Shown piece after piece: positions 1 to 64,000 of a stretch of 64,000 nt of DNA. Position 1 is the first letter of the stretch; every line of letters begins with the position of its first letter. The DNA is taken from positions 1,302,001-1,366,000 of the forward strand of contig NC_089436.1 of NCBI RefSeq assembly GCF_026210795.1, in the 5' to 3' direction. The notes below the pieces were generated by a model. That model made no database searches. It saw only the letters and a program-made list of their open reading frames with translations, and was not told where the DNA came from. Both the position numbers and the translations under genes were made by a program. The stretch is from Rhizophagus irregularis. Taxonomy: Eukaryota; Glomeromycota; Glomeromycetes; Glomerales; Glomeraceae.

Positions 1-545
1 GTTAGACGACTTATTAGCTGCATATTCCCTAACCCTACAGTTTGTACTACATAACCTGTCAAATCATCAGATGATAAATTAAGATTAGTTGACTGTATAA
101 ACAAAATGATTATATAATATAAATAATATAATATAAATAATATAATATAAGTAGATAACTATACATTATTTACACATGAAAATCTATTCTTATCGATTAT
201 GCACATTTAATGTAGCCATTTAAGTTTTAGTACGGATGTGATTAAAATATGTTTAACGGAAATATATAAAATGCCAAACGGCTGTATCATCATTTAACAT
301 CATGTCTAAAAATTACACGCATTATTATCTCATCATCTCATTCATCATCTTGATATTATTAAATATCATGCTAAATATATATTAATAAAGAACACCTCTC
401 AATTATAACTTTGATAAATACTATGAATATATAAAAAACGTTAAACTCTTTAACTATTTAAAAATAGTAAAGATTAACAAAGATAATCGAAACTTCAATC
501 TATTTTTATTAAAACAATAAAAGCAAGATAGTTCATTCAATATTA
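1..545. other. Gene-free flank, homologous to 12.96-14.42 kb
   Basis: No credible coding region. Much of this stretch aligns by eye with the flank downstream of kinase copy B (about 12960-14420): both share the GCTTGTACTA/GTTTGTACTA segment, the AT microsatellite, the AAGTAGAT ... TTTACACAT segment and the CTATRAATATATAAA segment. A microsatellite-like ATAAT/AAATA tract lies at about 112-152. The stretch lacks two insertions present in the B copy, so it acts as an empty site for the MITE at 13991-14304. Confidence 0.5.
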
Positions 546-559
546 TCAAAAGAACTTAT

Positions 560-642
560 CCCTATAAAAAAATTCTGGAAAAAACTCTGATAAATGATAA
601 TTTTCCTTCTGAAGAAACTCAGAAATATGATCATTTTTCTGA
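560..642 (+). repeat. Truncated CCCTATAAAAA MITE
   Basis: The stretch begins CCCTATAAAAA and runs through TTCTGGAAAAA, then a core matching the 107-bp MITE at 32370-32476. The matching right inverted end (AAAAATTTTTTATAGGG) is missing. The sequence jumps from one CTGA to the next CTGA of the longer copy, which is the footprint of a deletion between 4-bp direct repeats. Confidence 0.55.
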
Positions 643-779
643 ATAAATTAAATTTGTTATGTCGACTTATTTTTTTTTTTATATTTTTTATATTTAAATT
701 TTTGACATATGATATATAGGACATAGAAATGTTAACAATTTAACTTAAGTTTTAATTGATGTGACCGAAAATTGTCAAA

Positions 780-1264
780 TTAATCTTAATCTTTGTGTTA
801 AAGATCCTTAGAGGTGAGAAATACATAATTAATTTCATAACAACACCCAATATAATATTTACCATAAATGTTAAAATTACGATTTAAGTTGTGACTTTGT
901 GATTCTGCAAAGATTTTTAATGACGCACCCGCGAGGCAAACACTTTGTCCATAATTATTTTGTCAAAAAAAAGTCAAAAAATCTTAATACATTTTCTACT
1001 CAAAACGTTTATATTTAACTAAAAATAACCAAAATTCTTATATTCTTCATCTCAAAGCAACTTGCGCATTGTTGAGCTGAGTATAATGATAAAACGAAAA
1101 AAAATAATAAAACGAATTTTAGAAAGAAATTTCTGGTATAACGAATCGGCGGTTAAACGGATTACGAAATAATATTTTTCGATCAAGGCATATTCTTTTC
1201 CTACCCTCAATTTTATTAACGATTTTAATATTCTATTTAAATTTGTACTACGATGTATTCCTTC
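780..1264 (-). other. 3' flanking module downstream of kinase A
   Basis: Conserved non-coding block immediately 3' of kinase A (read on the minus strand). It recurs with few changes at 34690-35031 (after D) and 14690-15050 (after B), and more distantly after the X genes. Landmarks on the plus strand are TTGTGTTAAAGATC, CATAACAACACCC, TTTGTGATTC, an AACGAAAAAAA run, CGAATTTTAGAAA and ACGAATCGGCGGTTAAACGG. It probably contains the 3' UTR and terminator. No ORF in it is convincing. Confidence 0.5.
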
Positions 1265-2598
1265 TTAAAGTTCCGAAATATTTAACAGTCGACTATAATA
1301 GATAGCTCTTTCATGACATGGTAAAGTGTTAAAATGCAATTGTTCTAAGCTTGAGAATTTAATTTCTTCGGCAACGTTAAATTGATTGGATAAATCCGAT
1401 GGATAAGGATCGTCGCATATTGTTGTGACCCAATTTCCTAAACATTCGCAAAGTTGAGATGCTGTCGGTCTATTGGATGGATCAGTATCTAAACATTGTA
1501 ACATTAATCTAGTGAAAACAGGTGGAGTTCCACTGACTATATTCGGTCTGGTTCCTGAACAAATCTCTTGTATAAGTTGTGAATCATGAGGTCTATCACA
1601 ATAAGGGCGTATACCAGCTGATAGCATCCACATGATCATGCCGAAACTGTATATGTCAGACTCTTTAGTTAATGTATATCCATTAAAGACTTCAGGAGCA
1701 ACAAAAGGTATTACGCCGTAAATTTGTATAGAAGATATTTGTTCATCAACAGGACCGTGTAATCCTGTGTCCGCAATTTTAGCATCTATTGAATCCATTT
1801 CGCTATCCTCAACCAGTATGTTCCCCCCGTGTAAATTTCCATGAGTAAGATCGCGTTCATGAATAAAATTAAGACCAGCTGATATGGCCCATAATAGATC
1901 TACAATATCTCTCCAGTAAAGGATTCTCGTGGATTCATCAAGATACGAATATAAATTCCCATTTTCATAATATCTCATGACGAACATGTAACACGATGTC
2001 GGATCTTTAGTCATGCCAAAATAATCTGCAAGTGATCTACTTTGCAGGCATTTATAATATCTATATAACTTTTGGTTAAACAAATTTTTAGCCAATTAAA
2101 TTTATAATTAAGTTTGACCAATAATAAAAATTTTCAGCCATTTGGCGTTTTTATTTACACACTTACTTGATTTACGAAATCTTGATTTATGTTCTGAGAA
2201 TTATCTAATCGTTTTAGGATGACTTTGACTGGACCATCACGAGTCCATACTTCAGCTTCTTCGTCCAGAATCCAGATTGGGCCTTCCATCCATATTGCGG
2301 AATAAATTGAGCTAAAAACACCTCGTTTATTAGTATTCTTAACTAAATTGAATTGATTAAAATCAATCCACTCAAGGTACGTATTATCGTTTGCATTTAA
2401 TTGAGTGTACTGAATGAATTCATCTATCATAGAGTTTCCGCTGGTCCAACTATTAAATTTTCCTTTCAAATTTGCAATATTGCAATTTTTACACCATGCA
2501 GCGGAAGTTCGTTGCCTTCTACAATCTGGACAATTTCCATATGGTGCACTATTTATAGTGAAATCCTGAGATTCGAGGGTCGGATCGAATAAATGCAT
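1265..2598 (-). CDS. Kinase A: two-exon kinase-like protein, predicted pseudokinase
   Basis: Exon 1 is 2598-2167 (ATG, 144 codons), the intron 2166-2069 (98 bp, CAA|GTAAGT ... AAAAG|TTATAT, phase 0) and exon 2 2068-1265, giving a predicted 411 aa. Residues 23-39 form CX2C-X9-CX2C, a zinc-ribbon-like pattern, followed by WTSGN (51-55) and DEFIQYTQL. The kinase-like domain runs from about 76 to 375. The glycine loop is degenerate (NKRGVF, 90-95). The VAIK-type Lys is present (K129). The alpha-C position aligns to Gln (Q144). The HRD motif reads HGN (220-222) before LHGGN, DFG reads DTG (244-246), and APE is kept (268-270). The N-terminal module is known from the expanded Glomeromycotina kinases. 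Loss of the catalytic Asp suggests a signalling scaffold or ATP-binding pseudoenzyme, which is inference. Near-identical to D. Confidence 0.88.
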
Positions 2599-2599
2599 G

Positions 2600-3940
2600 A
2601 CCTTCAGCTTTGTTTTTTTATTTTATTTTCTTTTTTTTTAAAAAAAATTGCTTTATACAATTATTTTTTTTTCTTTCGAAATATATATGTATATATATAA
2701 GAGAGGCTCTGAAAGCCGCGACATCTTGCTTCAATCATATAGCATTTATATCAGATTTATTAGTTGCTTTGCCAGAAAAAAAAAGGTTTAATCAATTTAA
2801 TTAGTTTATTTGAATACAATAAGTTCGTACTTCATATTGTTTTATCGCCGTTTATAGGACAAATAAATCTGGTGTGATATTAAAAAAGGTGTAACATTGC
2901 AACGATTATTTAATAAGATTTGCCTCTTGCATGACACACAAGTAGTAGTGCACGAAAATTTCTGAAACCAGTAATAGGGATAATCTTAATACATAATGTA
3001 TAAAATGCGAAATTACGTAATTACCTCTGAAAATATTTTACATTACGCATTACGTTATATTGAATGAACAACTGAAGGTTTTTTTAAACAATAACGCAAA
3101 TAATGATTAATAATTTCCAAAGATTTCCAAATTCGATTATTTCAGTTGTCAAAAATAAGATTTTCCGAAAATATGTGACTAAAATTATTCAGTTTTTGAT
3201 TAATTCTTGTACTTTGATGTTTATTTTATACTTTATAGTACTTACCCTTCTTTTAGTACGTTTTAACTAATATCTATGTTAAATCTATTTTTTTTCCATC
3301 TTATCTTGATGTCTAAAAGTTTCACATAAATTCGCATCACTGATTTATCGTTTATTTTTTTTTTGTTTGCACAACACAATTGAGTTAAAATTAATATTTC
3401 GAATTTTTGGGAATTTTAAGTGGCTGTTATTTGTGTTTTTATCAAAAAGGTGAAAAAATGAATTTAAAATAAAGTACGTCAAAATTATATTATTGAATTT
3501 TACTTAAGGATAATACTTCGGAGTTCGGAGCCTTAGTTGTTATCGGGAAAATAATGAATTGCGTAAACTCTAAAAATGTTAACATATTCCAGGTTTGCCG
3601 ACCGATACATATATAATGTATGTCGTATTTTTCTGTGTTCTATGAACAACCTTAATTTAAATTAGAAAAGGTTTTGGGGAATTCCAGATAAAGAATTTTA
3701 TTAAATACATAATAAACTTAACGTATCAAGCTAAAATTATTAATGTTGTACACATGAGTGGGATCCAATATATTATCTGCATAGCAAGAAAATGTGTTTT
3801 ATAGTATATGTTGCACGTAATTAGCCACAAGGCCTAGAATAGAGAATGAACGTAAAAAAAAATAAAATCTTATCCCGCTTCTACAGAAAAATTCGGTAAT
3901 ATTTTGGTAATTTCCAAATATTTGGTCCCAAGACTCCGAA
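2600..3940. other. Upstream flank of kinase A
   Basis: AT-rich 5' flank with no supportable gene. Poly-T/A tracts lie within about 80 bp of the start codon. From about 2770 onward the sequence is nearly identical to 36470-37960 upstream of D, so it is part of the segmental duplication. Weaker copies of the same block lie at 7790-8680 and 42230-43640, where no kinase follows. The apparent ORFs here are low-complexity or antisense shadows. Confidence 0.5.
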
Positions 3941-3949
3941 CAATAGGTA

Positions 3950-4930
3950 AAAAAAGATCAGCACGCATATTAATATTAGCTCTACGCATCTTTTCAGGGC
4001 AAAAATCACGTAATTCCGCCTGGAATTATCAAAAAATGAAGGATCTACACATATTTTGGTTCATTCTATAATGTTACGATATTGCTCGGGTACTGATATT
4101 AGTGATCTATATAATGATTGGACATAATGAACGTGCAGTGTATCCCGGATTATCCCGATTACGGAATCATCTGATTGCCGAAGTTTAGTAAACAATGATT
4201 TACAATAAAAATTGCCTCCACGTACAAATTTACAATAAATTTTTACCTCCGCGTACAGATTTACTCCCGAATTAGGGGTTTGACGTACATATAAATATAC
4301 TTTTTATCGTTTTTTTGTCAATTAATTTAATCATAAATATGAATCTCGGCAAATGAAGTAATTCAAATTCGTTCAAAAATGCTAACATAGTTAGAAATGA
4401 AGCATTGATGAAATCAAAAAAAAAAAATAGTCAAGAAATTTCAAATATTCAAAGTAATATAAAAAATTTTTATGAAGTTTCTGAAATATGATTATTAAAA
4501 AAAAGTTCAGTGTACAGATAAATATAAGGCCTGAAGTTTAACGTACGGATTTGTACGGAAATGACCTTTGTCCGCGGAAGTTCATTAATAAAACTGTGGC
4601 GTATTCAGGGGCCCTATTCCAACCCGTTTATCAGTGTGACTACTGTATATGGGTTATTGCTGTATTACTTTCTGTATTAAAAATTACCCTTTTGCATATA
4701 ATTCTAACAAAAGTCACAGACGAAAAATTCATTTATTTATATTTACTTTCAAAGAATCTTGTGCTGAAATATATCTTGTCTATATGAAACTGAGTTATGG
4801 CTCGATAAATTGATGATAACTCATATTATTAAATATACGAAAACGTAACGGATTATTTTCTTTAGATATTTTTGATTTAGTACTATCTCGATAAAGAATT
4901 CCAACAAGAAACGCTCATCGGCACAACAAA
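3950..4930 (+). repeat. Dispersed block R1 (copy 1)
   Basis: Non-coding repeat block. The part at about 4640-4930, ending in a TAGTACTATCTCGATA segment, also occurs at about 38160-38450 in the same orientation and at about 22050-22390 inverted. The part at 3950-4190 (GCACGCATAT, TTCAGGGC, CCGGATTATCCCGAT) resembles 22480-22640 inverted and, more weakly, 61980-62200. An ORF across 4551-4787 is not maintained in the other copies, so I do not call it a gene. Confidence 0.45.
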
Positions 4931-6099
4931 CCCTTAAAAAACCCATTTACAGTAATTTATCTTATTTATCATATGAAGTTATGAACTAACTAGAATAGTT
5001 ATAAAAGTACTTGGGACACCGTATGAGTTATTTATTTATAAAACTTAGTAGTTTATTGTACTAACATAATAATTATGTATTTAATCATGCTTTAAGCTGC
5101 TTACATTCTTTACATCACAATACTCTTCACATCGTTCTTTAATTTTGATTGTAAACTTGTTCTTCCGTCAAGTATCTATGCATGGTTATTTTCTCATCTA
5201 CATTACATATTTGATTATTGAAAATTTATGCATAATCCATCGATGTAGTACTCCAATAGTACAAAAAAATAACTCCGATAAAATACTATTTATAGAACAT
5301 TTAAACTTATAAGGTAAAGGCATTTCACATTCGATCAAATGCCATTTGAAGTTGTCATTTAGTCATTTTAAATAAATTCCTTATATGGATAATTCCACAA
5401 ATAAAAAAATAAAAAAAATTCTCTTTTTGTAAATTTAAAAATATAAAAATTGATTGTATTTTTCAGGCGTGAACATTTAGACAATCATCTCTAAGGTTTT
5501 TGTAAATAAAATGATTTGAATATATTATGATGCATCCGCCTAGAAAATAAAATATTAAGAAACTTTTCAAAATATTCTTCGGCTCAAAAAACCGAAAAAA
5601 AAACATTTCAACTCACAAAAATGAAAAAAAAACAATAAACTTTCCAAAGGAAAAAAAAATCAATTTAATATTTTCTTTATAAATTATAGCAATGTTACAC
5701 GTAAATGTATGAACAATGAAATTCTGAAACTTGGGATATAATTAAACTAGTTCGGTTTTGTTTGGGATCAACCTGTGATTATTTACAAAAAAAATTTTAT
5801 TATTAGATATTAGAACATTTGATAAAACAAAACAATCGGTAAGATAAAACATGCCTGCTACATCTAGTTCTAAAAAAAAAATTTGAAACAATTGGATAAA
5901 AAAAATAAAGCATTTCTTTTTCGTGCCTGTAACATAACAGTTGAAAGAAAATATATTTATAATTCCGTTCTCTCTTACCACATCTTGCTATCTCCTTCAA
6001 GCGTTCAACGCAATATTCATTTTTTTGCATCTTATAAAATGGGATGGAATATTTTGTGAAACTTTTATTGATATGTTATGATCATTTACCCCCTAGATA
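4931..6099. other. Gene-free AT-rich spacer between kinase A and X1
   Basis: Part of the A-X1 duplicated block. About 5095-5300 aligns with 39465-39700. The 5400-5670 stretch is A-homopolymer-rich. No maintained ORF, RNA gene or repeat with clear ends was seen. Confidence 0.4.
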
Positions 6100-6559
6100 A
6101 TGATTCATAGTATGTCATTGAATATCTTTATTTAAATTTGTATGGATAATTAGTAATATTTAAAACTTAATCTTAGTAAAAATATTAATAAAAAAAAAAG
6201 ATAAATAAGGATTTCTTGTTAAACTAATAAAATAATAAAATTTGTTAAAGCTTAATTGAATTTTGTGTTAAAATTTTAGAAATTCATAATTAGTTACATA
6301 ACAGCACTCTAAAAAATATTTACTAGTACATTACGATGAATTAAGTTTGTGATTCCTCAACGAAAAAAAACGAAGTTAGAAAAAAAAAACTCGGTTATAA
6401 TAATTAACGTTATAATTAGGTTAAAAGGATTGGAAAATTCTTTTCTTTTTAATCTATGCCAATTTTTTCTTACCATAATTTTACTTAAAAGCCAATTATA
6501 TATTGTGCTTATAATACGTAATACGAATTTATATGAAATTATTTTGTTGAAGCTTAAAA
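6100..6559 (-). other. 3' flanking module downstream of X1
   Basis: Conserved block just 3' of X1, near-identical to 40490-40947 (after X3) and similar to 23990-24340 (after X2) and 57060-57515 (after X4). Landmarks are TTTTGTGTTAAAA, CATAACA(A/G)CACTC, AAGTTTGTGATTCCTC and an AACGAAAAAA run. The same order of landmarks occurs downstream of the kinase genes, although X and K proteins are unrelated. Confidence 0.5.
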
Positions 6560-7246
6560 TTATTGAAATCTTCTTGTTGGCAGTCCATTTGTATCTTGGT
6601 GAGTAATATGTTCATTGCTTGAAAAATCACTATCATTATAATTTTGATTGTCTGCCATTGATGAAACGGTTTGTGTTATCATTTCATTATTCCCAACATC
6701 ATTTGTGTTTCTATCACAGATCATTCGATAGAAAAGTTTTTGTTTCAAGTTTTGTTCAAGATTGAATTTTTGATCTAAAGACAATGGTTTTGTATCAAAA
6801 TTCATTCCACAAACTTCATTATTCAAAATGTTTTCTACCAATGGGTATGAAAGTAATTTACAAGTAACATGATATCCTATAGAGGGATTACTTGGATGCT
6901 GGTAAAAAAATTCATGATCATAATGATTACTATGATCATTAAAAGAATCTTGTAAAATGATTTTACAAATTACAAGATAAAAATTGACATCACTTGGCAA
7001 AAAATAATAAAACTTTAAATAATTTAAACTCGGTAAAATCTGCTGATACTGCATAGTATGTGCTGCTACATCGAAAGTAGCAAAGTTATATGATGTATTT
7101 GACATGCCGGTCATATTTCTATGAGACGTTATTGAAGATTCTTGACTTTGCGTAGTTTGTTGAATTGCGGTAGAAAAATCAAATGATTCATCAGTTTCAA
7201 TGCCGGAATTATTATAAATAAACGATTGTTGTAAATTTTCATCCAT
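6560..7246 (-). CDS. X1: unrecognised Glomeromycotina-type family protein
   Basis: Single-exon ORF of 228 aa from an ATG at 7246. I do not recognise the family. A conserved core at about residues 76-181 is shared with X2, X3 and X4: YLKFYYF, then NFYLVICKIILQDSF, HEFFYQHP, YHVTCKLLSYPLVENILN, and a basic amphipathic FNLEQNLKQKLFYR segment. The flanks (1-70 and 182-228) are rich in N, Q, S, T and D, resembling the disordered tails of regulatory proteins. No signal peptide or membrane segment is evident. The last residues (LPTRRFQ) come from a one-base shift relative to X2 and X4, where a QQ-x-DFN-x-F motif is read instead. The N-terminus lacks the three residues MNN found in X3. Function unknown. 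Confidence 0.7.
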   Translation of the reverse strand: MDENLQQSFIYNNSGIETDESFDFSTAIQQTTQSQESSITSHRNMTGMSNTSYNFATFDVAAHTMQYQQILPSLNYLKFYYFLPSDVNFYLVICKIILQDSFNDHSNHYDHEFFYQHPSNPSIGYHVTCKLLSYPLVENILNNEVCGMNFDTKPLSLDQKFNLEQNLKQKLFYRMICDRNTNDVGNNEMITQTVSSMADNQNYNDSDFSSNEHITHQDTNGLPTRRFQ

Positions 7247-8685
7247 ACGAGAATAGTTACTTAAAATATAAATACAGTATTACTACTCGAAGATTTATCT
7301 ATTATGTAAAAATGAAATGGAGAATAAAGAAAAAAAAATATTTGTATATATTCTCTCAGGATACGATTTTTGGTTTTATCATTATATATATAAAAAAGAA
7401 AAAATTACAGATATCATATGAATAATTTGAAAAAAGAAAAATACACTAAGAAAAAAACAAGGAGACATATTTTCGGTGTAACGATCCGTGTCATTTGCCT
7501 AACCTTATCGATTTTAGTATAAGTTACTACTTATTCATGCTAAAGATTGATAATAATTTGAAAAAAATTTAACGAATTACAGTTTGCATTTTCAGATCAG
7601 AACAGTTATTGATCAAAAAAAAATGAAATATATTATCGGTTTTGTTTTCCTTTTTTTTTTATTCTGCTTTTCTATCATAAATTTTTGAAATAAACTTTTT
7701 ACAAAACCGAAATAAAATAAGGCGCGTTTTAATAAAGGAAACTATTCTGCTGATCTATTTGTGTTACTGCTGCGTTAACTTCTTGTATTATATATAAGTG
7801 CATGAGTTAATAATGTATAAATGCTAAATTACGTAATTACTTCTGAAAATATTTTACATTAACTATATTAATAAACTTTTAAAAGCCTTTCTTTTAATCG
7901 ATTTCCCAAATTTGATGATTAAAAATACGACTAAAATAATTTAGTTTATGATTAACTCTTGTTCTTTGATGTCTATTTAATTTATATTTACCCCTAGCCT
8001 AGCCTTTTTAGTAGCAATATCTAAAAATCTATTTTTTTTTTGTTCTTGATAATCATCGCCATCTTATCTTGGTATCTTAAAATTTCACAGAAATTCGCAT
8101 CACATTATATCATCACATTATATGAGCAGTGGAAAAAAAAAAAGAATATTTTATCTAAGATGTGTAAATTTATCGTAGCATAAAATTTAAAATTTATTAC
8201 ACGCATATAATAATAATATTATTATAGGATTTATTCTTCTTTATGATCTTACAGCTGTTATAGTTATATTACAAGCTATCATGAAAAGGCAATGCTTTAT
8301 TTATTTATTTATTTTGTTTATACAACGCAATTAAGTTCAAATTAATATTTCGATTTTTTTTTAGAAGATTACGTGGCTGTTTATTGTGTTTTTATCAAAA
8401 AAGATGAAAAATGAATATAAAATGAAGTACAGTAATCAGTGTATATGTCATAAGTCCGTATTTTTCTGTGTTCTGAACAACCTTAAATCACAAAGAAGGT
8501 TTTGGGAAATCCAGAAAAAGAATTTTATTAAATATATAATAAACTTAAATTTTACGGACGTAAAATTCTGAATTAAGCTAAAATGATTAATTTTGTAAAC
8601 AAATGAATCAAATCTATTAATTGCATGGTAATTAAAATTAAAGAAAAATTACAATTTCTAGTGTTTTATATACATTACGTTTTTG
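7247..8685. other. Ghost kinase locus upstream of X1
   Basis: No coding region. At 7440-7570 the sequence (ATTTTCGGTGTAACG, then CGATTTTAGTATAAG, then ATGCTAAAGAT) matches the distal part of the module found 3' of kinases B and D. From about 7650 it resembles the poly-T 5' leader of the kinases, and 7790-8680 aligns with the kinase upstream flank (compare 2990-3780). The kinase ORF expected between them is absent. The same arrangement is found at 41830-43640. Confidence 0.5.
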
Positions 8686-8687
8686 TA

Positions 8688-8756
8688 GCCGGTGTTAACG
8701 GACCGGTCCGGACCGACCGGACCGATTAGAACCGATCGGTCTAATAAGACCGATCA
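8688..8756. repeat. GC-rich palindromic cluster
   Basis: Short block built from overlapping CCGG/ACCGGTCCGG and ACCGATCGGT palindromes, conspicuous against AT-rich surroundings. It can fold on itself in several registers. Function unknown; probably the end of a repeat or mobile element. Confidence 0.5.
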
Positions 8757-9319
8757 AAAAAAATTCTCTTTTTGGTAAATTAGTAAGCTGGTATGATATA
8801 CTATATATGATTAACTGATTTGTCAACAATGACATGATTTTTTTGTTTAACTTAAGAGCGAACTAACGAATTTATGATGAACAAAAAATTTTTTTTTGTT
8901 TACAGTAAAATAAACAAGAAACAATTTTTTCTGTTTAAATCTAGACAAATTAGTGAACATTCTTAAAGGAATTTTTATTACAACTAAAAATTTTTTGGGA
9001 ATTTTTTTTATAGGATCGCAGTACAGAACCAGAATCCCTTGTAGTAAACCATGTGACGAACTAAATCACGTTACACTTACGAAAATGATATCTAGAATTA
9101 AACATACCTAAAATTTTATTTTTACAAATCCAGAAAATGAAATATTAAAGAATACATGTATTGTTATGAAATAAATTAAACATTTCTAATTTCTCTAATT
9201 AGCAATTGTGAGAATCATGTCTAAAGAGTACATTTTCTCCGCTTTTATTAATGTTTACAAAGTAATTTTACTAAATAAAATATAAATTCTCGCGTAATTT
9301 ATTTTAGATCCATTTTTTC

Positions 9320-9470
9320 ATTCAATGATCATACTCACCAAGATACAATTGGGTTGAAGACTTGAAGGATAATGTCATTCATTCACAACAAGATGATTTC
9401 AATACTTTTGTACTTCAGCAAAATAATTTCGAAACCACTCATTAATTCAAAATTTTATTATATTTATACT
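9320..9470 (+). pseudogene. Fragment of an X gene 3' end
   Basis: Plus-strand sequence from ACTCACCAAGATACAATTGG to CCACTCATTAAT matches the 3' end of X2 read on its coding strand (24440-24335). It has a small insertion (AAGACTTGAAGG against AAAG), which shifts the frame. No upstream X coding sequence remains. It is followed, after an insertion, by X-type 3' flank at about 9720-10080. Confidence 0.6.
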
Positions 9471-9660
9471 AGCCGTTAACCCGTTGCTTTTGCAACGGTA
9501 TATATACATATAACTCAATTACTCAAATGCCTAATTTCGTTACATGTAAAAAAAAAGCGAGACGTAGCTAAGCCAATTAATAACACGCTATGTAACAAGT
9601 GACACAGGTAACACGTTACGGTTACGCACAAAACAATTATTATATAGATATAGATATTAG
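9470..9660. mobile_element. Candidate short interspersed insertion in X 3' flank
   Basis: This block separates two segments that are contiguous at the X2 locus. It starts near ACTAGCCGTTAACCC with a hairpin CCGTTGC TTTT GCAACGG (about 9480-9500) and ends in a TATAGATATAGATATTA tract. The hairpin head and microsatellite-like tail suggest a SINE-like or small non-LTR-type insertion. No coding sequence and no clear target duplication was found. Confidence 0.35.
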
Positions 9661-9689
9661 ATTGATCTCGAATGCAGAGAACAATTTGA

Positions 9690-10080
9690 TTATTATCTAT
9701 ATTCGTATTCGCTTTTAAAAAAAATACAATATATACTACTTTTACTAAAATCGGTAGTAAAATTATGACAAGAAAAAATTGGTCTAGATTTAAAAAAAAA
9801 ATTAGGTTTCTATTCTTTTAATCCATTTTTAACGCTGATTATTATTACTGAATTTTCTTTTTCTAACTTCGTTTTTTTCGTTATCATAATATATGAGGAA
9901 TCACAAACTTAATTTCATCGTAATATATTAGTTATAAGTTATGTTTCTCGAATGTTATTACGTAATTAATTATGAATTAAGATTGTAATTTTATTTAACA
10001 TTTTATGATTGCTTTAAGTTTTGAAATTTATATAAAGTTATTCAAAATCAAATGATACTGTAAATCATTTTACTTAAATA
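9690..10080 (+). other. Inverted copy of the X 3' flanking module
   Basis: Read as reverse complement, this matches the flank 3' of X2 (about 23990-24235): ATTGGTCTAGATT, the ATGAGGAATCACAAACTTAA segment and the TAATTATGAATT segment. It continues the X-gene fragment at 9320-9470 and gives the relic plus-strand orientation. Confidence 0.5.
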
Positions 10081-10689
10081 TCAAGAAGAAAATAAATAGT
10101 AAGCCTCATACTCCATATTAAACTGCGTAGAAATTGTATTTTTTTTTTTTCAACATACATGTAGAAAAGTAAAAGTTAAGATTATCAAGAAAGTTCCAAT
10201 ATATGGAATAATTTTACTAAATGAACCACTGGTCAGCAGTGGTTACTTTAATTTATTTAAATAAGTTAGAATTACGCGCATATTATTATTATTATTATTA
10301 TTATTTAATAAAAAAAAAGTCGTAAAAATTTTAGAGTTTTTCTTTTTGTTACCATTTTAAAGATGATCGAGTTTATTTAAATAAAGGAAATAACGATAAA
10401 AAAGCTAGTAACTATAAATTTGAGTTTCTTAGTACATTTGACTGTATAAACTTCATTTTAATAAACGAAAGGTTCTATACTCAAATTGGTAAGTTTTAAA
10501 CGTCTTACCTTGTTATTGTATAACTAGGCGTTTTTTTAAATTTGAAGTCTGTGAAAAAAATAAAAATAAATTATAAAATTATAAAACAATTAGTGATTAC
10601 GTTTTACAACCTTTTTGTTATTTTGTTTCCTAAATAAAAATATGACAAAATTTCATTTGATGGATAATAAAAATTTAATCTTTTAACTA
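10081..10689. other. Gene-free spacer with ATT microsatellite
   Basis: AT-rich spacer without a supportable gene. A perfect (ATT)n-type microsatellite lies at about 10280-10300. Nothing else recognisable. Confidence 0.5.
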
Positions 10690-10940
10690 ACAATTGATAT
10701 GGGGTATACGGTAATACGTCAAAATTTGTCCAGACTCATGCAATCCAGTTTCCTTAACTAATATGTTTCTTCCATGTAATGGCTAGATGGTACAATGAAA
10801 TATCATTGAAATGTTCGTAAACGAGACGGAATAAAATTAAGATCAGTCGATATTAGCAATAATATGTCTATAATATCTTCAACGAAGGATTCCCGTAGAT
10901 TCGTCAAGATTCAAATATAAATTTGCTAATAATTTCAAGG
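10690..10940 (-). pseudogene. Kinase-family relic, exon 2 central part
   Basis: On the minus strand the segment around 10860-10920 corresponds to the LDE-(S/T)-x-(G/R)-IL-x-WRDIVD region of exon 2 (TTCGTCAAGAT and CTATAATATCT match kinase B). The segment around 10710-10780 corresponds to LHGGNILVE through the DTGLHG region. Several stops and shifts interrupt it and the two parts are partly rearranged. Not functional. Confidence 0.55.
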
Positions 10941-11029
10941 TACCCACGGGTATTATTCAATTTTAGATCGGATAAATTGTAAAAGACCCGCGGGATACTA
11001 TAGTCAGTGTTATACGGTATTTTTCAATT

Positions 11030-11215
11030 CTTTAACGGACATGTATTAACCAAAGAATCTGATATTCACAGCTTTGAGATGTTATCAGCCTTTAATGTAA
11101 TAAACCTCATAAGTCGAAACTTATAGAAGAGATCGGTCAGGATCGGTCAGTGGAATTTCAACTTGTTTTCTCTGGATCTACGAACTAATTTGTGACGATC
11201 CTGATCCGTACGTTA
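11030..11215 (+). pseudogene. Kinase-family relic on the opposite strand
   Basis: Plus-strand sequence encodes a recognisable LTKESDI-x-SF segment (about 11048-11075) followed by LSA and decayed downstream kinase sequence, ending near the ACGATCCTGATCC segment that corresponds to CDDPDPS. It lies opposite in strand to the relic at 10690-10940, so an inversion has split what was probably one copy. Confidence 0.5.
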
Positions 11216-11389
11216 ATTGGACCTAGACAAATACACAGAACAACGTAATACCTCGCTTTTTTTTTGAAAATACTAAAGAAAAACATTTTTTTTCTTATTG
11301 AGAAGTATCTAAAAAAAGCTAAAAAGGCTTGAATTAATTATTTTTTCTTGAAAAGGGAAGTATCATATGAAAAAAAAACAGCTATTTGG

Positions 11390-11720
11390 AGCGTTCTTAC
11401 AGAATTTGGAATGAAACAATAAGTAGAATATAGAGTTATGGACGTGTGAATTTAACAGGGATTACTATAAATTATAATGATCGCAAAAAAAAATCTCTAA
11501 TAATAAACTTTTATGATACTTTACATACTGTAAGTTTTGATTTACTAATTAGTCGATGGTACACCCCAACTGTCATGACTTCATCATCTTTTTTAAAGAG
11601 AACACGCGTCAGATTTACTCATCCTACTAGTGAAATAGTTAGACTTTACAGTAGAACGTATTACTATCTTATCTTAATCATACTTAAGTTTACAGTACGA
11701 CGTACTGCTACCTAAAGATA
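11390..11720 (+). repeat. Degenerate repeat shared with 56.39-56.62 kb
   Basis: The order AATTTGGAATGAAA ... AGAGTTA ... TTTTGATTTA ... TAGTCGATGGTACACCCCAA resembles 56395-56610 (AGTTTGAAATGAAAA ... TTTTGATTTAATTAGTTGACTGCGCACCCCA). Probably two old copies of a dispersed element. The 89-codon ORF here is not conserved in the other copy, so I do not call it. Confidence 0.35.
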
Positions 11721-12169
11721 TAAATATTCCTTGTGTTGTTTTCTTTGTTTCTTTAATGTAATTGAAAATTCTTTTTTTTTAGCAATGATTGCATCACATT
11801 CATTTATTATAATTTCGTCAAACTTTTATCTAATAATTATAAATATTTACTTCAATATGAAAAATAGATTTCACTTACTTTCATCATCCTTTAACTTATA
11901 TTTATCCGAAGGTATGGTGAATTAAATGCTTATTCGATATATGCTGTTTCTTGAGAAAATTCCTACAAGTAGACTTTCCGTTAGCGGATGAAAAATAATT
12001 TGAGAATGTAGGAGGACCGAAGCTTGATTTTGTTGAGAACTGTTGATGATGTATAATAGATTAATAAAGAATCCTTTCAATCAAAAGCTGATACGTTTTT
12101 CATTGATCAACCAAAAAACTCTTCCATTTTTCGATCATATACTATTGCAATTCATCAGGATTTCGTGGT

Positions 12170-12731
12170 AATCGTTTTTTCTATATTATGTTTAAAATAC
12201 CATAGTTTTTTAGGCTATTTAATGACTACATTTTCTTGAAGGAATTCTTTACAAGCCGCTTGAGTCATTTTCTTACTAAAATTTCCATCTTCCCAGTAAG
12301 CATTATGTTTTGGTAAACTACTTTATAACCAAGCTCATCTAGCCGCCTTCCCACAGCTTTGTAGTCACAATTATACTGCGAAAATTTTCTAATCAAAGTA
12401 CGAATATGTCTTTCAAGAACATCGTTATTTCGCTATAGTATATGGTCGTCCCTATGAAACTCATTTCTGGTTTCTTACAATTTTTTGATATTATAATTGG
12501 TTGTTTAAAGGGAATGCTAGTTAATGATGGACTTCTTTTTGGGGAGCGTATTCCTTTATTCTTTATTCTTTTAACCATAATTTCTGTAAAAACTCCGTGA
12601 ATATGATACATTTTCGGAATTAACATGTAATAAAAAAAACACGGAATAAAATTTTTTATTTCAAAAAAGAAATTATGAAAAATAGATATGATGATATGTA
12701 ACACAATAAAATACAAAAAAAAAGGAGTCAA
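12170..12731 (-). pseudogene. Unrecognised broken ORF, possibly transposon-derived
   Basis: An open minus-strand frame (12731-12393) continues after a one-base shift into a frame reading DVLERHIRTLIRKFSQ, CDYKAVGRRLDELGYK and, after a second shift, YWEDGNFSKKMTQAACKEF. The composition is more protein-like than the surrounding low-complexity frames, and the RRLDELGYK-type motif could be a helix-turn-helix. I do not recognise the family. At least two frameshifts and, beyond 12240, several stops show that it is dead. Confidence 0.4.
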
Positions 12732-12741
12732 AAATAGGAAA

Positions 12742-12840
12742 AAGCGACGTCAGCGGATGGTAGACAAAATCGTCTAAGCAGAATGTCCTTCGCTAACATT
12801 TCGGAATCCGGACAATAAAATAGTTTGACGTCGCTTATTT
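12742..12840. repeat. Short inverted repeat (GCGACGTCA ends)
   Basis: AAGCGACGTCA at about 12743 and TGACGTCGCTT at about 12828 form perfect 11-bp inverted ends around about 80 bp. This may be a small MITE. No flanking target duplication is evident. Confidence 0.45.
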
Positions 12841-12959
12841 AAAGGCAAATTTTTTTGTGATTGGACTATAAGGCAAACTCACGTTTATGGCCAATTTTAT
12901 TAGGATCAGGTGTAACACGTTGATTATAGATAATCATGTGATTATAATGCTTCGGATTT

Positions 12960-13990
12960 CGTGAATAAGCAATAAGAAATTGCTTATTAATAGCTGTTAA
13001 GCGCATGCACATCAAATAACCCCTGAAGCTTGTACTAGTTAACCTGCAGAATGTTAAGATTAGTTAGTAGCTGTAAGCAACTGGATTATATAATATATAA
13101 ATATAATTTTTTTTTTTGTTAGTAATGTTAGTAACGCGCATTCTTTTATTTATCTCAATGTAAACAGGTTCATATTATAAATTAAAAGGAATACATAGTA
13201 TAAATATATCTACTAACTCCATATTATTTATGGAAGTACTAATAAAAATTAATACTTAAACTATACTAATACTAAACTAATATACTATGCTAAAACTATA
13301 ACTACTAACAATAATTTTATGACATTTTTGTTTGATTTTATATATTATACTGTGTTTTTAATTTTAATAATTTTCTAATCCAAATAATTCCAAAATAAAC
13401 AACCCGTCTCGGTATGGACTATATTTGATGGCCTCGCGTAGATTTGGTATGGATGCCTCTGTTGACATTCGGGTTAAAAATACCGTCTATTTATGTCTCC
13501 CCTCGTAAAAAGTGTTGAAACGAGAATATATTTCACTATTATTCATTAGTAAACAACTATCTTAAAACTTAGGAAGCGCCTTGAAAATGTCATTAATAAC
13601 TCGTGCACATTCAACACCCGCCCTTAAAAAATTTTGTAAAGATAAATAATATAATTTAAGTAGATTTTTTATTTACACATATTCTTACGCATTAATGTAG
13701 CGTGTAGTTATTTGCAAAAACCATATTCTAAACAACTTATTTGCATATTAATCTTATAGTAAACGTGTCGGTGTCCATTAGTACTAAAGTTTTAGTACGA
13801 ATATGATCAAAATAAGTTTAAATGATAGCATACAAAATAACTTTTTAACATCATATTTATTAAATTACGCGCATGATTATCTCATCATCTTGTTATTATT
13901 ATTTTTAAATAACATACTAAATATACAATAAGAGCACCTATTAACTATAACTTTGATAGAATACTATAAATATATAAAGAAAAAATGTAT
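12960..13990. other. Gene-free flank of kinase B with an insert
   Basis: The outer parts (12975-13100 and 13650-13980) align with 30-420. About 13100-13640 has no counterpart there and includes a less AT-rich stretch (about 13400-13520 and 13570-13630) of unknown origin. No ORF or inverted ends were identified for this insert. Confidence 0.4.
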
Positions 13991-14304
13991 TTGTAACAGC
14001 CTGTTACATATTTTATTTGTAACATCCTTTTTTTATTTTTTTTTAATAATAAATTTAATATGTGTTTCACAAATAAAATTTTTATATGCAAAATTTAATT
14101 TGGAAAACTTTTACTTAATGTACTTAAGACAGTTTCATAGACAAAATTTTAAGTTATAAGCAGTTTCTTGAAATTTTTTAAAAAATTCTTTTGTCTTAGT
14201 TACACGACTGATCTTTTGTTTTTGTTTACAATTACACCTGATCTTAAATTTTAATTGGATAAAATTGGGTTGTTACAAATAAGACGCGTAACAGGTTGTT
14301 ACAA
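13991..14304. mobile_element. 314-bp MITE with about 37-bp inverted ends
   Basis: The left end starts TTGTAACAGCCTGTTAC and the right end finishes GTAACAGGTTGTTACAA. The arms continue inward to TTATTTGTAACATCC and GGTTGTTACAAATAAG. The interior has no ORF. At the homologous site near 430-440 the sequence passes straight from ATATATAAA to AACGTTAA, so this is an empty site. TATATAA-like sequence borders both sides here and may be the target duplication. Confidence 0.72.
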
Positions 14305-14689
14305 TTAGATTTATCCATATATAAAAACGTTAACCATAACTATTTAAAGTAGCAAGATTAGCAAAGATTATCGAAACATTAATCTATTTTTATTAAAGCA
14401 ATAAAGCAAGATAGTGCATTCAATATAACAATAGGTTTAAAATACCATTGTTTTTGTTTGAGATAAATAATTTTTGACAGATTAACTTTGTGTTAATATT
14501 CCCACTCCTATAACAGCCAATGAGCCCGTTTTAGCATAAAAAACTTTTTGTAGGACACGTATTTTACATTTTCATATTTAAAATTTTGACATATATAGGA
14601 CACAAGAATATTTATTTCACACAACTGTTATTCGCGGAAACTTTTCAAACAATTCGGTTTAGAGAATGTATTGTTATTTTATTTAACGT

Positions 14690-15050
14690 GAATAAAAATT
14701 GTCAAATTAATCTTAATTGTTGGTTGTGTTAAAAATCTTAAAAAAATGGTGAGAAATTACATAGTTAATTACATAACAACACTCGATATAAATAAACATT
14801 TGCTATAAATGTTGAAATTACGATTTAAGTTTGTGTGTGATTCTTCATGAACGATGATGAAAAGAATAAAACGAATTTTGGGAAAGGAATTTATAGTGTA
14901 ACGAATCGGCGTAAAACCGAATTAGGATGTCAATCTAAGCCAATTTTTTTCTTACCCGCGATTTTACTAACGATTTTAGTATTTCCATTTATGCAAAAAA
15001 AAATAAACGATAATAGCGATTCATGTTGCGATATACAATATGTTCCTTTT
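14690..15050 (-). other. 3' flanking module downstream of kinase B
   Basis: Same module as at 780-1264 and 34690-35031: TTGTGTTAAAAATC, CATAACAACACTCG, TTTGTGTGTGATTC, then GTGTAACGAATCGGCG and CTAACGATTTTAGTATT. An 80-codon plus-strand ORF inside it is not shared with the other copies and is left out. Confidence 0.5.
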
Positions 15051-16411
15051 TTATATTTTTTCGTAAAGAAATGGTTCCGAAAAATTTAATGGTCGACTGT
15101 AATAGATGGCTCTCTCATGACACGGTAAAATGCTAAAATGTAACTGTTCTAAATTTGAGAATTTAATTTTTTCAGCAATGTCAAATTGATTAGATAAATC
15201 CGACGGATCAGGATCGTCGCATATTGCTGTGACCCAATTTCCTAAACGTTCGTAAAGTTGAGATGCTGTTGGTCTATTGAACGGATCAGCATCTAAACAT
15301 TGTAACATTAATCTAGCGAAAACAGGTGGAGTTCCACTGACTATACTCGGTCTGGTTCCTGAGCAAATCTCTTGTATAAGTTGTGAATCATGAGGTCTAT
15401 TACAATAAGGGCGTACACCAGCTGATAACATCCACATGATCATGCCGAAGCTATATATGTCAGACTCTTTGGTTAATGTGTATCCATTAAAGATTTCGGG
15501 AGCAATGAAAGGTATTACGCCGTAAATTTGTTTAGAAGATATTTGTTTATCAACAGGACCGTGTAATCCTGTGTCTGTAATTTTAGTATCTATCGAATAC
15601 ATTTCATTCTCAACCAGTACGTTCCCTCCATGTAAATGCCCGTGGATGAGACCACGTTCATGAATAAAATTAAGACCAGCTGATATAGCCCATAAAATAT
15701 CTACAATATCTCTCCAGCAAAGGATTCCCATGGATTCGTCAAGATACGAATATAAATTTCCTTTTTCATAATATCTCATAACGAACATGTAACACGATGT
15801 CAGATCTTTAGTAATACCGAAATAATCTGCAAGTGAACCGCTTTGCAAACACTTACAATATCTGTATAACTTTTTTGATTAAAAAAATATTTAGCCCAAT
15901 AAAACTAATAAACTTTAATTTAAATTTTCAGCCATTTGGCGTTTTTTATTTACATACTTACTTGATTTACGAAATCTTGATTTATGTTCTGGGAATTATC
16001 CAATCGTTTTAATATGACCTTAATTGGACCATTACTAGTCCATACTTTAGCTTCTTCGTCCAAATTCCAAGTAGGTCCTTCCATCCATATTGCAGAATAA
16101 ATCGAACTAAAAGCGCCTCGTTTATTAGTATTCTCAATCAGATCGAATTGATCAAATTCAATCCATTCAAGGTAGTCTGTGCTGTCGTTTGCTTTTAATT
16201 GAGTATATTGGATGAATTCATCTATCATAGAGTTTCCACTGGTCCAACTATGAAATTTTTCTTTCAAATTTGCAATATCACAATTTTTGCACCAAGAAGC
16301 AGAAGTTCGCTGCCTTTTACAATCCGAACAACTTCCGTATGATAGAGCTTTATTATTTGCACTATTTATAGCAGAATCCCGAGACCCAGAGGTCGAGTCA
16401 AACAAACGCAC
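15051..16411 (-). pseudogene. Kinase B: kinase-like gene lacking its ATG
   Basis: Exon 1 frame is 16411-15962, the intron 15961-15870 (92 bp, CAA|GTAAGT ... AAAAAAG|TTATAC) and exon 2 15869-15051. Both exons are open, and joined they would encode about 422 aa with CX2C-X9-CX2C, WTSGN, a K in VILK, HGH at the HRD site, LHGGN, DTG and APE. The codon aligned with the ATG of A and D is GTG (16411-16409). The frame upstream reaches a TAA without any ATG. A downstream in-frame ATG at the SMIDEF segment would skip the cysteine module. So this is either a recent pseudogene, a gene with an N-terminally shortened product, or a gene with a non-AUG start. Confidence 0.65.
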
Positions 16412-16419
16412 GACCTCCA

Positions 16420-17060
16420 GCTTTGTTTTTTTCTTTTATTTTCTTTTTTCGGTAAAAATTGCTCTTACAGATATTTTTTTTTTCTTCGAAAAAAAAAAAT
16501 ATAAAAGAAGGCTCTAAAAGCCCAACATCCTCAATCGTATAGAATTTATACGTAAAACAAATAATCAAAAATCATTCCTTGGACTAACAATGAGTATCTA
16601 TTCTCTATTGTTCAAGCCGGATTAAGTAAAATTCGGATCAAACAAAAATTTTAATGGTTGGACACATTATTAACAAGATTTACCTTTTACATGTACGTAT
16701 GTGCCGAAATTTCTGTGAACGGGATTATCTTAGTACATAATGTAGACATGCGGAATTACGTAATTACCTCTGAAAATATTTTACATTAAACTACATTAAC
16801 TACATTAACTTTGAAAAAACTATCTTTAGGAATAATGCCCGTGAAACCATGTGGAATAATAGATTTTTTTTAACATCAAGAATGCCACGAACTGCACGAA
16901 GTAATCGCATTTTTATCGCATTTTTACATGTGAATATTGAATGAACAAGGTTGTTTTTTAAACAATACGCAAATAATATTTATTTTTAATGTACGATAAT
17001 ATTAAAGTAGTTAAATGAAGAATTAAATTTATATGAATTATTTCAAATTTAGTAATGATA
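16420..17060. other. Upstream flank of kinase B
   Basis: Homologous to the A and D upstream flanks (TCTTAGTACATAATGTA, TACGTAATTACCTCTG, TTTACATGTGAATATTGAATG). About 16985-17100 instead matches 52588-52700 in reverse complement. No gene. Confidence 0.45.
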
Positions 17061-17099
17061 TAGGTTTAATCAGTAATTTTTACATTTGTATTATTACAT

Positions 17100-17284
17100 A
17101 TTATAGAATTTCCGCTAGTCCAGCTACAAAAATTTTCTTTAAAAATTGCTATATCGCAATTTTTACACCATGCTACTGCGGTTCGTTTTTGTTTACATTC
17201 TGAACAATTACCATAAGATTGAGATTCATCTTGAGACCCAGAAGGGTTCAGTGAACGAAACGAAGATTCGGGATTATAATCCAT
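17100..17284 (-). pseudogene. Kinase exon-1 fragment, E-type, truncated
   Basis: ATG at 17284 opens a frame nearly identical to the start of kinase E (MDYNPESSFRSL..., then CSECKQKRTAVAWCKNCDIA, WTSGNSII). It breaks at about 17100, inside the SIIDKF segment. Beyond the break the sequence is unrelated to kinase and matches 52588-52700 in inverted orientation. The 5' side (17285-17640) is an inverted copy of the kinase E upstream region. The frame reads 72 codons to a stop but lacks the whole kinase domain. Confidence 0.75.
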
Positions 17285-17640
17285 TTAAAAAACCATTTCT
17301 TGGCGATCACATTACGTAATTTGCTTAATAATAGGGTAAAAACAAATCCCTTTAATTTATTTAGGGGGGGGGGAGCCGGAAAAATCATCCGATCAACAAG
17401 CAAATATACAGGTTTTTAAAAAAAGGGTGAGAAACCAAGGAGTAATGCAAAATAATAAATAATTTGTTGCACATGATAAAGAATAGTTGCCAATTTGTTT
17501 CTAAAAAAAAATCAATATGTAAATAAAATTTCAAACGAATATTAAATAATATTTGCGTCAAAGTATCGTTTTAAAAAATAGGAAACGAAAATTGTGTCGG
17601 CTTATATACAGTATATAAATCAATTTTAATGTTACATATA
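17285..17640 (-). promoter_or_regulatory. E-type kinase upstream region (inverted copy)
   Basis: Nearly identical, in reverse orientation, to about 47560-47955 before kinase E: GATCACATTACGTAATTTGC, a homopolymer of nine or more G at about 17365, GGAAAAATCATCCGATC, then the TTGTTGCACATGATAAAGAA segment. It probably contains the E-type promoter, but I could not pick out a convincing TATA box. Confidence 0.5.
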
Positions 17641-17999
17641 AGTAGTATTCGATAAAAGTAATAATAACGATAAGTGAAAAATAATTTTCCATACAAACAT
17701 GAATGACGAGAAAACGCAAATTAATTTAAATATAAACAAGTATATTATAAATATTAAAGGAAAGTTTAGCGTTAATTGTGAACAAAATAATTGTACATTA
17801 AAATCTCTACAATATCCCTTCAGAAAAGTATTCCCATAAATTCGTCAAGATACGAATAATCATACTTATTTTATGTTTTAAAATTAAAAAATCTATGTAA
17901 AAAATAAATTCTAATCTACTGCGGAGTAAAACACGATTGGTCGGCTCAAATTTTCTAAAAATTTGTACTTACCAAATTATTTTTGAAAAACGAGTGTTT
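17641..17999 (-). pseudogene. Tiny kinase exon-2 relic in a flank shared with 38.84-39.18 kb
   Basis: The stretch 17640-17880 aligns with 38840-39180 (CATGAATGACGAGAAAACG and AAAGGAAAG...TTTAG...GTTAA). Within it, 17805-17866 read on the minus strand corresponds to the LDE-x-MGIL-x-WRDIVDIL part of exon 2, with a frame break. No longer coding. Confidence 0.45.
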
Positions 18000-19500
18000 A
18001 AATAAAAAAATTTGCTTCATACATAATTATAATTTAAGAGAATTCTGATAAATCAACAAGTAGTAAAAGGATTATTATGTAACTAACATTATTAATATTA
18101 TTAATATCGGGCTTAACAATTAATAATTGATGCCGTAATTTGTTATATAACAATAAATTTGTTGGTATATGGAAGGTAAAATTTTGATTCGTTATAATTT
18201 TTCCTTTTACAGAATTTTACTGCCATGCACAGAATTGCAATCATTGCTTTAAATTAATTATAATAGATTTATTTTATTTAGTAGTTAAAAAGTTAGAAAT
18301 AACATTTTAGGTAAAAGCTCATTCTTATATCGCAGTAATATTAGTTTTCATTTACATTTATGTAAGACTTATTTTAACTTATGAAGTTTAAACTAAAAGT
18401 AATTTGACATTGAAATCATTGAAATCAATTAGTTTTCCGTAAAGAATATGAAAAAATCGAGATCGTATTTAATGATCGGCCGAAATCTGGATCTTTGAAA
18501 TACGTGTCATATTTTTAGTAATTTTTTTTATAGATAATTCTTTGGCTTCCCATTAAAAAGAATCATAATTAATAATTAATTCACTTTTTTAAACCGCATG
18601 TATAGGAATTGCCCCGATAGTAATAAAACAATGAATTTTAGAATCATTGAAGAAAGATTGTGTACCTCCCCTGAGCCAGGGGTAAATCAAATTTAACAAA
18701 TAATTTTAGGTTATTTATCTAAATTTAGTTATATTAAACTTATACCTATTTTTCTTAACTGTTCATGATAAATTTTTTAGGGATGAAATTTCTCTAATAG
18801 TTTATTTGAATCATATTATTTATTATAAGATACAAATATACCCCCCAAAATCGTAAAGTTTATAGTAAAAAAAAATAATTAAAAATTAAAAATAAAATCC
18901 TGTAAACAAATAATAAAATAGAATTATTAAAAAAAAATAAATAATTTTATTACTATTTTTATTTATTTTTTAAAAACATTTTAATTTTAAATCATATGAA
19001 AATATTATTGATTTTTTAATGCTAAGATAAATTTTCTTAAAATTAAAAAAAATTGCTATTTTGAATGAGAAATTAAATTATTTATAATTGAGGATATTAA
19101 TTATTTTTATATATTAAGAAAGAAAATATTCTTTTTTTTATCATAATGAATCTTACAGTTTGTTATTTAGGTTTTCATTTTATTACTATTTCAAGATTAA
19201 TAAAATTTTTTTATCTTTTAAATATTTTAAATTGCAGTTTCAGTTTATTTAAAATATAAAAAAGAACTAACGATAAGGTGACTATAAATTTGGCTATATA
19301 CATACTGTTTATAAAATAATATTAAAAATAAAATGAGTAATCATTACATAATTTCTAAACTTACCATTCGGCATTAAAAAAAGCATAAGTACAGCGACGC
19401 TTATCTCATCGTAATTGATTACGATGAAAAAAAAAAAAGATTTTTTTTTAGTAAATTATTTTAAGATACATAAAAATTAGACAACTATAATTAAAAAAAA
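18000..19500. other. Long gene-free AT-rich stretch
   Basis: No maintained ORF, structural RNA or repeat with clear ends. Poly-A and poly-T tracts are dense at 18840-19260. A CCCCCC run lies at 18840. Nothing else is recognisable. Confidence 0.5.
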
Positions 19501-19504
19501 ATCT

Positions 19505-20892
19505 AGATATCAACTAAATCGACTTGCCTTTCTTCTTCATTTTCATTTCTCCCTATATTACCATTTTTAATTTCCACATAGAAATTATTCATATCCTTTA
19601 ATAAACAAAATTCTTCCAATTTCATAACATGTAGACACCAGAGAAATTTTCTTTGATGACAAAAAGTATATTGAAACAATACATTTCTTTACTTTTAGAA
19701 TAAAATGATGTCCAATAATCTGCTAGTAAAGTGATTGGCAACAAATTATAATAAGCTGAGTTCTTCTTTGGGTCTTATTCCTGTTGCATCAAATAAAAAA
19801 AACTTGTTCTCTTTGCTGGAGAATGTATACTATCTGATCCTGTAAGTATTAACATATTATTTTATTATACGAACAAATATGATGTTTGCCAGTTAAAATG
19901 TATATCCATTGATTACTACTTCGAGTCCATCAACTCCCTATTATAAAGAATATCATATTTTTAAATTAATAAAATTACTACAATTATTACACAAATCCAG
20001 ATTCTAATTAAATAACGAGTATCATATCTCGAAGTTTCTCTCTTGAAGGATGATCTCCAACTTGTCCCCATTCAGTACTGTTACTCCATGGAATATGATT
20101 TACAGATACCAAACCACCTAATTTATGAACATGATTTATTATTTCTTCTAACCTTTCATCTGAAGGAAAATCTGGAGAAACATCTACCGTTCATTTATAC
20201 CAATAAACTGCATATGGAGCTGACAGGAACTATTCTAATAAAAAAAAGGTTAATGTTATTAATAATTAGTTAAACGAATTTATTTTAATATAATTAAGAA
20301 TTAAATTTATTTTTTTTGGGGGCTTCTGAAACACCTTCAATATTATTGTGATCACTTACAATTATAGCATTATATCCATTAGCTATTTATTAATTATCGA
20401 AATAGAAAATATTTTGTAATTTTTTTAAATTTTTAAAAGAAAGAAATCCATTAAATAAATATATTTTTACCTATTGCCCATTTTAATAATTGCTCGGGGT
20501 TCATTCGACCATCAGAAAATTTTGTATGTAAGTGACCATCTAATAATACATTGAATTCACCAAAATCATTATCTATTGGAGTCATATAAGATCTAGGATC
20601 AAATTTAATCATTTGAATCGGGTATAGCTTTATATTTAAAAATAGTCAAAAAAGGGAAAAGAAATACAAGGATAAAGATAAACTGTAAAAAAACGTAATA
20701 GTACATCACGTAAATATAATCGAAATTTCTAACGGTATCTTTATTTCACTTAAAACTGGTCCAGTACCATGATGACGCTGGTTTTGTGGTAGAAGTGGAG
20801 TTTCAGGACTTATATCAATTTCTGATGAATTCAATGTATTATGATTTTGTGTAGGACGAGAAAGAAGTGCGTATTTCTCTTGGTTCATTTTA
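19505..20892 (-). pseudogene. PHP-domain protein pseudogene
   Basis: A decayed multi-exon gene on the minus strand. The first exon starts at ATG 20890 (MNQEKYALLSRPTQN, polar tail). A hydrophobic segment (FIFILVFLFPFLTIF, about 20684-20640) follows, then FDPRSYMTPIDNDFGEFN and the first PHP-type metal motif DGHLHTKFSDGR, ending WAI at about 20472. An intron joins in phase to NGYNAIIVSDHNNIEG (20392-20330). Further pieces read INHVHKLGGLVSVNHIPW with WGQVGDHPSREKLRDMI (about 20185-20015), VDGLEVVINGY (about 19930) and LLPITLLADYWTSFYSKSK (about 19740). PHP proteins are metal-dependent phosphoesterases. Damage includes at least one frameshift between the membrane segment and the PHP domain, a TGA where a Trp is expected (about 20190) and a missing segment after the DHN motif. 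Confidence 0.7.
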
Positions 20893-20904
20893 TATTTGAG
20901 AGAA

Positions 20905-20935
20905 AAGAAAATATATATATATATATATATATAAA
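20905..20935. repeat. (TA)n microsatellite
   Basis: About ten TA units at 20911-20932, just upstream of the start codon of the PHP pseudogene. Confidence 0.8.
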
Positions 20936-21124
20936 TAATAAGTAAAACTTCAACTTTAATAAATGACAAAGAGAAGCATGGTTCTATACTCAAGTTGGTA
21001 AAGTTTTCAGTTACAAATTACTTCAATTAATAATGTTTACCTGTTACAGACGATCAGCACTATACTTGTACGAAAATTGTAACCATTATCGTAGTTTTTA
21101 GTGAACGCAAGTTGCAACGGAGTA

Positions 21125-21467
21125 CAGTCTACTCGCTTTATAACGAAGTGAGTGGTTTAGCAAATCAGGCCTTCGTTATAAGAAAATTCGTTAACATGAT
21201 ATAAAAATCTGGTATAACTCAGGAAAATTTTGTATATTGCGGTAAATTGTATAATACTTGTATTATGGATAACGCATGTCACACAAAATATCTTCGTTAT
21301 ATTAAATTATATACTGGTTATAGACTTCGTTAATCGGTATACAGCATTTTACTAATAATCTTCGGTATAACATGATTTTTTTATATGATAAAATTGGTAC
21401 AACACCGAAGGTTCGCTATATTAAGAAATTCGTTAAATCAAAATTCGTTGTAAAGCGAGTTGGACTG
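21125..21467. mobile_element. 343-bp Tc1/mariner-type MITE with TA duplication
   Basis: The ends are CAGTCTACTCGCTTTATAAC and GTTGTAAAGCGAGTTGGACTG, an imperfect inverted repeat of over 20 bp. Each end is directly bordered by TA (21123-21124 and 21468-21469). TA target duplication and CAGT ends are typical of Tc1/mariner/pogo elements. The interior repeats TTCGTTATA/TTCGTTAA-type motifs and has no transposase frame, so the copy is non-autonomous. Confidence 0.82.
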
Positions 21468-21469
21468 TA

Positions 21470-22050
21470 TACACGTGCTTCGGATACTGTAAATTACAGC
21501 GTGAAAAATCTATTCTAATTTTACTGGATTTTCTGGTAAATTTCTAATAAATCCGGTATTAATAAATAACGTAATTTTTCTCCGGTATAACATTACGTGA
21601 CGAATAACAGCCGCCTAATTTTAAATAAACACTAATGGTTGAGAATTTTTATTTTGGTTATAAAAATTTTGTCAATAATTTCTTTGCAGATTGTTTTGAC
21701 ATAACTAAAGATTCGACATCATGTTGCATGTTCATTATAAGTTATGAAATAAGAATTTATCTTGGGAGTCCCTTATTGTAGATATCATACATTAATTGTT
21801 CAACTATAAAAACTATTGAGCTTGGAAATTTAATTTGAGTTTAATCTGGTTCATAATAAATTCAAAAGTACCATTGATGCATACTGTAAATGGTAATGAA
21901 TTTGTTTTTGGAAGTTTCAGTTAGAGTTGGTGTAACGGAAAACATTTCATGCAACAATTACAAATTCAAATATAATTCTTAATATCTTTGATATCTCATT
22001 TCTTCTTAGTGAGATAGAAGTTCCTATTGGAATTCTCATATATTTATATT
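21470..22050. other. Gene-free spacer
   Basis: AT-rich, no ORF of note. The part at about 21760-22000 resembles 38490-38700 in reverse orientation (flank of block R1). No other signal. Confidence 0.4.
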
Positions 22051-22629
22051 TCCATCAATACGGTCAGTCCGTCAGTGAAATGATATCGAGATAGTACTAA
22101 ATCAAAAATATCTAAAGAAATTAAAATAAATAAGATAATCCGTTACGTTTTCGTATATTTATTAATAATACGAGTTATCACTTATCAATTTATCGAGCCA
22201 TAACAACCCTCAGTTCCAATAAAGACAAGATAAATTTTAGCACAAGATTCTTTTGCAAGTAAATATTTATGAATGAATTTTCGTCAGATTATTCGTTCGG
22301 CAATTATTATGACTTTTGCCGGAATTATATGCAAAAGGGTAATAAAGTAATACAGCAATAACCTATATAGTCACATTAGTAAACAGGAGGATTACGTTAA
22401 AAAGTAATTAACCGTAATTAATTTATAATAAATAATAACTTTATCTTATTGTAAGTAGAAATGAGAAGACCTTTACAATCGGATGATTCCGGATAATTCG
22501 GAGGCGTTCATAATGCATACGGCACTTAAATGATCAGAATGTCGATCACTAAGTGAGTCAAATCCGAGTTTGCGTAGAATTACGTAGTAATTTTGGCCCT
22601 GAAAAGATACGTAGTGCAAAGGGCAGCGT
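22050..22629 (-). repeat. Dispersed block R1 (inverted copy)
   Basis: Reverse-complement counterpart of 3950-4930 and 38040-38450: ATATCGAGATAGTACTAAAT, GGTAATAAAGTAATACAGCA and CCTGAAAAGATACGTAG correspond to segments of those blocks. The copy at 22630-22795 interrupts it. Confidence 0.45.
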
Positions 22630-22795
22630 CATATATTAGCTAATATTAGTTTCATACCCCCACCCAAGTAAGATCTTTTTTTTAACCAATAATATCCAAT
22701 TATAAATATAATTTTAACCAATAAAAATGTTTAATTTTGTGTTTCGTAAGATTTTGCTTAACCCCCCAAAATATTAGCTAATATATATTATAGTA
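22630..22795. mobile_element. Candidate MITE (ATTAGCTAATAT ends), copy 1
   Basis: Bordered by TATTAGCTAATATTAG and AATATTAGCTAATATAT, which are inverted copies of each other. Inside lie CCCCCACCCAAGTAAGATC and CTTAACCCCCCAAAATATT. The block is absent from the R1 copy at 3950-4930 and reappears inverted at 61415-61560. No ORF. Confidence 0.55.
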
Positions 22796-22984
22796 TATGC
22801 GTGCCGATCTCTACAGATCCGGAGTACACCAATTACAATTTAATTACTATCTGGGCATAATTTAAAATTTATTCTTAGATATAAAAGGCTATATCCGGAC
22901 TTATGAATATAATCAATTTCGTGATTGGCTTGCGGTCTGTTGCGGAAACCTCAAAATTCGTTAATTAATGTTATATGTACTTAC

Positions 22985-23415
22985 TTGATTTATAAATTTA
23001 AGGCTCATAAACGTTTCAATATAACCTTAATTGGGCCATAACGATTCCATGTTTCGGCTTCTTCATCTAAATTCCACCTTGGACCTTCCATCCAAACGGC
23101 CGAATAAATTGAACTGAAGGCACCTCGTTTATTAATATTCTCAACTAAATCAAATTGATCAAATTCAATCCATTCGAGATAGTTCGTCTTTTCATTAGCA
23201 TTTAATTGAGTATCCCTTATAAATTCATCAATTATAGAATTTCCGCTGGTCCAGCTACAAAGATTTTCTTTAAAAATTGCTATATCGCAATTTTTACATC
23301 ATGCTACTGCAGTTCGTTTTTGTTTACATTCTGAACAATTACCATAAGATTGAGATTCATCTTGAGACCCAGAAGGGCTCAGTGAACGAGACGAAAATTC
23401 AGGATTATAATCCAG
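22985..23415 (-). pseudogene. Kinase exon-1 pseudogene without exon 2
   Basis: An E-type exon 1 read from 23415 (aligned codon CTG in place of ATG) through DYNPEFSSRSL, CSECKQKRTAVA, CKNCDIA, WTSGN, the glycine-loop region and VILKRL, to the CAA|GTAAGT donor at 22985. Defects: lost start codon, Trp between the cysteine pairs changed to TGA (23301-23299), and a deletion after KRL that shifts the frame. The following sequence aligns with about the first 100 bp of the kinase E intron, but the acceptor and exon 2 are missing. Confidence 0.78.
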
Positions 23416-23419
23416 TTTT

Positions 23420-23989
23420 TTAACTTGATTTTTTTTGCGTAAGCCTTTAATTTATTTTTTTAAGAATCATTTTTTTTTAAAAAAAGAGTCTCTTTATAGT
23501 AAATAAAAACCATTTCTTGGTTGAACACAATTATATAATTGATTAGTAATATAAATCGAAAGGAAAGTAAGGTCTCCTATAAGTGATTGGTAAATAATTT
23601 TTTTTTAAATAAACTGTATCTGCTCTTTAAAATACCTTAAAAGTTACAAAATTTTTATCACTAATTTTATTACAAAAATAAAAAATGCGTATATTTCTGG
23701 CTGTTGTTACTAAATAAAAAAAGGGGAAATTAAGAGATAAAAAAAATAATTTTTGCTGTACGCAGTTTGATATGTTGTATATGAGACTTCAGTTCAATCT
23801 CATGACTCTTAACATGTGTAACCTTGCCCCTTGTAAATTGATGTCATTTGAATATCTTTATTAAATTTGCATGAATTAAGTTAATACAAAGTTCAAAAAA
23901 AAGCAAATAAGGATTCGCCAAAATCTAATACTGTAATATAAAATAATAGATTTAACTTTTAATGTAATAAATTTTGTATAAATACAGTA
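23420..23989. other. Gene-free spacer between kinase pseudogene and X2
   Basis: AT-rich, with ACCATTTCTTGG as in the E-type promoter near 23505. No gene, RNA or bounded repeat seen. Confidence 0.4.
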
Positions 23990-24337
23990 TGTTAAAGCTT
24001 AATTGATTTTTATGTTAAAATCTTATAAATCCATAATTAATTACATATAAACGACACTCTAAATAACAATATTACGATAAAACTAAGTTTGTGATTCCTC
24101 ATATATATGACGAAACGAAAAAACGAAATTAGAAAGTTATAATAACCGGTGTTAAAATGAATTAAAAGAATTAGGAACATTTTTTAATCTAGGCCAATTT
24201 TTCTTACCATAATTTACCGATGGTTTTAGTAAAGCAAATAATTTGTATTGCAATAAAGATCATGACATTTATTACGTAATTTTTTAGGGGTGGATAGCAT
24301 ATTTCTAAGTAAATATACAAGTATAATAAAATTTAAA
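23990..24337 (-). other. 3' flanking module downstream of X2
   Basis: X-type module: GTTAAAGCTTAATTG, ATAATTAATTACATA, AAGTTTGTGATTCCTC, CGAAACGAAAAAACG and ATTTACCGATGGTTTTAGTA. Its inverted copy lies at 9690-10080. Confidence 0.5.
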
Positions 24338-25135
24338 TTAATGAGTGGTTTCGAAATTATTTTGCTGAAGTGCAAAAGTATTGAAATCGTCTTGTTGTGA
24401 ATGAATGACATTATCTTTCAACCCAATTGTATCTTGGTGAGTATGATCTTTGCTTGAACAATTACTATCATTGTAATCTTACATGTCTGCTACTGAAACG
24501 AGTTGTGTTATCATTTCATGATCCACAACGCCATTATAAAATGAATTTGTATTTCTATTACAATGCATTCGATGGAAGAGTTTTAGTTTCAAGCTTTGTT
24601 CAAGATTGAACTTTTGATTTAATGATAATAATTCGACATCAAAATTCATTCCACAAATTTCATCATTTAAAATATTTTCTACTAAACAGTTTGGAAGTGA
24701 TTTGCAAGTAACATGATATCTTGTGGAAGGATAGTTTGGATGTTTATAAAAGAACTCGTGACTGTAACGATCATGATTGTTAAAAGAAGAATCTTCTTGT
24801 AAAATAATTTTACAAGTTACGAGATAAAAAATATTAACATAGAAATGATAAAATTTTAAATAACTCATAACTGGCAAAGTCTGTTGATATTGCATAGTAA
24901 CTTGATTTGTTGCATTATAAGTATTACATGATGAATCAGAAATATTCATCACATTTCCTAACGAAGATACTTGATGTTGCGTAATTGGTTGAGCTGCGGC
25001 AATATCGATAGAAAAATCAAGTGATTCGTTAGTTGTCATATTGAAAGAGTTGTAAGAATGGGTTGAGGTAGGTTGAGAATAATTCATGGTAAATAGTTGT
25101 CTATCATAACATAAATTATTATCCATATTATCCAT
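24338..25135 (-). pseudogene. X2: X-family gene with an in-frame stop near the C-terminus
   Basis: Start chosen at ATG 25135 (MDNMDNNLCYD), because the longer frame opens on TTG. It reads 218 aa to TAA at 24481-24479. The core (about residues 91-195) has YLKFYHF, NIFYLVTCKIILQ, HEFFYKHP, TRYHVTCKSLPNCLVENILN and FNLEQSLKLKLFHR. The stop replaces the CAA (Gln) codon of X1/X3. Beyond it the same frame stays open for 46 codons (DYNDSNCSSKDHTHQDTIG ... QQDDFNTF ... ETTH) to 24338, matching the family C-terminus. So X2 either makes a shortened protein or is a young pseudogene. The core also lacks two residues after YHF relative to X1 (FLPSDVN against FYVN). Confidence 0.65.
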
Positions 25136-25159
25136 ATTGTACTTAGATGGAAGCAATTT

Positions 25160-28100
25160 TTAAGAAACATCAGAGTTTATATAAAAAAAATTCTGTAAAC
25201 AAAGGTATTACGTTTCAGTGAAAGTAAAAAAAAGTAAAAAACTGAATTTTGTTGTACAATGCACATCAGATAAACAAAAAAATGGCGTGCATATCTCAAT
25301 ACGGCTCGGAGATAAATCGATAAGCTTATAAATTTTGTCTTTTACATAATAAGCACGAAAAGGCTATGATTTGCTTTATTTACTTACTGATTTATTTATT
25401 TATTTACCCAACATTTGGCAACTTAGCTGAGTTCAAATTAGAAGTTGGTAAAAACCTTAACCGGTTAGCCAAGGGACATAGGTTAATTAACCGGCCGGTT
25501 AATATAAAAAATTCTAAAATTTCTTTGGGCTGCGAATTCACAGATTTGTAGATGGGAGATTATATTTCATGAATAGTGTTTTTTTAAAAAAAAAATTTAC
25601 AAAAAAACTTCGAACTTGCGGAACACATGTCCACAATTGCGTAAGTTATTACATAACAAGAAATAAATTTATAGGGGAAGCTAGAAGCATAGCAGCAATA
25701 TGTTGATCGTAAATATAAAAAACTTCTACACTTAAACAATTTCTTCATCCAAGTATTATTAATTTTGTTTGGAGATCAAATTTTCTATAATCGTATCTTT
25801 TTTCAAATTAGATTATTCATCATAACTATAAGTTTAATGTGACTGTAATTAATTAAAATGAAATATTTAGAATTTTCTTTTGCAGATAATTTTTTTTTTT
25901 ACAAAAAAATGTGAATCTAATCAATAACATTGCGTTTATCAAATAAATAATGATCGACATACCCTTTTAATAAAATCGTGAATCAAACGTTTTCGATTAT
26001 ACTATATATAGTTAAGCAATATTGATTTGATTATTTTAATAATCCATTGCTATATTTTTTATATTTATTATTTTTAAAATTAATAATTGATAGAATTATG
26101 AAACCAATTAAAATTTGAAACTATTATAATTTGTTCCGTTTCAGGTTCCATAATATTTTGCATATTGTGTTACCAATCATCCCAATCATCTATACAGAAT
26201 ATCTTCACGTGAACAAATAAATATCCCGATCTATAAATTTCGGGATAAAAAATCATTTAATTTGAGAAAATGATCTGCATAGTATTTTAACCGACTAAAT
26301 TAATCGGTTAATTAATCGGTTAATTTAGTCGGTTAATTTAGTCGATTAACCGTTTTTTGATACTTCTAACCGATTAACCGCCTTAACCGATTAATTAATC
26401 GATTAACGTTAATCGGTTCCAACCTCTACGCCAAACATTTGTAAGAAAATTTTTAAAACAATTCATTTATTCAAAAAAGTATTAATTTGATTAAATATAC
26501 GGCTAATTTATTTAACCGGCCTGTTTATTCATACGGCTTATGTGGCTGAATCAAAATCAAATTGTACAATACGTGAATGGTGTATTAATAATATACCAAT
26601 TGATATTTGACTTTCAAATATAGAAAAAAAAGAATCAAAAAATTCAAGAAAATTCCTTTGATTTCCAATTATAACTTACCATAAATAAAACAATTAAGCT
26701 GATTATTATTGTTGGTTTTTTACTCATTTAATATTATCTACTTGAATGATACATCTATATAAATTACATGCTGAATAAGAATAATCTCGAATTTAATTAT
26801 AGTGTTGTTAAACGAAATGGGTAGGTCAAATGATGAATAATTAATTACTGATAAATTAATTACATATTTAAATTCTTTATTAAACAAAGAAATAATTTTT
26901 CTTTGTTCTTATGGTGTAACTTTTTTTGGAAAATCATTATAACCATAAATAGTAACACATATACAAATTAAATTAATTTGGATAAAAATATAAGATTAAT
27001 TTATGAATCTTTTATCGATTTATATTATTATGAAACAACGCATATATTTTGTTTTAGCTTTATGAAGGGCTTTACGGTATTTCATTAAAAATGAAGATAA
27101 TAAGATAATTGTTTCATGTAATGAATACAATTTTCCATGCCTGATGTCATATGAAAAATAGATTCAAATGTTTTTTCATATAATAAAGTTTAAGTATTCC
27201 TAAATAATTTTACAGATTATCTAATACAGATTTCGTTGTTTTCAGTATGAAAATGTGAAGACTGAGTTTCATTAAGTCTAGCATTTAAAGCGAATGAATC
27301 AAATTTGTCGTGATTCTAATCAAAGATTCACTTCCGTTGCTTGAAATGCTGTCCTCAGATAATTTTCACAAAGTTTATTATTTGAAAGATTCTATTAATA
27401 GGTCGAAAATATTCGAAACGACAAACAGGTCAACTATTTGACCTATTTATTGAAAGTATGAATGAAAAATATTTATATATTTACTTATCACTTAATTTCT
27501 ATTACGCGACATAACGTTAATTTTAATGCAATATTTGTCAGAAATAGTTACCTTCGTATTCATTCATGAAACAAAAATCATCTAATCTAATTTTTCAATT
27601 ATAACATGCTAATTAATCTTGTTTATCGTTCTAAATTTTATTACAATGATTCTTTCACCAATAAACTCTTGCATTTAATTAATTAGAATGAATATCGAAA
27701 AAAGAATTTTTTTTTTCTTTGCATGTGCCAATTTAAAAATATCATTCGTTCATCAATTAGTTAAGTTCACGTGAACTTCATGAGAATTTTTTGACGTAAT
27801 CGCGTGATAGTTGATAGATTATTTTAAAGTTAGTAACACAAAATAATACAATTTATATACCTGTTTAAAAAAAAGTAGTTAATTCTATGGTGATGATTTT
27901 TTGACAGTTTGAAGATTCCTGCACATAACAATTTTTAAGCACTCACCCCATTACAACCTTCGCTAGAATGCTTCACTCATATGAAATGCACTATTACGGA
28001 TGCTGATCATATTAATATATGATTTTAAATCCTACAGATTTCGTTTTAATAGTCTACAACTTAAAAAAAAAAAATTTTTGATAATTTTTTTTTATTGAAA

Positions 28101-28740
28101 ACATTGAAAACAGCAAAAGTATTTATTATACCATTACCACTATTAATTAAACGTAAATTTTTTCTTTTTTTTTGGAAAGTTAAAGAGACAAATTTTGGAA
28201 CAAAATTTAGAAGAAATTTATCGATCTTTGTTACGCACGTATGATCAACAAAACAACAGCGTGATTAATTTAATTAAACTTGCATGTGTCACTAACAGTG
28301 AAGGCTTAAAAAACATATAAAAGTAGCTAAAAATTATCCATTAAGCTCAGAGCTGAACTCCTCTGTCCTCTTCCATTAAAAAAAAAAACTAAACATTTTT
28401 GTTAATTGTAAGTTTTCCATTTAATTTCCGATAAGTTTGTGTTTAAGAAATAAAATTGGTTTGTTTGTATTTTCATCTTGCGTGATGGAAATAACTTCCG
28501 TGCATAACGTAAATGTGATTGACTTAACCCCTCATATGTTTAATACGATATTAAGTCAAGTCTGTACTTTGTCCGCTCTCGCAGCACCACGTGATATTTG
28601 GTGACACACCCGATGTACACTGTATATTTTAGTTATTTGGTAAGGGCTGAGATGCAAAGCAATCTCGGATGATATAATATTCACCCAATAACTTGGTCAT
28701 ATAGATAAGATGGATCTGTAGATCCTCTCAGGAGTAATAT
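25160..28740. other. Long gene-free region between X2 and kinase C
   Basis: No supportable gene. Contents: CCGGTTA-rich repeats at 25440-25510 and 26285-26425; a block at 26140-26230 (CATATTGTGTTACCAATCAT ... TTCACGTGAACAAATAAATA) shared with 43685-43775; (TTTA)n at 25380-25400; otherwise AT-rich sequence. Confidence 0.5.
26285..26425. repeat. TTAATCGGTTAA-type palindromic cluster
   Basis: About ten overlapping copies of TTAATCGGTT / AACCGATTAA and TTAGTCGGTTAA in both orientations. Related shorter clusters are at 25455-25500 (AACCGGCCGGTTAA) and at 8688-8756. Confidence 0.6.
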
Positions 28741-28745
28741 TTCAC

Positions 28746-28753
28746 TATAAATA
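28746..28753 (+). promoter_or_regulatory. Candidate TATA box of kinase C
   Basis: TATAAATA lies 116 bp before the kinase C start codon. A poly-T tract ending in TTTAG (28842-28857) lies 11 bp before the ATG and looks like a 3' splice site, so a 5' UTR intron is possible. Confidence 0.4.
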
Positions 28754-28868
28754 TACATATGAGTGTGAAGCGGACGCGAATTGAATATACAAACAAACCA
28801 TTTATAAATCAATTTTTTAATGGCTTGTGTAACTTACCAAATTTTTTTTTTTTTTAGAATGCCTAAAT

Positions 28869-30224
28869 ATGTCTTCTCGACAAAATGAAAATGGGGAAGA
28901 TTATATGGATTTTATTAAGAATGAGTCAAAAACAAAGTCGAATATTGACTTTGGAAAATGTTTAGATTGTGGGAAGGAACGAAGTAGCGTTGGATGGTGT
29001 AAAGATTGTGAAATTAATGCTCTAAAAAATAATTTTAAAAACTGGACGAGTGGAAATATTAATATGGATAATTTTATTAAACACACACAGTTGCACGCGA
29101 ATGAAAGTGTGGATTACTTGGAATATGTTAATTTCGACCAATTTGATCTCATGGAAGACACAAATAAAGGAGGCGCATTTAGCACAATTTTTTCAGCAGT
29201 TTGGATGGAAGGTCCTAGATGGGTATGGGATGAAGAAGCTGAAAAATGGACACGTAATGGACCTGTAAAAGTTGCTCTTAAGAGACTTAACAATTCACAA
29301 AATATTAGTGAAGAATATTTTAAACAAGTAATATATAGTTTTAAAGTGTTTTATTTATCATTGAATATTTGAATTTTATGAGTTTATTTTAATTTACATA
29401 ATTTTTTATAGCTTTATGAATCTCATCGAAGCTTACAAAGCGGAAATACTGCAGATTGTTATGGAATTACAAAAGATCTTACTTCAAACTACATGTTCGT
29501 AATGAGATATTATGAGAATGGAGATTTGCATTCATATCTTGATAAAGCACAAGGAATGCTGTGTTGGAGAGATATTGTAGATATGCTTTGGGGGATATCG
29601 GGTGGGATTGAAAATATTCACGAAAATGGATTAATTCATGGGTATCTTCATGGAGGTAATTTATTGGTTGAAAATGAACTAGGCTCAGTCAATATATGTA
29701 TCGCGGATGTAGGATTACATGGTCCAATTGACAAAAAAGGTACCAATAAAATATATGGAGTTCTTCCTTATGTTGCTCCTGAAGTCTTGAAGGGAAATCT
29801 ACCAACGATGGCTTCGGATATTTATAGTTTTGGAATTATTATGTGGACTCTTTCCGCGGGTACTCGTCCATGGTGCGATAGACCGCATGATCTCAGATTA
29901 GCTAATGAAATTTGCTTTGGTCTTCGCCCTGAAATTATTGATGGAACTCCAAAAGTTTATATTCAATTAATGACACAATGTTGGCATCCTGATCCTACAA
30001 AACGTCCTACTGCATCTAAATTGTCTGAATTATTAGGAAGCTGGACAATTGCTATTTGTGATGACCCAGAACCATCTGAATTATCTGACCAATTTAATAT
30101 TGCTGAAGAGAAAAAATTCTCAGATTCAGAGCAAAATAAATTTCAACAACAAAAAATCCATCCCCAAGCTTTTTATACGAGCAGACTCTTGTATTTTCCT
30201 GAATTAATTAACATTTCGTCATAA
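28869..30224 (+). CDS. Kinase C: divergent intact kinase-like gene
   Basis: Exon 1 is 28869-29327 (153 codons), the intron 29328-29411 (84 bp, CAA|GTAATA ... TATAG|CTTTAT, phase 0) and exon 2 29412-30224, giving 423 aa. Cysteine module C31/C34/C44/C47; WTSGN; NFIKHTQL; glycine-loop region NKGGAFSTIF; Lys in VALKRL; Gln at the alpha-C position; HGY at 229-231 in place of HRD; LHGGN; DVG in place of DFG; APE kept. This is the most divergent member and its flanks lack the shared 3' module, so it may be the founder or an older locus. An ATG at 28859 opens a nine-codon out-of-frame uORF that overlaps the start. Predicted pseudokinase by the missing catalytic Asp. Confidence 0.88.
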
Positions 30225-30970
30225 TGACGATTTGAAATTCCTTGCAAAAAGAAAATCTAATTCGACGACAATGATTATATTCAAACTTTTTCGTTTTCTT
30301 CATGAATATATAAGGTTATGATAAAAAATTTGTTTTATGATATAATATATAAAAAGATTATAATATGTATATAGATTATTCTCGTTTCAAAAAAGATTAT
30401 AGAATATTTCGTTTCTTTTAGATGTTCATTAATTATAAGTAATTATTCGTATGATTCTTTATCTTCAATCGTATCTTTAAAATTTGAATCAATAGTATAT
30501 GAGATTTTTAAACCCACTTTGTAAACTTTTATTTTTTAAGCTTTATTCTATTTATTTTAATATTTTTTTTTTTAATATAAAAAAATTTCATTGAGCCAAC
30601 TTTTTTTATTTTTTTAATTATAACATCAAGATGTAACTTATTAATAAAAGATAAGTTAAATTTAAATATTTAAATATATGTAAATTTTATGAGAACCATA
30701 TTAGAAAGCAAGTTTGATAATAATTTTTAAATTTCTGTTTTTTCAATAAGTTAACCAATATTAACTTTATTTTTTTTTTAACGTACAAAATAAGTATTAA
30801 TTTTAGAGAATATCAAAATATTACCACTAGTGTTTTCACCAGTCTAATTTTTTGAATTTTATAAGATGAATATTAAATTAGAAAGCTGTTTTTCAGATAA
30901 TTTTATCATTTTTAGAAAAATGCCAGAATTTTAATTTTTAATTTTTTTACTTTGTTTTTTGTTATTATAG
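30225..30970. other. Gene-free spacer after kinase C
   Basis: AT-rich, with several AT hairpin-like runs. AATAAAAGATAAG at about 30640 could act in 3' processing. No gene seen. Confidence 0.4.
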
Positions 30971-30974
30971 TTAA

Positions 30975-31350
30975 CATTAAAATCAATATTTGTTAATAGT
31001 ATAAGACTAGTTTTCTCCCCATGTGATTTAACCCAGGTAACATCACCTACGTAAAATTAAATCATGTAGATTAGTTAGGGTTAGAGTTAGGGTTAGGGAT
31101 TGGGTTAGGGTTAGGGTTAGGGTTAGGATTAGGGTTAGGATTAGGATTATGGTTAGGTGTTAGGATTAGGATAAGGTTTGGGTTCGCTGGAGTTATTAAA
31201 TTTGATGATGTCATTTTAAAAATAAAATTTCCAGTTATAATAGTTATTTTTTAGTACAGGTGATGTCACCTAGGTGACATCTCCCAGAGAGAAAGTTAGC
31301 AAAATTCTTGTTAATATACTATTTGTTGATTAGTATTTTTAACTTTAGCC
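30975..31350. repeat. Inverted-repeat element around a telomeric tract
   Basis: The arms at about 30975-31060 and 31245-31345 are imperfect inverted copies: the left reverse complement reads AGGTGATGTTACCTGGG then GGGGAGAAAAC, and the right reads AGGTGATGTCACCTAGG then CCAGAGAGAAAG. Weaker similarity may extend to about 30825 and 31440 (CACCAGT / ACTGGTG). The interior holds TTAGGG repeats and about 60 bp of unique sequence. Confidence 0.55.
31077..31188 (+). repeat. Interstitial telomeric TTAGGG tract
   Basis: About 18 consecutive TTAGGG or one-base variants (TTAGAG, TTGGG, TTAGGA, TTATGG, GTTAGG) in one orientation. Variants increase toward the right end. The tract is not at an end of the window and genes continue on both sides. 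Confidence 0.9.
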
Positions 31351-32369
31351 AAAATTATAAACCAGTATTTAACCAATTTGTAATTTTTCGCCAAAATTAA
31401 AGTGGTAAGATTACTGGTAGTGATAATTACCACTGGTGATACCTTTAATTATATTAGCATGAAATATAAATTACTATATGATATCATGTGTCATAACATT
31501 CCTATATGTCTTTATAGAAAAAAAATCCAGAAAATATACAGGTATGACTGAAAATATTCAGATGTAATAGAAAATATACTAGATTTTAAAATAACTGCTA
31601 TTTCAAAATTTGGTATATTTACTGTTTATACTTAGATATTTTCTGTATATATCTAGATGCTTTACTATCAATGCCTGTTTTTTTGATAGTATATTGCAAT
31701 CCTTTTATTATACTTACAGTCATATCAGACCTTCCTTACAACATACATATATCAAAAGACCTTGGCATGCAAACGGTTCCTCATTTGACTCCCCGGTCGC
31801 TGGTCCTAGTACTAAATAATTTTTTTAGTCTTTTATTTTTTTCTTTTTTTTATTATTTTTATAATGAGTCACTTTTTATTAGGATAGTTCCTTTTATATT
31901 TTCATGCATCTACACATTATACATCTACCTCAAATTTCTATGTTAATGTGTATTTACATGCATACTTTCAAAACAATTTAGAATAGTGTGAATCACTCCA
32001 CTTATAACAGTACTATTGACAGGTGGCGGCTTAAATGCCGAAAGTAAAATATGGATCTTATTAATTTTTTTTTTTAGGGTTGTCTTATTTTTCTTTAGTT
32101 CGTCACGACATTGGTCATGCTTAATGTTATTTAGTTCATAAATAACGAGCAGGACGATCACTCTCGGGTGGTTGGACTTTCCATGTAGTTTAGGTTTTAT
32201 TAGACTTTTAGTTTATGTTTTACCTTTATTTTGTAAAGTTCCCGTCGTGTCTATATTTTAAAAATAAAAATAAAAATAAAAAAATCATTATGATCGAAAT
32301 TAATTTTCATTAATTTTCTCAAACTGACCCGTTCCCAGTCTATAAACTTCTGTTCTAGACTTCAGTTGT
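31351..32369. other. Gene-free spacer
   Basis: AT-rich. A moderately less AT-rich patch at 31720-31810 and 31990-32180 has short ORFs with no recognisable content. AAAATAAAAATAAAAATAAA simple repeat at 32258-32282. Confidence 0.4.
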
Positions 32370-32476
32370 CCCTATAAAAATCTTCTGGAAAAACTCCGAT
32401 AAATGATCATTTTCCTAGTTTTTATTCCGAAGAAACTTAGGCATGTGATCATTTCTCTGAAAAATTTTTTATAGGG
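32370..32476. mobile_element. 107-bp MITE, CCCTATAAAAA ends
   Basis: Begins CCCTATAAAAATCTTCTGG and ends AAAAATTTTTTATAGGG. The interior has TGATCA and TTCCGA/TCCGAT motifs shared with the subterminal parts of the 2-kb element at 32635-34662. A truncated copy is at 560-642. Its left edge is also the left edge of the A/D duplication. No clear target duplication. Confidence 0.68.
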
Positions 32477-32634
32477 TATGGTAACTGAATAAATTAAATT
32501 TGTTATCGACTTATTTTTTTTTATATTTTTTATATTTAAATTTTTGACATATGATATATAGGACATAAAAATGTTTATTTCATACATCTGTTATTCATAT
32601 TATAACGCGGAACTTTTCCGTTTTTCGTTAAATA

Positions 32635-34662
32635 CCCTATAAAAAATTTTTTTTGGATGTATTCCGATTTTTATCTGGTTTATGTATTCCGAAAATTTTC
32701 CGATTTTTATTTTCCGATTTTACTACGGAAAGTGATCACTTTTCGGAATGATAATTACAGATTTTACCCGAAATTGCTCGGTAAATTTTATGAATGTAAC
32801 CGGAATATTGTCAGATGTTTTACAATATATATTATCCGAAAGTACTCAGAAAAAAAATTTATTGAATATTACAGATTACAAGTACTTTTTATTTATATTT
32901 ATATTTTCTAGATATTATCTGAAAGTACTTATCTATGAGTATATGAATAATAATATTCTATCTTTTTGCTTTCTTTGATTTTTGCGAGTAGCAATTTGGT
33001 TATTAGTTGTTTTTTTCTTTTGTTGAACTTGATCTCGTCATTATAGTTGAACTTTTATTGCCTCCTATATTTATTAAATTATAAATTGTAATATTATAAA
33101 TATTATAAACACTAACAAAAAATAAATTTACCGGAATTTCTTGAATCCTTGTATTTGTGAAGTTACTAATTGAACATCAGCTCTTCTTTCAGTAAGAATT
33201 ACATTTGAAGATGCTTCAATAATTGTTTAGAAGGAATTGATGCAGATTTCTCCTTAATAACTTCGGGTGAGGACAATTGGACATTAATATCAATACTTGA
33301 TGATGATTTATCAGGAATTGGTGCTCGTGAATTTGGCCTTGTTTTCTTGAGTTTTAGATTAGGGGAGTGATATTTTTTCGTTTGGAAGGTGGATCAATAC
33401 CTTGTAAATGAGCTTCTTTAACTTTTCTCTTGCGTTCATCAGTTTCAGCTATAAAATTTATATTAATATCAGATAAAATTGTACATAATAATAACGTATT
33501 ACTAAATAATTACCCTAATTTCCAATGATATTTCAGTCATTTTTTGCAAAACAAAGTCAATAGGAAATGTTGGAAAATTGGTTTTAAACTAAATAACAGT
33601 TTAGAAAGTTAGTTAGGTTTAAGAATATGGATGATATAAATATATAACTTACATTATTAATGACATTTTGAATTTTACCCAAAGTTTGTTCTGATGCATA
33701 TTTTCCTTTTTCACAAATAGCACTTAGCTTCAGTTATCACGAAGACTTCTCAAAATGTAAAATTAATACTTGCCCGATAAGTCCAATATGTATCATATGA
33801 TAAATAGAGAAAATCTTTCCAGTCCTCTTTTGGTCATTTCATTTTTTCATTCTTCTTTGGTAATAGGATTTTGTATTAAACCACGTGGAAACTAACAATT
33901 ACCGTATTATTAATATTACTAATATAATTTTATCACTAATCTTATATTTGAAACATTTTTTGTATTTAATTATAATGTCTGCTGTAGGAGTATTTGATGG
34001 TATAACAGTAGAAATAGGCGTTGGAGTTGGCGATCATCATATCATAGCAGCTTATTCTAAATTTGTTATAATATCTAAATAAAAGTAATATTATGGTAAA
34101 TTCAGAATATTTAAAAATTTCAATAAATCTTTATCCTCGAACTACTACTCAAATAATATTGCTTACTGTTATAATTTTATATTTACTGTTAATATGTTAA
34201 TTTTTTTATTTTTTTGAATATTTTATAAATATTATTGTAGTAGTAATATTAAAAAAAAATAATAAGAATTAAGTTCTAAAAAGCAAAGATACGCTTTTAT
34301 TTATACTTTTATACTTCAATGATCATTTATTGCGAGCTTATTTTTTCTATAGATTAAAACTAAACGCGTTTTTTAAACTTATATACATGTTTTTAAACGC
34401 GTCCACTTATATTGATAAACTTTTTAATTTAACTAATTTATTAAGTGATCTACATGAAATTGTTTTCCGAAGTATTTTCAATTTAAATATAAAACTGGAT
34501 TATTTTCGGAATATTTCTAGAAATTTTCATTTATGTTAAATTCCTAAAATTTGACTAAAACAACATTCGCAATATAATCAGAATATTTTCAGTAATATTC
34601 GGAACATTTTCAAAACATTCGGAAAAAAATCGGAGTGTGCTGAATAAAAATTTTTTATAGGG
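32635..34662. mobile_element. 2.0-kb DNA transposon-like element
   Basis: Terminal inverted repeats CCCTATAAAAAATTTTT (left) and AAAAATTTTTTATAGGG (right). Both subterminal regions carry many TTCCGA/TCGGAA motifs. ATA borders both ends and may be a target duplication. The element interrupts the flank of kinase D; copy A lacks it. The interior holds a decayed multi-exon gene (33150-33770, minus strand), with no transposase that I recognise. Confidence 0.7.
33150..33770 (-). pseudogene. Decayed multi-exon gene inside the 2-kb element
   Basis: Minus-strand pieces: KLSAICEKGKYASEQTLGKI then QNVINN with a GTAAGT donor (about 33650); FKTNFPTFPIDFVLQKMTEI then SLEIR with a GTAATT donor (about 33515); after an acceptor near 33450, ETDERKRKVKEAHLQGIDPP then SKRK, followed by a one-base shift into a K/R/P/S-rich tail ending near 33200. 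The basic clusters look like nuclear localisation signals. I do not recognise the protein. It could be a captured host gene or an accessory transposon protein. Confidence 0.45.
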
Positions 34663-34689
34663 ATAATTAACTTAAAGTTTTAATTGATG

Positions 34690-35031
34690 AGACCGAAAAT
34701 TATCAAATTAATCTTAATTTTTGTGTTAAAGATCCTTAAAGGTGAGAAATACATAATTAATTTCATAACAACACCCAAAATAAGATTTACCATAAATGTT
34801 AAAATTACGATTTAAGTTGTGACTTTGTGATTTTTATGAATAATGATAAAACGAAAAAAAAAGAATAAAACGAATTTTAGAAAAGGAATCTCTGGTGTAA
34901 CGAATCGGCGGTTGAACGGATTACGAAATAATATTTTTCAATCAAGGCATATTCTTTTCCTCCTCAATTTATTAACGATTTTAATATTCTATTTATGCTA
35001 AAGATAAATTTGTACTACGATGTATTCCTTT
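34690..35031 (-). other. 3' flanking module downstream of kinase D
   Basis: Near-identical to 780-1264 downstream of kinase A, minus the about 120-bp stretch at 910-1030 that is special to A. Confidence 0.55.
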
Positions 35032-36362
35032 TTAAAGTTCCGAAATATTTAACAGTCGACTATAATAGATAGCTCTTTCATGACATGGTAAAGTGTTAAA
35101 GTGCAATTGTTCTAAGCTTGAGAATTTAATTTCTTCGGCAACGTTAAATTGATTGGATAAATCCGATGGATCAGGATCGTCGCATATTGTTGTGACCCAA
35201 TTTCCTAAACATTCGCAAAGTTGAGATGCTGTCGGTCTATTGGATGGATCAGCATCTAAACATTGTAACATTAATTTGGTGAAAACAGGTGGAGTTCCAC
35301 TAACTATATTCGGTCTGGTTCCTGAACAAATCTCTTGTATAAGTTGTGAATCATGAGGTCTATCACAATAAGGGCGTACACCAGCTGATAACATCCACAT
35401 GATCATGCCGAAGCTGTATATGTCAGACTCTTTAGTTAATGTGTATCCATTAAAGATTTCAGGAGCAACAAAAGGTATTACGCCGTAAATTTGTTTAGAT
35501 ATTTGTTTATCAACCCGACCGTGTAATCCTGTGTCTGCAATTTTAGCATCTATTGAATCCATTTCGCTATCCTCAACCAGTATGTTCCCTCCGTGTAAAT
35601 TTCCATGAGTAAGATCGCGTTCATGAATAAAATTAAGACCAGCTGATATGGTCCATAATAGATCTATAATATCTCTCCAGCAAAGGACTCTTGTGGATTC
35701 ATCAAGATACGAATATAAATTCCCATTTTCATAATATCTCATGACGAACATGTAACACGATGTCGGATCTTTAGTCATGCCAAAATAATCTGCAAGTGAT
35801 CTACTTTGCAGGCATTTATAATATCTATATAACTTTTGGTTAAACAAATTCTTAGCCAATTAAATTTATAATTAAGTTTGACCAATAATGAAAATTTTCA
35901 GCCATTTGGCGTTTTTATTTACACACTTACTTGATTTACGAACTCTTGATTTATGTTCTGAGAATTATCTAATCGTTTTAGGATGACTTTGACTGGACCG
36001 TTACGAGTCCATACTTCAGCTTCTTCGTCCAGAATCCAGCTTGGGCCTTCCATCCATATTGCGGAATAAATTGAGCTAAAAACACCTCGTTTATTAGTAT
36101 TCTTAACTAAATTGAATTGATTAAAATCAATCCACTCAAGGTACGTATTATCGTTTGTATTTAATTGAGTGTACTGGATGAATTCATCTATCATAGAGTT
36201 TCCGCTGGTCCAACTATTAAATTTTCCTTTCAAATTTGCAATATCGCAATTTTTGCACCATGCAGCGGAAGTTCGTTGCCTTTTACATTCTGGACAATTT
36301 CCATATGGTGCACTATTTATAGTGAAATCCTGAGACTCGAGGGTCGGATCGAACAAACGCAT
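35032..36362 (-). CDS. Kinase D: two-exon kinase-like protein, predicted pseudokinase
   Basis: Exon 1 is 36362-35931 (ATG, 144 codons), the intron 35930-35833 (98 bp, same splice sites as A) and exon 2 35832-35032, giving 410 aa. Motifs match A: C23/C26/C36/C39, WTSGN, K129, Q144, HGN in place of HRD, LHGGN, DTG, APE. It differs from A at scattered positions (for example R2 for H2, GPSW for GPIW, GLHGRV for GLHGPV, and one residue fewer after KQIS). The pair come from a recent segmental duplication, and both copies are open throughout, which is compatible with retained function. Confidence 0.88.
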
Positions 36363-37990
36363 GACCTCCAGCTTTATTTTTTTCTTTTATTAGTTTTTGG
36401 TAAAAGTTTGCTTTTATTATTATTTTTATTATTTTTTTTTCTATCATAAAGCATTTATTTATATCAGCTTTGTCAGGAAAAAAAAAAAGGTTTAATCAAT
36501 TTAATTAGTTTATTTGAATACAATAAGTTCGTACTTCATATTGTTTTATCGCCGTTTATAGGACAAATAAATCTGGTGTGATATTAAAAAAGGTGTAACA
36601 TTGCAACGATTATTTAATAAGATTTGCCTCTTGCATGACACACAAGTAGTAGTGCACGAAAATTTCTGAAACCAGTAATAGGGATAATCTTAATACATAA
36701 TGTATAAAATGCGAAATTACGTAATTATCTCTGAAAATATTTACATTAAACTACATTAACTATATTAACTTTGAAAAAAACAATCTTTAGGAATAATGCC
36801 CATGAAACCATTGAAATAATAGATTTTTTTTAACGTCAAGAATGCCCACGAAGTAATCGCATTTTGATCGCATTTTTTTACATGTGAATATTGAATGAAT
36901 AAACAATACGCAAATAATGATTAATAATTTCCAAAGATTTCCAAATTCGATTATTTCATTTGTCAAAAATAAGATTTTCCGAAAATGCGACTAAAATTAC
37001 TCAGTTTTTGATTAATTCTTGTACTTTGATATTTATTTTATACTTTATACTTACCCTTTTTTAGTAGCAAATACTACGTTTTAGCTAATATCTATGTTGA
37101 TCTATTTAATCCATCTTATCTTGATATCTAAAAGTTTCACAGAAATCCGCATCACATTACATGAGCAGCGAAAAGAATATTGTATCTAAGATGTCGTGCT
37201 TCATTTTCATGAATTTATCGCAGCACAAAATTTAAAAAATTTATTACACGCGTCTCGGAAATAGTAAGATACGATAAGCGAGATACGAAATTATAAATTT
37301 TTTTTTTTTTGATTTTCAACTGTTACAATATAAGCTAGAAACGCTTTATTATTTAATTTATTATTTTTTTTTTGTTCACACACACAATTGAGTTCAAATT
37401 AATATTTCGAATAGTTTGGAAAATTTACGTGGCTGTTTTTTGCGTTTTTATCAAGAAAGGTGAAAAAATGAATTTAAATAAAGTACGACAAAATTATATA
37501 TTGCTGAAGGAAATCATTTAATTACGTAAGCTCTGTAAAAATGTTATACCCGGTTTGCCGATCAAATAAAATCGATACAATATATATCGTAAGATCCGTA
37601 TTTTTCTGTGTTCTATGAACATCCTTAATTTAATGTTTCGGGGGAATTCCAGAAAAAGAATTTTGTTAAATAAATATAAGATCCATATTTTTCTGTGTTA
37701 TAAAGAATTTTGTTAAATAAATAATAAACAAATATTACAGACATAAAACTGAATCAAAGCTACTAGTACTATTAATGTTGTACACATGGGATCCATGCAT
37801 AGCAGGAAAAAGTGGTTTATAGTATATGTTGCACGTAATTTGATTTTGTAGCCACAAGGCTTAGAATAGAGAATGAACGTAAAAAAAATAAAATAAATAA
37901 ATTTCGTTATCCCGCTTAAACTTTCTACTAATTCGGTAATATTTCGGTAATTTCCAAATATTTGGTTAAAAAATCGATCGGCACGCATAT
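36363..37990. other. Upstream flank of kinase D
   Basis: Duplicate of the kinase A flank (2600-3960), with small deletions. No gene. ORFs here are not kept in the A copy. Confidence 0.5.
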
Positions 37991-37999
37991 TTCTATTGG

Positions 38000-38460
38000 C
38001 TCTACGTATTTTGGTTCATTCTACGCACGGTACTGATATATAATGATTGGACGCCAAGAAAAGAAACGTGCATTGTATCCCGGATTATCCCGATCACGGA
38101 ATCATCCGATTGTAATTAGCGATTACAATGAGATAGTAGTTATATAATACTTTTTAACTCTATAGTAATCTTCCTAATTTCGACCTATAAGTTATTGCTG
38201 TATTACTTTCTGTATTAAAAGTTACCCTTTTGTATATAATTCTAACAAAAGTTACCGACGAAAAATTCATTTATTTATATTTACTTGCAAAGAATCTTAT
38301 GCTGAAACATTATTGTCTTTATGGAACTGAAGTTTTTTGTGGCTCGATAAATCGATAAGTGATAACTCGTATTATTAATAGAATAACGGATTATTTTATT
38401 TATTTAGATATTTTTGATTTAGTACTATCTCGATATCATTTCACTGATCTAAAGAAAGCA
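38000..38460 (+). repeat. Dispersed block R1 (copy in D-X3 unit)
   Basis: Shorter counterpart of 3950-4930: GTATCCCGGATTATCCCGAT, TTATTGCTGTATTACTTTC and TAGTACTATCTCGATATCAT. Confidence 0.45.
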
Positions 38461-40489
38461 ATATAAAATTCCAACAGGAACTTCTATCCACTAAAAGAAA
38501 GGAAATACCGAAGGTATTAAAATTTTAAAAATTCATATTTGGATTTTTAATTATTGCATGAAATATTTTTACGTTACGCCCAAAATGGAACTTCAAAAAA
38601 CAAATTCATTACCATTTACAGTACTTGTATTACTCATTATAGTATAATGGTACTTTTGAATTTAATTAATGTTATTATGAATTTATATGAACTAAATTAA
38701 ACTAAAATTATGTGCGTTAAATTTTAATTTTAAATAAATAAGGAAATTATCAGTAATTCTGACCAACCTGCGTCAACAACAAAATATAAAAATTTTTGCA
38801 TTATAATGTTAAATAAATCATTTTAAAAAATGGAAAACGAAAAGTACTGTTGCATGAAAGCACTCGATAATAATAATAATAATTAGATAAGTGAAAATTA
38901 ATTTTTCCATACGACCATGAATGACGAGAAAACGAAAATCAATTAAAATATAAAACAGATACATAATAATTATAAAAGGAAAGAAGTTTAGTGTTAAATA
39001 TGACCAAAATAACTGTCGGTATGTATTAACCTAAGATTTAAATAACATGAAGGCTTGACAATAACATCAGTATTCCCATAAGTTCATCGAAATACGAATA
39101 TAAATTCCATTATTTTTGTAATATCCCAACGAATAGTCGAATAACCAATAATCATAGTTGGTTTATGTTTTAATATTAAAATATCCATAGTCACGTTTGA
39201 TAGATTGGACAATAATAAATTTCAAGTATTTTATTCTTTTTATTCTTAACTACTAAGATTATTCATCTTTTATTATTTTTTGCAAAATTGAGATAAACCA
39301 CCCATATATACCCATTTTGATAATACCATATTTATGCAAGACTAATCAAACTTTTATTTTATTTCAATTGTAATAAAATAAATTTGTTGTGATATTTGAG
39401 TTTTTAGGTAAATGTCTTCTCCATCTATTTATGTTTACATTGATACCGAAAAGGTGAATCCTTTAGGCTACTTACATTCTTTGCATAAACAATACTCTTC
39501 ACACCGATTGATCCAGTATTAGTAGCTTTATCGACTAATAAACTTGTTCTTCTGCTGTTAAGTATCGATGCATGGTTATTCTCTCAACTACATTACTGAG
39601 CATAAATTTCTTTCATATTTGATTATTGAAAATTATGGCCTTATAAATAATAATGTTTGAATAAACGAAGGTATCCCAGTAGTACAAAGGAATAGCGGAA
39701 AAGCCCCGATAAAATACTACTACTAGTTAGGGAACATAAGTTATTTATTTAAACTTACAAGGTAAGGAGAATGAGTAACACATTACCTTTAATTGGTTCA
39801 GTCTCAATGTCATAGGCTTACAGACATTTTTAGGATTTGGACAAATCATTTTAAATATTTTAAATGTAATTTATTTCAAATATATTTAAAGCGTAAACAA
39901 ACAAACAAAGTATTTAGTAAAATAATATACAAAAATGAAGATTTTTTTTGCCAATGCTAAATTTCTTATATAGATTTTCAAGACTTCAATTATAAAAATT
40001 TAAATTTTTAGAGACTAAATAGTTCAAAATTCCGCAAATAAAAAGTAAATAAATATTTTTTTTAAAAAAAAAACAAAAATAAAATTTAAAAAAAAAATAT
40101 TTCAGTTCACAAAACTAAAAAAAAACAAACAAACAAACAAATTTCGGTTTAAAAGACCGAATTTTTTTAAAAAAAATAAATACAAACAAAAAAAAATATA
40201 TTTTCTTTATAATTAAATGTAAACAAGTCGTACACATATATAAGTGCATGAGTTCTGCTGAAATTTCTTTAAACCTTAATTAGGGATGTTAAATGGTTTA
40301 ACTCTAACCAGAAGTTAAACCTGATTTGAAACCCGGTTTGAAAAACCTGGGATGAATAAAAAAATGTATAAAACTTTGATAATATTATCATTATTTACAA
40401 AAGAACGCATCTTAGATATGTGAAACTTTATTGATAGGATAGTGGTGACTTCATTTTGGTCTCATGACCCTTGTATTAATTTAAAGTAT
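38461..40489. other. Spacer between kinase D and X3 with a kinase relic
   Basis: The 38840-39180 part matches 17640-17880. Within it, 39065-39130 (minus strand) recalls the YLDE-x-MGIL / RYY-x-NGN segment of exon 2 with the frame lost. About 39465-39700 aligns with 5095-5300. A-rich tracts and (AAAC)n at 39895-40140. No intact gene. Confidence 0.45.
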
Positions 40490-40947
40490 GCCATTTGATT
40501 TAATTGAATATCTTTATTTATATTTAATAATATTCAAAAACTTTTAGTAAAAATATTAATAAAAAAAAAGTAAATAAGGATTTCTCTTTACTAAACTAAT
40601 AAAAAATAAATTTGTTAAAGCTTAATTGAATTTTGTGTTAAAATCTTAGAAATTCATAATTAGTTACATAACAACACACTAGAACTGAAATATTTACTAG
40701 TACATTACGATGAAATTAAGTTTGTGATTCCTCATATATGATGACAACGAAAAAAAAACGAAGTTAGAAAAAAAAATTCGGTTATAATAATTAGTGTTAT
40801 AATAGGTTAAAAGGATTGGAAAATTCTTTTCTTTTTAATCTATGCCAATTTTTTTTACCATAATTTTATAGCAAAGCCAATTATATATTGTGTTTATAAT
40901 ACTACGTAATACGAATTTATATGAAATTATTTTGTCGAAGCTCTAAA
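40490..40947 (-). other. 3' flanking module downstream of X3
   Basis: Near-identical to 6100-6559 downstream of X1. Confidence 0.5.
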
Positions 40948-41631
40948 TTATTGAAATCTTCTTGTTGCCAGCCCATTTGTATCTTGGTGAGTAATATGTT
41001 CATTGCTTGAAAAATCACTATCATTATAATTTTGATTGTCTGCTGCCATTGATGAAACGGTTTGTGTTATCATTTCATTATTCCCGACGTCATTTGTGTT
41101 TCTATCACAGATCATTCGATAGAAAAGTTTTTGTTTCAAGTTATGTTCAAGATTGAATTTTTGATCTAAAGACAATGATTTTGTATCAAAATTCATTCCA
41201 CACACTTCATTATTCAAAATGTTTTCCACCAATGGGTATGAAAGTAATTTACAAGTAACATGATATCTTATAGAGGGATAACTTGGATGCTGGTAAAAAA
41301 ATTCATGATCATAATGATTATGATCATTAAAAGAATCTTGTAAAATGATTTTACAAATTACAAGATAAAAATTGACATCATTTGGCAAAAAATAATAAAA
41401 CTTTAAATAATTTAATACTCGTTGTTGCATAGTATGCGTTGCTATGTCGAAAGTAGCAAAGTTACATGATGTATTAGACATATCAGTCATATTTCCATGG
41501 GACGTCATTAAAGATTCTTGACTTTGCGTAGTTTGTTGAATTGCAGTAGAAAAATCAAATGATTCACCGGTTTCAATGCCGTTATTATTATAAATAAACG
41601 ATTGTTGTAAATTTTCATCCATATTATTCAT
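40948..41631 (-). CDS. X3: unrecognised family protein, duplicate of X1
   Basis: Single-exon ORF of 227 aa from ATG at 41631 (MNNMDENLQQSFIYNN). Core as in X1: LNYLKFYYFLPNDVNFY, LVICKIILQDSF, HEFFYQHP, RYHVTCKLLSYPLVENILNN, FNLEHNLKQKLFYR. The tails are polar. It differs from X1 by small gaps (QQRV for QYQQILPS, one Ser missing in NDHNHYD, one added Ala near MAADN) that keep frame, and by substitutions. In-frame indels in a recently duplicated gene suggest a translated product. The last residues LATRRFQ reflect the same one-base shift as in X1. Function unknown. Confidence 0.7.
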   Translation of the reverse strand: MNNMDENLQQSFIYNNNGIETGESFDFSTAIQQTTQSQESLMTSHGNMTDMSNTSCNFATFDIATHTMQQRVLNYLKFYYFLPNDVNFYLVICKIILQDSFNDHNHYDHEFFYQHPSYPSIRYHVTCKLLSYPLVENILNNEVCGMNFDTKSLSLDQKFNLEHNLKQKLFYRMICDRNTNDVGNNEMITQTVSSMAADNQNYNDSDFSSNEHITHQDTNGLATRRFQ

Positions 41632-41639
41632 ATTATATT

Positions 41640-43680
41640 TATGTGAAACAGCGAATCAGTTACTCTTAAATTATAAATACAGAATTACTACTCGAAGAGT
41701 AGTAATCTATTATGTAAAAATTAAATGGAGAATAAAGAAAAAAAATATCACTATTAGTTCTCCGGGATACGATTTTTTTTGGTGTTTATATATACAATAA
41801 TTTGAAAAAAAATATTTATGAAAAAAAAGGTGACATATTTTCGGTGTAACGAACCGGTGTTAACGGATTATTTACTTACCCGTAATTTTATTATCGATTT
41901 TAGTATAAGTTACTATTTATTCATGCTAAAGATTAATAATAATTTGACGAAAAAAGAATATTATCGCTTTTGTTTTCCCTTTTTTTAGTCTGCTTTTCTA
42001 AGATCTCCCGCTGAAGATAGCGGACTTTTGACATAGAAATGTCTGTCATAGAATACAATAAGTCCTACTATAATTATTGGATGGGTAAAAATATCGAAAT
42101 CCCATCCTATTGAATATTGATTAGGCTATTACACTGGTCGAAGTGAAGAAATGTGCCATACATTACATTTACACGAAAGAAATTTTATACATATGTCACA
42201 ATTCATATTGATTTACAAGTAATTTCAATTAAATCCAATTAAAATGTACATTACTTGTTGTAAATTTCCATTCATATTGTTTTATCGCGCCTGTTTAAAT
42301 GAAATTTTGATAATCATAGGACCAAATAAAAATCTCAAAAAGATGTAATAAAAAAAAAATCTTAAAATGTGTAACGTTGCAAATTTTTACCTCTTACATG
42401 ACATATTCTGAAACCGATAACATTAACTACATGCATATTAATAATATTTACGTTAGACTATACATTTTTGCATTATTAATTACATATTAACTAATTAACT
42501 TTGAACCATGTGAAATTACACATTTTTTTAATATCAAAATGTCCACGAGGTAACTGAAATCGCATGTGAATATTGAATGAACAAGGTTTTTTAAACGATA
42601 CTCAAATAATTTTTAATCGATTTCCAAAAATTTCCAAATTTGACTATTTCAATTGTCAAAAATGACTAAAATTATTTAGTTTATAATTAATAATTGTTCT
42701 TTGATGTTTATTTAATACTTTACCCTTTTTTAGTAGCAAAATATTTAAATTCGGAACGTTTTAATTAATATCCAAGATCTATTTTTTTTTCTTGATAATA
42801 ATCATTGCCATCTAATCTTGATCATATCTTAAAGTTTCGTTTCATATCATAAATATTATTGCAGCACAAAGTTTAAAATTTATTACACACGTTTCGTAAA
42901 TAGCAAAATGCAATATTATATTATTATCCGATGGAAAAGAGTGAATAACATTATTTTTACTTATGGAGGGTAAATGATTGGCTGAAAATAAGCCACGAAG
43001 TGGCTTATTCAGCCAATCATTTTCCTGTAATAAGTAAAAATAATGTAATCATTTTCTATCGGATAAATTTTATATCCGAGAGGCCTCAATGATCATGTAT
43101 AAATAGTTTATTAATAGTCTAACAAAGTATAATCTTATCACTAGCTTATAGAATTGATAATGTATATAAATATAATTTTATTGCGTGTATAAATAATAAT
43201 GAAATAAATTTCATATTTGATATTGCATATAAAATACTATCGGATAACTATAAAATTTTGCTTTACATGATCCTATGGAATATCGGATATAATATTATAA
43301 GCTTTTTTATGATTTTTCAACTGTCACATTACAAGTTTTCTTTGTTTACTTTTTTTCTTTTGTTGATCAAAAAGGGTGAAAAGAATGAATTTGAAATAAG
43401 TGCATCAAAATTATATTATTGAATTTTTCACTTCGGCATCAAGATAAATAATTAATTACGTAAGCCTATACATATAATATACATGTGATGGCTAGACGTG
43501 AAATTCTGAATCAAGCTAAAATTAGATCCAATCTATTATCTGCATAGCAAGAAAATGTGTTTCATATTATATGTTGCACGTAATTTGATTTTGCGGCCAC
43601 AAGGCTTAGAATAGAGAATGAACGTAAAATAAAATAAAATAAATAAATTTCGTTATCCCACTTAAACTTTCTACGGAAAT
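41640..43680. other. Ghost kinase locus upstream of X3
   Basis: 41830-41945 matches the distal part of the kinase 3' module (TTCGGTGTAACGAACCGG, CGATTTTAGTATAAG, ATGCTAAAG). 41960-42010 resembles the kinase 5' leader, and 42230-43640 aligns with kinase upstream flank (ATTGTTTTATCGC, TAACGTTGCAA, CTCTTACATGACA). No kinase coding sequence lies between. A 365-bp foldback element has inserted at 42925. Confidence 0.5.
42925..43289. mobile_element. 365-bp foldback element (TATCCGAT ends)
   Basis: The ends TATCCGAT and ATCGGATA are inverted. The left 143 bp (42925-43067) is itself a near-perfect hairpin: AATGATTGGCTGAAAATAAG and the reverse-complementary TTATTCAGCCAATCATTTTC flank a CCAC GAA GTGG loop, with ATTATTTTTACTTAT arms outside. 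The homologous site at about 8215-8225 in the A-X1 copy lacks the element. No ORF. Confidence 0.65.
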
Positions 43681-43684
43681 AATT

Positions 43685-44575
43685 TGATTCGTGTCAGGTT
43701 TCCATGATTATTTTTGCATATTGTGTTACCAATCATCCCAAGAATAACTTCACGTGAACAAATAAATATCCTGATCCATATTTAATGACCCATGAAAAAG
43801 ATATATGTATGTAATTAAATAATTTCTACAATGGTGAAATTCACTAATTTCGACAGGCAACTTTATATGTAATGTTACATTTTAATAACTGTCAATAAAA
43901 AGAAAATTGAAATTTACCACACGTTTTCGATTAGATTTGATGGTTGACAAATTTGGACTAAAGTTACACTATAATACATTATACAGTAATACTTGGTTAC
44001 CATGAGTCGACATAATATCCACACGATCATATAAAATGCTATAAAAATCATAAATTGAGTTGATCAAATTTTAACAGTTTAGGTATATAATAGGCCTCTC
44101 CAGGCGATATTTGTCTATCGGAAAGTGTGTATTAGCTGAGTTTTCTTTACTTTCACTAATATAAATAAGTTAAATTGGCCAATCAACCCGCTCTAGATAA
44201 TTTCTTATCGATATTTATTTAAGAATGTTCTTGTTAAAAATGCAATATATAAACAATGCTTTAATTTATTCGTCAAATAACTGTCATGACGTGAGTGATA
44301 ATATGATCATTTTTAATTATTTTTATTTTCATTTAACAGGAATATAAAAAGTGATATTATTATTATAATTTCCAATATCAGTAATTGTATGTTTATTTGT
44401 TTTTTAAATTAAGCGACACGATTATCAGGTGATACGACACAATACAACAATTTGACCAAAGATGTGATGTGCACAAAATTTTTTTAGATTTTCTGCAAAT
44501 TAAATTACAGTAATTCATGTATTTGCATGTGGAGAATTAAAAAAATTAGTGAACAATAAAGAAAATATCAAAGAA
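43685..44575. other. Gene-free spacer
   Basis: 43685-43775 is the repeat shared with 26140-26230. The rest is AT-rich with no gene. Confidence 0.4.
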
Positions 44576-44579
44576 TACG

Positions 44580-44765
44580 TCATTCAGCTTACGTGGACGG
44601 CCTGAATTAGGACTTCACCTGTTTTTCATACTGTTTTTTAAGTCTCATAATAGTTGTATGACTTTACAGCCAACCTTAGCGGCAATTTCTCTTGTTGTAT
44701 GTCCCTTTTCAAGCATCATGATGGCTTGAGCTCTCTGCTGTTCAATAGATAACTGAACCTTTAAA
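44580..44765 (-). pseudogene. Tc1/mariner transposase N-terminal relic
   Basis: The minus strand reads QLSIEQQRAQAIMMLEKGHT then TREIAAKVG, which is the first helix-turn-helix of a Tc1-like transposase. After a stop and a frame change it reads SPNSGRPRKLNDV, which contains the GRPR linker motif of the same family. The catalytic DDE domain is absent. Dead fragment. Confidence 0.72.
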
Positions 44766-44784
44766 ATAAATAATTATAGTCATA

Positions 44785-44825
44785 CCCTAGGGCCGGTGGC
44801 CGGCCCTTACTAGTAAGAGTATGAT
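44785..44825. repeat. GC-rich palindrome
   Basis: GGGCCGG TGG CCGGCCC hairpin inside TACCCTAGGGCC / CTTACTAGTAAG palindromes. Isolated GC-rich patch next to the transposase relic; may be a transposon end. Confidence 0.5.
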
Positions 44826-45017
44826 ATATATTTTTCATCTAAAATAATTTAATTTATCTTGTAATTGGTCTTAAAAGAAAAATTCTTTTTGAATTTATAA
44901 AAAACAACATTTAACAATTTTTTTAAAAAAAAATTTTCGTTTCTAACCAAAATAAAATTCAATAAAATTTATTTCACATGATTAATATTGTAAGGATATT
45001 TCAAATCAAATTTGGTG

Positions 45018-45352
45018 TCCACTAATAAATCAATTCGTGTAATATATAATATTTTTTTTTAATAAATCAATTCATGTAATATATATTTTAATAAATAAAT
45101 TCATATATTTTTATTTTTAATAATTAAATTCATATAATGTTTTTTAATAATTAAGTTTGTATAATGTTTTTTAATTATAATTTTTTTAATATATAATGCT
45201 TTTTTGTTTATAAATAAATAAATTCATATAATGCTTTTTTTAAAAAAATTCATATAATATTTTAATAAAATTTGGATATATATATATATATTTTTAATAA
45301 AATTTGGATATATATATTTTTTTTAATAAAATTCGGATATATATAGATTAAT
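45018..45352 (+). repeat. Degenerate tandem array, unit about 28-37 bp
   Basis: The first part repeats TTTTAATAA-x-TAAATTCATATAAT about seven times. The second part repeats TTTTTAATAAAATTTGGATA followed by a TA run three times (45265-45350). One further unit-like piece (AAATTTGGATATATATA) sits at 45820-45850. Non-coding. Confidence 0.65.
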
Positions 45353-45354
45353 TC

Positions 45355-45775
45355 ATAGAGTTGCTGCTGTTTGTCTATTAGATAGGTCATCATCTACATT
45401 AATCTTGCGAAAACTGGACCTTAGTCAAATTCATAAAAATTTCCGAATCATGACAAATTGATATCCTAAAGTTATTGTTCTTATTTTTAAGATTGTATTT
45501 CGATCAAATGATGATTCCAAAAATCTTACGATCAGATTGGAGCTTTGCCTATGAGTATTACTAGAAATAATCTACTTGTGATACATATTCAATATAATTT
45601 TTTTTGAATAAATAATATATGGCAGATTCAGGAACAACAAAAGATATTATGCCGAAATTTGTTGAGGTGATACAACAGGTCCAGTAAGTTTCCTCTATGT
45701 AAACGTTCGTAAACGAGAATAGCTGATATTGCCCGAATGAATATCTATAGTCAAAGTACGAACATAAACTAGTGA
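45355..45775 (-). pseudogene. Kinase-family exon-2 relic
   Basis: Minus strand: 45355-45420 corresponds to PPVFARLMLQCLDADPSNRP, with the middle lost. 45615-45765 corresponds to LDE ... SISAGLNFIHER ... LHGGN ... GPVDKQIS ... IPFVAPE, in pieces with stops and shifts (AGGAACAACAAAAGATATTA and GGTCCAGTAAG are recognisable). Not functional. Confidence 0.55.
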
Positions 45776-45859
45776 TTTACCTACCATTTGTATTCCTGAA
45801 TTCACAATATTTTTTTTTAAATTTGGATATATATATATATATATATTTTTGATTTGGGT

Positions 45860-47555
45860 TCATTTAAGAACGTTTAAATTATTTCAACTGCTTTTATATA
45901 TTTAACTTCCTTCAATTCCTATTATAATTACTAGTAATCACAAAAATTAGCCTCCTGAACAATGTATACGAATAATAAATATTTCCTTGATATTAATATG
46001 GATAGCTTTGACCTTTTGATCAACCAATTCGTAGATCATGATCAAACCATTGTTCTTTTTTTTTTATTGAGCTAATTAAGAAACTTTATTGATAACAGTT
46101 AATGGAATACAAACAATTAATTAACTAGATTGTATATGCGCGTTCAGTATAAATACCTACTGCAAAAATGCTTAGTTAAAAAAGCTAGCCTATAGAAGTT
46201 AATAAACCTAGAAGACCGCCTGCTCAATTTCTACGGAGGTTAGTAATATAGAGGGAAAAACTCACCCAAAGGGCGAAACAAGGAAGAAGACTATAACTAA
46301 AAAGGAATGAGAGAAAAAAAATTTTAATAAAATACTGTATTCTAAAAATTGGAAAATAATTAAATATAAATCATCTAAAAAAGAAAATTATATCTAAAAT
46401 TCCTATACTAATTCACGTTAAAAACTAAATTACATAATTTCACATCATAATTATTTGATACACTAAAAAGTCTATAAACAAGGTCATAATCCCACCCAAC
46501 CAGTATAAGCCCTTCGGTTATTAAACTTTCCATAGGTCAAGCGTAGACGTCCCCAAGTCTTAATACTTTTAACCATTGAATAGTTGCGAAATATCAAAAA
46601 AGTAAAAAAAAAAAAGGCAGTTCGGCCAACATTTATTGATTTTTTCAATCCGCAATCAATCTGCATACAAGTTCTTGCTTTCGATTTCCAATTTCAGTTG
46701 ATCACGTGATGACGTTATGTAAAATAATCTTCCCCAGTATCACCGACATTTTTTCCACCCCCACGTGATTTTGTAATATTCATCACCGGCAGCACACCCA
46801 CCGCGTTTTCACTGTTTATATTTATCTGAGGGACAATTTTTTTTTTGCCTCACAAAATTATTTTTTTCACATCCTTTAAATGTCACCGGTCACGTGGGGT
46901 GGAATTTTAATAATAAAATTGTTGGTGTTAATCCGTGTTATAACGGGACATGTAAAATATCCAATTTTCAAGAACGAAAGCAACGAAGAAAAAAGGTGAA
47001 GGTGAGAGATACGGTATATTCAAAATATTAAAAAAAAATTTCTAATATCGCTATAAAATAGCAAAAACAAATAGATAACCAAATATCTATTCATAACAAA
47101 GGTTTTCTTTCCATAAAACTCATTAAAAGGCCTTTTAGGTTTTCGAAGAAATTTTTCAACAAATAATAGTATGAAGGCAGAGTAACTCCATTTATCTTCG
47201 GGCACTAGTGACTGCCTACACCTTGGGTGACGAGTCCAAGGAGTAGTAAGTGTTTCCTTTCTGTATTTCAAATTAATAAACAGTCAAGAGCTGAAAGATG
47301 TTTAACAGGTACTGCGCCATACTAAGGGTAACGAGGGCAAGAGGAAAGAGTTTTTTGATCAAACCATTGTTCGTAATATGCTCCTCATACTTAGCGCATA
47401 AGAGCTAACCAATTTCTCCTTCCTTTCCGGGATAGCCAATTAGTATAACAACCAATCACAAGAAATATCACTATTAAAATGAAGATCACCTGATATCGTT
47501 AACTATATAGTGCGATCTGTATATAGTGTCAAATAAATCATAAGAAACATTATTT
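45860..47555. other. Gene-free region, locally less AT-rich
   Basis: No confident gene. A minus-strand frame at 47020-47271 reads TPWTRHPRCRQSLVPEDKWS then YSAFILLFVEKF, which has protein-like composition but no family I can name; it may be a transposon relic. 46160-46300 and 46680-46960 are less AT-rich than the surroundings. The inverted repeat at 46748-46910 lies here. Confidence 0.35.
46748..46910. repeat. Inverted repeat, TTCCACCCCCACGTGA ends
   Basis: TTTTTTCCACCCCCACGTGA at 46749-46768 and TCACGTGGGGTGGAATTTT at 46889-46907 are inverted copies with one extra C. About 120 bp lies between, with CACCGG motifs near both ends. Probably a MITE; no ORF. Confidence 0.55.
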
Positions 47556-47559
47556 CCCA

Positions 47560-47955
47560 CTTCTTTTTTACATTTATCATACTGTATATAACCCGACACA
47601 ATTTTCGTTTCCTATTTTTTAAAACGATAGTTTGACGCGAATATTATTTAATATTTGTTTGAAATTTTATTTACATATTGATTTTTTTTTAGAAACAAAT
47701 TGGCAACTATTCTTTATCATGTGCAACAAATTATTTATTATTTTGCATTACTTCACCCTTTTTTTAAAAACCTGTATATTTGCTTGTTGATCGGATGATT
47801 TTTCCGGCTCCCCCCCTAAATAAATTAAAGGGATTTGTTTTTACCCTATTATAAGCAAATTACGTAATGTGATCGCCAAGAAATGGTTTTTTTTATAAGA
47901 ACCCATTGATTTTTTAAAAAAAACACTGATTTTTAAATCATAGTGTTTTTTTTAA
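47560..47955 (+). promoter_or_regulatory. Kinase E upstream region
   Basis: Directly precedes the kinase E ATG and is conserved, inverted, at 17285-17640 before the E-type fragment. Contains CATACTGTATATAACCCGAC (TATATAA at about 47584), GATTACTTCACCC-type and CGGCTCCCCCCC segments. Conservation over about 350 bp reflects shared ancestry. No specific factor site can be named. Confidence 0.45.
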
Positions 47956-49750
47956 ATGGATTATAATCCCGAATCTTCGTTTCGTTCACTGAGCCCTTCT
48001 AGGTCTCAAGATGAATCTCATTCTTATGGTAATTGTTCAGAATGTAAACAAAAACGAACTGCAGTAGCATGGTGTAAAAATTGCGATATAGCGATTTTGA
48101 AAGAAAATTTTTGTAACTGGACCAGCGGAAATTCTATAATTGATAAATTTATAAGGGATACTCAATTAAGTGCTAATGAAAATATAGACCACCTCGAATG
48201 GATTGAATTTGATCAATTTGATTTAGTTGAGAATATTAATAAGCGAGGTGCCTTTAGTTCAATTTATTCGGCAGTTTAGATGGAAGGTCCAAGATGGAAT
48301 TTAGATGAAGAAGCCGAAGTATGGAATCGTAATGGCCCAATTAAGGTTATATTGAAACGTTTGGATAATTCTCAAAATATGAGTCAAGAATTTATAAATC
48401 AAGTAAGTACATAAAATAAAAGTATCTTATTAACGAATTTTGAGATTGTTCTGCTATCAATCTCAAATTGATTATATATTCAAATGTCTAGAAATAAATT
48501 ATAAATTATGCATTAATTGCCCCATAAAATTCTACCTGGATGGGATATTAATTTTATCCTTTGAAGCTTATCATTATTGTTTAATAAACTATGATAAGCT
48601 CATGAATTAAATTGATATCCCACCATTGGTGAATGAACTTAATAAAATTAGATGATTAAGTCCTTTCATAGAATGTATAAATTATTAATGCATAATTGGT
48701 ATAGCCAGAATAACAAACACTGGATATAAACATTACTCCGGATCTTCAGTAGATCAAATATAAACAATTATGCGAGTAATGCGACGTTAAAACCTAGATG
48801 CATTTAATTAATCTATTTATATTACAAACAATAGAATATATATTAATATTATGTTTTTTTTTGTTTTTTTTCTCTGCTTTTTTTTAAAAAAAAATTTATA
48901 ATTTACTCAAAAAAAGTTATGCAAATACCACAAATGTTTACAAAATGGAGCACTTGCGGATTGTTTTGGTATAACAAAAGATCCAACTTCGTGTTATATG
49001 TTCGTTATAAGATATTACAAAAATGGAAATTTATATTCGTATCTCGATGAAACTATGGGAATTCTCCGCTGGAGAGATATTGTAGATATGTTGTGGTCAA
49101 TCTCTGAGGGACTTCATGTTATTCATGAGTATAATCTCGTTCATGGGCATTTACATGGAGGAAATGTATTAGTTGAAAACGAAATGGACTCAATTGATAC
49201 TAAAATCACGGATACTGGATTACACGGGCCTTTTGATAAACAAATACCACTACAACACGTGTATGGCGTGATACCTTTTGTTGCGCCAGAGGTCTTTAAT
49301 GGAAATACACTAACTAAAGAATCTGATATCTATAGCTTTGGCATGATCATGTGGATGTTATCAGCTGGCGTACGTCCTTATCACGATAAATCTCATGATT
49401 CACAACTTATACAAGAAATCTACTCAGGATTAAGACCAAATGTTATTAGTGGAACTCCACCCGTTTTCGCTAGATTAATGTTACAATGTTTAGATGCTGA
49501 TCCATCGAATAGACCAACAGCATCTCAACTTTGTGAGTATTTAGGAAATTGGACAGCAATCTGTGACGATACTGATCCATCAGATTTATCTAATCAATTT
49601 GATCTTGCAGAAGAAATTAAATTCGCAGATTTAGATAAGTTAAAGTTTAATATTGCACCATGTCATGAAAATGCTATTTATTTTAGTCGCCCATTAGATT
49701 CTACTATTAATAGTGAATCTTCTACGCAATTTTTCAGTGGAAAAATGTAA
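47956..49750 (+). pseudogene. Kinase E: kinase-like gene with TAG in exon 1
   Basis: Exon 1 is 47956-48402 (149 codons, CAA|GTAAGT donor), the intron 48403-48916 (514 bp) and exon 2 48917-49750 (AAAAAAAG|TTATGC acceptor). Apart from codon 108 (TAG, 48277-48279), where the other members have the Trp of SA(I/V)WMEGP, both exons are open and would give 426 codons. Motifs: CSECKQKRTAVAWCKNC, WTSGN, NKRGAF, VILKRL, HGH for HRD, LHGGN, DTG, APE. The C-terminus is extended by about ten residues (STINSESSTQFFSGKM end). The long intron carries a foldback insertion. Most simply a young pseudogene. Read-through at the TAG or an assembly error at one base are alternatives. Confidence 0.72.
48503..48700. 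mobile_element. About 200-bp foldback MITE inside the kinase E intron
   Basis: The outer ends AATTATGCATTAATTG and ATTAATGCATAATTGG are inverted. The middle arms are GGATGGGATATTAATTT and AATTGATATCCCACC. The centre is AAGCTTATCATTATTGTTTA against TAAACTATGATAAGCT. The homologous intron start in the pseudogene at 22.98 kb continues without it, and the other family introns are 84-98 bp. Confidence 0.65.
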
Positions 49751-50049
49751 ATGCATAAATGTTGTCACTAATTTTAATCGAGTATACCCATTTATTCATT
49801 TAATAATAAGTAATAATTTAATTTCGTATATTTCACGTAGCATTGAAAATTTAAAAATTAATATGATATGTGAATTCGTCAAATTCATTAGTTTTAAATT
49901 CGATTCGTTACCAAACTCTTTTTTTTCGAAATCACAAATTTGTTTATATAGTAACTATCCCTTTGGTGCCATTTTACTAAGATTTTATAAGTTTTTTTTT
50001 ATTTATGCAAAATATATGATATATATGATAATAAATTATGTTTAAAATA

Positions 50050-50455
50050 ATATTTAAAAAATGGATATAATATTTTTTCGTATGTGCGATATATCGCCCC
50101 CCTTTTGGCAAGTTTTATATAAATTTTCTAATTCTCAATTTTTTTTTTATTTTTTTACATTTTTGGCGCAAACCTTTATGTACCTATTGTAGGACTTTTA
50201 AAAACCACATAGTATGCGTATTTTTGCCTGCTTTACAATTTTATTTAGTATATCAAAAAGGGTTTAAATACTGTTTTTGACTTTGATATGGGATGCGATA
50301 TTTCACGGGTGCGATAAAAAACAAACCCGTTTAAAAATATATATAACAATCACCATGCATATAACACCCAATTTTTTTTACTATGATCGATATAATAAAT
50401 TGAGCATTGAACATATAGTATATATATGTATATCAAAATTTAAATGATTTTTTTT
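50050..50455. other. Gene-free spacer after kinase E
   Basis: AT-rich. Two CGATATTTC / GATATATCG segments near 50090 and 50290 with GTGCGATA may be repeat ends. No gene. Confidence 0.35.
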
Positions 50456-50459
50456 TTAT

Positions 50460-50950
50460 TGCAGTATAGTCATGTTTAGGCTGAAGACTTACGAGTACGT
50501 AAGTTGGAACCACCATCCAATTTAAGACAATTCACAACACTCAAGCAACCCCTAACAAAGCTCAGGTAGGTCTTATTTCATACCGTCACAGACTTGACGA
50601 ACTCTTCCCTAAAGTAACTACATAAGGTTAAACCAGGCTTCTATATTTTGAAACCCCACCCAGCCATTACAGATTACTTAAATAGAGGATTACATGATGC
50701 AACGGACTACCATCTAGATACCCTTCCATAACCCGATATTAGGTATGTAAGCTCACTTAAAGGCCATTACAGCCCACGATTCTTACACACCAGAGCTACA
50801 GTTGTATTATCCCCCAGTAGTATGGCAAGTGAATCTGCATCAAATGATCGTACCATCATGCGAGTGACTACTAGGACAGGAAGACAGCAGAGGGTGCAGG
50901 ATCATCTTACCAAAAGGTTAACCTTACCCCAAGAATCACCAGCACGTTTG
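50460..50950 (+). pseudogene. Possible retroelement gag-like relic
   Basis: A patch clearly less AT-rich than its surroundings. Plus-strand pieces in shifting frames read GLISYRHRLDELFPKVTT (about 50567-50620) and YILKPHPAITDYLNRGLHDA then TDYHLDTLP (about 50645-50730), recalling the YxxRLDEL and FLxGL pattern of retrotransposon gag proteins. Multiple stops. No LTR or reverse transcriptase was seen, so the identification is tentative. Confidence 0.3.
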
Positions 50951-53900
50951 GTTAAAATGAATTAACTGGTTAAAATTAACGATCTTTGAATTATAATTCC
51001 GGCCAAAATTTTCTTAATTCTGGCCAAATTCGTAATGCAGGCCTAAAATCGGTTAAAATTGAAAATTTTAGGTCAAATGTAATGACGCATTTGTACAAAA
51101 TAATCCTCAAACTAAATATGGAAAATAAAACTTCTTGTTGGCCTCTAAGTATTTATATAAAAATTTTTCAAATGCTTTTTTTTTTAAGTTAGAACTTAAT
51201 TAGAAGTTGGTGTTTTTTTTCCCCATTAAAATAAAAAGTAATGTGAAAAACTTAAAATTTGTCAAATATAGTGAGCAATATAAGTTTTTAAATTAAAAAA
51301 AAAAATATTTTATGACATTGTATAATAAAAAACAAAATAAAACATACAAATTTAAGCAAATTTTCAAATACAATTCAAAAATCCCTTTTTTTTATTTTAT
51401 TTGTATAATTGTATTGTAAAATTTTAACTATTTTGGTAGTTTTTAATTGTTAAATAACCTATTTATTAAATATGAAGAATAAAAAAATATTAAAATAGAA
51501 ATAAAGTTAAAAATAAATATTTCGTAGTTTTATTTAGTTAAAATAAATTAATTATTCAAAAATAACTATAGTAACATTATTTCATTCTTGTTTTCTATAA
51601 TAAATGAAATTTTGTCATTATTTCATATTGAAAAACAGAAAAATTTTGGTAGATTCAATAATAACTAAAAATCCAGTTGGATAACCGGCTTTATTACCTT
51701 AGTAAAAGTGTTTTTTTTTAAAAAAAATTATGACTAAAAACGATATATTTACTATTAGTTAAATATTTCTCTTTAAAGTTTTATTGATGCAAAAAAGCTC
51801 TTTTTTACCAAAAAACCAGTTTTTTCGTGTTTATACGAAACCTACTTAAAACCCGCCTTTACAACCTTAGAAAATTTTCTCCCCGTGAAAATTACATGTA
51901 TTTTCGTTGTTAGAATTATTTATTTGTCCATACTTTTAAAAGGATCAATGGTTAATTATAAAATGAAAATGCTCTGCATGTTACATCATGCACAGTGATT
52001 GATAAGAAACGAATTCGTGCTATAAAAAATGGTGCTTGTCTTTGGGTAGTGTAAGGGTTAGTTTGCATAGATCCGACAGCTAACAAGAGGGCATGATTTT
52101 TAAGCCCACTTATAAATATTCTGTTATGCAAACTGAATATTATCTTCGCCCTTCTTGACTTTCACCCTTTTTTTGTCGAATTGGTCAAAAAGAGTCACCA
52201 ATTTTTTATAGTGAATTAATTTTTTGAGGGACCCTCCCTGTCTTGTTTTTCATTGTTTTATGTGATACGCTATTTAATTAGTATTTATATTATTGGAATT
52301 TCAACTCCAAATAGGAAACTTTATTTGTAATAATTGCATTATTATTACTTACATATTAAGAAACAAAATAAAACGGATATCAAATACTAGTAAGTTTAGA
52401 ATTTTTTTTTTAGTCATTGCATATTACGTAAGTTATCACTTCCAAATCAGCAACGCTATTAGTATTGTTGTATAATTGGGTGTTCCTTTTTTTTTCTTTG
52501 AGTAAAAGAAACAAAGAAAAAATACTTTTCAAGCAAATATAACAAATCAAATTTTTTCTAAATATTAAAGTACTTTTTAAACAATACATGTAATAATACA
52601 AACGTAAAAATTATTAATTAAAACCTATATCATTACTAAATTTGAAAATTTTCATTTAATTAATGTATTATTACTTTAATATTATCCTACATTAAAAATG
52701 AGTCTCTATATGTAAATTAATTCAAAAATAATTCCTTATTATAGTACTATTTAAGTATAGATTTTCAATGGGGGCTTAAAAATGTCAATTCGGTTTGACA
52801 TCTCAGGATTATCATTATCACGCCACATAAAGTATGTGACATTTTATGCAAGCGACAAATAGAGATCAGACCACAAAAAAAAGTCGCAGAGATAAATATA
52901 AACAATGCGACCACTTCCATCACGTGATCTTGTGACAAAATCATGTGGTAAGATTTACCTACTTCGCTACACTAAACTGACATAAATGTTTAATAATCAT
53001 TATCTAAGATTACATCCAATGAAGTTTAACTGACGGAGTGCTTTCTAAAAAAGGCTCGTGGAAAAATACATAATAGTATTTTGTGCATTGCTGTTGATAT
53101 TGGACAGAATTTTAATTTCGTACTAATTACGAAAACTATAAGAAATAAAAAACATGAAGCTCAAATACTCCCCATCCAATAATATATTTTTATATATTAA
53201 AATCAACTCTAAGCTTATCCAGGGATGCATTTATTTCACCGAAAATCGCCTCGACAAACAAACTTACCGACAGTTAAGGGTCCAGTATAATTAGTACGTC
53301 ATCTCGCATATGGCAAAAAAAATTGTGTTTTTAATTCGTTACTAGAAAAATCTTTCAATATTTTTCAAAAATCTGCTTAAAAATGTCTATTAGAAAGCCA
53401 GAGCTTCTGTCTTTAAATAAAGAAGCATAATAAAAATAAAGTTTATTCAGAAAAACTAATTGCAAATTCTAAGTTATATCAAAAAATTCTTAAGCATTAT
53501 TTATTCAAAAAAATTTTTACTAAAACCATTTTATTTTTTTTTCCTTTTAATCTAAATACAAAATATCTCATATTTTTGTGAAGTAATAATTGGAATGTTA
53601 TAATTTATAATGAAATGAAGGGGCAAATAAATTAATTTTAATAATCCAAAATTATATTTATATGTTCGGCATTTGTAGAGTTAATTAACTTTAATGCATC
53701 GATAAAAGAAGGTAGTTTCATAAGGTTTTATCCATAATACTATTTCAGAAATGTTAATAATGGTTAAAATTTTTTAATACATAGCTAGATGTATGTTTCT
53801 TTTCTATTTGAATGTATAATAAAATTAATACTATACAGTGGTTGTGAATTCCATGTTGTTAATTTCTCGGTCACGTGATATTATCAGTTGGATTTGCTGA

Positions 53901-55670
53901 GTAATCACACGAAAGTATTCATAATTATATATGCAACATGTGAAATGATGATTATGGTGGTAGAGTGTGATAAACATACAGTATTGCGCTGCCAATTGTG
54001 AGGTATAGCCTTGATTAGAAATTAAATAATAAATTCAATCCTATGGGTGCATTCTTGGGATTGGATTGAGTTGACGTCTCAATCAGATTCACAAATTAAA
54101 AATCCGATTTGGAATAGATTGAGTTGATCCAATGGATTGAATTTTACTATTAAATTTCCAATCCCCACATAGTATTTAAACGTATGTATAACGTATAATT
54201 TCATATCTTGGGTAGAAAAAATGTCACGTGGGCTAGTTATTGAGCTTGTAATTGCATATTCTTCTTCATAATTTAGAGAAGCAAGATATTAATGTATCAC
54301 AGCAATTTACAATCTTAAGAAATTTACCCTAACATAAAAAATTAATAATCTTTTTCATATGATTAAAATTAAAAATTTTTAAATGATGAAAATTTATCAG
54401 GTTGTCAATTTTTTTTAAAAAATCTTATTAATAATATAAATAAAAAAAAATTAATTGTTTTTTATTCGGATAATTCAGTAAAAATAATTTTAACTAAAAG
54501 GGATTTTATTTATTTATTATTTACAGGATTTGAAAGTTTTTTTTTATTAAATATTTTTTTTTAAAAAAAAAATTAACGATCGCAATATCTATGACAATGA
54601 TCTCGTGATACAGAAGTAAATTTAGAAATTTGATCTGGATATTTTTTTTTACAGTTTATATATATGTGGATATGATGTGTGTGTATGTGATATGAGTGGA
54701 TATGATAATATGATATGGATAGGATACTGATGGGACATACTTCAACTCCCTAACATATGTAGGTAAGAAAAATAAACATAGTTCTTAAAACTACCAAATG
54801 TATAATCCATAGTATCCCACTCTTCGAAAACCGTTTAACGTATACCAACGATAACAAATTATTGAACGTCCTATAGCAATTGTCACAATGTAGAACGATA
54901 ACGCCAATAAATTCAACAGATCCCACTCATCCCACTCAAAACTATGCAAATACTCCGAATTTATCATTGAATTCATTAATAGTTTTCTGGAAAAAAAAAC
55001 CAGAAAAACATGTGAAAATTCTAATCACAAAAATCATTGTTGCATAACCAAACCTAATTATAAAATTTGTAGAAAACATTATGTTAGTCATATTGCGTGG
55101 TAATAATCACATTACAAACAGTATAGTATGAATTTATTCAATATTCAATACAATTTTTAGCAAATTATAAAAAAAAAATAATTTATCTTTCTTGGAAATG
55201 TTCTTTTTAAATACGGTATATACTATATTATTATATTTTTTTACTTCGCCCAAAGCGTTGATTTCTACCAAACAAATTGTACTATCATGCAATTATTAGT
55301 CAATTATGAGTATTACCGCGTGAACTTTCTTTTAATCATGATACTTTTGGAAAAAATTATCGAATTATTATTTTTTTATATAATTTGTTTTTAATATTTG
55401 TAACTGATTAAGAAAATTTTTTTTTTATAAATAATTTGTTTATAATTTTTGTACAAGCTGATTAAACCGATTTATTATTCTTTTAACTTATTATACATTT
55501 TTTAACCGCGTATATTTTATAAATTTAATCTAATAATGTAACCCTTAAGTAATAGTTAGAAGTTTATTAATGTTCAGATTATTAGGACTATGCGAACTCA
55601 GATAAGAGCAATTAAGAATTTAAGAAGATGGGTTATCCCGTGTACCTGTATTATCTAACTCGTTAAACCC
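50951..55670. other. Long gene-free AT-rich stretch
   Basis: No maintained ORF. Noted items: the segment 52588-52700 shared with 16985-17100; GTCGCAGAG/GCGACC and CACGTGAT motifs at 52850-52960 and 53870; a GGATTGGATTGAGTTGA / GATTGAGTTGATCCAA repetition at 54058-54150; a GGATATGA-rich patch at 54660-54740. Otherwise homopolymer-rich sequence. Confidence 0.45.
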
Positions 55671-55675
55671 CTATG

Positions 55676-56142
55676 CTAATGAAAAACTTTTTTCTTTATT
55701 AATAAGATTATCATTTTGTCGCTGGAGTTGCTTAATTTTGGTTTCATCGCGTTATTTATTTCTTGTAATGAATTACTAACTGAAAATTGCCGCTTGTAAA
55801 GACTTTGTGACATATATTCATATGCCTTATTTTGAAGGTAGGGAGAAATAAGTTTTCCTTCATTTGGACCTTTAGGATAACGCATGGTTTTAATGAGATG
55901 ATTTGCTGTTGGAACCTCTTCTTCAGATAATTCTTGAATCGAAGAAATTAAGTTAATTCGTTCTTTGCTTGATTCTGTCAGTTTTGTTATTAGATCTAAA
56001 GTATTATCAAGTTTTGTTCATCCATTTTGTTTATAATCTCATCAATTTTTCTTTTTTTGTCATTTCTCTTCATATTTAATTTTTGGGCTTCTATTTCTCG
56101 TGCTTTTTTCAAGTGGCGGGCTTGTTTTGAAGGGCGAGTCAT
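55676..56142 (-). pseudogene. Frameshifted basic coiled-coil-like protein, unrecognised
   Basis: ATG at 56142 opens a strongly basic start (MTRPSKQARHLKKAREIEAQ then KLNMKRNDKKRKIDEI) and runs to about 56010. A one-base shift there is needed to continue in the long open frame LDLITKLTESSKERI ... EEEVPTANHLIKTMRYP ... GKLISPYLQNKAYEYM, ending at 55676. The total would be about 155 codons. The basic start and helical character suggest a DNA-binding accessory protein or transposon-encoded protein. I do not recognise the family. Confidence 0.5.
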
Positions 56143-57059
56143 TTTCCCACTAAATTATCCGAAATCTTTACTTAAATGCTAATAAAGCGTAAGTTATTAA
56201 ATTTTAAACACCGTAAAGTTAAATAGATACATGATATCTTCAAGAAACATAAAATACCTCTTTTTTTCAAAACTTACGATAAAAAAGTTTTATTATGGTT
56301 AGAAGATTTAATTTATTAATTTCGAAGATTTAATGACTTTTTTTTAAAAAAAAAAGATCTATTTCGTGAAAGAGACAGATAATTTGGAGTAATTTCGCAA
56401 AGTTTGAAATGAAAACGTTAAGAAAGATCCAGAGTTACTAAAGAAAGAAAATATAGTTTTATTAATAATAAATTTATTATAAAATAGTTTAAATTATACT
56501 ATAAAATAGCTTAATACGTAAAAATCTTCAATAGTAAATTTTATTATAGGACTATACATAGTTTTGATTTAATTAGTTGACTGCGCACCCCACAGTCACA
56601 TGCTGCGGCTCCTAAGTTGCGACGGACTCCCGTTTTCCTAATTAATTTACTTCACAAAATTTATTATCGGTTTAAACTTTCTTTTAATCATGAAATTCTC
56701 ACTTATGCATCATGTGATAGTTAAAATTAATACAGAAAATGAAAACGGATTTTCATCGAAGCCTTTTAAATTTGAAGCTTAGGCTAGAACATACTCACTA
56801 TTAGAATATCACACCGATTTTCATTTTCAGATGTAGAAAACGCGTAATTTTAAATGCACACTTTGTAAATAGAGTAATAGAAATAGGTTTTACAATTTTA
56901 ATTCTAATTTACGTTTAATAAATATATCAAGCCATAATACTCAACTTTTAGTTCATTTAAAAAAAGGATCTATTAATAACATCAAAACGCGTGATTTTAC
57001 CGAAATATAATTTAAATTAATAGGAGATTTAAATATATTTTATTTTTATTTTTATTCGT
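56143..57059. other. Gene-free spacer with repeat relic
   Basis: 56395-56640 resembles 11390-11600. A less AT-rich patch (TGCGCACCCCACAGTCACAT ... GTTGCGACGGACTCCCG) lies at 56580-56635. No gene. Confidence 0.4.
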
Positions 57060-57515
57060 TCAGTTATGATAAAACGATTGAGTTATTTATTTTGCGATAA
57101 AAATTCTTAAATGACAAGCTTATAACAACACTCGATTAATGTTAATTATTAAAAAAGATCATTTTGCGATAAAAATTCTTAAATGATAAGTTCATAACAA
57201 CACTCGATCAATGATAATTATAAAAAAAAGATAAAGTTTGTGATTTCCTCGCGAACGAATGATAATATAAAAAAAAAAACGAATTAAGGGAATAAATAAA
57301 TTTCCGATTGTGACGACCGGCGTTAAAATGGAATTAAGCGTTATTCAATGCCAATTTTTTTCTTAATTTACTACGATTCTATATATTCTATATTTATGAA
57401 TTGAATGCTAAACCGAAATGATAAAAACTCTAATAAAACTGATTTTGCCTAAAAAAATTTAAATTGATTGCGAATGATATACGTGAAATTTTGCCGAATT
57501 TTTCTTATATAAACT
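57060..57515 (-). other. 3' flanking module downstream of X4, with internal tandem copy
   Basis: X-type module. The segment TTTTGCGATAAAAATTCTTAAATGA ... ATAACAACACTCGAT occurs twice in tandem (57089-57140 and 57162-57215). It then continues AAGTTTGTGATTTCCTC and CGACCGGCGTTAAAATGGAA. Confidence 0.55.
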
Positions 57516-58127
57516 TTAAATTGAACGATTTGTGAAATTATACGAAAAATTATTAAAATCAATTTGTTGCTGTGGATGAGCAGCAGTGGTATTAGTGGTA
57601 TTATAATAAGTATCACCCAACCCATGTTGAGTAATACTATCATTATTATAATTTTGAATATTTGCCATTGGAACGGGTTGTGTTGTAATTAAATGATTCC
57701 CAATATTATCATGAAATGTTGCGTTTCTATCATAGTGTTGACAGAAAAGCTTTTTTAGTTTTTGTTTCAGGGTTTGTTCAAGATTGAGTTTTTGATATAT
57801 AGATAATGATTCGAAATCAAATTCTAATCCACGAAATCCATTTAAAATATTTTCTACTAAAGAGTGTGAAAGTAAGTTACACGTGACGTAATATTCTGTA
57901 GAAGAATCATTTGGATGCTGGTAAAAGAATTCGTGATTATGACGACCTTGATCATCAAAAGAAGAATCTTGCGGGATGATTGTACAAGTTACAAGATAAA
58001 AATTGTTATCATTTGGTGAGAAATGATAAAACTTTAAGTAGCTTAAAATTGACAGCTGAGCAACGTTAAAGGGATCACGTGATTCGCGGGACATAACGTC
58101 ATGAGGGTTCATGGTAGTGTTAGTCAT
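57516..58127 (-). CDS. X4: divergent member of the unrecognised X family
   Basis: Single-exon ORF of 203 aa from ATG at 58127 (MTNTTMNPHDVMSRESRDP); other in-frame ATGs follow at codons 6 and 12. Core at about residues 28-135: LSYLKFYHFSPNDNNFY, LVTCTIIPQDSSF, HEFFYQHPNDSSTEYYVTC, SHSLVENILN, LNLEQTLKQKLKKLFC. The C-terminal tail is N/T/Q-rich and ends with QQQIDFNNFSYNF, which matches the QQDDFNTF element beyond the X2 stop. X4 therefore shows the unshifted family C-terminus. The N-terminal polar tail is much shorter than in X1-X3. No membrane segment. Function unknown. Confidence 0.7.
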   Translation of the reverse strand: MTNTTMNPHDVMSRESRDPFNVAQLSILSYLKFYHFSPNDNNFYLVTCTIIPQDSSFDDQGRHNHEFFYQHPNDSSTEYYVTCNLLSHSLVENILNGFRGLEFDFESLSIYQKLNLEQTLKQKLKKLFCQHYDRNATFHDNIGNHLITTQPVPMANIQNYNNDSITQHGLGDTYYNTTNTTAAHPQQQIDFNNFSYNFTNRSI

Positions 58128-58129
58128 TA

Positions 58130-59500
58130 ACTAAAAATTAAAGTTTAATTAGATCAGAAACGTAGAATTGTATCATTTGAAAGAACTAAACGAAATTAGA
58201 AAATTTTTTCTGTCATTAAATTTTTTTCAGACTTATTTTTTTTTTTTGAAATATCGGTGTATTATTTATTATTTTTTTATAGCTGATATGAGACTTTTTG
58301 CGTAATTTATGGCTTATAATTAAATGTAATCATATTTGGACATTGTTAAATGACAAACTTTAAAATAATGTACTTTAACTAAATTGGTTTAATGCGTATA
58401 TGGTAAATGATATAAACTAAATTAGATTAATGCATAAAATTACGTATAATAAATTAATTAATTATACCAATTTTAAAAGAAATAAGACCGCGTTGGAGTT
58501 ATTCAGTTTCAAATTATAATACAAAAATTATTTTCTTTGTTTTACTTTCATCGTTTTTTATTATCGCTCAGGATTTTATAATTAGAAATGCTTAATAATG
58601 GTTGGTGTAACATCAACAAGAAATTTCGCTAAATAGGTCGATCGAAAAATATGTACAGTATATTTATTTATTTATTTATTATTTTTCATAAAGCTTAGAT
58701 TTGTTATTTTTAGCAAATCTATTATTTTGTTTTAAAAAAAAAATGTACATTATATTCAAGACTTTCCTCTGGTATCCTAAGCAAACATAATGAATGGAAA
58801 AATAACATACATAATACATAATACATAATATACAAAATATAAGGTGTTGCCTAAAGTTGATTTATTTGATGACGTGATATCAAGTAAACTAGTTGTAATA
58901 TACATGACAGTTGCAAACTAATTAATGACTTTGAAATATCCGGTTGAATTTAAATTATAATAATGAGGCTTAGTCGGGATTATTTTTAATATCAAATTTA
59001 TTTTTATTTTTATGTATTAATATATACTGTATATATATATATATACGTTAATTTTTTCTAAAAATATAACCTAATAAGTATATATATTTTTCTTTTATTA
59101 AATTAATTCTGCCAAATAAACACATGAACGGTTTGCATTGAAAAGTATTTGCTCTAAACAATGAGATCTTTCAACATGCATTTGTTCACTTGTGACAAAA
59201 AAGTAATGATATTGACTACAATACAAAACACAACAAAAAAAAAATAAAAAATTCTTTGTCTTAAAAAACCTTTGTAAAATTGAGCTGAGACAGTGATTGC
59301 AACAAAGACATAGTTAAATGGAGATAAAAATGGAAATAGTTGAATGAGTCAGGTTGAGTCAAGAATTCTTTAGTTGATGCGGGCCAAAAATCATTCGTTA
59401 ATTTTATTAATTTTACCCGGACTTGAGTAAGTCAAACAGATAATCCTATTTTAGTTAGGCTACTTAAAAAAAATTTAGCCGATTTGTATTACAAGTGGTG
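58130..59500. other. Gene-free spacer upstream of X4
   Basis: AT-rich. Microsatellite-like ACATAATACATAATACATAA at 58805-58830 and (TA)n at 59030-59045. No gene. Confidence 0.45.
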
Positions 59501-59504
59501 CATA

Positions 59505-59690
59505 AATTATGGTTCTTTGTTGGAGAGGAATTACGAATATGTCATGAACAATATAAACAGATTTTAATTCTATACATAGACATTTTCTCAGGGGTTTACA
59601 TTGATTCAATCGATACTAAAATTGCAGACATTTGACAGACCTGTCAATAAAAAAGCCGAAATTTCCGTCATTTGTTACAGGAATTTATTA
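59505..59690 (+). pseudogene. Kinase-family exon-2 relic
   Basis: Plus-strand pieces: LCWRGI-x-NM at about 59515-59545 (from LCWRDIVDM) and IDSIDTKIAD at 59608-59632, followed by decayed GP-x-DKQ sequence. Stops and deletions between. Not functional. Confidence 0.55.
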
Positions 59691-60060
59691 ATCCAATTAT
59701 GTATATAATTTTGAGAGTAATGAGTACACCTTGTAGCTGGGGTTGTAGTACCTAATACGTCATTACATCATGTAGGTTACTTTTAGATGTTTTTGCCGCT
59801 TATATGTATGGGGTAGTAATGTAATAATCGTATTTGACGTTATTATTTGACGTTATTATATGACATATGCTGTATCATGTGTTGTATACCATATTGTATG
59901 CCGCAATATGTCGTATGCCGTACATCGTTCTTTGATAGATCAAACTTTGTGTAATATTTTTTTTTATAATACTTTCGATTAAAAAAATAAACTAACTTAA
60001 ATTATCTAATTCAAATTATGCAAATCTCCTTCAGTTAACAACACATTTGGGTGAATTAAG
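59691..60060. other. Gene-free, short-motif repetition
   Basis: TTTGACGTTATTA occurs twice and ATATGACATATG / GTATGCCG-type motifs several times at 59830-59930. No gene. Confidence 0.4.
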
Positions 60061-60069
60061 TGGTAGTAT

Positions 60070-60325
60070 AGATTGTTTGCCGGTTAGCCAGTTGCACTTC
60101 CATTTTTCGTGGTTTTCCTCTTGACCATTAGTCTTGCAATAAAAATATTCTTTTGCGCTCCTTTTTCATAATATTCTCAGATTTCTGAAAAGGGTTTTGT
60201 ATTTTTTGAATTTTTGATAGGATTATCTTTTTATCAATTGTTTGTCTGAGGAAACCATAATTTCCTCGTTTTCATCAGAAACTGGTCTTTTACCTTTTCT
60301 CGAACTATTTTTTCCATGATTCATG
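60070..60325 (-). pseudogene. Short unrecognised ORF relic
   Basis: The minus strand from about 60325 reads MNHGKNSSRKGKRPVSDENE then EIMVSSDKQLIKR and a stop. A frame with KEYFYCKTNGQEENHEKW follows nearer 60100. Basic and acidic blocks look protein-derived (possibly a transposon protein), but no family is recognised. Confidence 0.3.
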
Positions 60326-60329
60326 AGTA

Positions 60330-61310
60330 AAGAAAATAAAAAGTTTGTGAAAATACATATTACATATCGCGTATTCACGTTAATTTAAAGAAATATCTGC
60401 CATACATGTAATTTTTAATTTTATACATTTACAGCAATTTAGCAATTTCGCTCAAAATAAGATACCTCTTATATTTGGTCCTTATGCTGGGCTTTATCCT
60501 ATATTATAAAATTTGATAAACATTTAATTTATAATTTTTTTATTTTATACGTAGATGGTGTAACAAACATAATTTTAACATAATCTCGTCATATTTTTTT
60601 TTATAGATAATAGTACTTAAAATTTTTTTTTTTTTTTACAATTGGAAATTATTAAAGCTCACCGATGATAAGCTATTGACTTTTTTTTTGTGTAAAATGC
60701 GAAAAATTGTTTTTATATCCAAATTTGATACAACTTATTTATTTCGCAATAATCAAATAGTGTGATTTATTATCTCAGATTAAATTAAATATATATATAT
60801 ATTATTCATTTTATTTAAATATTGCATTTTTTTTTTATATAAAAAATAAAGTGGCATAAGTAATATCTTAAATAAATACGGGATATTATATTGTTTTTCT
60901 CATCAAAATTTGTCATATACCATCATAAAAAGGAAAGAAAATTTTTCCTTGATATTAATGATAATTTGATAATTTCGTATTATGATTAACAAAATAAGAA
61001 ATTGAAGTAAACAGATAATTGGTTATCATTTGAATAATATCAATTTATATAATTGAACATTAGACATCCAATTGGATAATTGGATATATGCACGTCCAAA
61101 TCCAATTAGATAATGTCCGCATCGTCCCAAATGTCAAATTGAACGGATAGTCCAACACTGTATTGAGTGATATATCTCAATTTAAATTTCAACAGCATTA
61201 AATAGTACGTTTATGACCATGATTGTGACAAAGTTTATTGGTTCATAATTATAAATTGAAGAAGCTTCGTTGAAACTGACTAATTTGAAAAATGGTTGTG
61301 AATGTTTCAA
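60330..61310. other. Gene-free AT-rich spacer
   Basis: Poly-T tracts and (TA)n at 60790-60800. CCAATTGGATAATTGGAT palindromic repetition at 61065-61110. No gene. Confidence 0.45.
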
Positions 61311-61311
61311 T

Positions 61312-61412
61312 CCGGGATCCGGATAAATTCAGATCGGATAATCAGATCGGATATCCGGATAATCCGCCGATATCAATAGTAAACGAATATCCGGATAAAT
61401 TCGGATTGGATA
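61312..61412. repeat. ATCCGGATA palindromic cluster
   Basis: Six or more copies of ATCCGGAT / GATCGGATA / ATTCGGAT in about 100 bp, directly next to the MITE copy at 61415. Similar in style to the clusters at 8.7 and 26.3 kb. Confidence 0.6.
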
Positions 61413-61414
61413 AT

Positions 61415-61560
61415 ATTTTAGGGGGTGGGATTAAGCAGAATCTTACGTAACACAAAATTTAACATTTTTATTGGTTAAAATTAGTATATGTATAAATTGA
61501 ATAATTGGTTAAAAAAGATCTGGTGGGGGATAAAGCTTCTTATAGAACTAATATTAGTTA
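61415..61560. mobile_element. Candidate MITE (ATTAGCTAATAT family), copy 2
   Basis: Reverse-orientation copy of 22630-22795: ATATTTTAGGGGGTGGGATT, AAAATTTAACATTTTTATTG, AAAAAGATCTGGTGGGGG, ending ACTAATATTAGTTAATATAT. No ORF. Confidence 0.55.
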
Positions 61561-62680
61561 ATATATGTCACTGTCCTAACGGATATCCGATAAAATGGTT
61601 AACGGATTGACACACTATTCATTTTATAACATGCGCGTAACACTAACTACTAAGTGAACTTCCTATTATTTTAGCTAACCGAAATTTTATCGAAGGTTTC
61701 CTAATAGCGCGAATGGTGATTTTTCCGAAATTTCCGTTTGAATAGTTTTTTTTTAAGATTCTATGTCACGTGTTTATAATTTTCAGCTAATTTTTCCCCG
61801 TATATTATGAAATTAGCTATAACGTTTCGCGAATTAATTCTATCAATAGACGTATCACAAAAACTGAAATATTTACGTCATGTGTAGAAAATTAGTTAAT
61901 AAAGAAATTTTTCAACCCATCCACCTAAAGCAAAGTAAACGGATGAGTTGATAATTAAAAATTTGGTGTAGAATTACTTATTGCAGGACCCAGGAATGGG
62001 CAAAAAAAAAATTTATTATTAGCTCTAAGATCTCGTTCAGGGCCGAAATTACAATAATTCCGGCTGGTGTCTAAAGAAGGAAATAATTTCCTGACTAGAA
62101 TTATCAAAAATTATCCATATAAGGAAGGATCTACGTGATTATTCTACGAACTTCTACACGTTACCAATCGTTACCTACATGAGACTTTTCCGGGGTCCTC
62201 TTATTATTGCCGAAATTAATTTGCTTTCTCTTATCTGAAGAATTTGCATCAGAAGAACTTGAATATTTCTTTTTATAAAGGATTCGAATATTGGGGATTC
62301 TCGGAAAATTGACTGAGAAATGGTATATTCAGGAAAACGCCATTTAGGAAAAGGTCCGACAAGGTTGTAAATTATTATAGTTTGTAATTACATTAGACAA
62401 TCTATATTATATATTATTATATCAACATGAATAAATGTATTATAAAAAGAATAATATTATTAGGAGGTTTGTTACATGAATACATCAACAAACCTTTAAG
62501 TTTGTACTATGTATCATTTCAAAATAAAGTTTAGCCGTTCCTATTTTAATAAAATAGATTAGAGTTTATATAATCTTTGTCAATATTGATACAAAAAATA
62601 GATGAGACAAACTGATTTATTTGTATTAATAATTATCTTCCGTTTTTTAAATAATATTAGTGCTGAACCTTCCGTTAAAT
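61561..62680. other. Gene-free spacer with decayed R1 block
   Basis: 61980-62200 resembles 3960-4080 (TTATTAGCTCTA, TTCAGGGCC, AATTATCAAAAA, AAGGATCTACG). The remainder has no recognisable feature. Confidence 0.4.
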
Positions 62681-62875
62681 CAGTCTTAGAAATATATAAT
62701 GTAATAAATTTTTGAAGTAAACGAAAATTCTTAAAGTGTTGAGAATTGAAGTCATGCATAATTAATTACATATCAATACGCAAAAGATATATTATTGTAT
62801 TTATTATATATGTTGGATTAAATATTAATTAAGATTTAAAAAAAAAGAATTTGGAAAAGGAATAAAGGAATGAAA
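62680..62875 (-). other. 3' module remnant before kinase relic
   Basis: GTAATAAATTTTTGAAG, GCATAATTAATTACATATCA and GGAAAAGGAATAAAGG recall the shared 3' module, in the position expected downstream of the kinase relic at 62880-63910. Confidence 0.35.
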
Positions 62876-62879
62876 TTTT

Positions 62880-63910
62880 TAAATCTAACGCTTCAAGATC
62901 CAGAATTTAATTTCTTCGACAATATCAAAAATTGATTTATAAATCCAACAAATCCAACGGATCTATTACATACTGTTTCGGCTCAAATATCCCAAACATT
63001 GCAGAAATACTACTAAAAAGTGAAAACATCGGCCAATTCGGTCATGCATCAAAGAACTCATAACGGTTTCATTAAAGGTTATCCTAAAACGATTAGATAA
63101 TTCTCAGAATATAAACCAAAAATTTGTAATCAAATAGATATTTATAATATTAGTACATAACATAGTAGAGCGAAAACTAATCTCTTCGGCAAGTCAAATT
63201 GATTAGACCCTAACATTCGTAAAGATAAGAGGCTAATATCATTGTAAATACTTCGAATCTACGTAACTACGAAAAATTTTTTTAAGAGGAATTCGAACCG
63301 TCCTTTCCGAAATCTTTACATTGGTGTAAAATAATTTTTGAAGAAATTTTTAACCAGGAAAATTTACAATTAACATTGAATGAGTTAGCATATAACATTG
63401 CAACATTATATAAGTCAATCAAGTATAACATTTACGCGATCGGACCAGATTACCCCGAGCGACCAAGATCCATATTCATAATATCTCTAAGACTCAACAC
63501 AATTTAGTTATGCGTAAATTGAAATAACTATGTAACATTTTTGTTAAAAAGTATTAATAAAATTAATTCATAAAAAATTTGAAGTGGTGGCGTTTTTATT
63601 TCATACTTACTTGATTTACGAATTTTTGATTTATATTCTGAGTGTATCTAAAATCGCTTTAGGATGATCTTAATGTGACATTACGAGCTAATTTGAACCT
63701 TTATAGTCGAAAGTGCCTCGTTTATTAGTATATTCAATAAGTCGAAATCAATCCACTCAAAGTAGTCTGTGCTATTACAAATTTACAATATCGCAATTTT
63801 GCATCACGCAACGGCAGTTCGTTGACTAATTTACAATCTGAACAATTACCGTATGTAAAAGTCTTATTATTATGATGAGATCCCGAGACCCGGAGGTCAG
63901 TCGGGGTGTT
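62880..63910 (-). pseudogene. Kinase-family pseudogene, rearranged
   Basis: Minus strand: 63900-63595 is a decayed exon 1 (the CCCGAGACCCGGAGGTC start region as in kinase B, the cysteine module with indels, then the DFVNQ|GTAAGT-type donor at about 63608 still recognisable). 62885-63000 is a decayed exon-2 end (NQF ... SNLE and LGNW regions). Between them lies inserted or shuffled sequence, including a second NQF-region piece at 63175-63210 and a plus-strand exon-1 end at 63065-63140. No open frame remains. Confidence 0.62.
63065..63140 (+). pseudogene. Inverted kinase exon-1 end fragment
   Basis: The plus strand reads IKVILKRLDNSQNINQKFVI, the end of exon 1 with the VAIK-type Lys, in opposite orientation to the surrounding pseudogene. 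It is only about 25 codons long. Confidence 0.7.
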
Positions 63911-64000
63911 TTGTTTCTTTTATTTGCTTTTTTATGCTTTAAAAAATTTTTTTTAACAAGAATGAGAACGGGCTATATTTCTAATAAGATGCTATTTTTA

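Follow-up and report, generated by a model that had tools for sequence, protein, structure and literature searches.

An arrayed clade of kinase-fold genes lacking the HRD aspartate in Rhizophagus irregularis

Five kinase-like genes in the window

The window, a 64,000 nucleotide stretch of the Rhizophagus irregularis genome, holds five kinase-like genes (which we refer to as A to E), each with at least two coding exons split immediately 3' of the alpha-C Gln codon, with GT..AG intron ends. Three lie on the reverse strand. Gene A consists of exon 1 (2167..2598), which encodes a Cys module, the Gly loop, VILK and alpha-C with its terminal Gln, a GT..AG intron (2069-2166) and exon 2 (1265..2068), which carries the kinase domain between the alpha-C end and the C-terminal tail, with HGN at 1820-1843, DTG and APE. 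Gene D is built alike, from exon 1 (35931..36362; Cys module, Gly loop, VILK, alpha-C Gln), an intron (35833-35930) and exon 2 (35032..35832; HGN at 35584-35607, DTG, APE). Gene B has its exon 2 at 15051..15869 (HGH at 15621-15644, DTG, APE), an intron at 15870-15961 and exon 1 at 15962..16435, where the upper limit is that of the open frame. The other two genes are on the forward strand: gene C, with exon 1 at 28869..29327 (Cys module, KGGAFSTIF, VALK, FKQ), an intron at 29328-29411 and exon 2 at 29412..30224 (HGY at 29637-29660, DVG, APE), and gene E, with the matched part of exon 1 at 48016..48402, an intron at 48403-48916 and an open exon 2 at 48917..49750 (HGH at 49142-49165, DTG, APE).

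The initial annotation had described five long family members, and the motifs were indeed recovered in all five, but exon 1 of gene E contains an in-frame TAG (48277-48279) at a site read as Trp in A-D, and the open frame of gene B exon 1 contains no ATG upstream of the Cys module. Gene E is probably a pseudogene; the stop could also be a sequencing error. Exon 2 of each gene ends with a stop after a single kinase domain and, with A, C and E as Pfam queries, exon 2 alone matched PF07714 at 118.5, 115.2 and 114.7 bits, respectively (curated cut-off 23.1 bits), whilst exon 1 of A and C had no Pfam match. A structure predicted for exon 2 from a five-row alignment had a mean pLDDT of 35, too low to be of use.

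Replacement of the HRD aspartate in all five genes

Translations and a reference-anchored motif reading gave the catalytic-loop triplet as HGN in A and D, HGH in B and E and HGY in C, always in the context H-G-x-L-H-G-G-N, which agrees with the initial annotation of HG(N/H/Y) for HRD in all five genes. The features it had listed as retained were likewise recovered by motif reading: LHGGN, the Asp of the DFG site (DTG in A, B, D and E, DVG in C), APE and the Lys of the VAIK site (VILK or VALK), as was Gln at the alpha-C Glu position (VNQ, INQ or FKQ). The Gly loop keeps its second Gly and has lost the first and third (KRGVFSS, KRGAFSS, KGGAFST); loss of the first, noted earlier for the family, is real but not specific to it, as all 25 of the other kinases retrieved that could be read at this position lack this Gly too. 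The motif register is correct, since phmmer aligned the gene C motif onto the HRD of Eph kinases, and the pattern HG[NHY]xHxGN is not due to chance, as it occurs 58 times in the genome versus 0 in a reversed control. A kinase-like protein is a pseudokinase by sequence when one or more of the VAIK Lys, the HRD Asp and the DFG Asp are missing, and with the HRD Asp absent in five of five, all the window genes fall under this definition.

One Asp-less clade, mostly in arrays

The observation holds and extends beyond the five genes, to ca. 60 kinase-shaped proteins. The Asp-less clade comprises 57 analysed rows, or 61 when later finds are counted, and arrays on contigs 8, 15 and 17 hold most of its members. 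In the tree, these 57 rows lie on one side of a branch and 34 other kinases on the other (support 99/95, computed after removal of the catalytic triplet and the alpha-C column), which fits the earlier suggestion of a subfamily that probably switched to a non-catalytic role and then expanded. An enlarged tree with three Asp-bearing HGGN kinases added, made by a quick method with SH-aLRT support only (96), separates 61 clade rows from 39 others, of which 24 carry Asp. On the monophyly of HG(N/H/Y), proposed as a check, the Asp-less genes form one clade in which sister members read HRN or HKN, so the clade is marked by Asp loss rather than by HG(N/H/Y). One old Asp loss followed by changes among N, H and Y fits better than a separate loss per gene, and five separate losses were set aside. 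Asp loss in the clade is not a unique event among these kinases; the residue has been lost in other kinases outside the clade too, and the 91-row tree, which has a weak backbone and includes several outside rows chosen because they are Asp-less, needs at least seven changes between Asp and not-Asp.

Kinases in high copy have been described for R. irregularis, as have expanded families that occasionally form tandem arrays (passages of PMC8647823 and PMC10234402). The clade shares PF07714 and the Cys module with the expanded TKL kinases of this fungus, and differs in being wholly Asp-less, whereas 1775 of 2095 HxGN sites of any residue carry Asp. HGGN goes with Asp loss: genome-wide, HGGN sites read Hx[NHY] in 73 cases (control 0) versus HxD in 5, compared with 188 (control 22) versus 1775 (control 1) for HxGN sites overall. 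As the initial annotation had proposed, the N-terminal Cys module is also found on active-looking kinases, namely six Asp-bearing loci (L066, L069, L074, L088, L091 and L092), and the module and the tail are common to the clade and the Asp-bearing kinases of the lineage.

Four open-reading frames between the kinase genes (6560-7279, 24479-25159, 40948-41655 and 57516-58130) belong to a separate family, which we considered and rejected as a co-duplicated partner. On contig 8 its matches are confined to 1.265-1.375 Mb, compared with 0.95-1.35 Mb for the kinase array, and most of its matches are on contig 19, so the interleaving looks local to the window region. Against a purely local arrangement, weaker matches to this family start at C17:1440803, ca. 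7 kb away from the fetched piece with L016, and further matches are found on contigs 15 and 26, which also carry clade members.

Conserved and variable residues

Across the 57 clade rows the HRD-Asp site is never Asp (N 30, H 23, Y 4), whilst Asn171, Asp184 and the DFG Gly are each present in 57 of 57 and Lys72 in 51 of 52 readable rows (Arg in L046), so that the pseudokinase signature first described for the window is borne out clade-wide. Gln ends alpha-C in all 49 readable rows, the middle DFG residue is T in 30, V in 25, I in 1 and L in 1, and all 57 rows agree at six kinase-defining positions. Another Asp in the catalytic loop, such as that of an 'ERD', had been named as a finding that would overturn this reading, but no conserved alternative exists: Asp occupies the column three positions ahead of the HxN His in just 13 of 57 rows (G 34, N 7, R 2, S 1), and Asp never occurs in these rows at the five positions following the HRD-Asp site.

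The pocket could in principle be merely structural, with the proteins acting as nucleotide-free scaffolds through partner binding. The degraded Gly loop, its third Gly replaced by Ser in 41 of 50 readable rows, and the lost alpha-C Glu fit such a role, for which the ROP2 and ROP8 pseudokinases, indicated in passages of PMC3682881 as unable to bind ATP, offer a precedent. The near-invariance of Lys72, Asn171 and Asp184 would however be unexpected without nucleotide and metal, and we consider such a scaffold unlikely.

Parsimony places 11 changes among N, H and Y at the HRD-Asp site, in keeping with the earlier remark that the replaced residue varies and is not one shared typo. Fewer changes occur in 236 of 320 alignment columns, and among the 70 columns that change 9-13 times, just 6, this site being one of them, hold three residues or fewer. 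A single-step codon count puts the chance of all 11 changes staying within N/H/Y at ≤7e-5, an estimate which ignores protein-wide selection and to which we give little weight. A strict N/H/Y rule was rejected because L097, of which only 52 residues match, has HGK together with HGGN. A site that changes often yet is confined to three residues, together with metal and ATP residues fixed across the clade, might point to active but unorthodox enzymes, in which Asn, His or Tyr at this site, or a residue brought in from another position, sustains slow phosphotransfer or other nucleotide chemistry; HER3 and JAK2 JH2 show weak activity despite Asn at the same site (passages of PMC4718504). We regard this as improbable: the catalytic loop has no other conserved Asp, the alpha-C Glu is lost as well, the N/H/Y limit could be structural, and a shared catalytic role is unlikely because Asn, His and Tyr differ chemically.

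Selection and integrity of the copies

Exon 2 dN/dS, the estimation of which had been proposed for A, C and D, was 0.31 for A-D, 0.21 for A-B and 0.14 for A-E, with a median of 0.24 and a maximum of 0.51 over 102 pairs (53 stop-free exon 2 rows; pairs with dS 0.02-0.6), and pooled exon 2 pN/pS was 0.30 (22 pairs, no row shared). This shows that purifying selection acts on the clade, at pN/pS near 0.3. The lowest 20-codon pN/pS windows fall in beta4, beta5 and the hinge (placed by sequence), beside the nucleotide pocket. Exon 1 is less even, with two close pairs at dN/dS 0.75 and 0.96.

Some copies are decaying, as at least 10 of the 64 loci are either disrupted or reduced to fragments and gene E carries its exon 1 stop; five later-fetched pieces (L105, L107-L110) also look partial or split. 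That the arrays as a whole are non-functional duplicates, with Asp loss as one sign of decay, is an already disfavoured reading and a highly improbable one, given dN/dS of about 0.2-0.3 clade-wide, complete two-exon readings in 36 of 64 loci (within the fetched pieces) and the six invariant kinase-defining positions.

Comparison with known pseudokinases

In HER3 and the JAK JH2 domains, Glu91 is lost and Asp166 replaced by Asn, Lys72, Asn171 and Asp184 are kept, and ATP is bound; in JAK JH2 a Lys72-Asp184 bond stands in place of Lys72-Glu91, and HER3 binds ATP with one metal and is an allosteric activator of its partners (passages of PMC4718504). In the clade Lys72, Asn171 and Asp184 are kept and Glu91 is lost, as in this one-cation mode; at the Asp166 position 30 of 57 rows have Asn (A and D included), 23 have His and 4 have Tyr. 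HER3 is moreover a receptor, related to the clade by the kinase fold only. Its triplet is HRN, unlike the clade, which mostly reads HGx.

The combination of HGN and DPG is tabulated for several proteins (part of PMC2754085). When the family profile was compared with solved structures the top entry was 7t6f, listed as a tyrosine-protein kinase, both kinase-like domains of which match (47.2 and 66.1 bits), the top rank being the sum of the two, and the best single-domain matches being Eph receptor kinases (~115 bits). In the first 7t6f domain HGN aligned on HGN, with DPG at the DFG site. We take 7t6f to be full-length JAK1, and the proteins tabulated with HGN and DPG to be JAKs. JH2 shares with the clade the kept Lys72 and Asn171 and, in part, Asn at the HRD Asp, but has DPG where A-E have DTG or DVG, and adjoins an active JH1 in one protein, whereas the window genes encode a single kinase domain. 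The resemblance would reflect convergence or general TK/TKL kinship and does not imply common descent.

Coccidian ROPKs are likewise a lineage-specific expanded kinase family with pseudokinases and a variable residue at the HRD Asp, which differs between copies (ROP5 HG[R/K/H], ROP36 HGH), but they are secreted, some with their own N-terminal extension (passages of PMC3682881). The residues at the HRD Asp are basic there (R/K/H, seen in several ROPK subfamilies and not a definition of ROPKs) and N/H/Y in the clade, where basic residues are confined to the 23 of 57 rows with His (B and E included), the rest having N or Y. In further contrast, the fungal genes contain no 20-codon window with pN/pS >1, and arms-race diversification was rejected on this test, which is crude and blind to single sites.

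According to a review, the group richest in pseudokinases is TKL, with a predominance in plants and fungi (part of PMC10211241), so that a general abundance of pseudokinases among fungal TKL kinases has been reported already; in the titles, abstract openings and passages searched, a scope outside which the survey of Kwon et al. 2019 falls, we found no description of this clade, its arrays or the N/H/Y site.

A proposed role

From these residues we propose that A-E are probably nucleotide-binding pseudokinases of the HER3/JAK-JH2 type and allosteric partners of the active kinases of the lineage. A fungal TKL/TK-like kinase-fold subfamily would have lost the HRD Asp once, prior to its spread into three gene arrays, and purifying selection would retain it as a protein with no catalytic activity, or very little at best. 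The Asp is absent clade-wide, the Lys72, Asn171 and Asp184 equivalents and the alpha-C Gln are kept, and most frames are conserved. The kept residues would allow ATP binding with one metal ion, Lys72 bonding Asp184 instead of Glu91 with alpha-C turned out, as in HER3 and JAK JH2. The Cys module and tail would bring the pseudokinase into the same complexes as Asp-bearing kinases, where it would switch or scaffold an active paralogue by its nucleotide state. The proteins are very likely non-catalytic or nearly so; some catalysis could persist, since HER3 and JAK2 JH2 are weakly active despite their Asn. Nucleotide binding is somewhat favoured, with the caveat that Gly-loop loss could block it, and a role as allosteric or scaffold partners, by analogy and from the shared modules, is a tentative suggestion at slightly less than even chances. 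A bolder and improbable extension is that the ~60 mostly arrayed copies, whose HRD-Asp position would be restricted to Asn, His or Tyr instead of simply lost, use this interchangeable residue to tune nucleotide occupancy or an unorthodox reaction, forming a graded bank of kinase-shaped nucleotide sensors, each setting an active paralogue differently.

Genomes of this type are notable for kinases in high copy. A clade that is coherent and conserved, yet not expected to work by normal kinase chemistry, suggests a regulatory and not a catalytic role for part of this expansion, and the arrays offer naturally occurring N, H and Y variants of a single site, a possible test of what a pseudokinase requires there.

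The HRD site in the window genes

Translation of the window, which spans C8:1302001-1366000, gave five kinase-fold genes (A–E), each with at least two exons: exon 1 encodes the N-terminal cysteine module, glycine loop, beta3 and alpha-C, exon 2 the remainder, and the donor site lies directly 3' of the alpha-C Gln codon in all five (CAA, then GT). Exon 2 of A, C and E, the three genes searched, matched PF07714 at 114.7–118.5 bits (cut-off 23.1). At the site of HRD, A and D read HGN, B and E HGH and C HGY, alpha-C ends in Gln, and L-H-G-G-N, the Asp of DTG/DVG, APE and the VAIK Lys are all kept, in a motif register consistent with alignments to solved kinases. The initial annotation had described each of these states, and its description holds for all five genes. 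Given its in-frame TAG (48277-48279), gene E is probably a pseudogene, provided that this stop is not a sequencing error, and the start of gene B is uncertain because its cysteine module has no preceding ATG in frame. Among members elsewhere in the genome, the intron after the alpha-C Gln has a GC donor (CAG/GCAAGT) at the exon 1 ends of L006, L008, L010 and L015, and mostly a GT donor in the others listed.

Between the kinase genes lie minus-strand open-reading frames of a separate expanded family (6560-7279, 24479-25159, 40948-41655 and 57516-58130), with a core around YLKFYYF..HEFFYxHP..YHVTCK. The genome holds 76 matches to this family, and contig 19 contributes more of them than any other contig. 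A Pfam search with these four open-reading frames returned nothing over the cut-off, and a search of solved structures with one member no match up to E 1.

A clade united by loss of the aspartate

The genome (146,748,485 bases, 32 contigs) was searched by pattern and with the exon 2 protein sequence of C, the latter search scoring 142 of 3676 first-look candidates, with a dividing line between clade and other kinases that we set by score. This yielded 64 loci, 59 fetched and five in the window. In a tree of 57 clade rows drawn from these loci and 34 other kinases, built with the catalytic triplet and alpha-C column left out, the clade rows formed one side of a branch (support 99/95). None of the 57 has Asp at the HRD site, the triplets being HGH (23), HGN (16), HRN (7), HKN (6), HGY (4) and LKN (1). 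One main part comprises the contig 8 array and its relatives (36 rows; H, N or Y). The other (21 rows, N throughout) draws on contigs 15 and 17, with a single row from contig 18. As to whether HG(N/H/Y) is monophyletic, a check suggested by the initial annotation, these Asp-less rows group together, but since HRN and HKN rows fall inside, the common feature is the Asp-less state rather than HG(N/H/Y). Asn was likely the first replacement. The row closest to the clade in this tree, L076 on contig 8, is also Asp-less, but on a long branch.

A genome-wide motif census, counting sites rather than checked genes (reversed-pattern controls in brackets), found H-x-D-x-H-x-G-N at 1775 sites (1), 188 with N, H or Y for the Asp (22) and 2095 with any residue there (81). 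For the HGGN form the counts were 5 with Asp (0), 73 with N, H or Y (0) and 83 with any residue (1); HGGN is thus associated with the clade, though not exclusive to it. Of 17 further HGGN sites fetched later, nine were analysable, and the enlarged tree separated 61 clade rows from 39 others, 24 of them Asp-bearing (SH-aLRT 96, quick method). Of the five HGGN sites that carry Asp, three sit among those 39, and the remaining two have stops within the match. One HGGN site (L113) matches solely as an outside kinase, and two (L111, L112) gave no match. The Asp-bearing HRDFHGGN loci L101 and L102 (contig 14, 3.41 and 3.44 Mb) are partial matches with three stops and one, which may be real breaks or introns read through.

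Further Asp-less motifs occur in the genome. HYN, mostly HYNFH[D/N]GN, is a second recurrent motif (15 among the first ~100 listed of the 188 N/H/Y sites, e.g. C13:209865-209888 and C10:4744738-4744761) and may derive from HCDFHDGN kinases. Among the first sites of a separate genome listing, near-identical copies of a 24-mer encoding HGNFHLAN turn up many times (e.g. C1:3340569-3340592); they may belong to a mobile repeat or to a further family lacking the Asp. L082 and L083 (contig 28, 1.11 and 1.54 Mb), with HGN and DTG, form a separate pair (100/100) and probably lost the Asp independently, arriving at the same appearance.

Selective constraint

Between window genes, dN/dS in exon 2 was 0.31 for A against D, 0.21 for A against B and 0.14 for A against E. 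Over pairs with dS 0.02–0.6, the median was 0.24 in exon 2 (102 pairs, maximum 0.51) and 0.25 in exon 1 (66 pairs, maximum 0.96). Pooled pN/pS, using each row at most once per set, was 0.30 in exon 2 (22 pairs) and 0.29 in exon 1 (17 pairs), the top 20-codon windows reaching 0.51 and 0.75, respectively. Six positions are invariant across all 57 rows (Asn171, Asp184, the Gly of DFG, the Glu of APE, Asp220 and Arg280), while Lys72 is present in 51 of the 52 readable rows and the alpha-C Gln in all 49 readable.

Although the former Asp column underwent 11 changes, exceeding 236 of 320 columns in this respect, N, H and Y are the only residues it contains. It is among the six of 70 columns with 9–13 changes that hold three residues or fewer, which suggests a confined site, although the test is not strong. 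None of the 11 changes restored Asp (upper bound 0.23–0.44 by a simple codon count), and this absence is not in itself unlikely.

Likeness to known pseudokinases

HER3 and JAK JH2, as described in PMC4718504, have likewise lost Asp166 and Glu91 and kept Lys72, Asn171 and Asp184, and their ATP is bound around a single metal ion; HER3 allosterically activates partners and JH2 regulates its neighbour domain. By analogy, the clade proteins would bind ATP around one metal ion. HER3 and JAK2 JH2 show slight activity (PMC4718504), so the clade proteins are likely, rather than certain, to lack catalysis. In a profile search of solved structures, the top-ranked entry, 7t6f, owed its rank to two summed domains, and the best single-domain matches were Eph receptor kinases. 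The cysteine module also occurs on Asp-bearing kinases (L066, L069, L074, L088, L091 and L092), and a loose six-frame text match without control found the tail motif A-x-Y-x-S-[RKHM] in 54/58 family pieces and 25/43 remaining pieces, six of the latter being clade fragments. On the same analogy, the clade proteins may act on active kinases sharing this module and tail.

A broad survey by Kwon et al. in 2019 reportedly mentions expansions in fungi in its abstract. TKL pseudokinases are the most numerous group and predominate in plants and fungi, according to PMC10211241, and the expanded pseudokinase group ROP5 varies at the same site (HG[R/K/H]; PMC3682881), where the clade has N, H or Y. Fungal TKL pseudokinases and variable HRD-site residues are thus already known as kinds, and what is noteworthy in this clade is its size, its arrays and its N/H/Y site.
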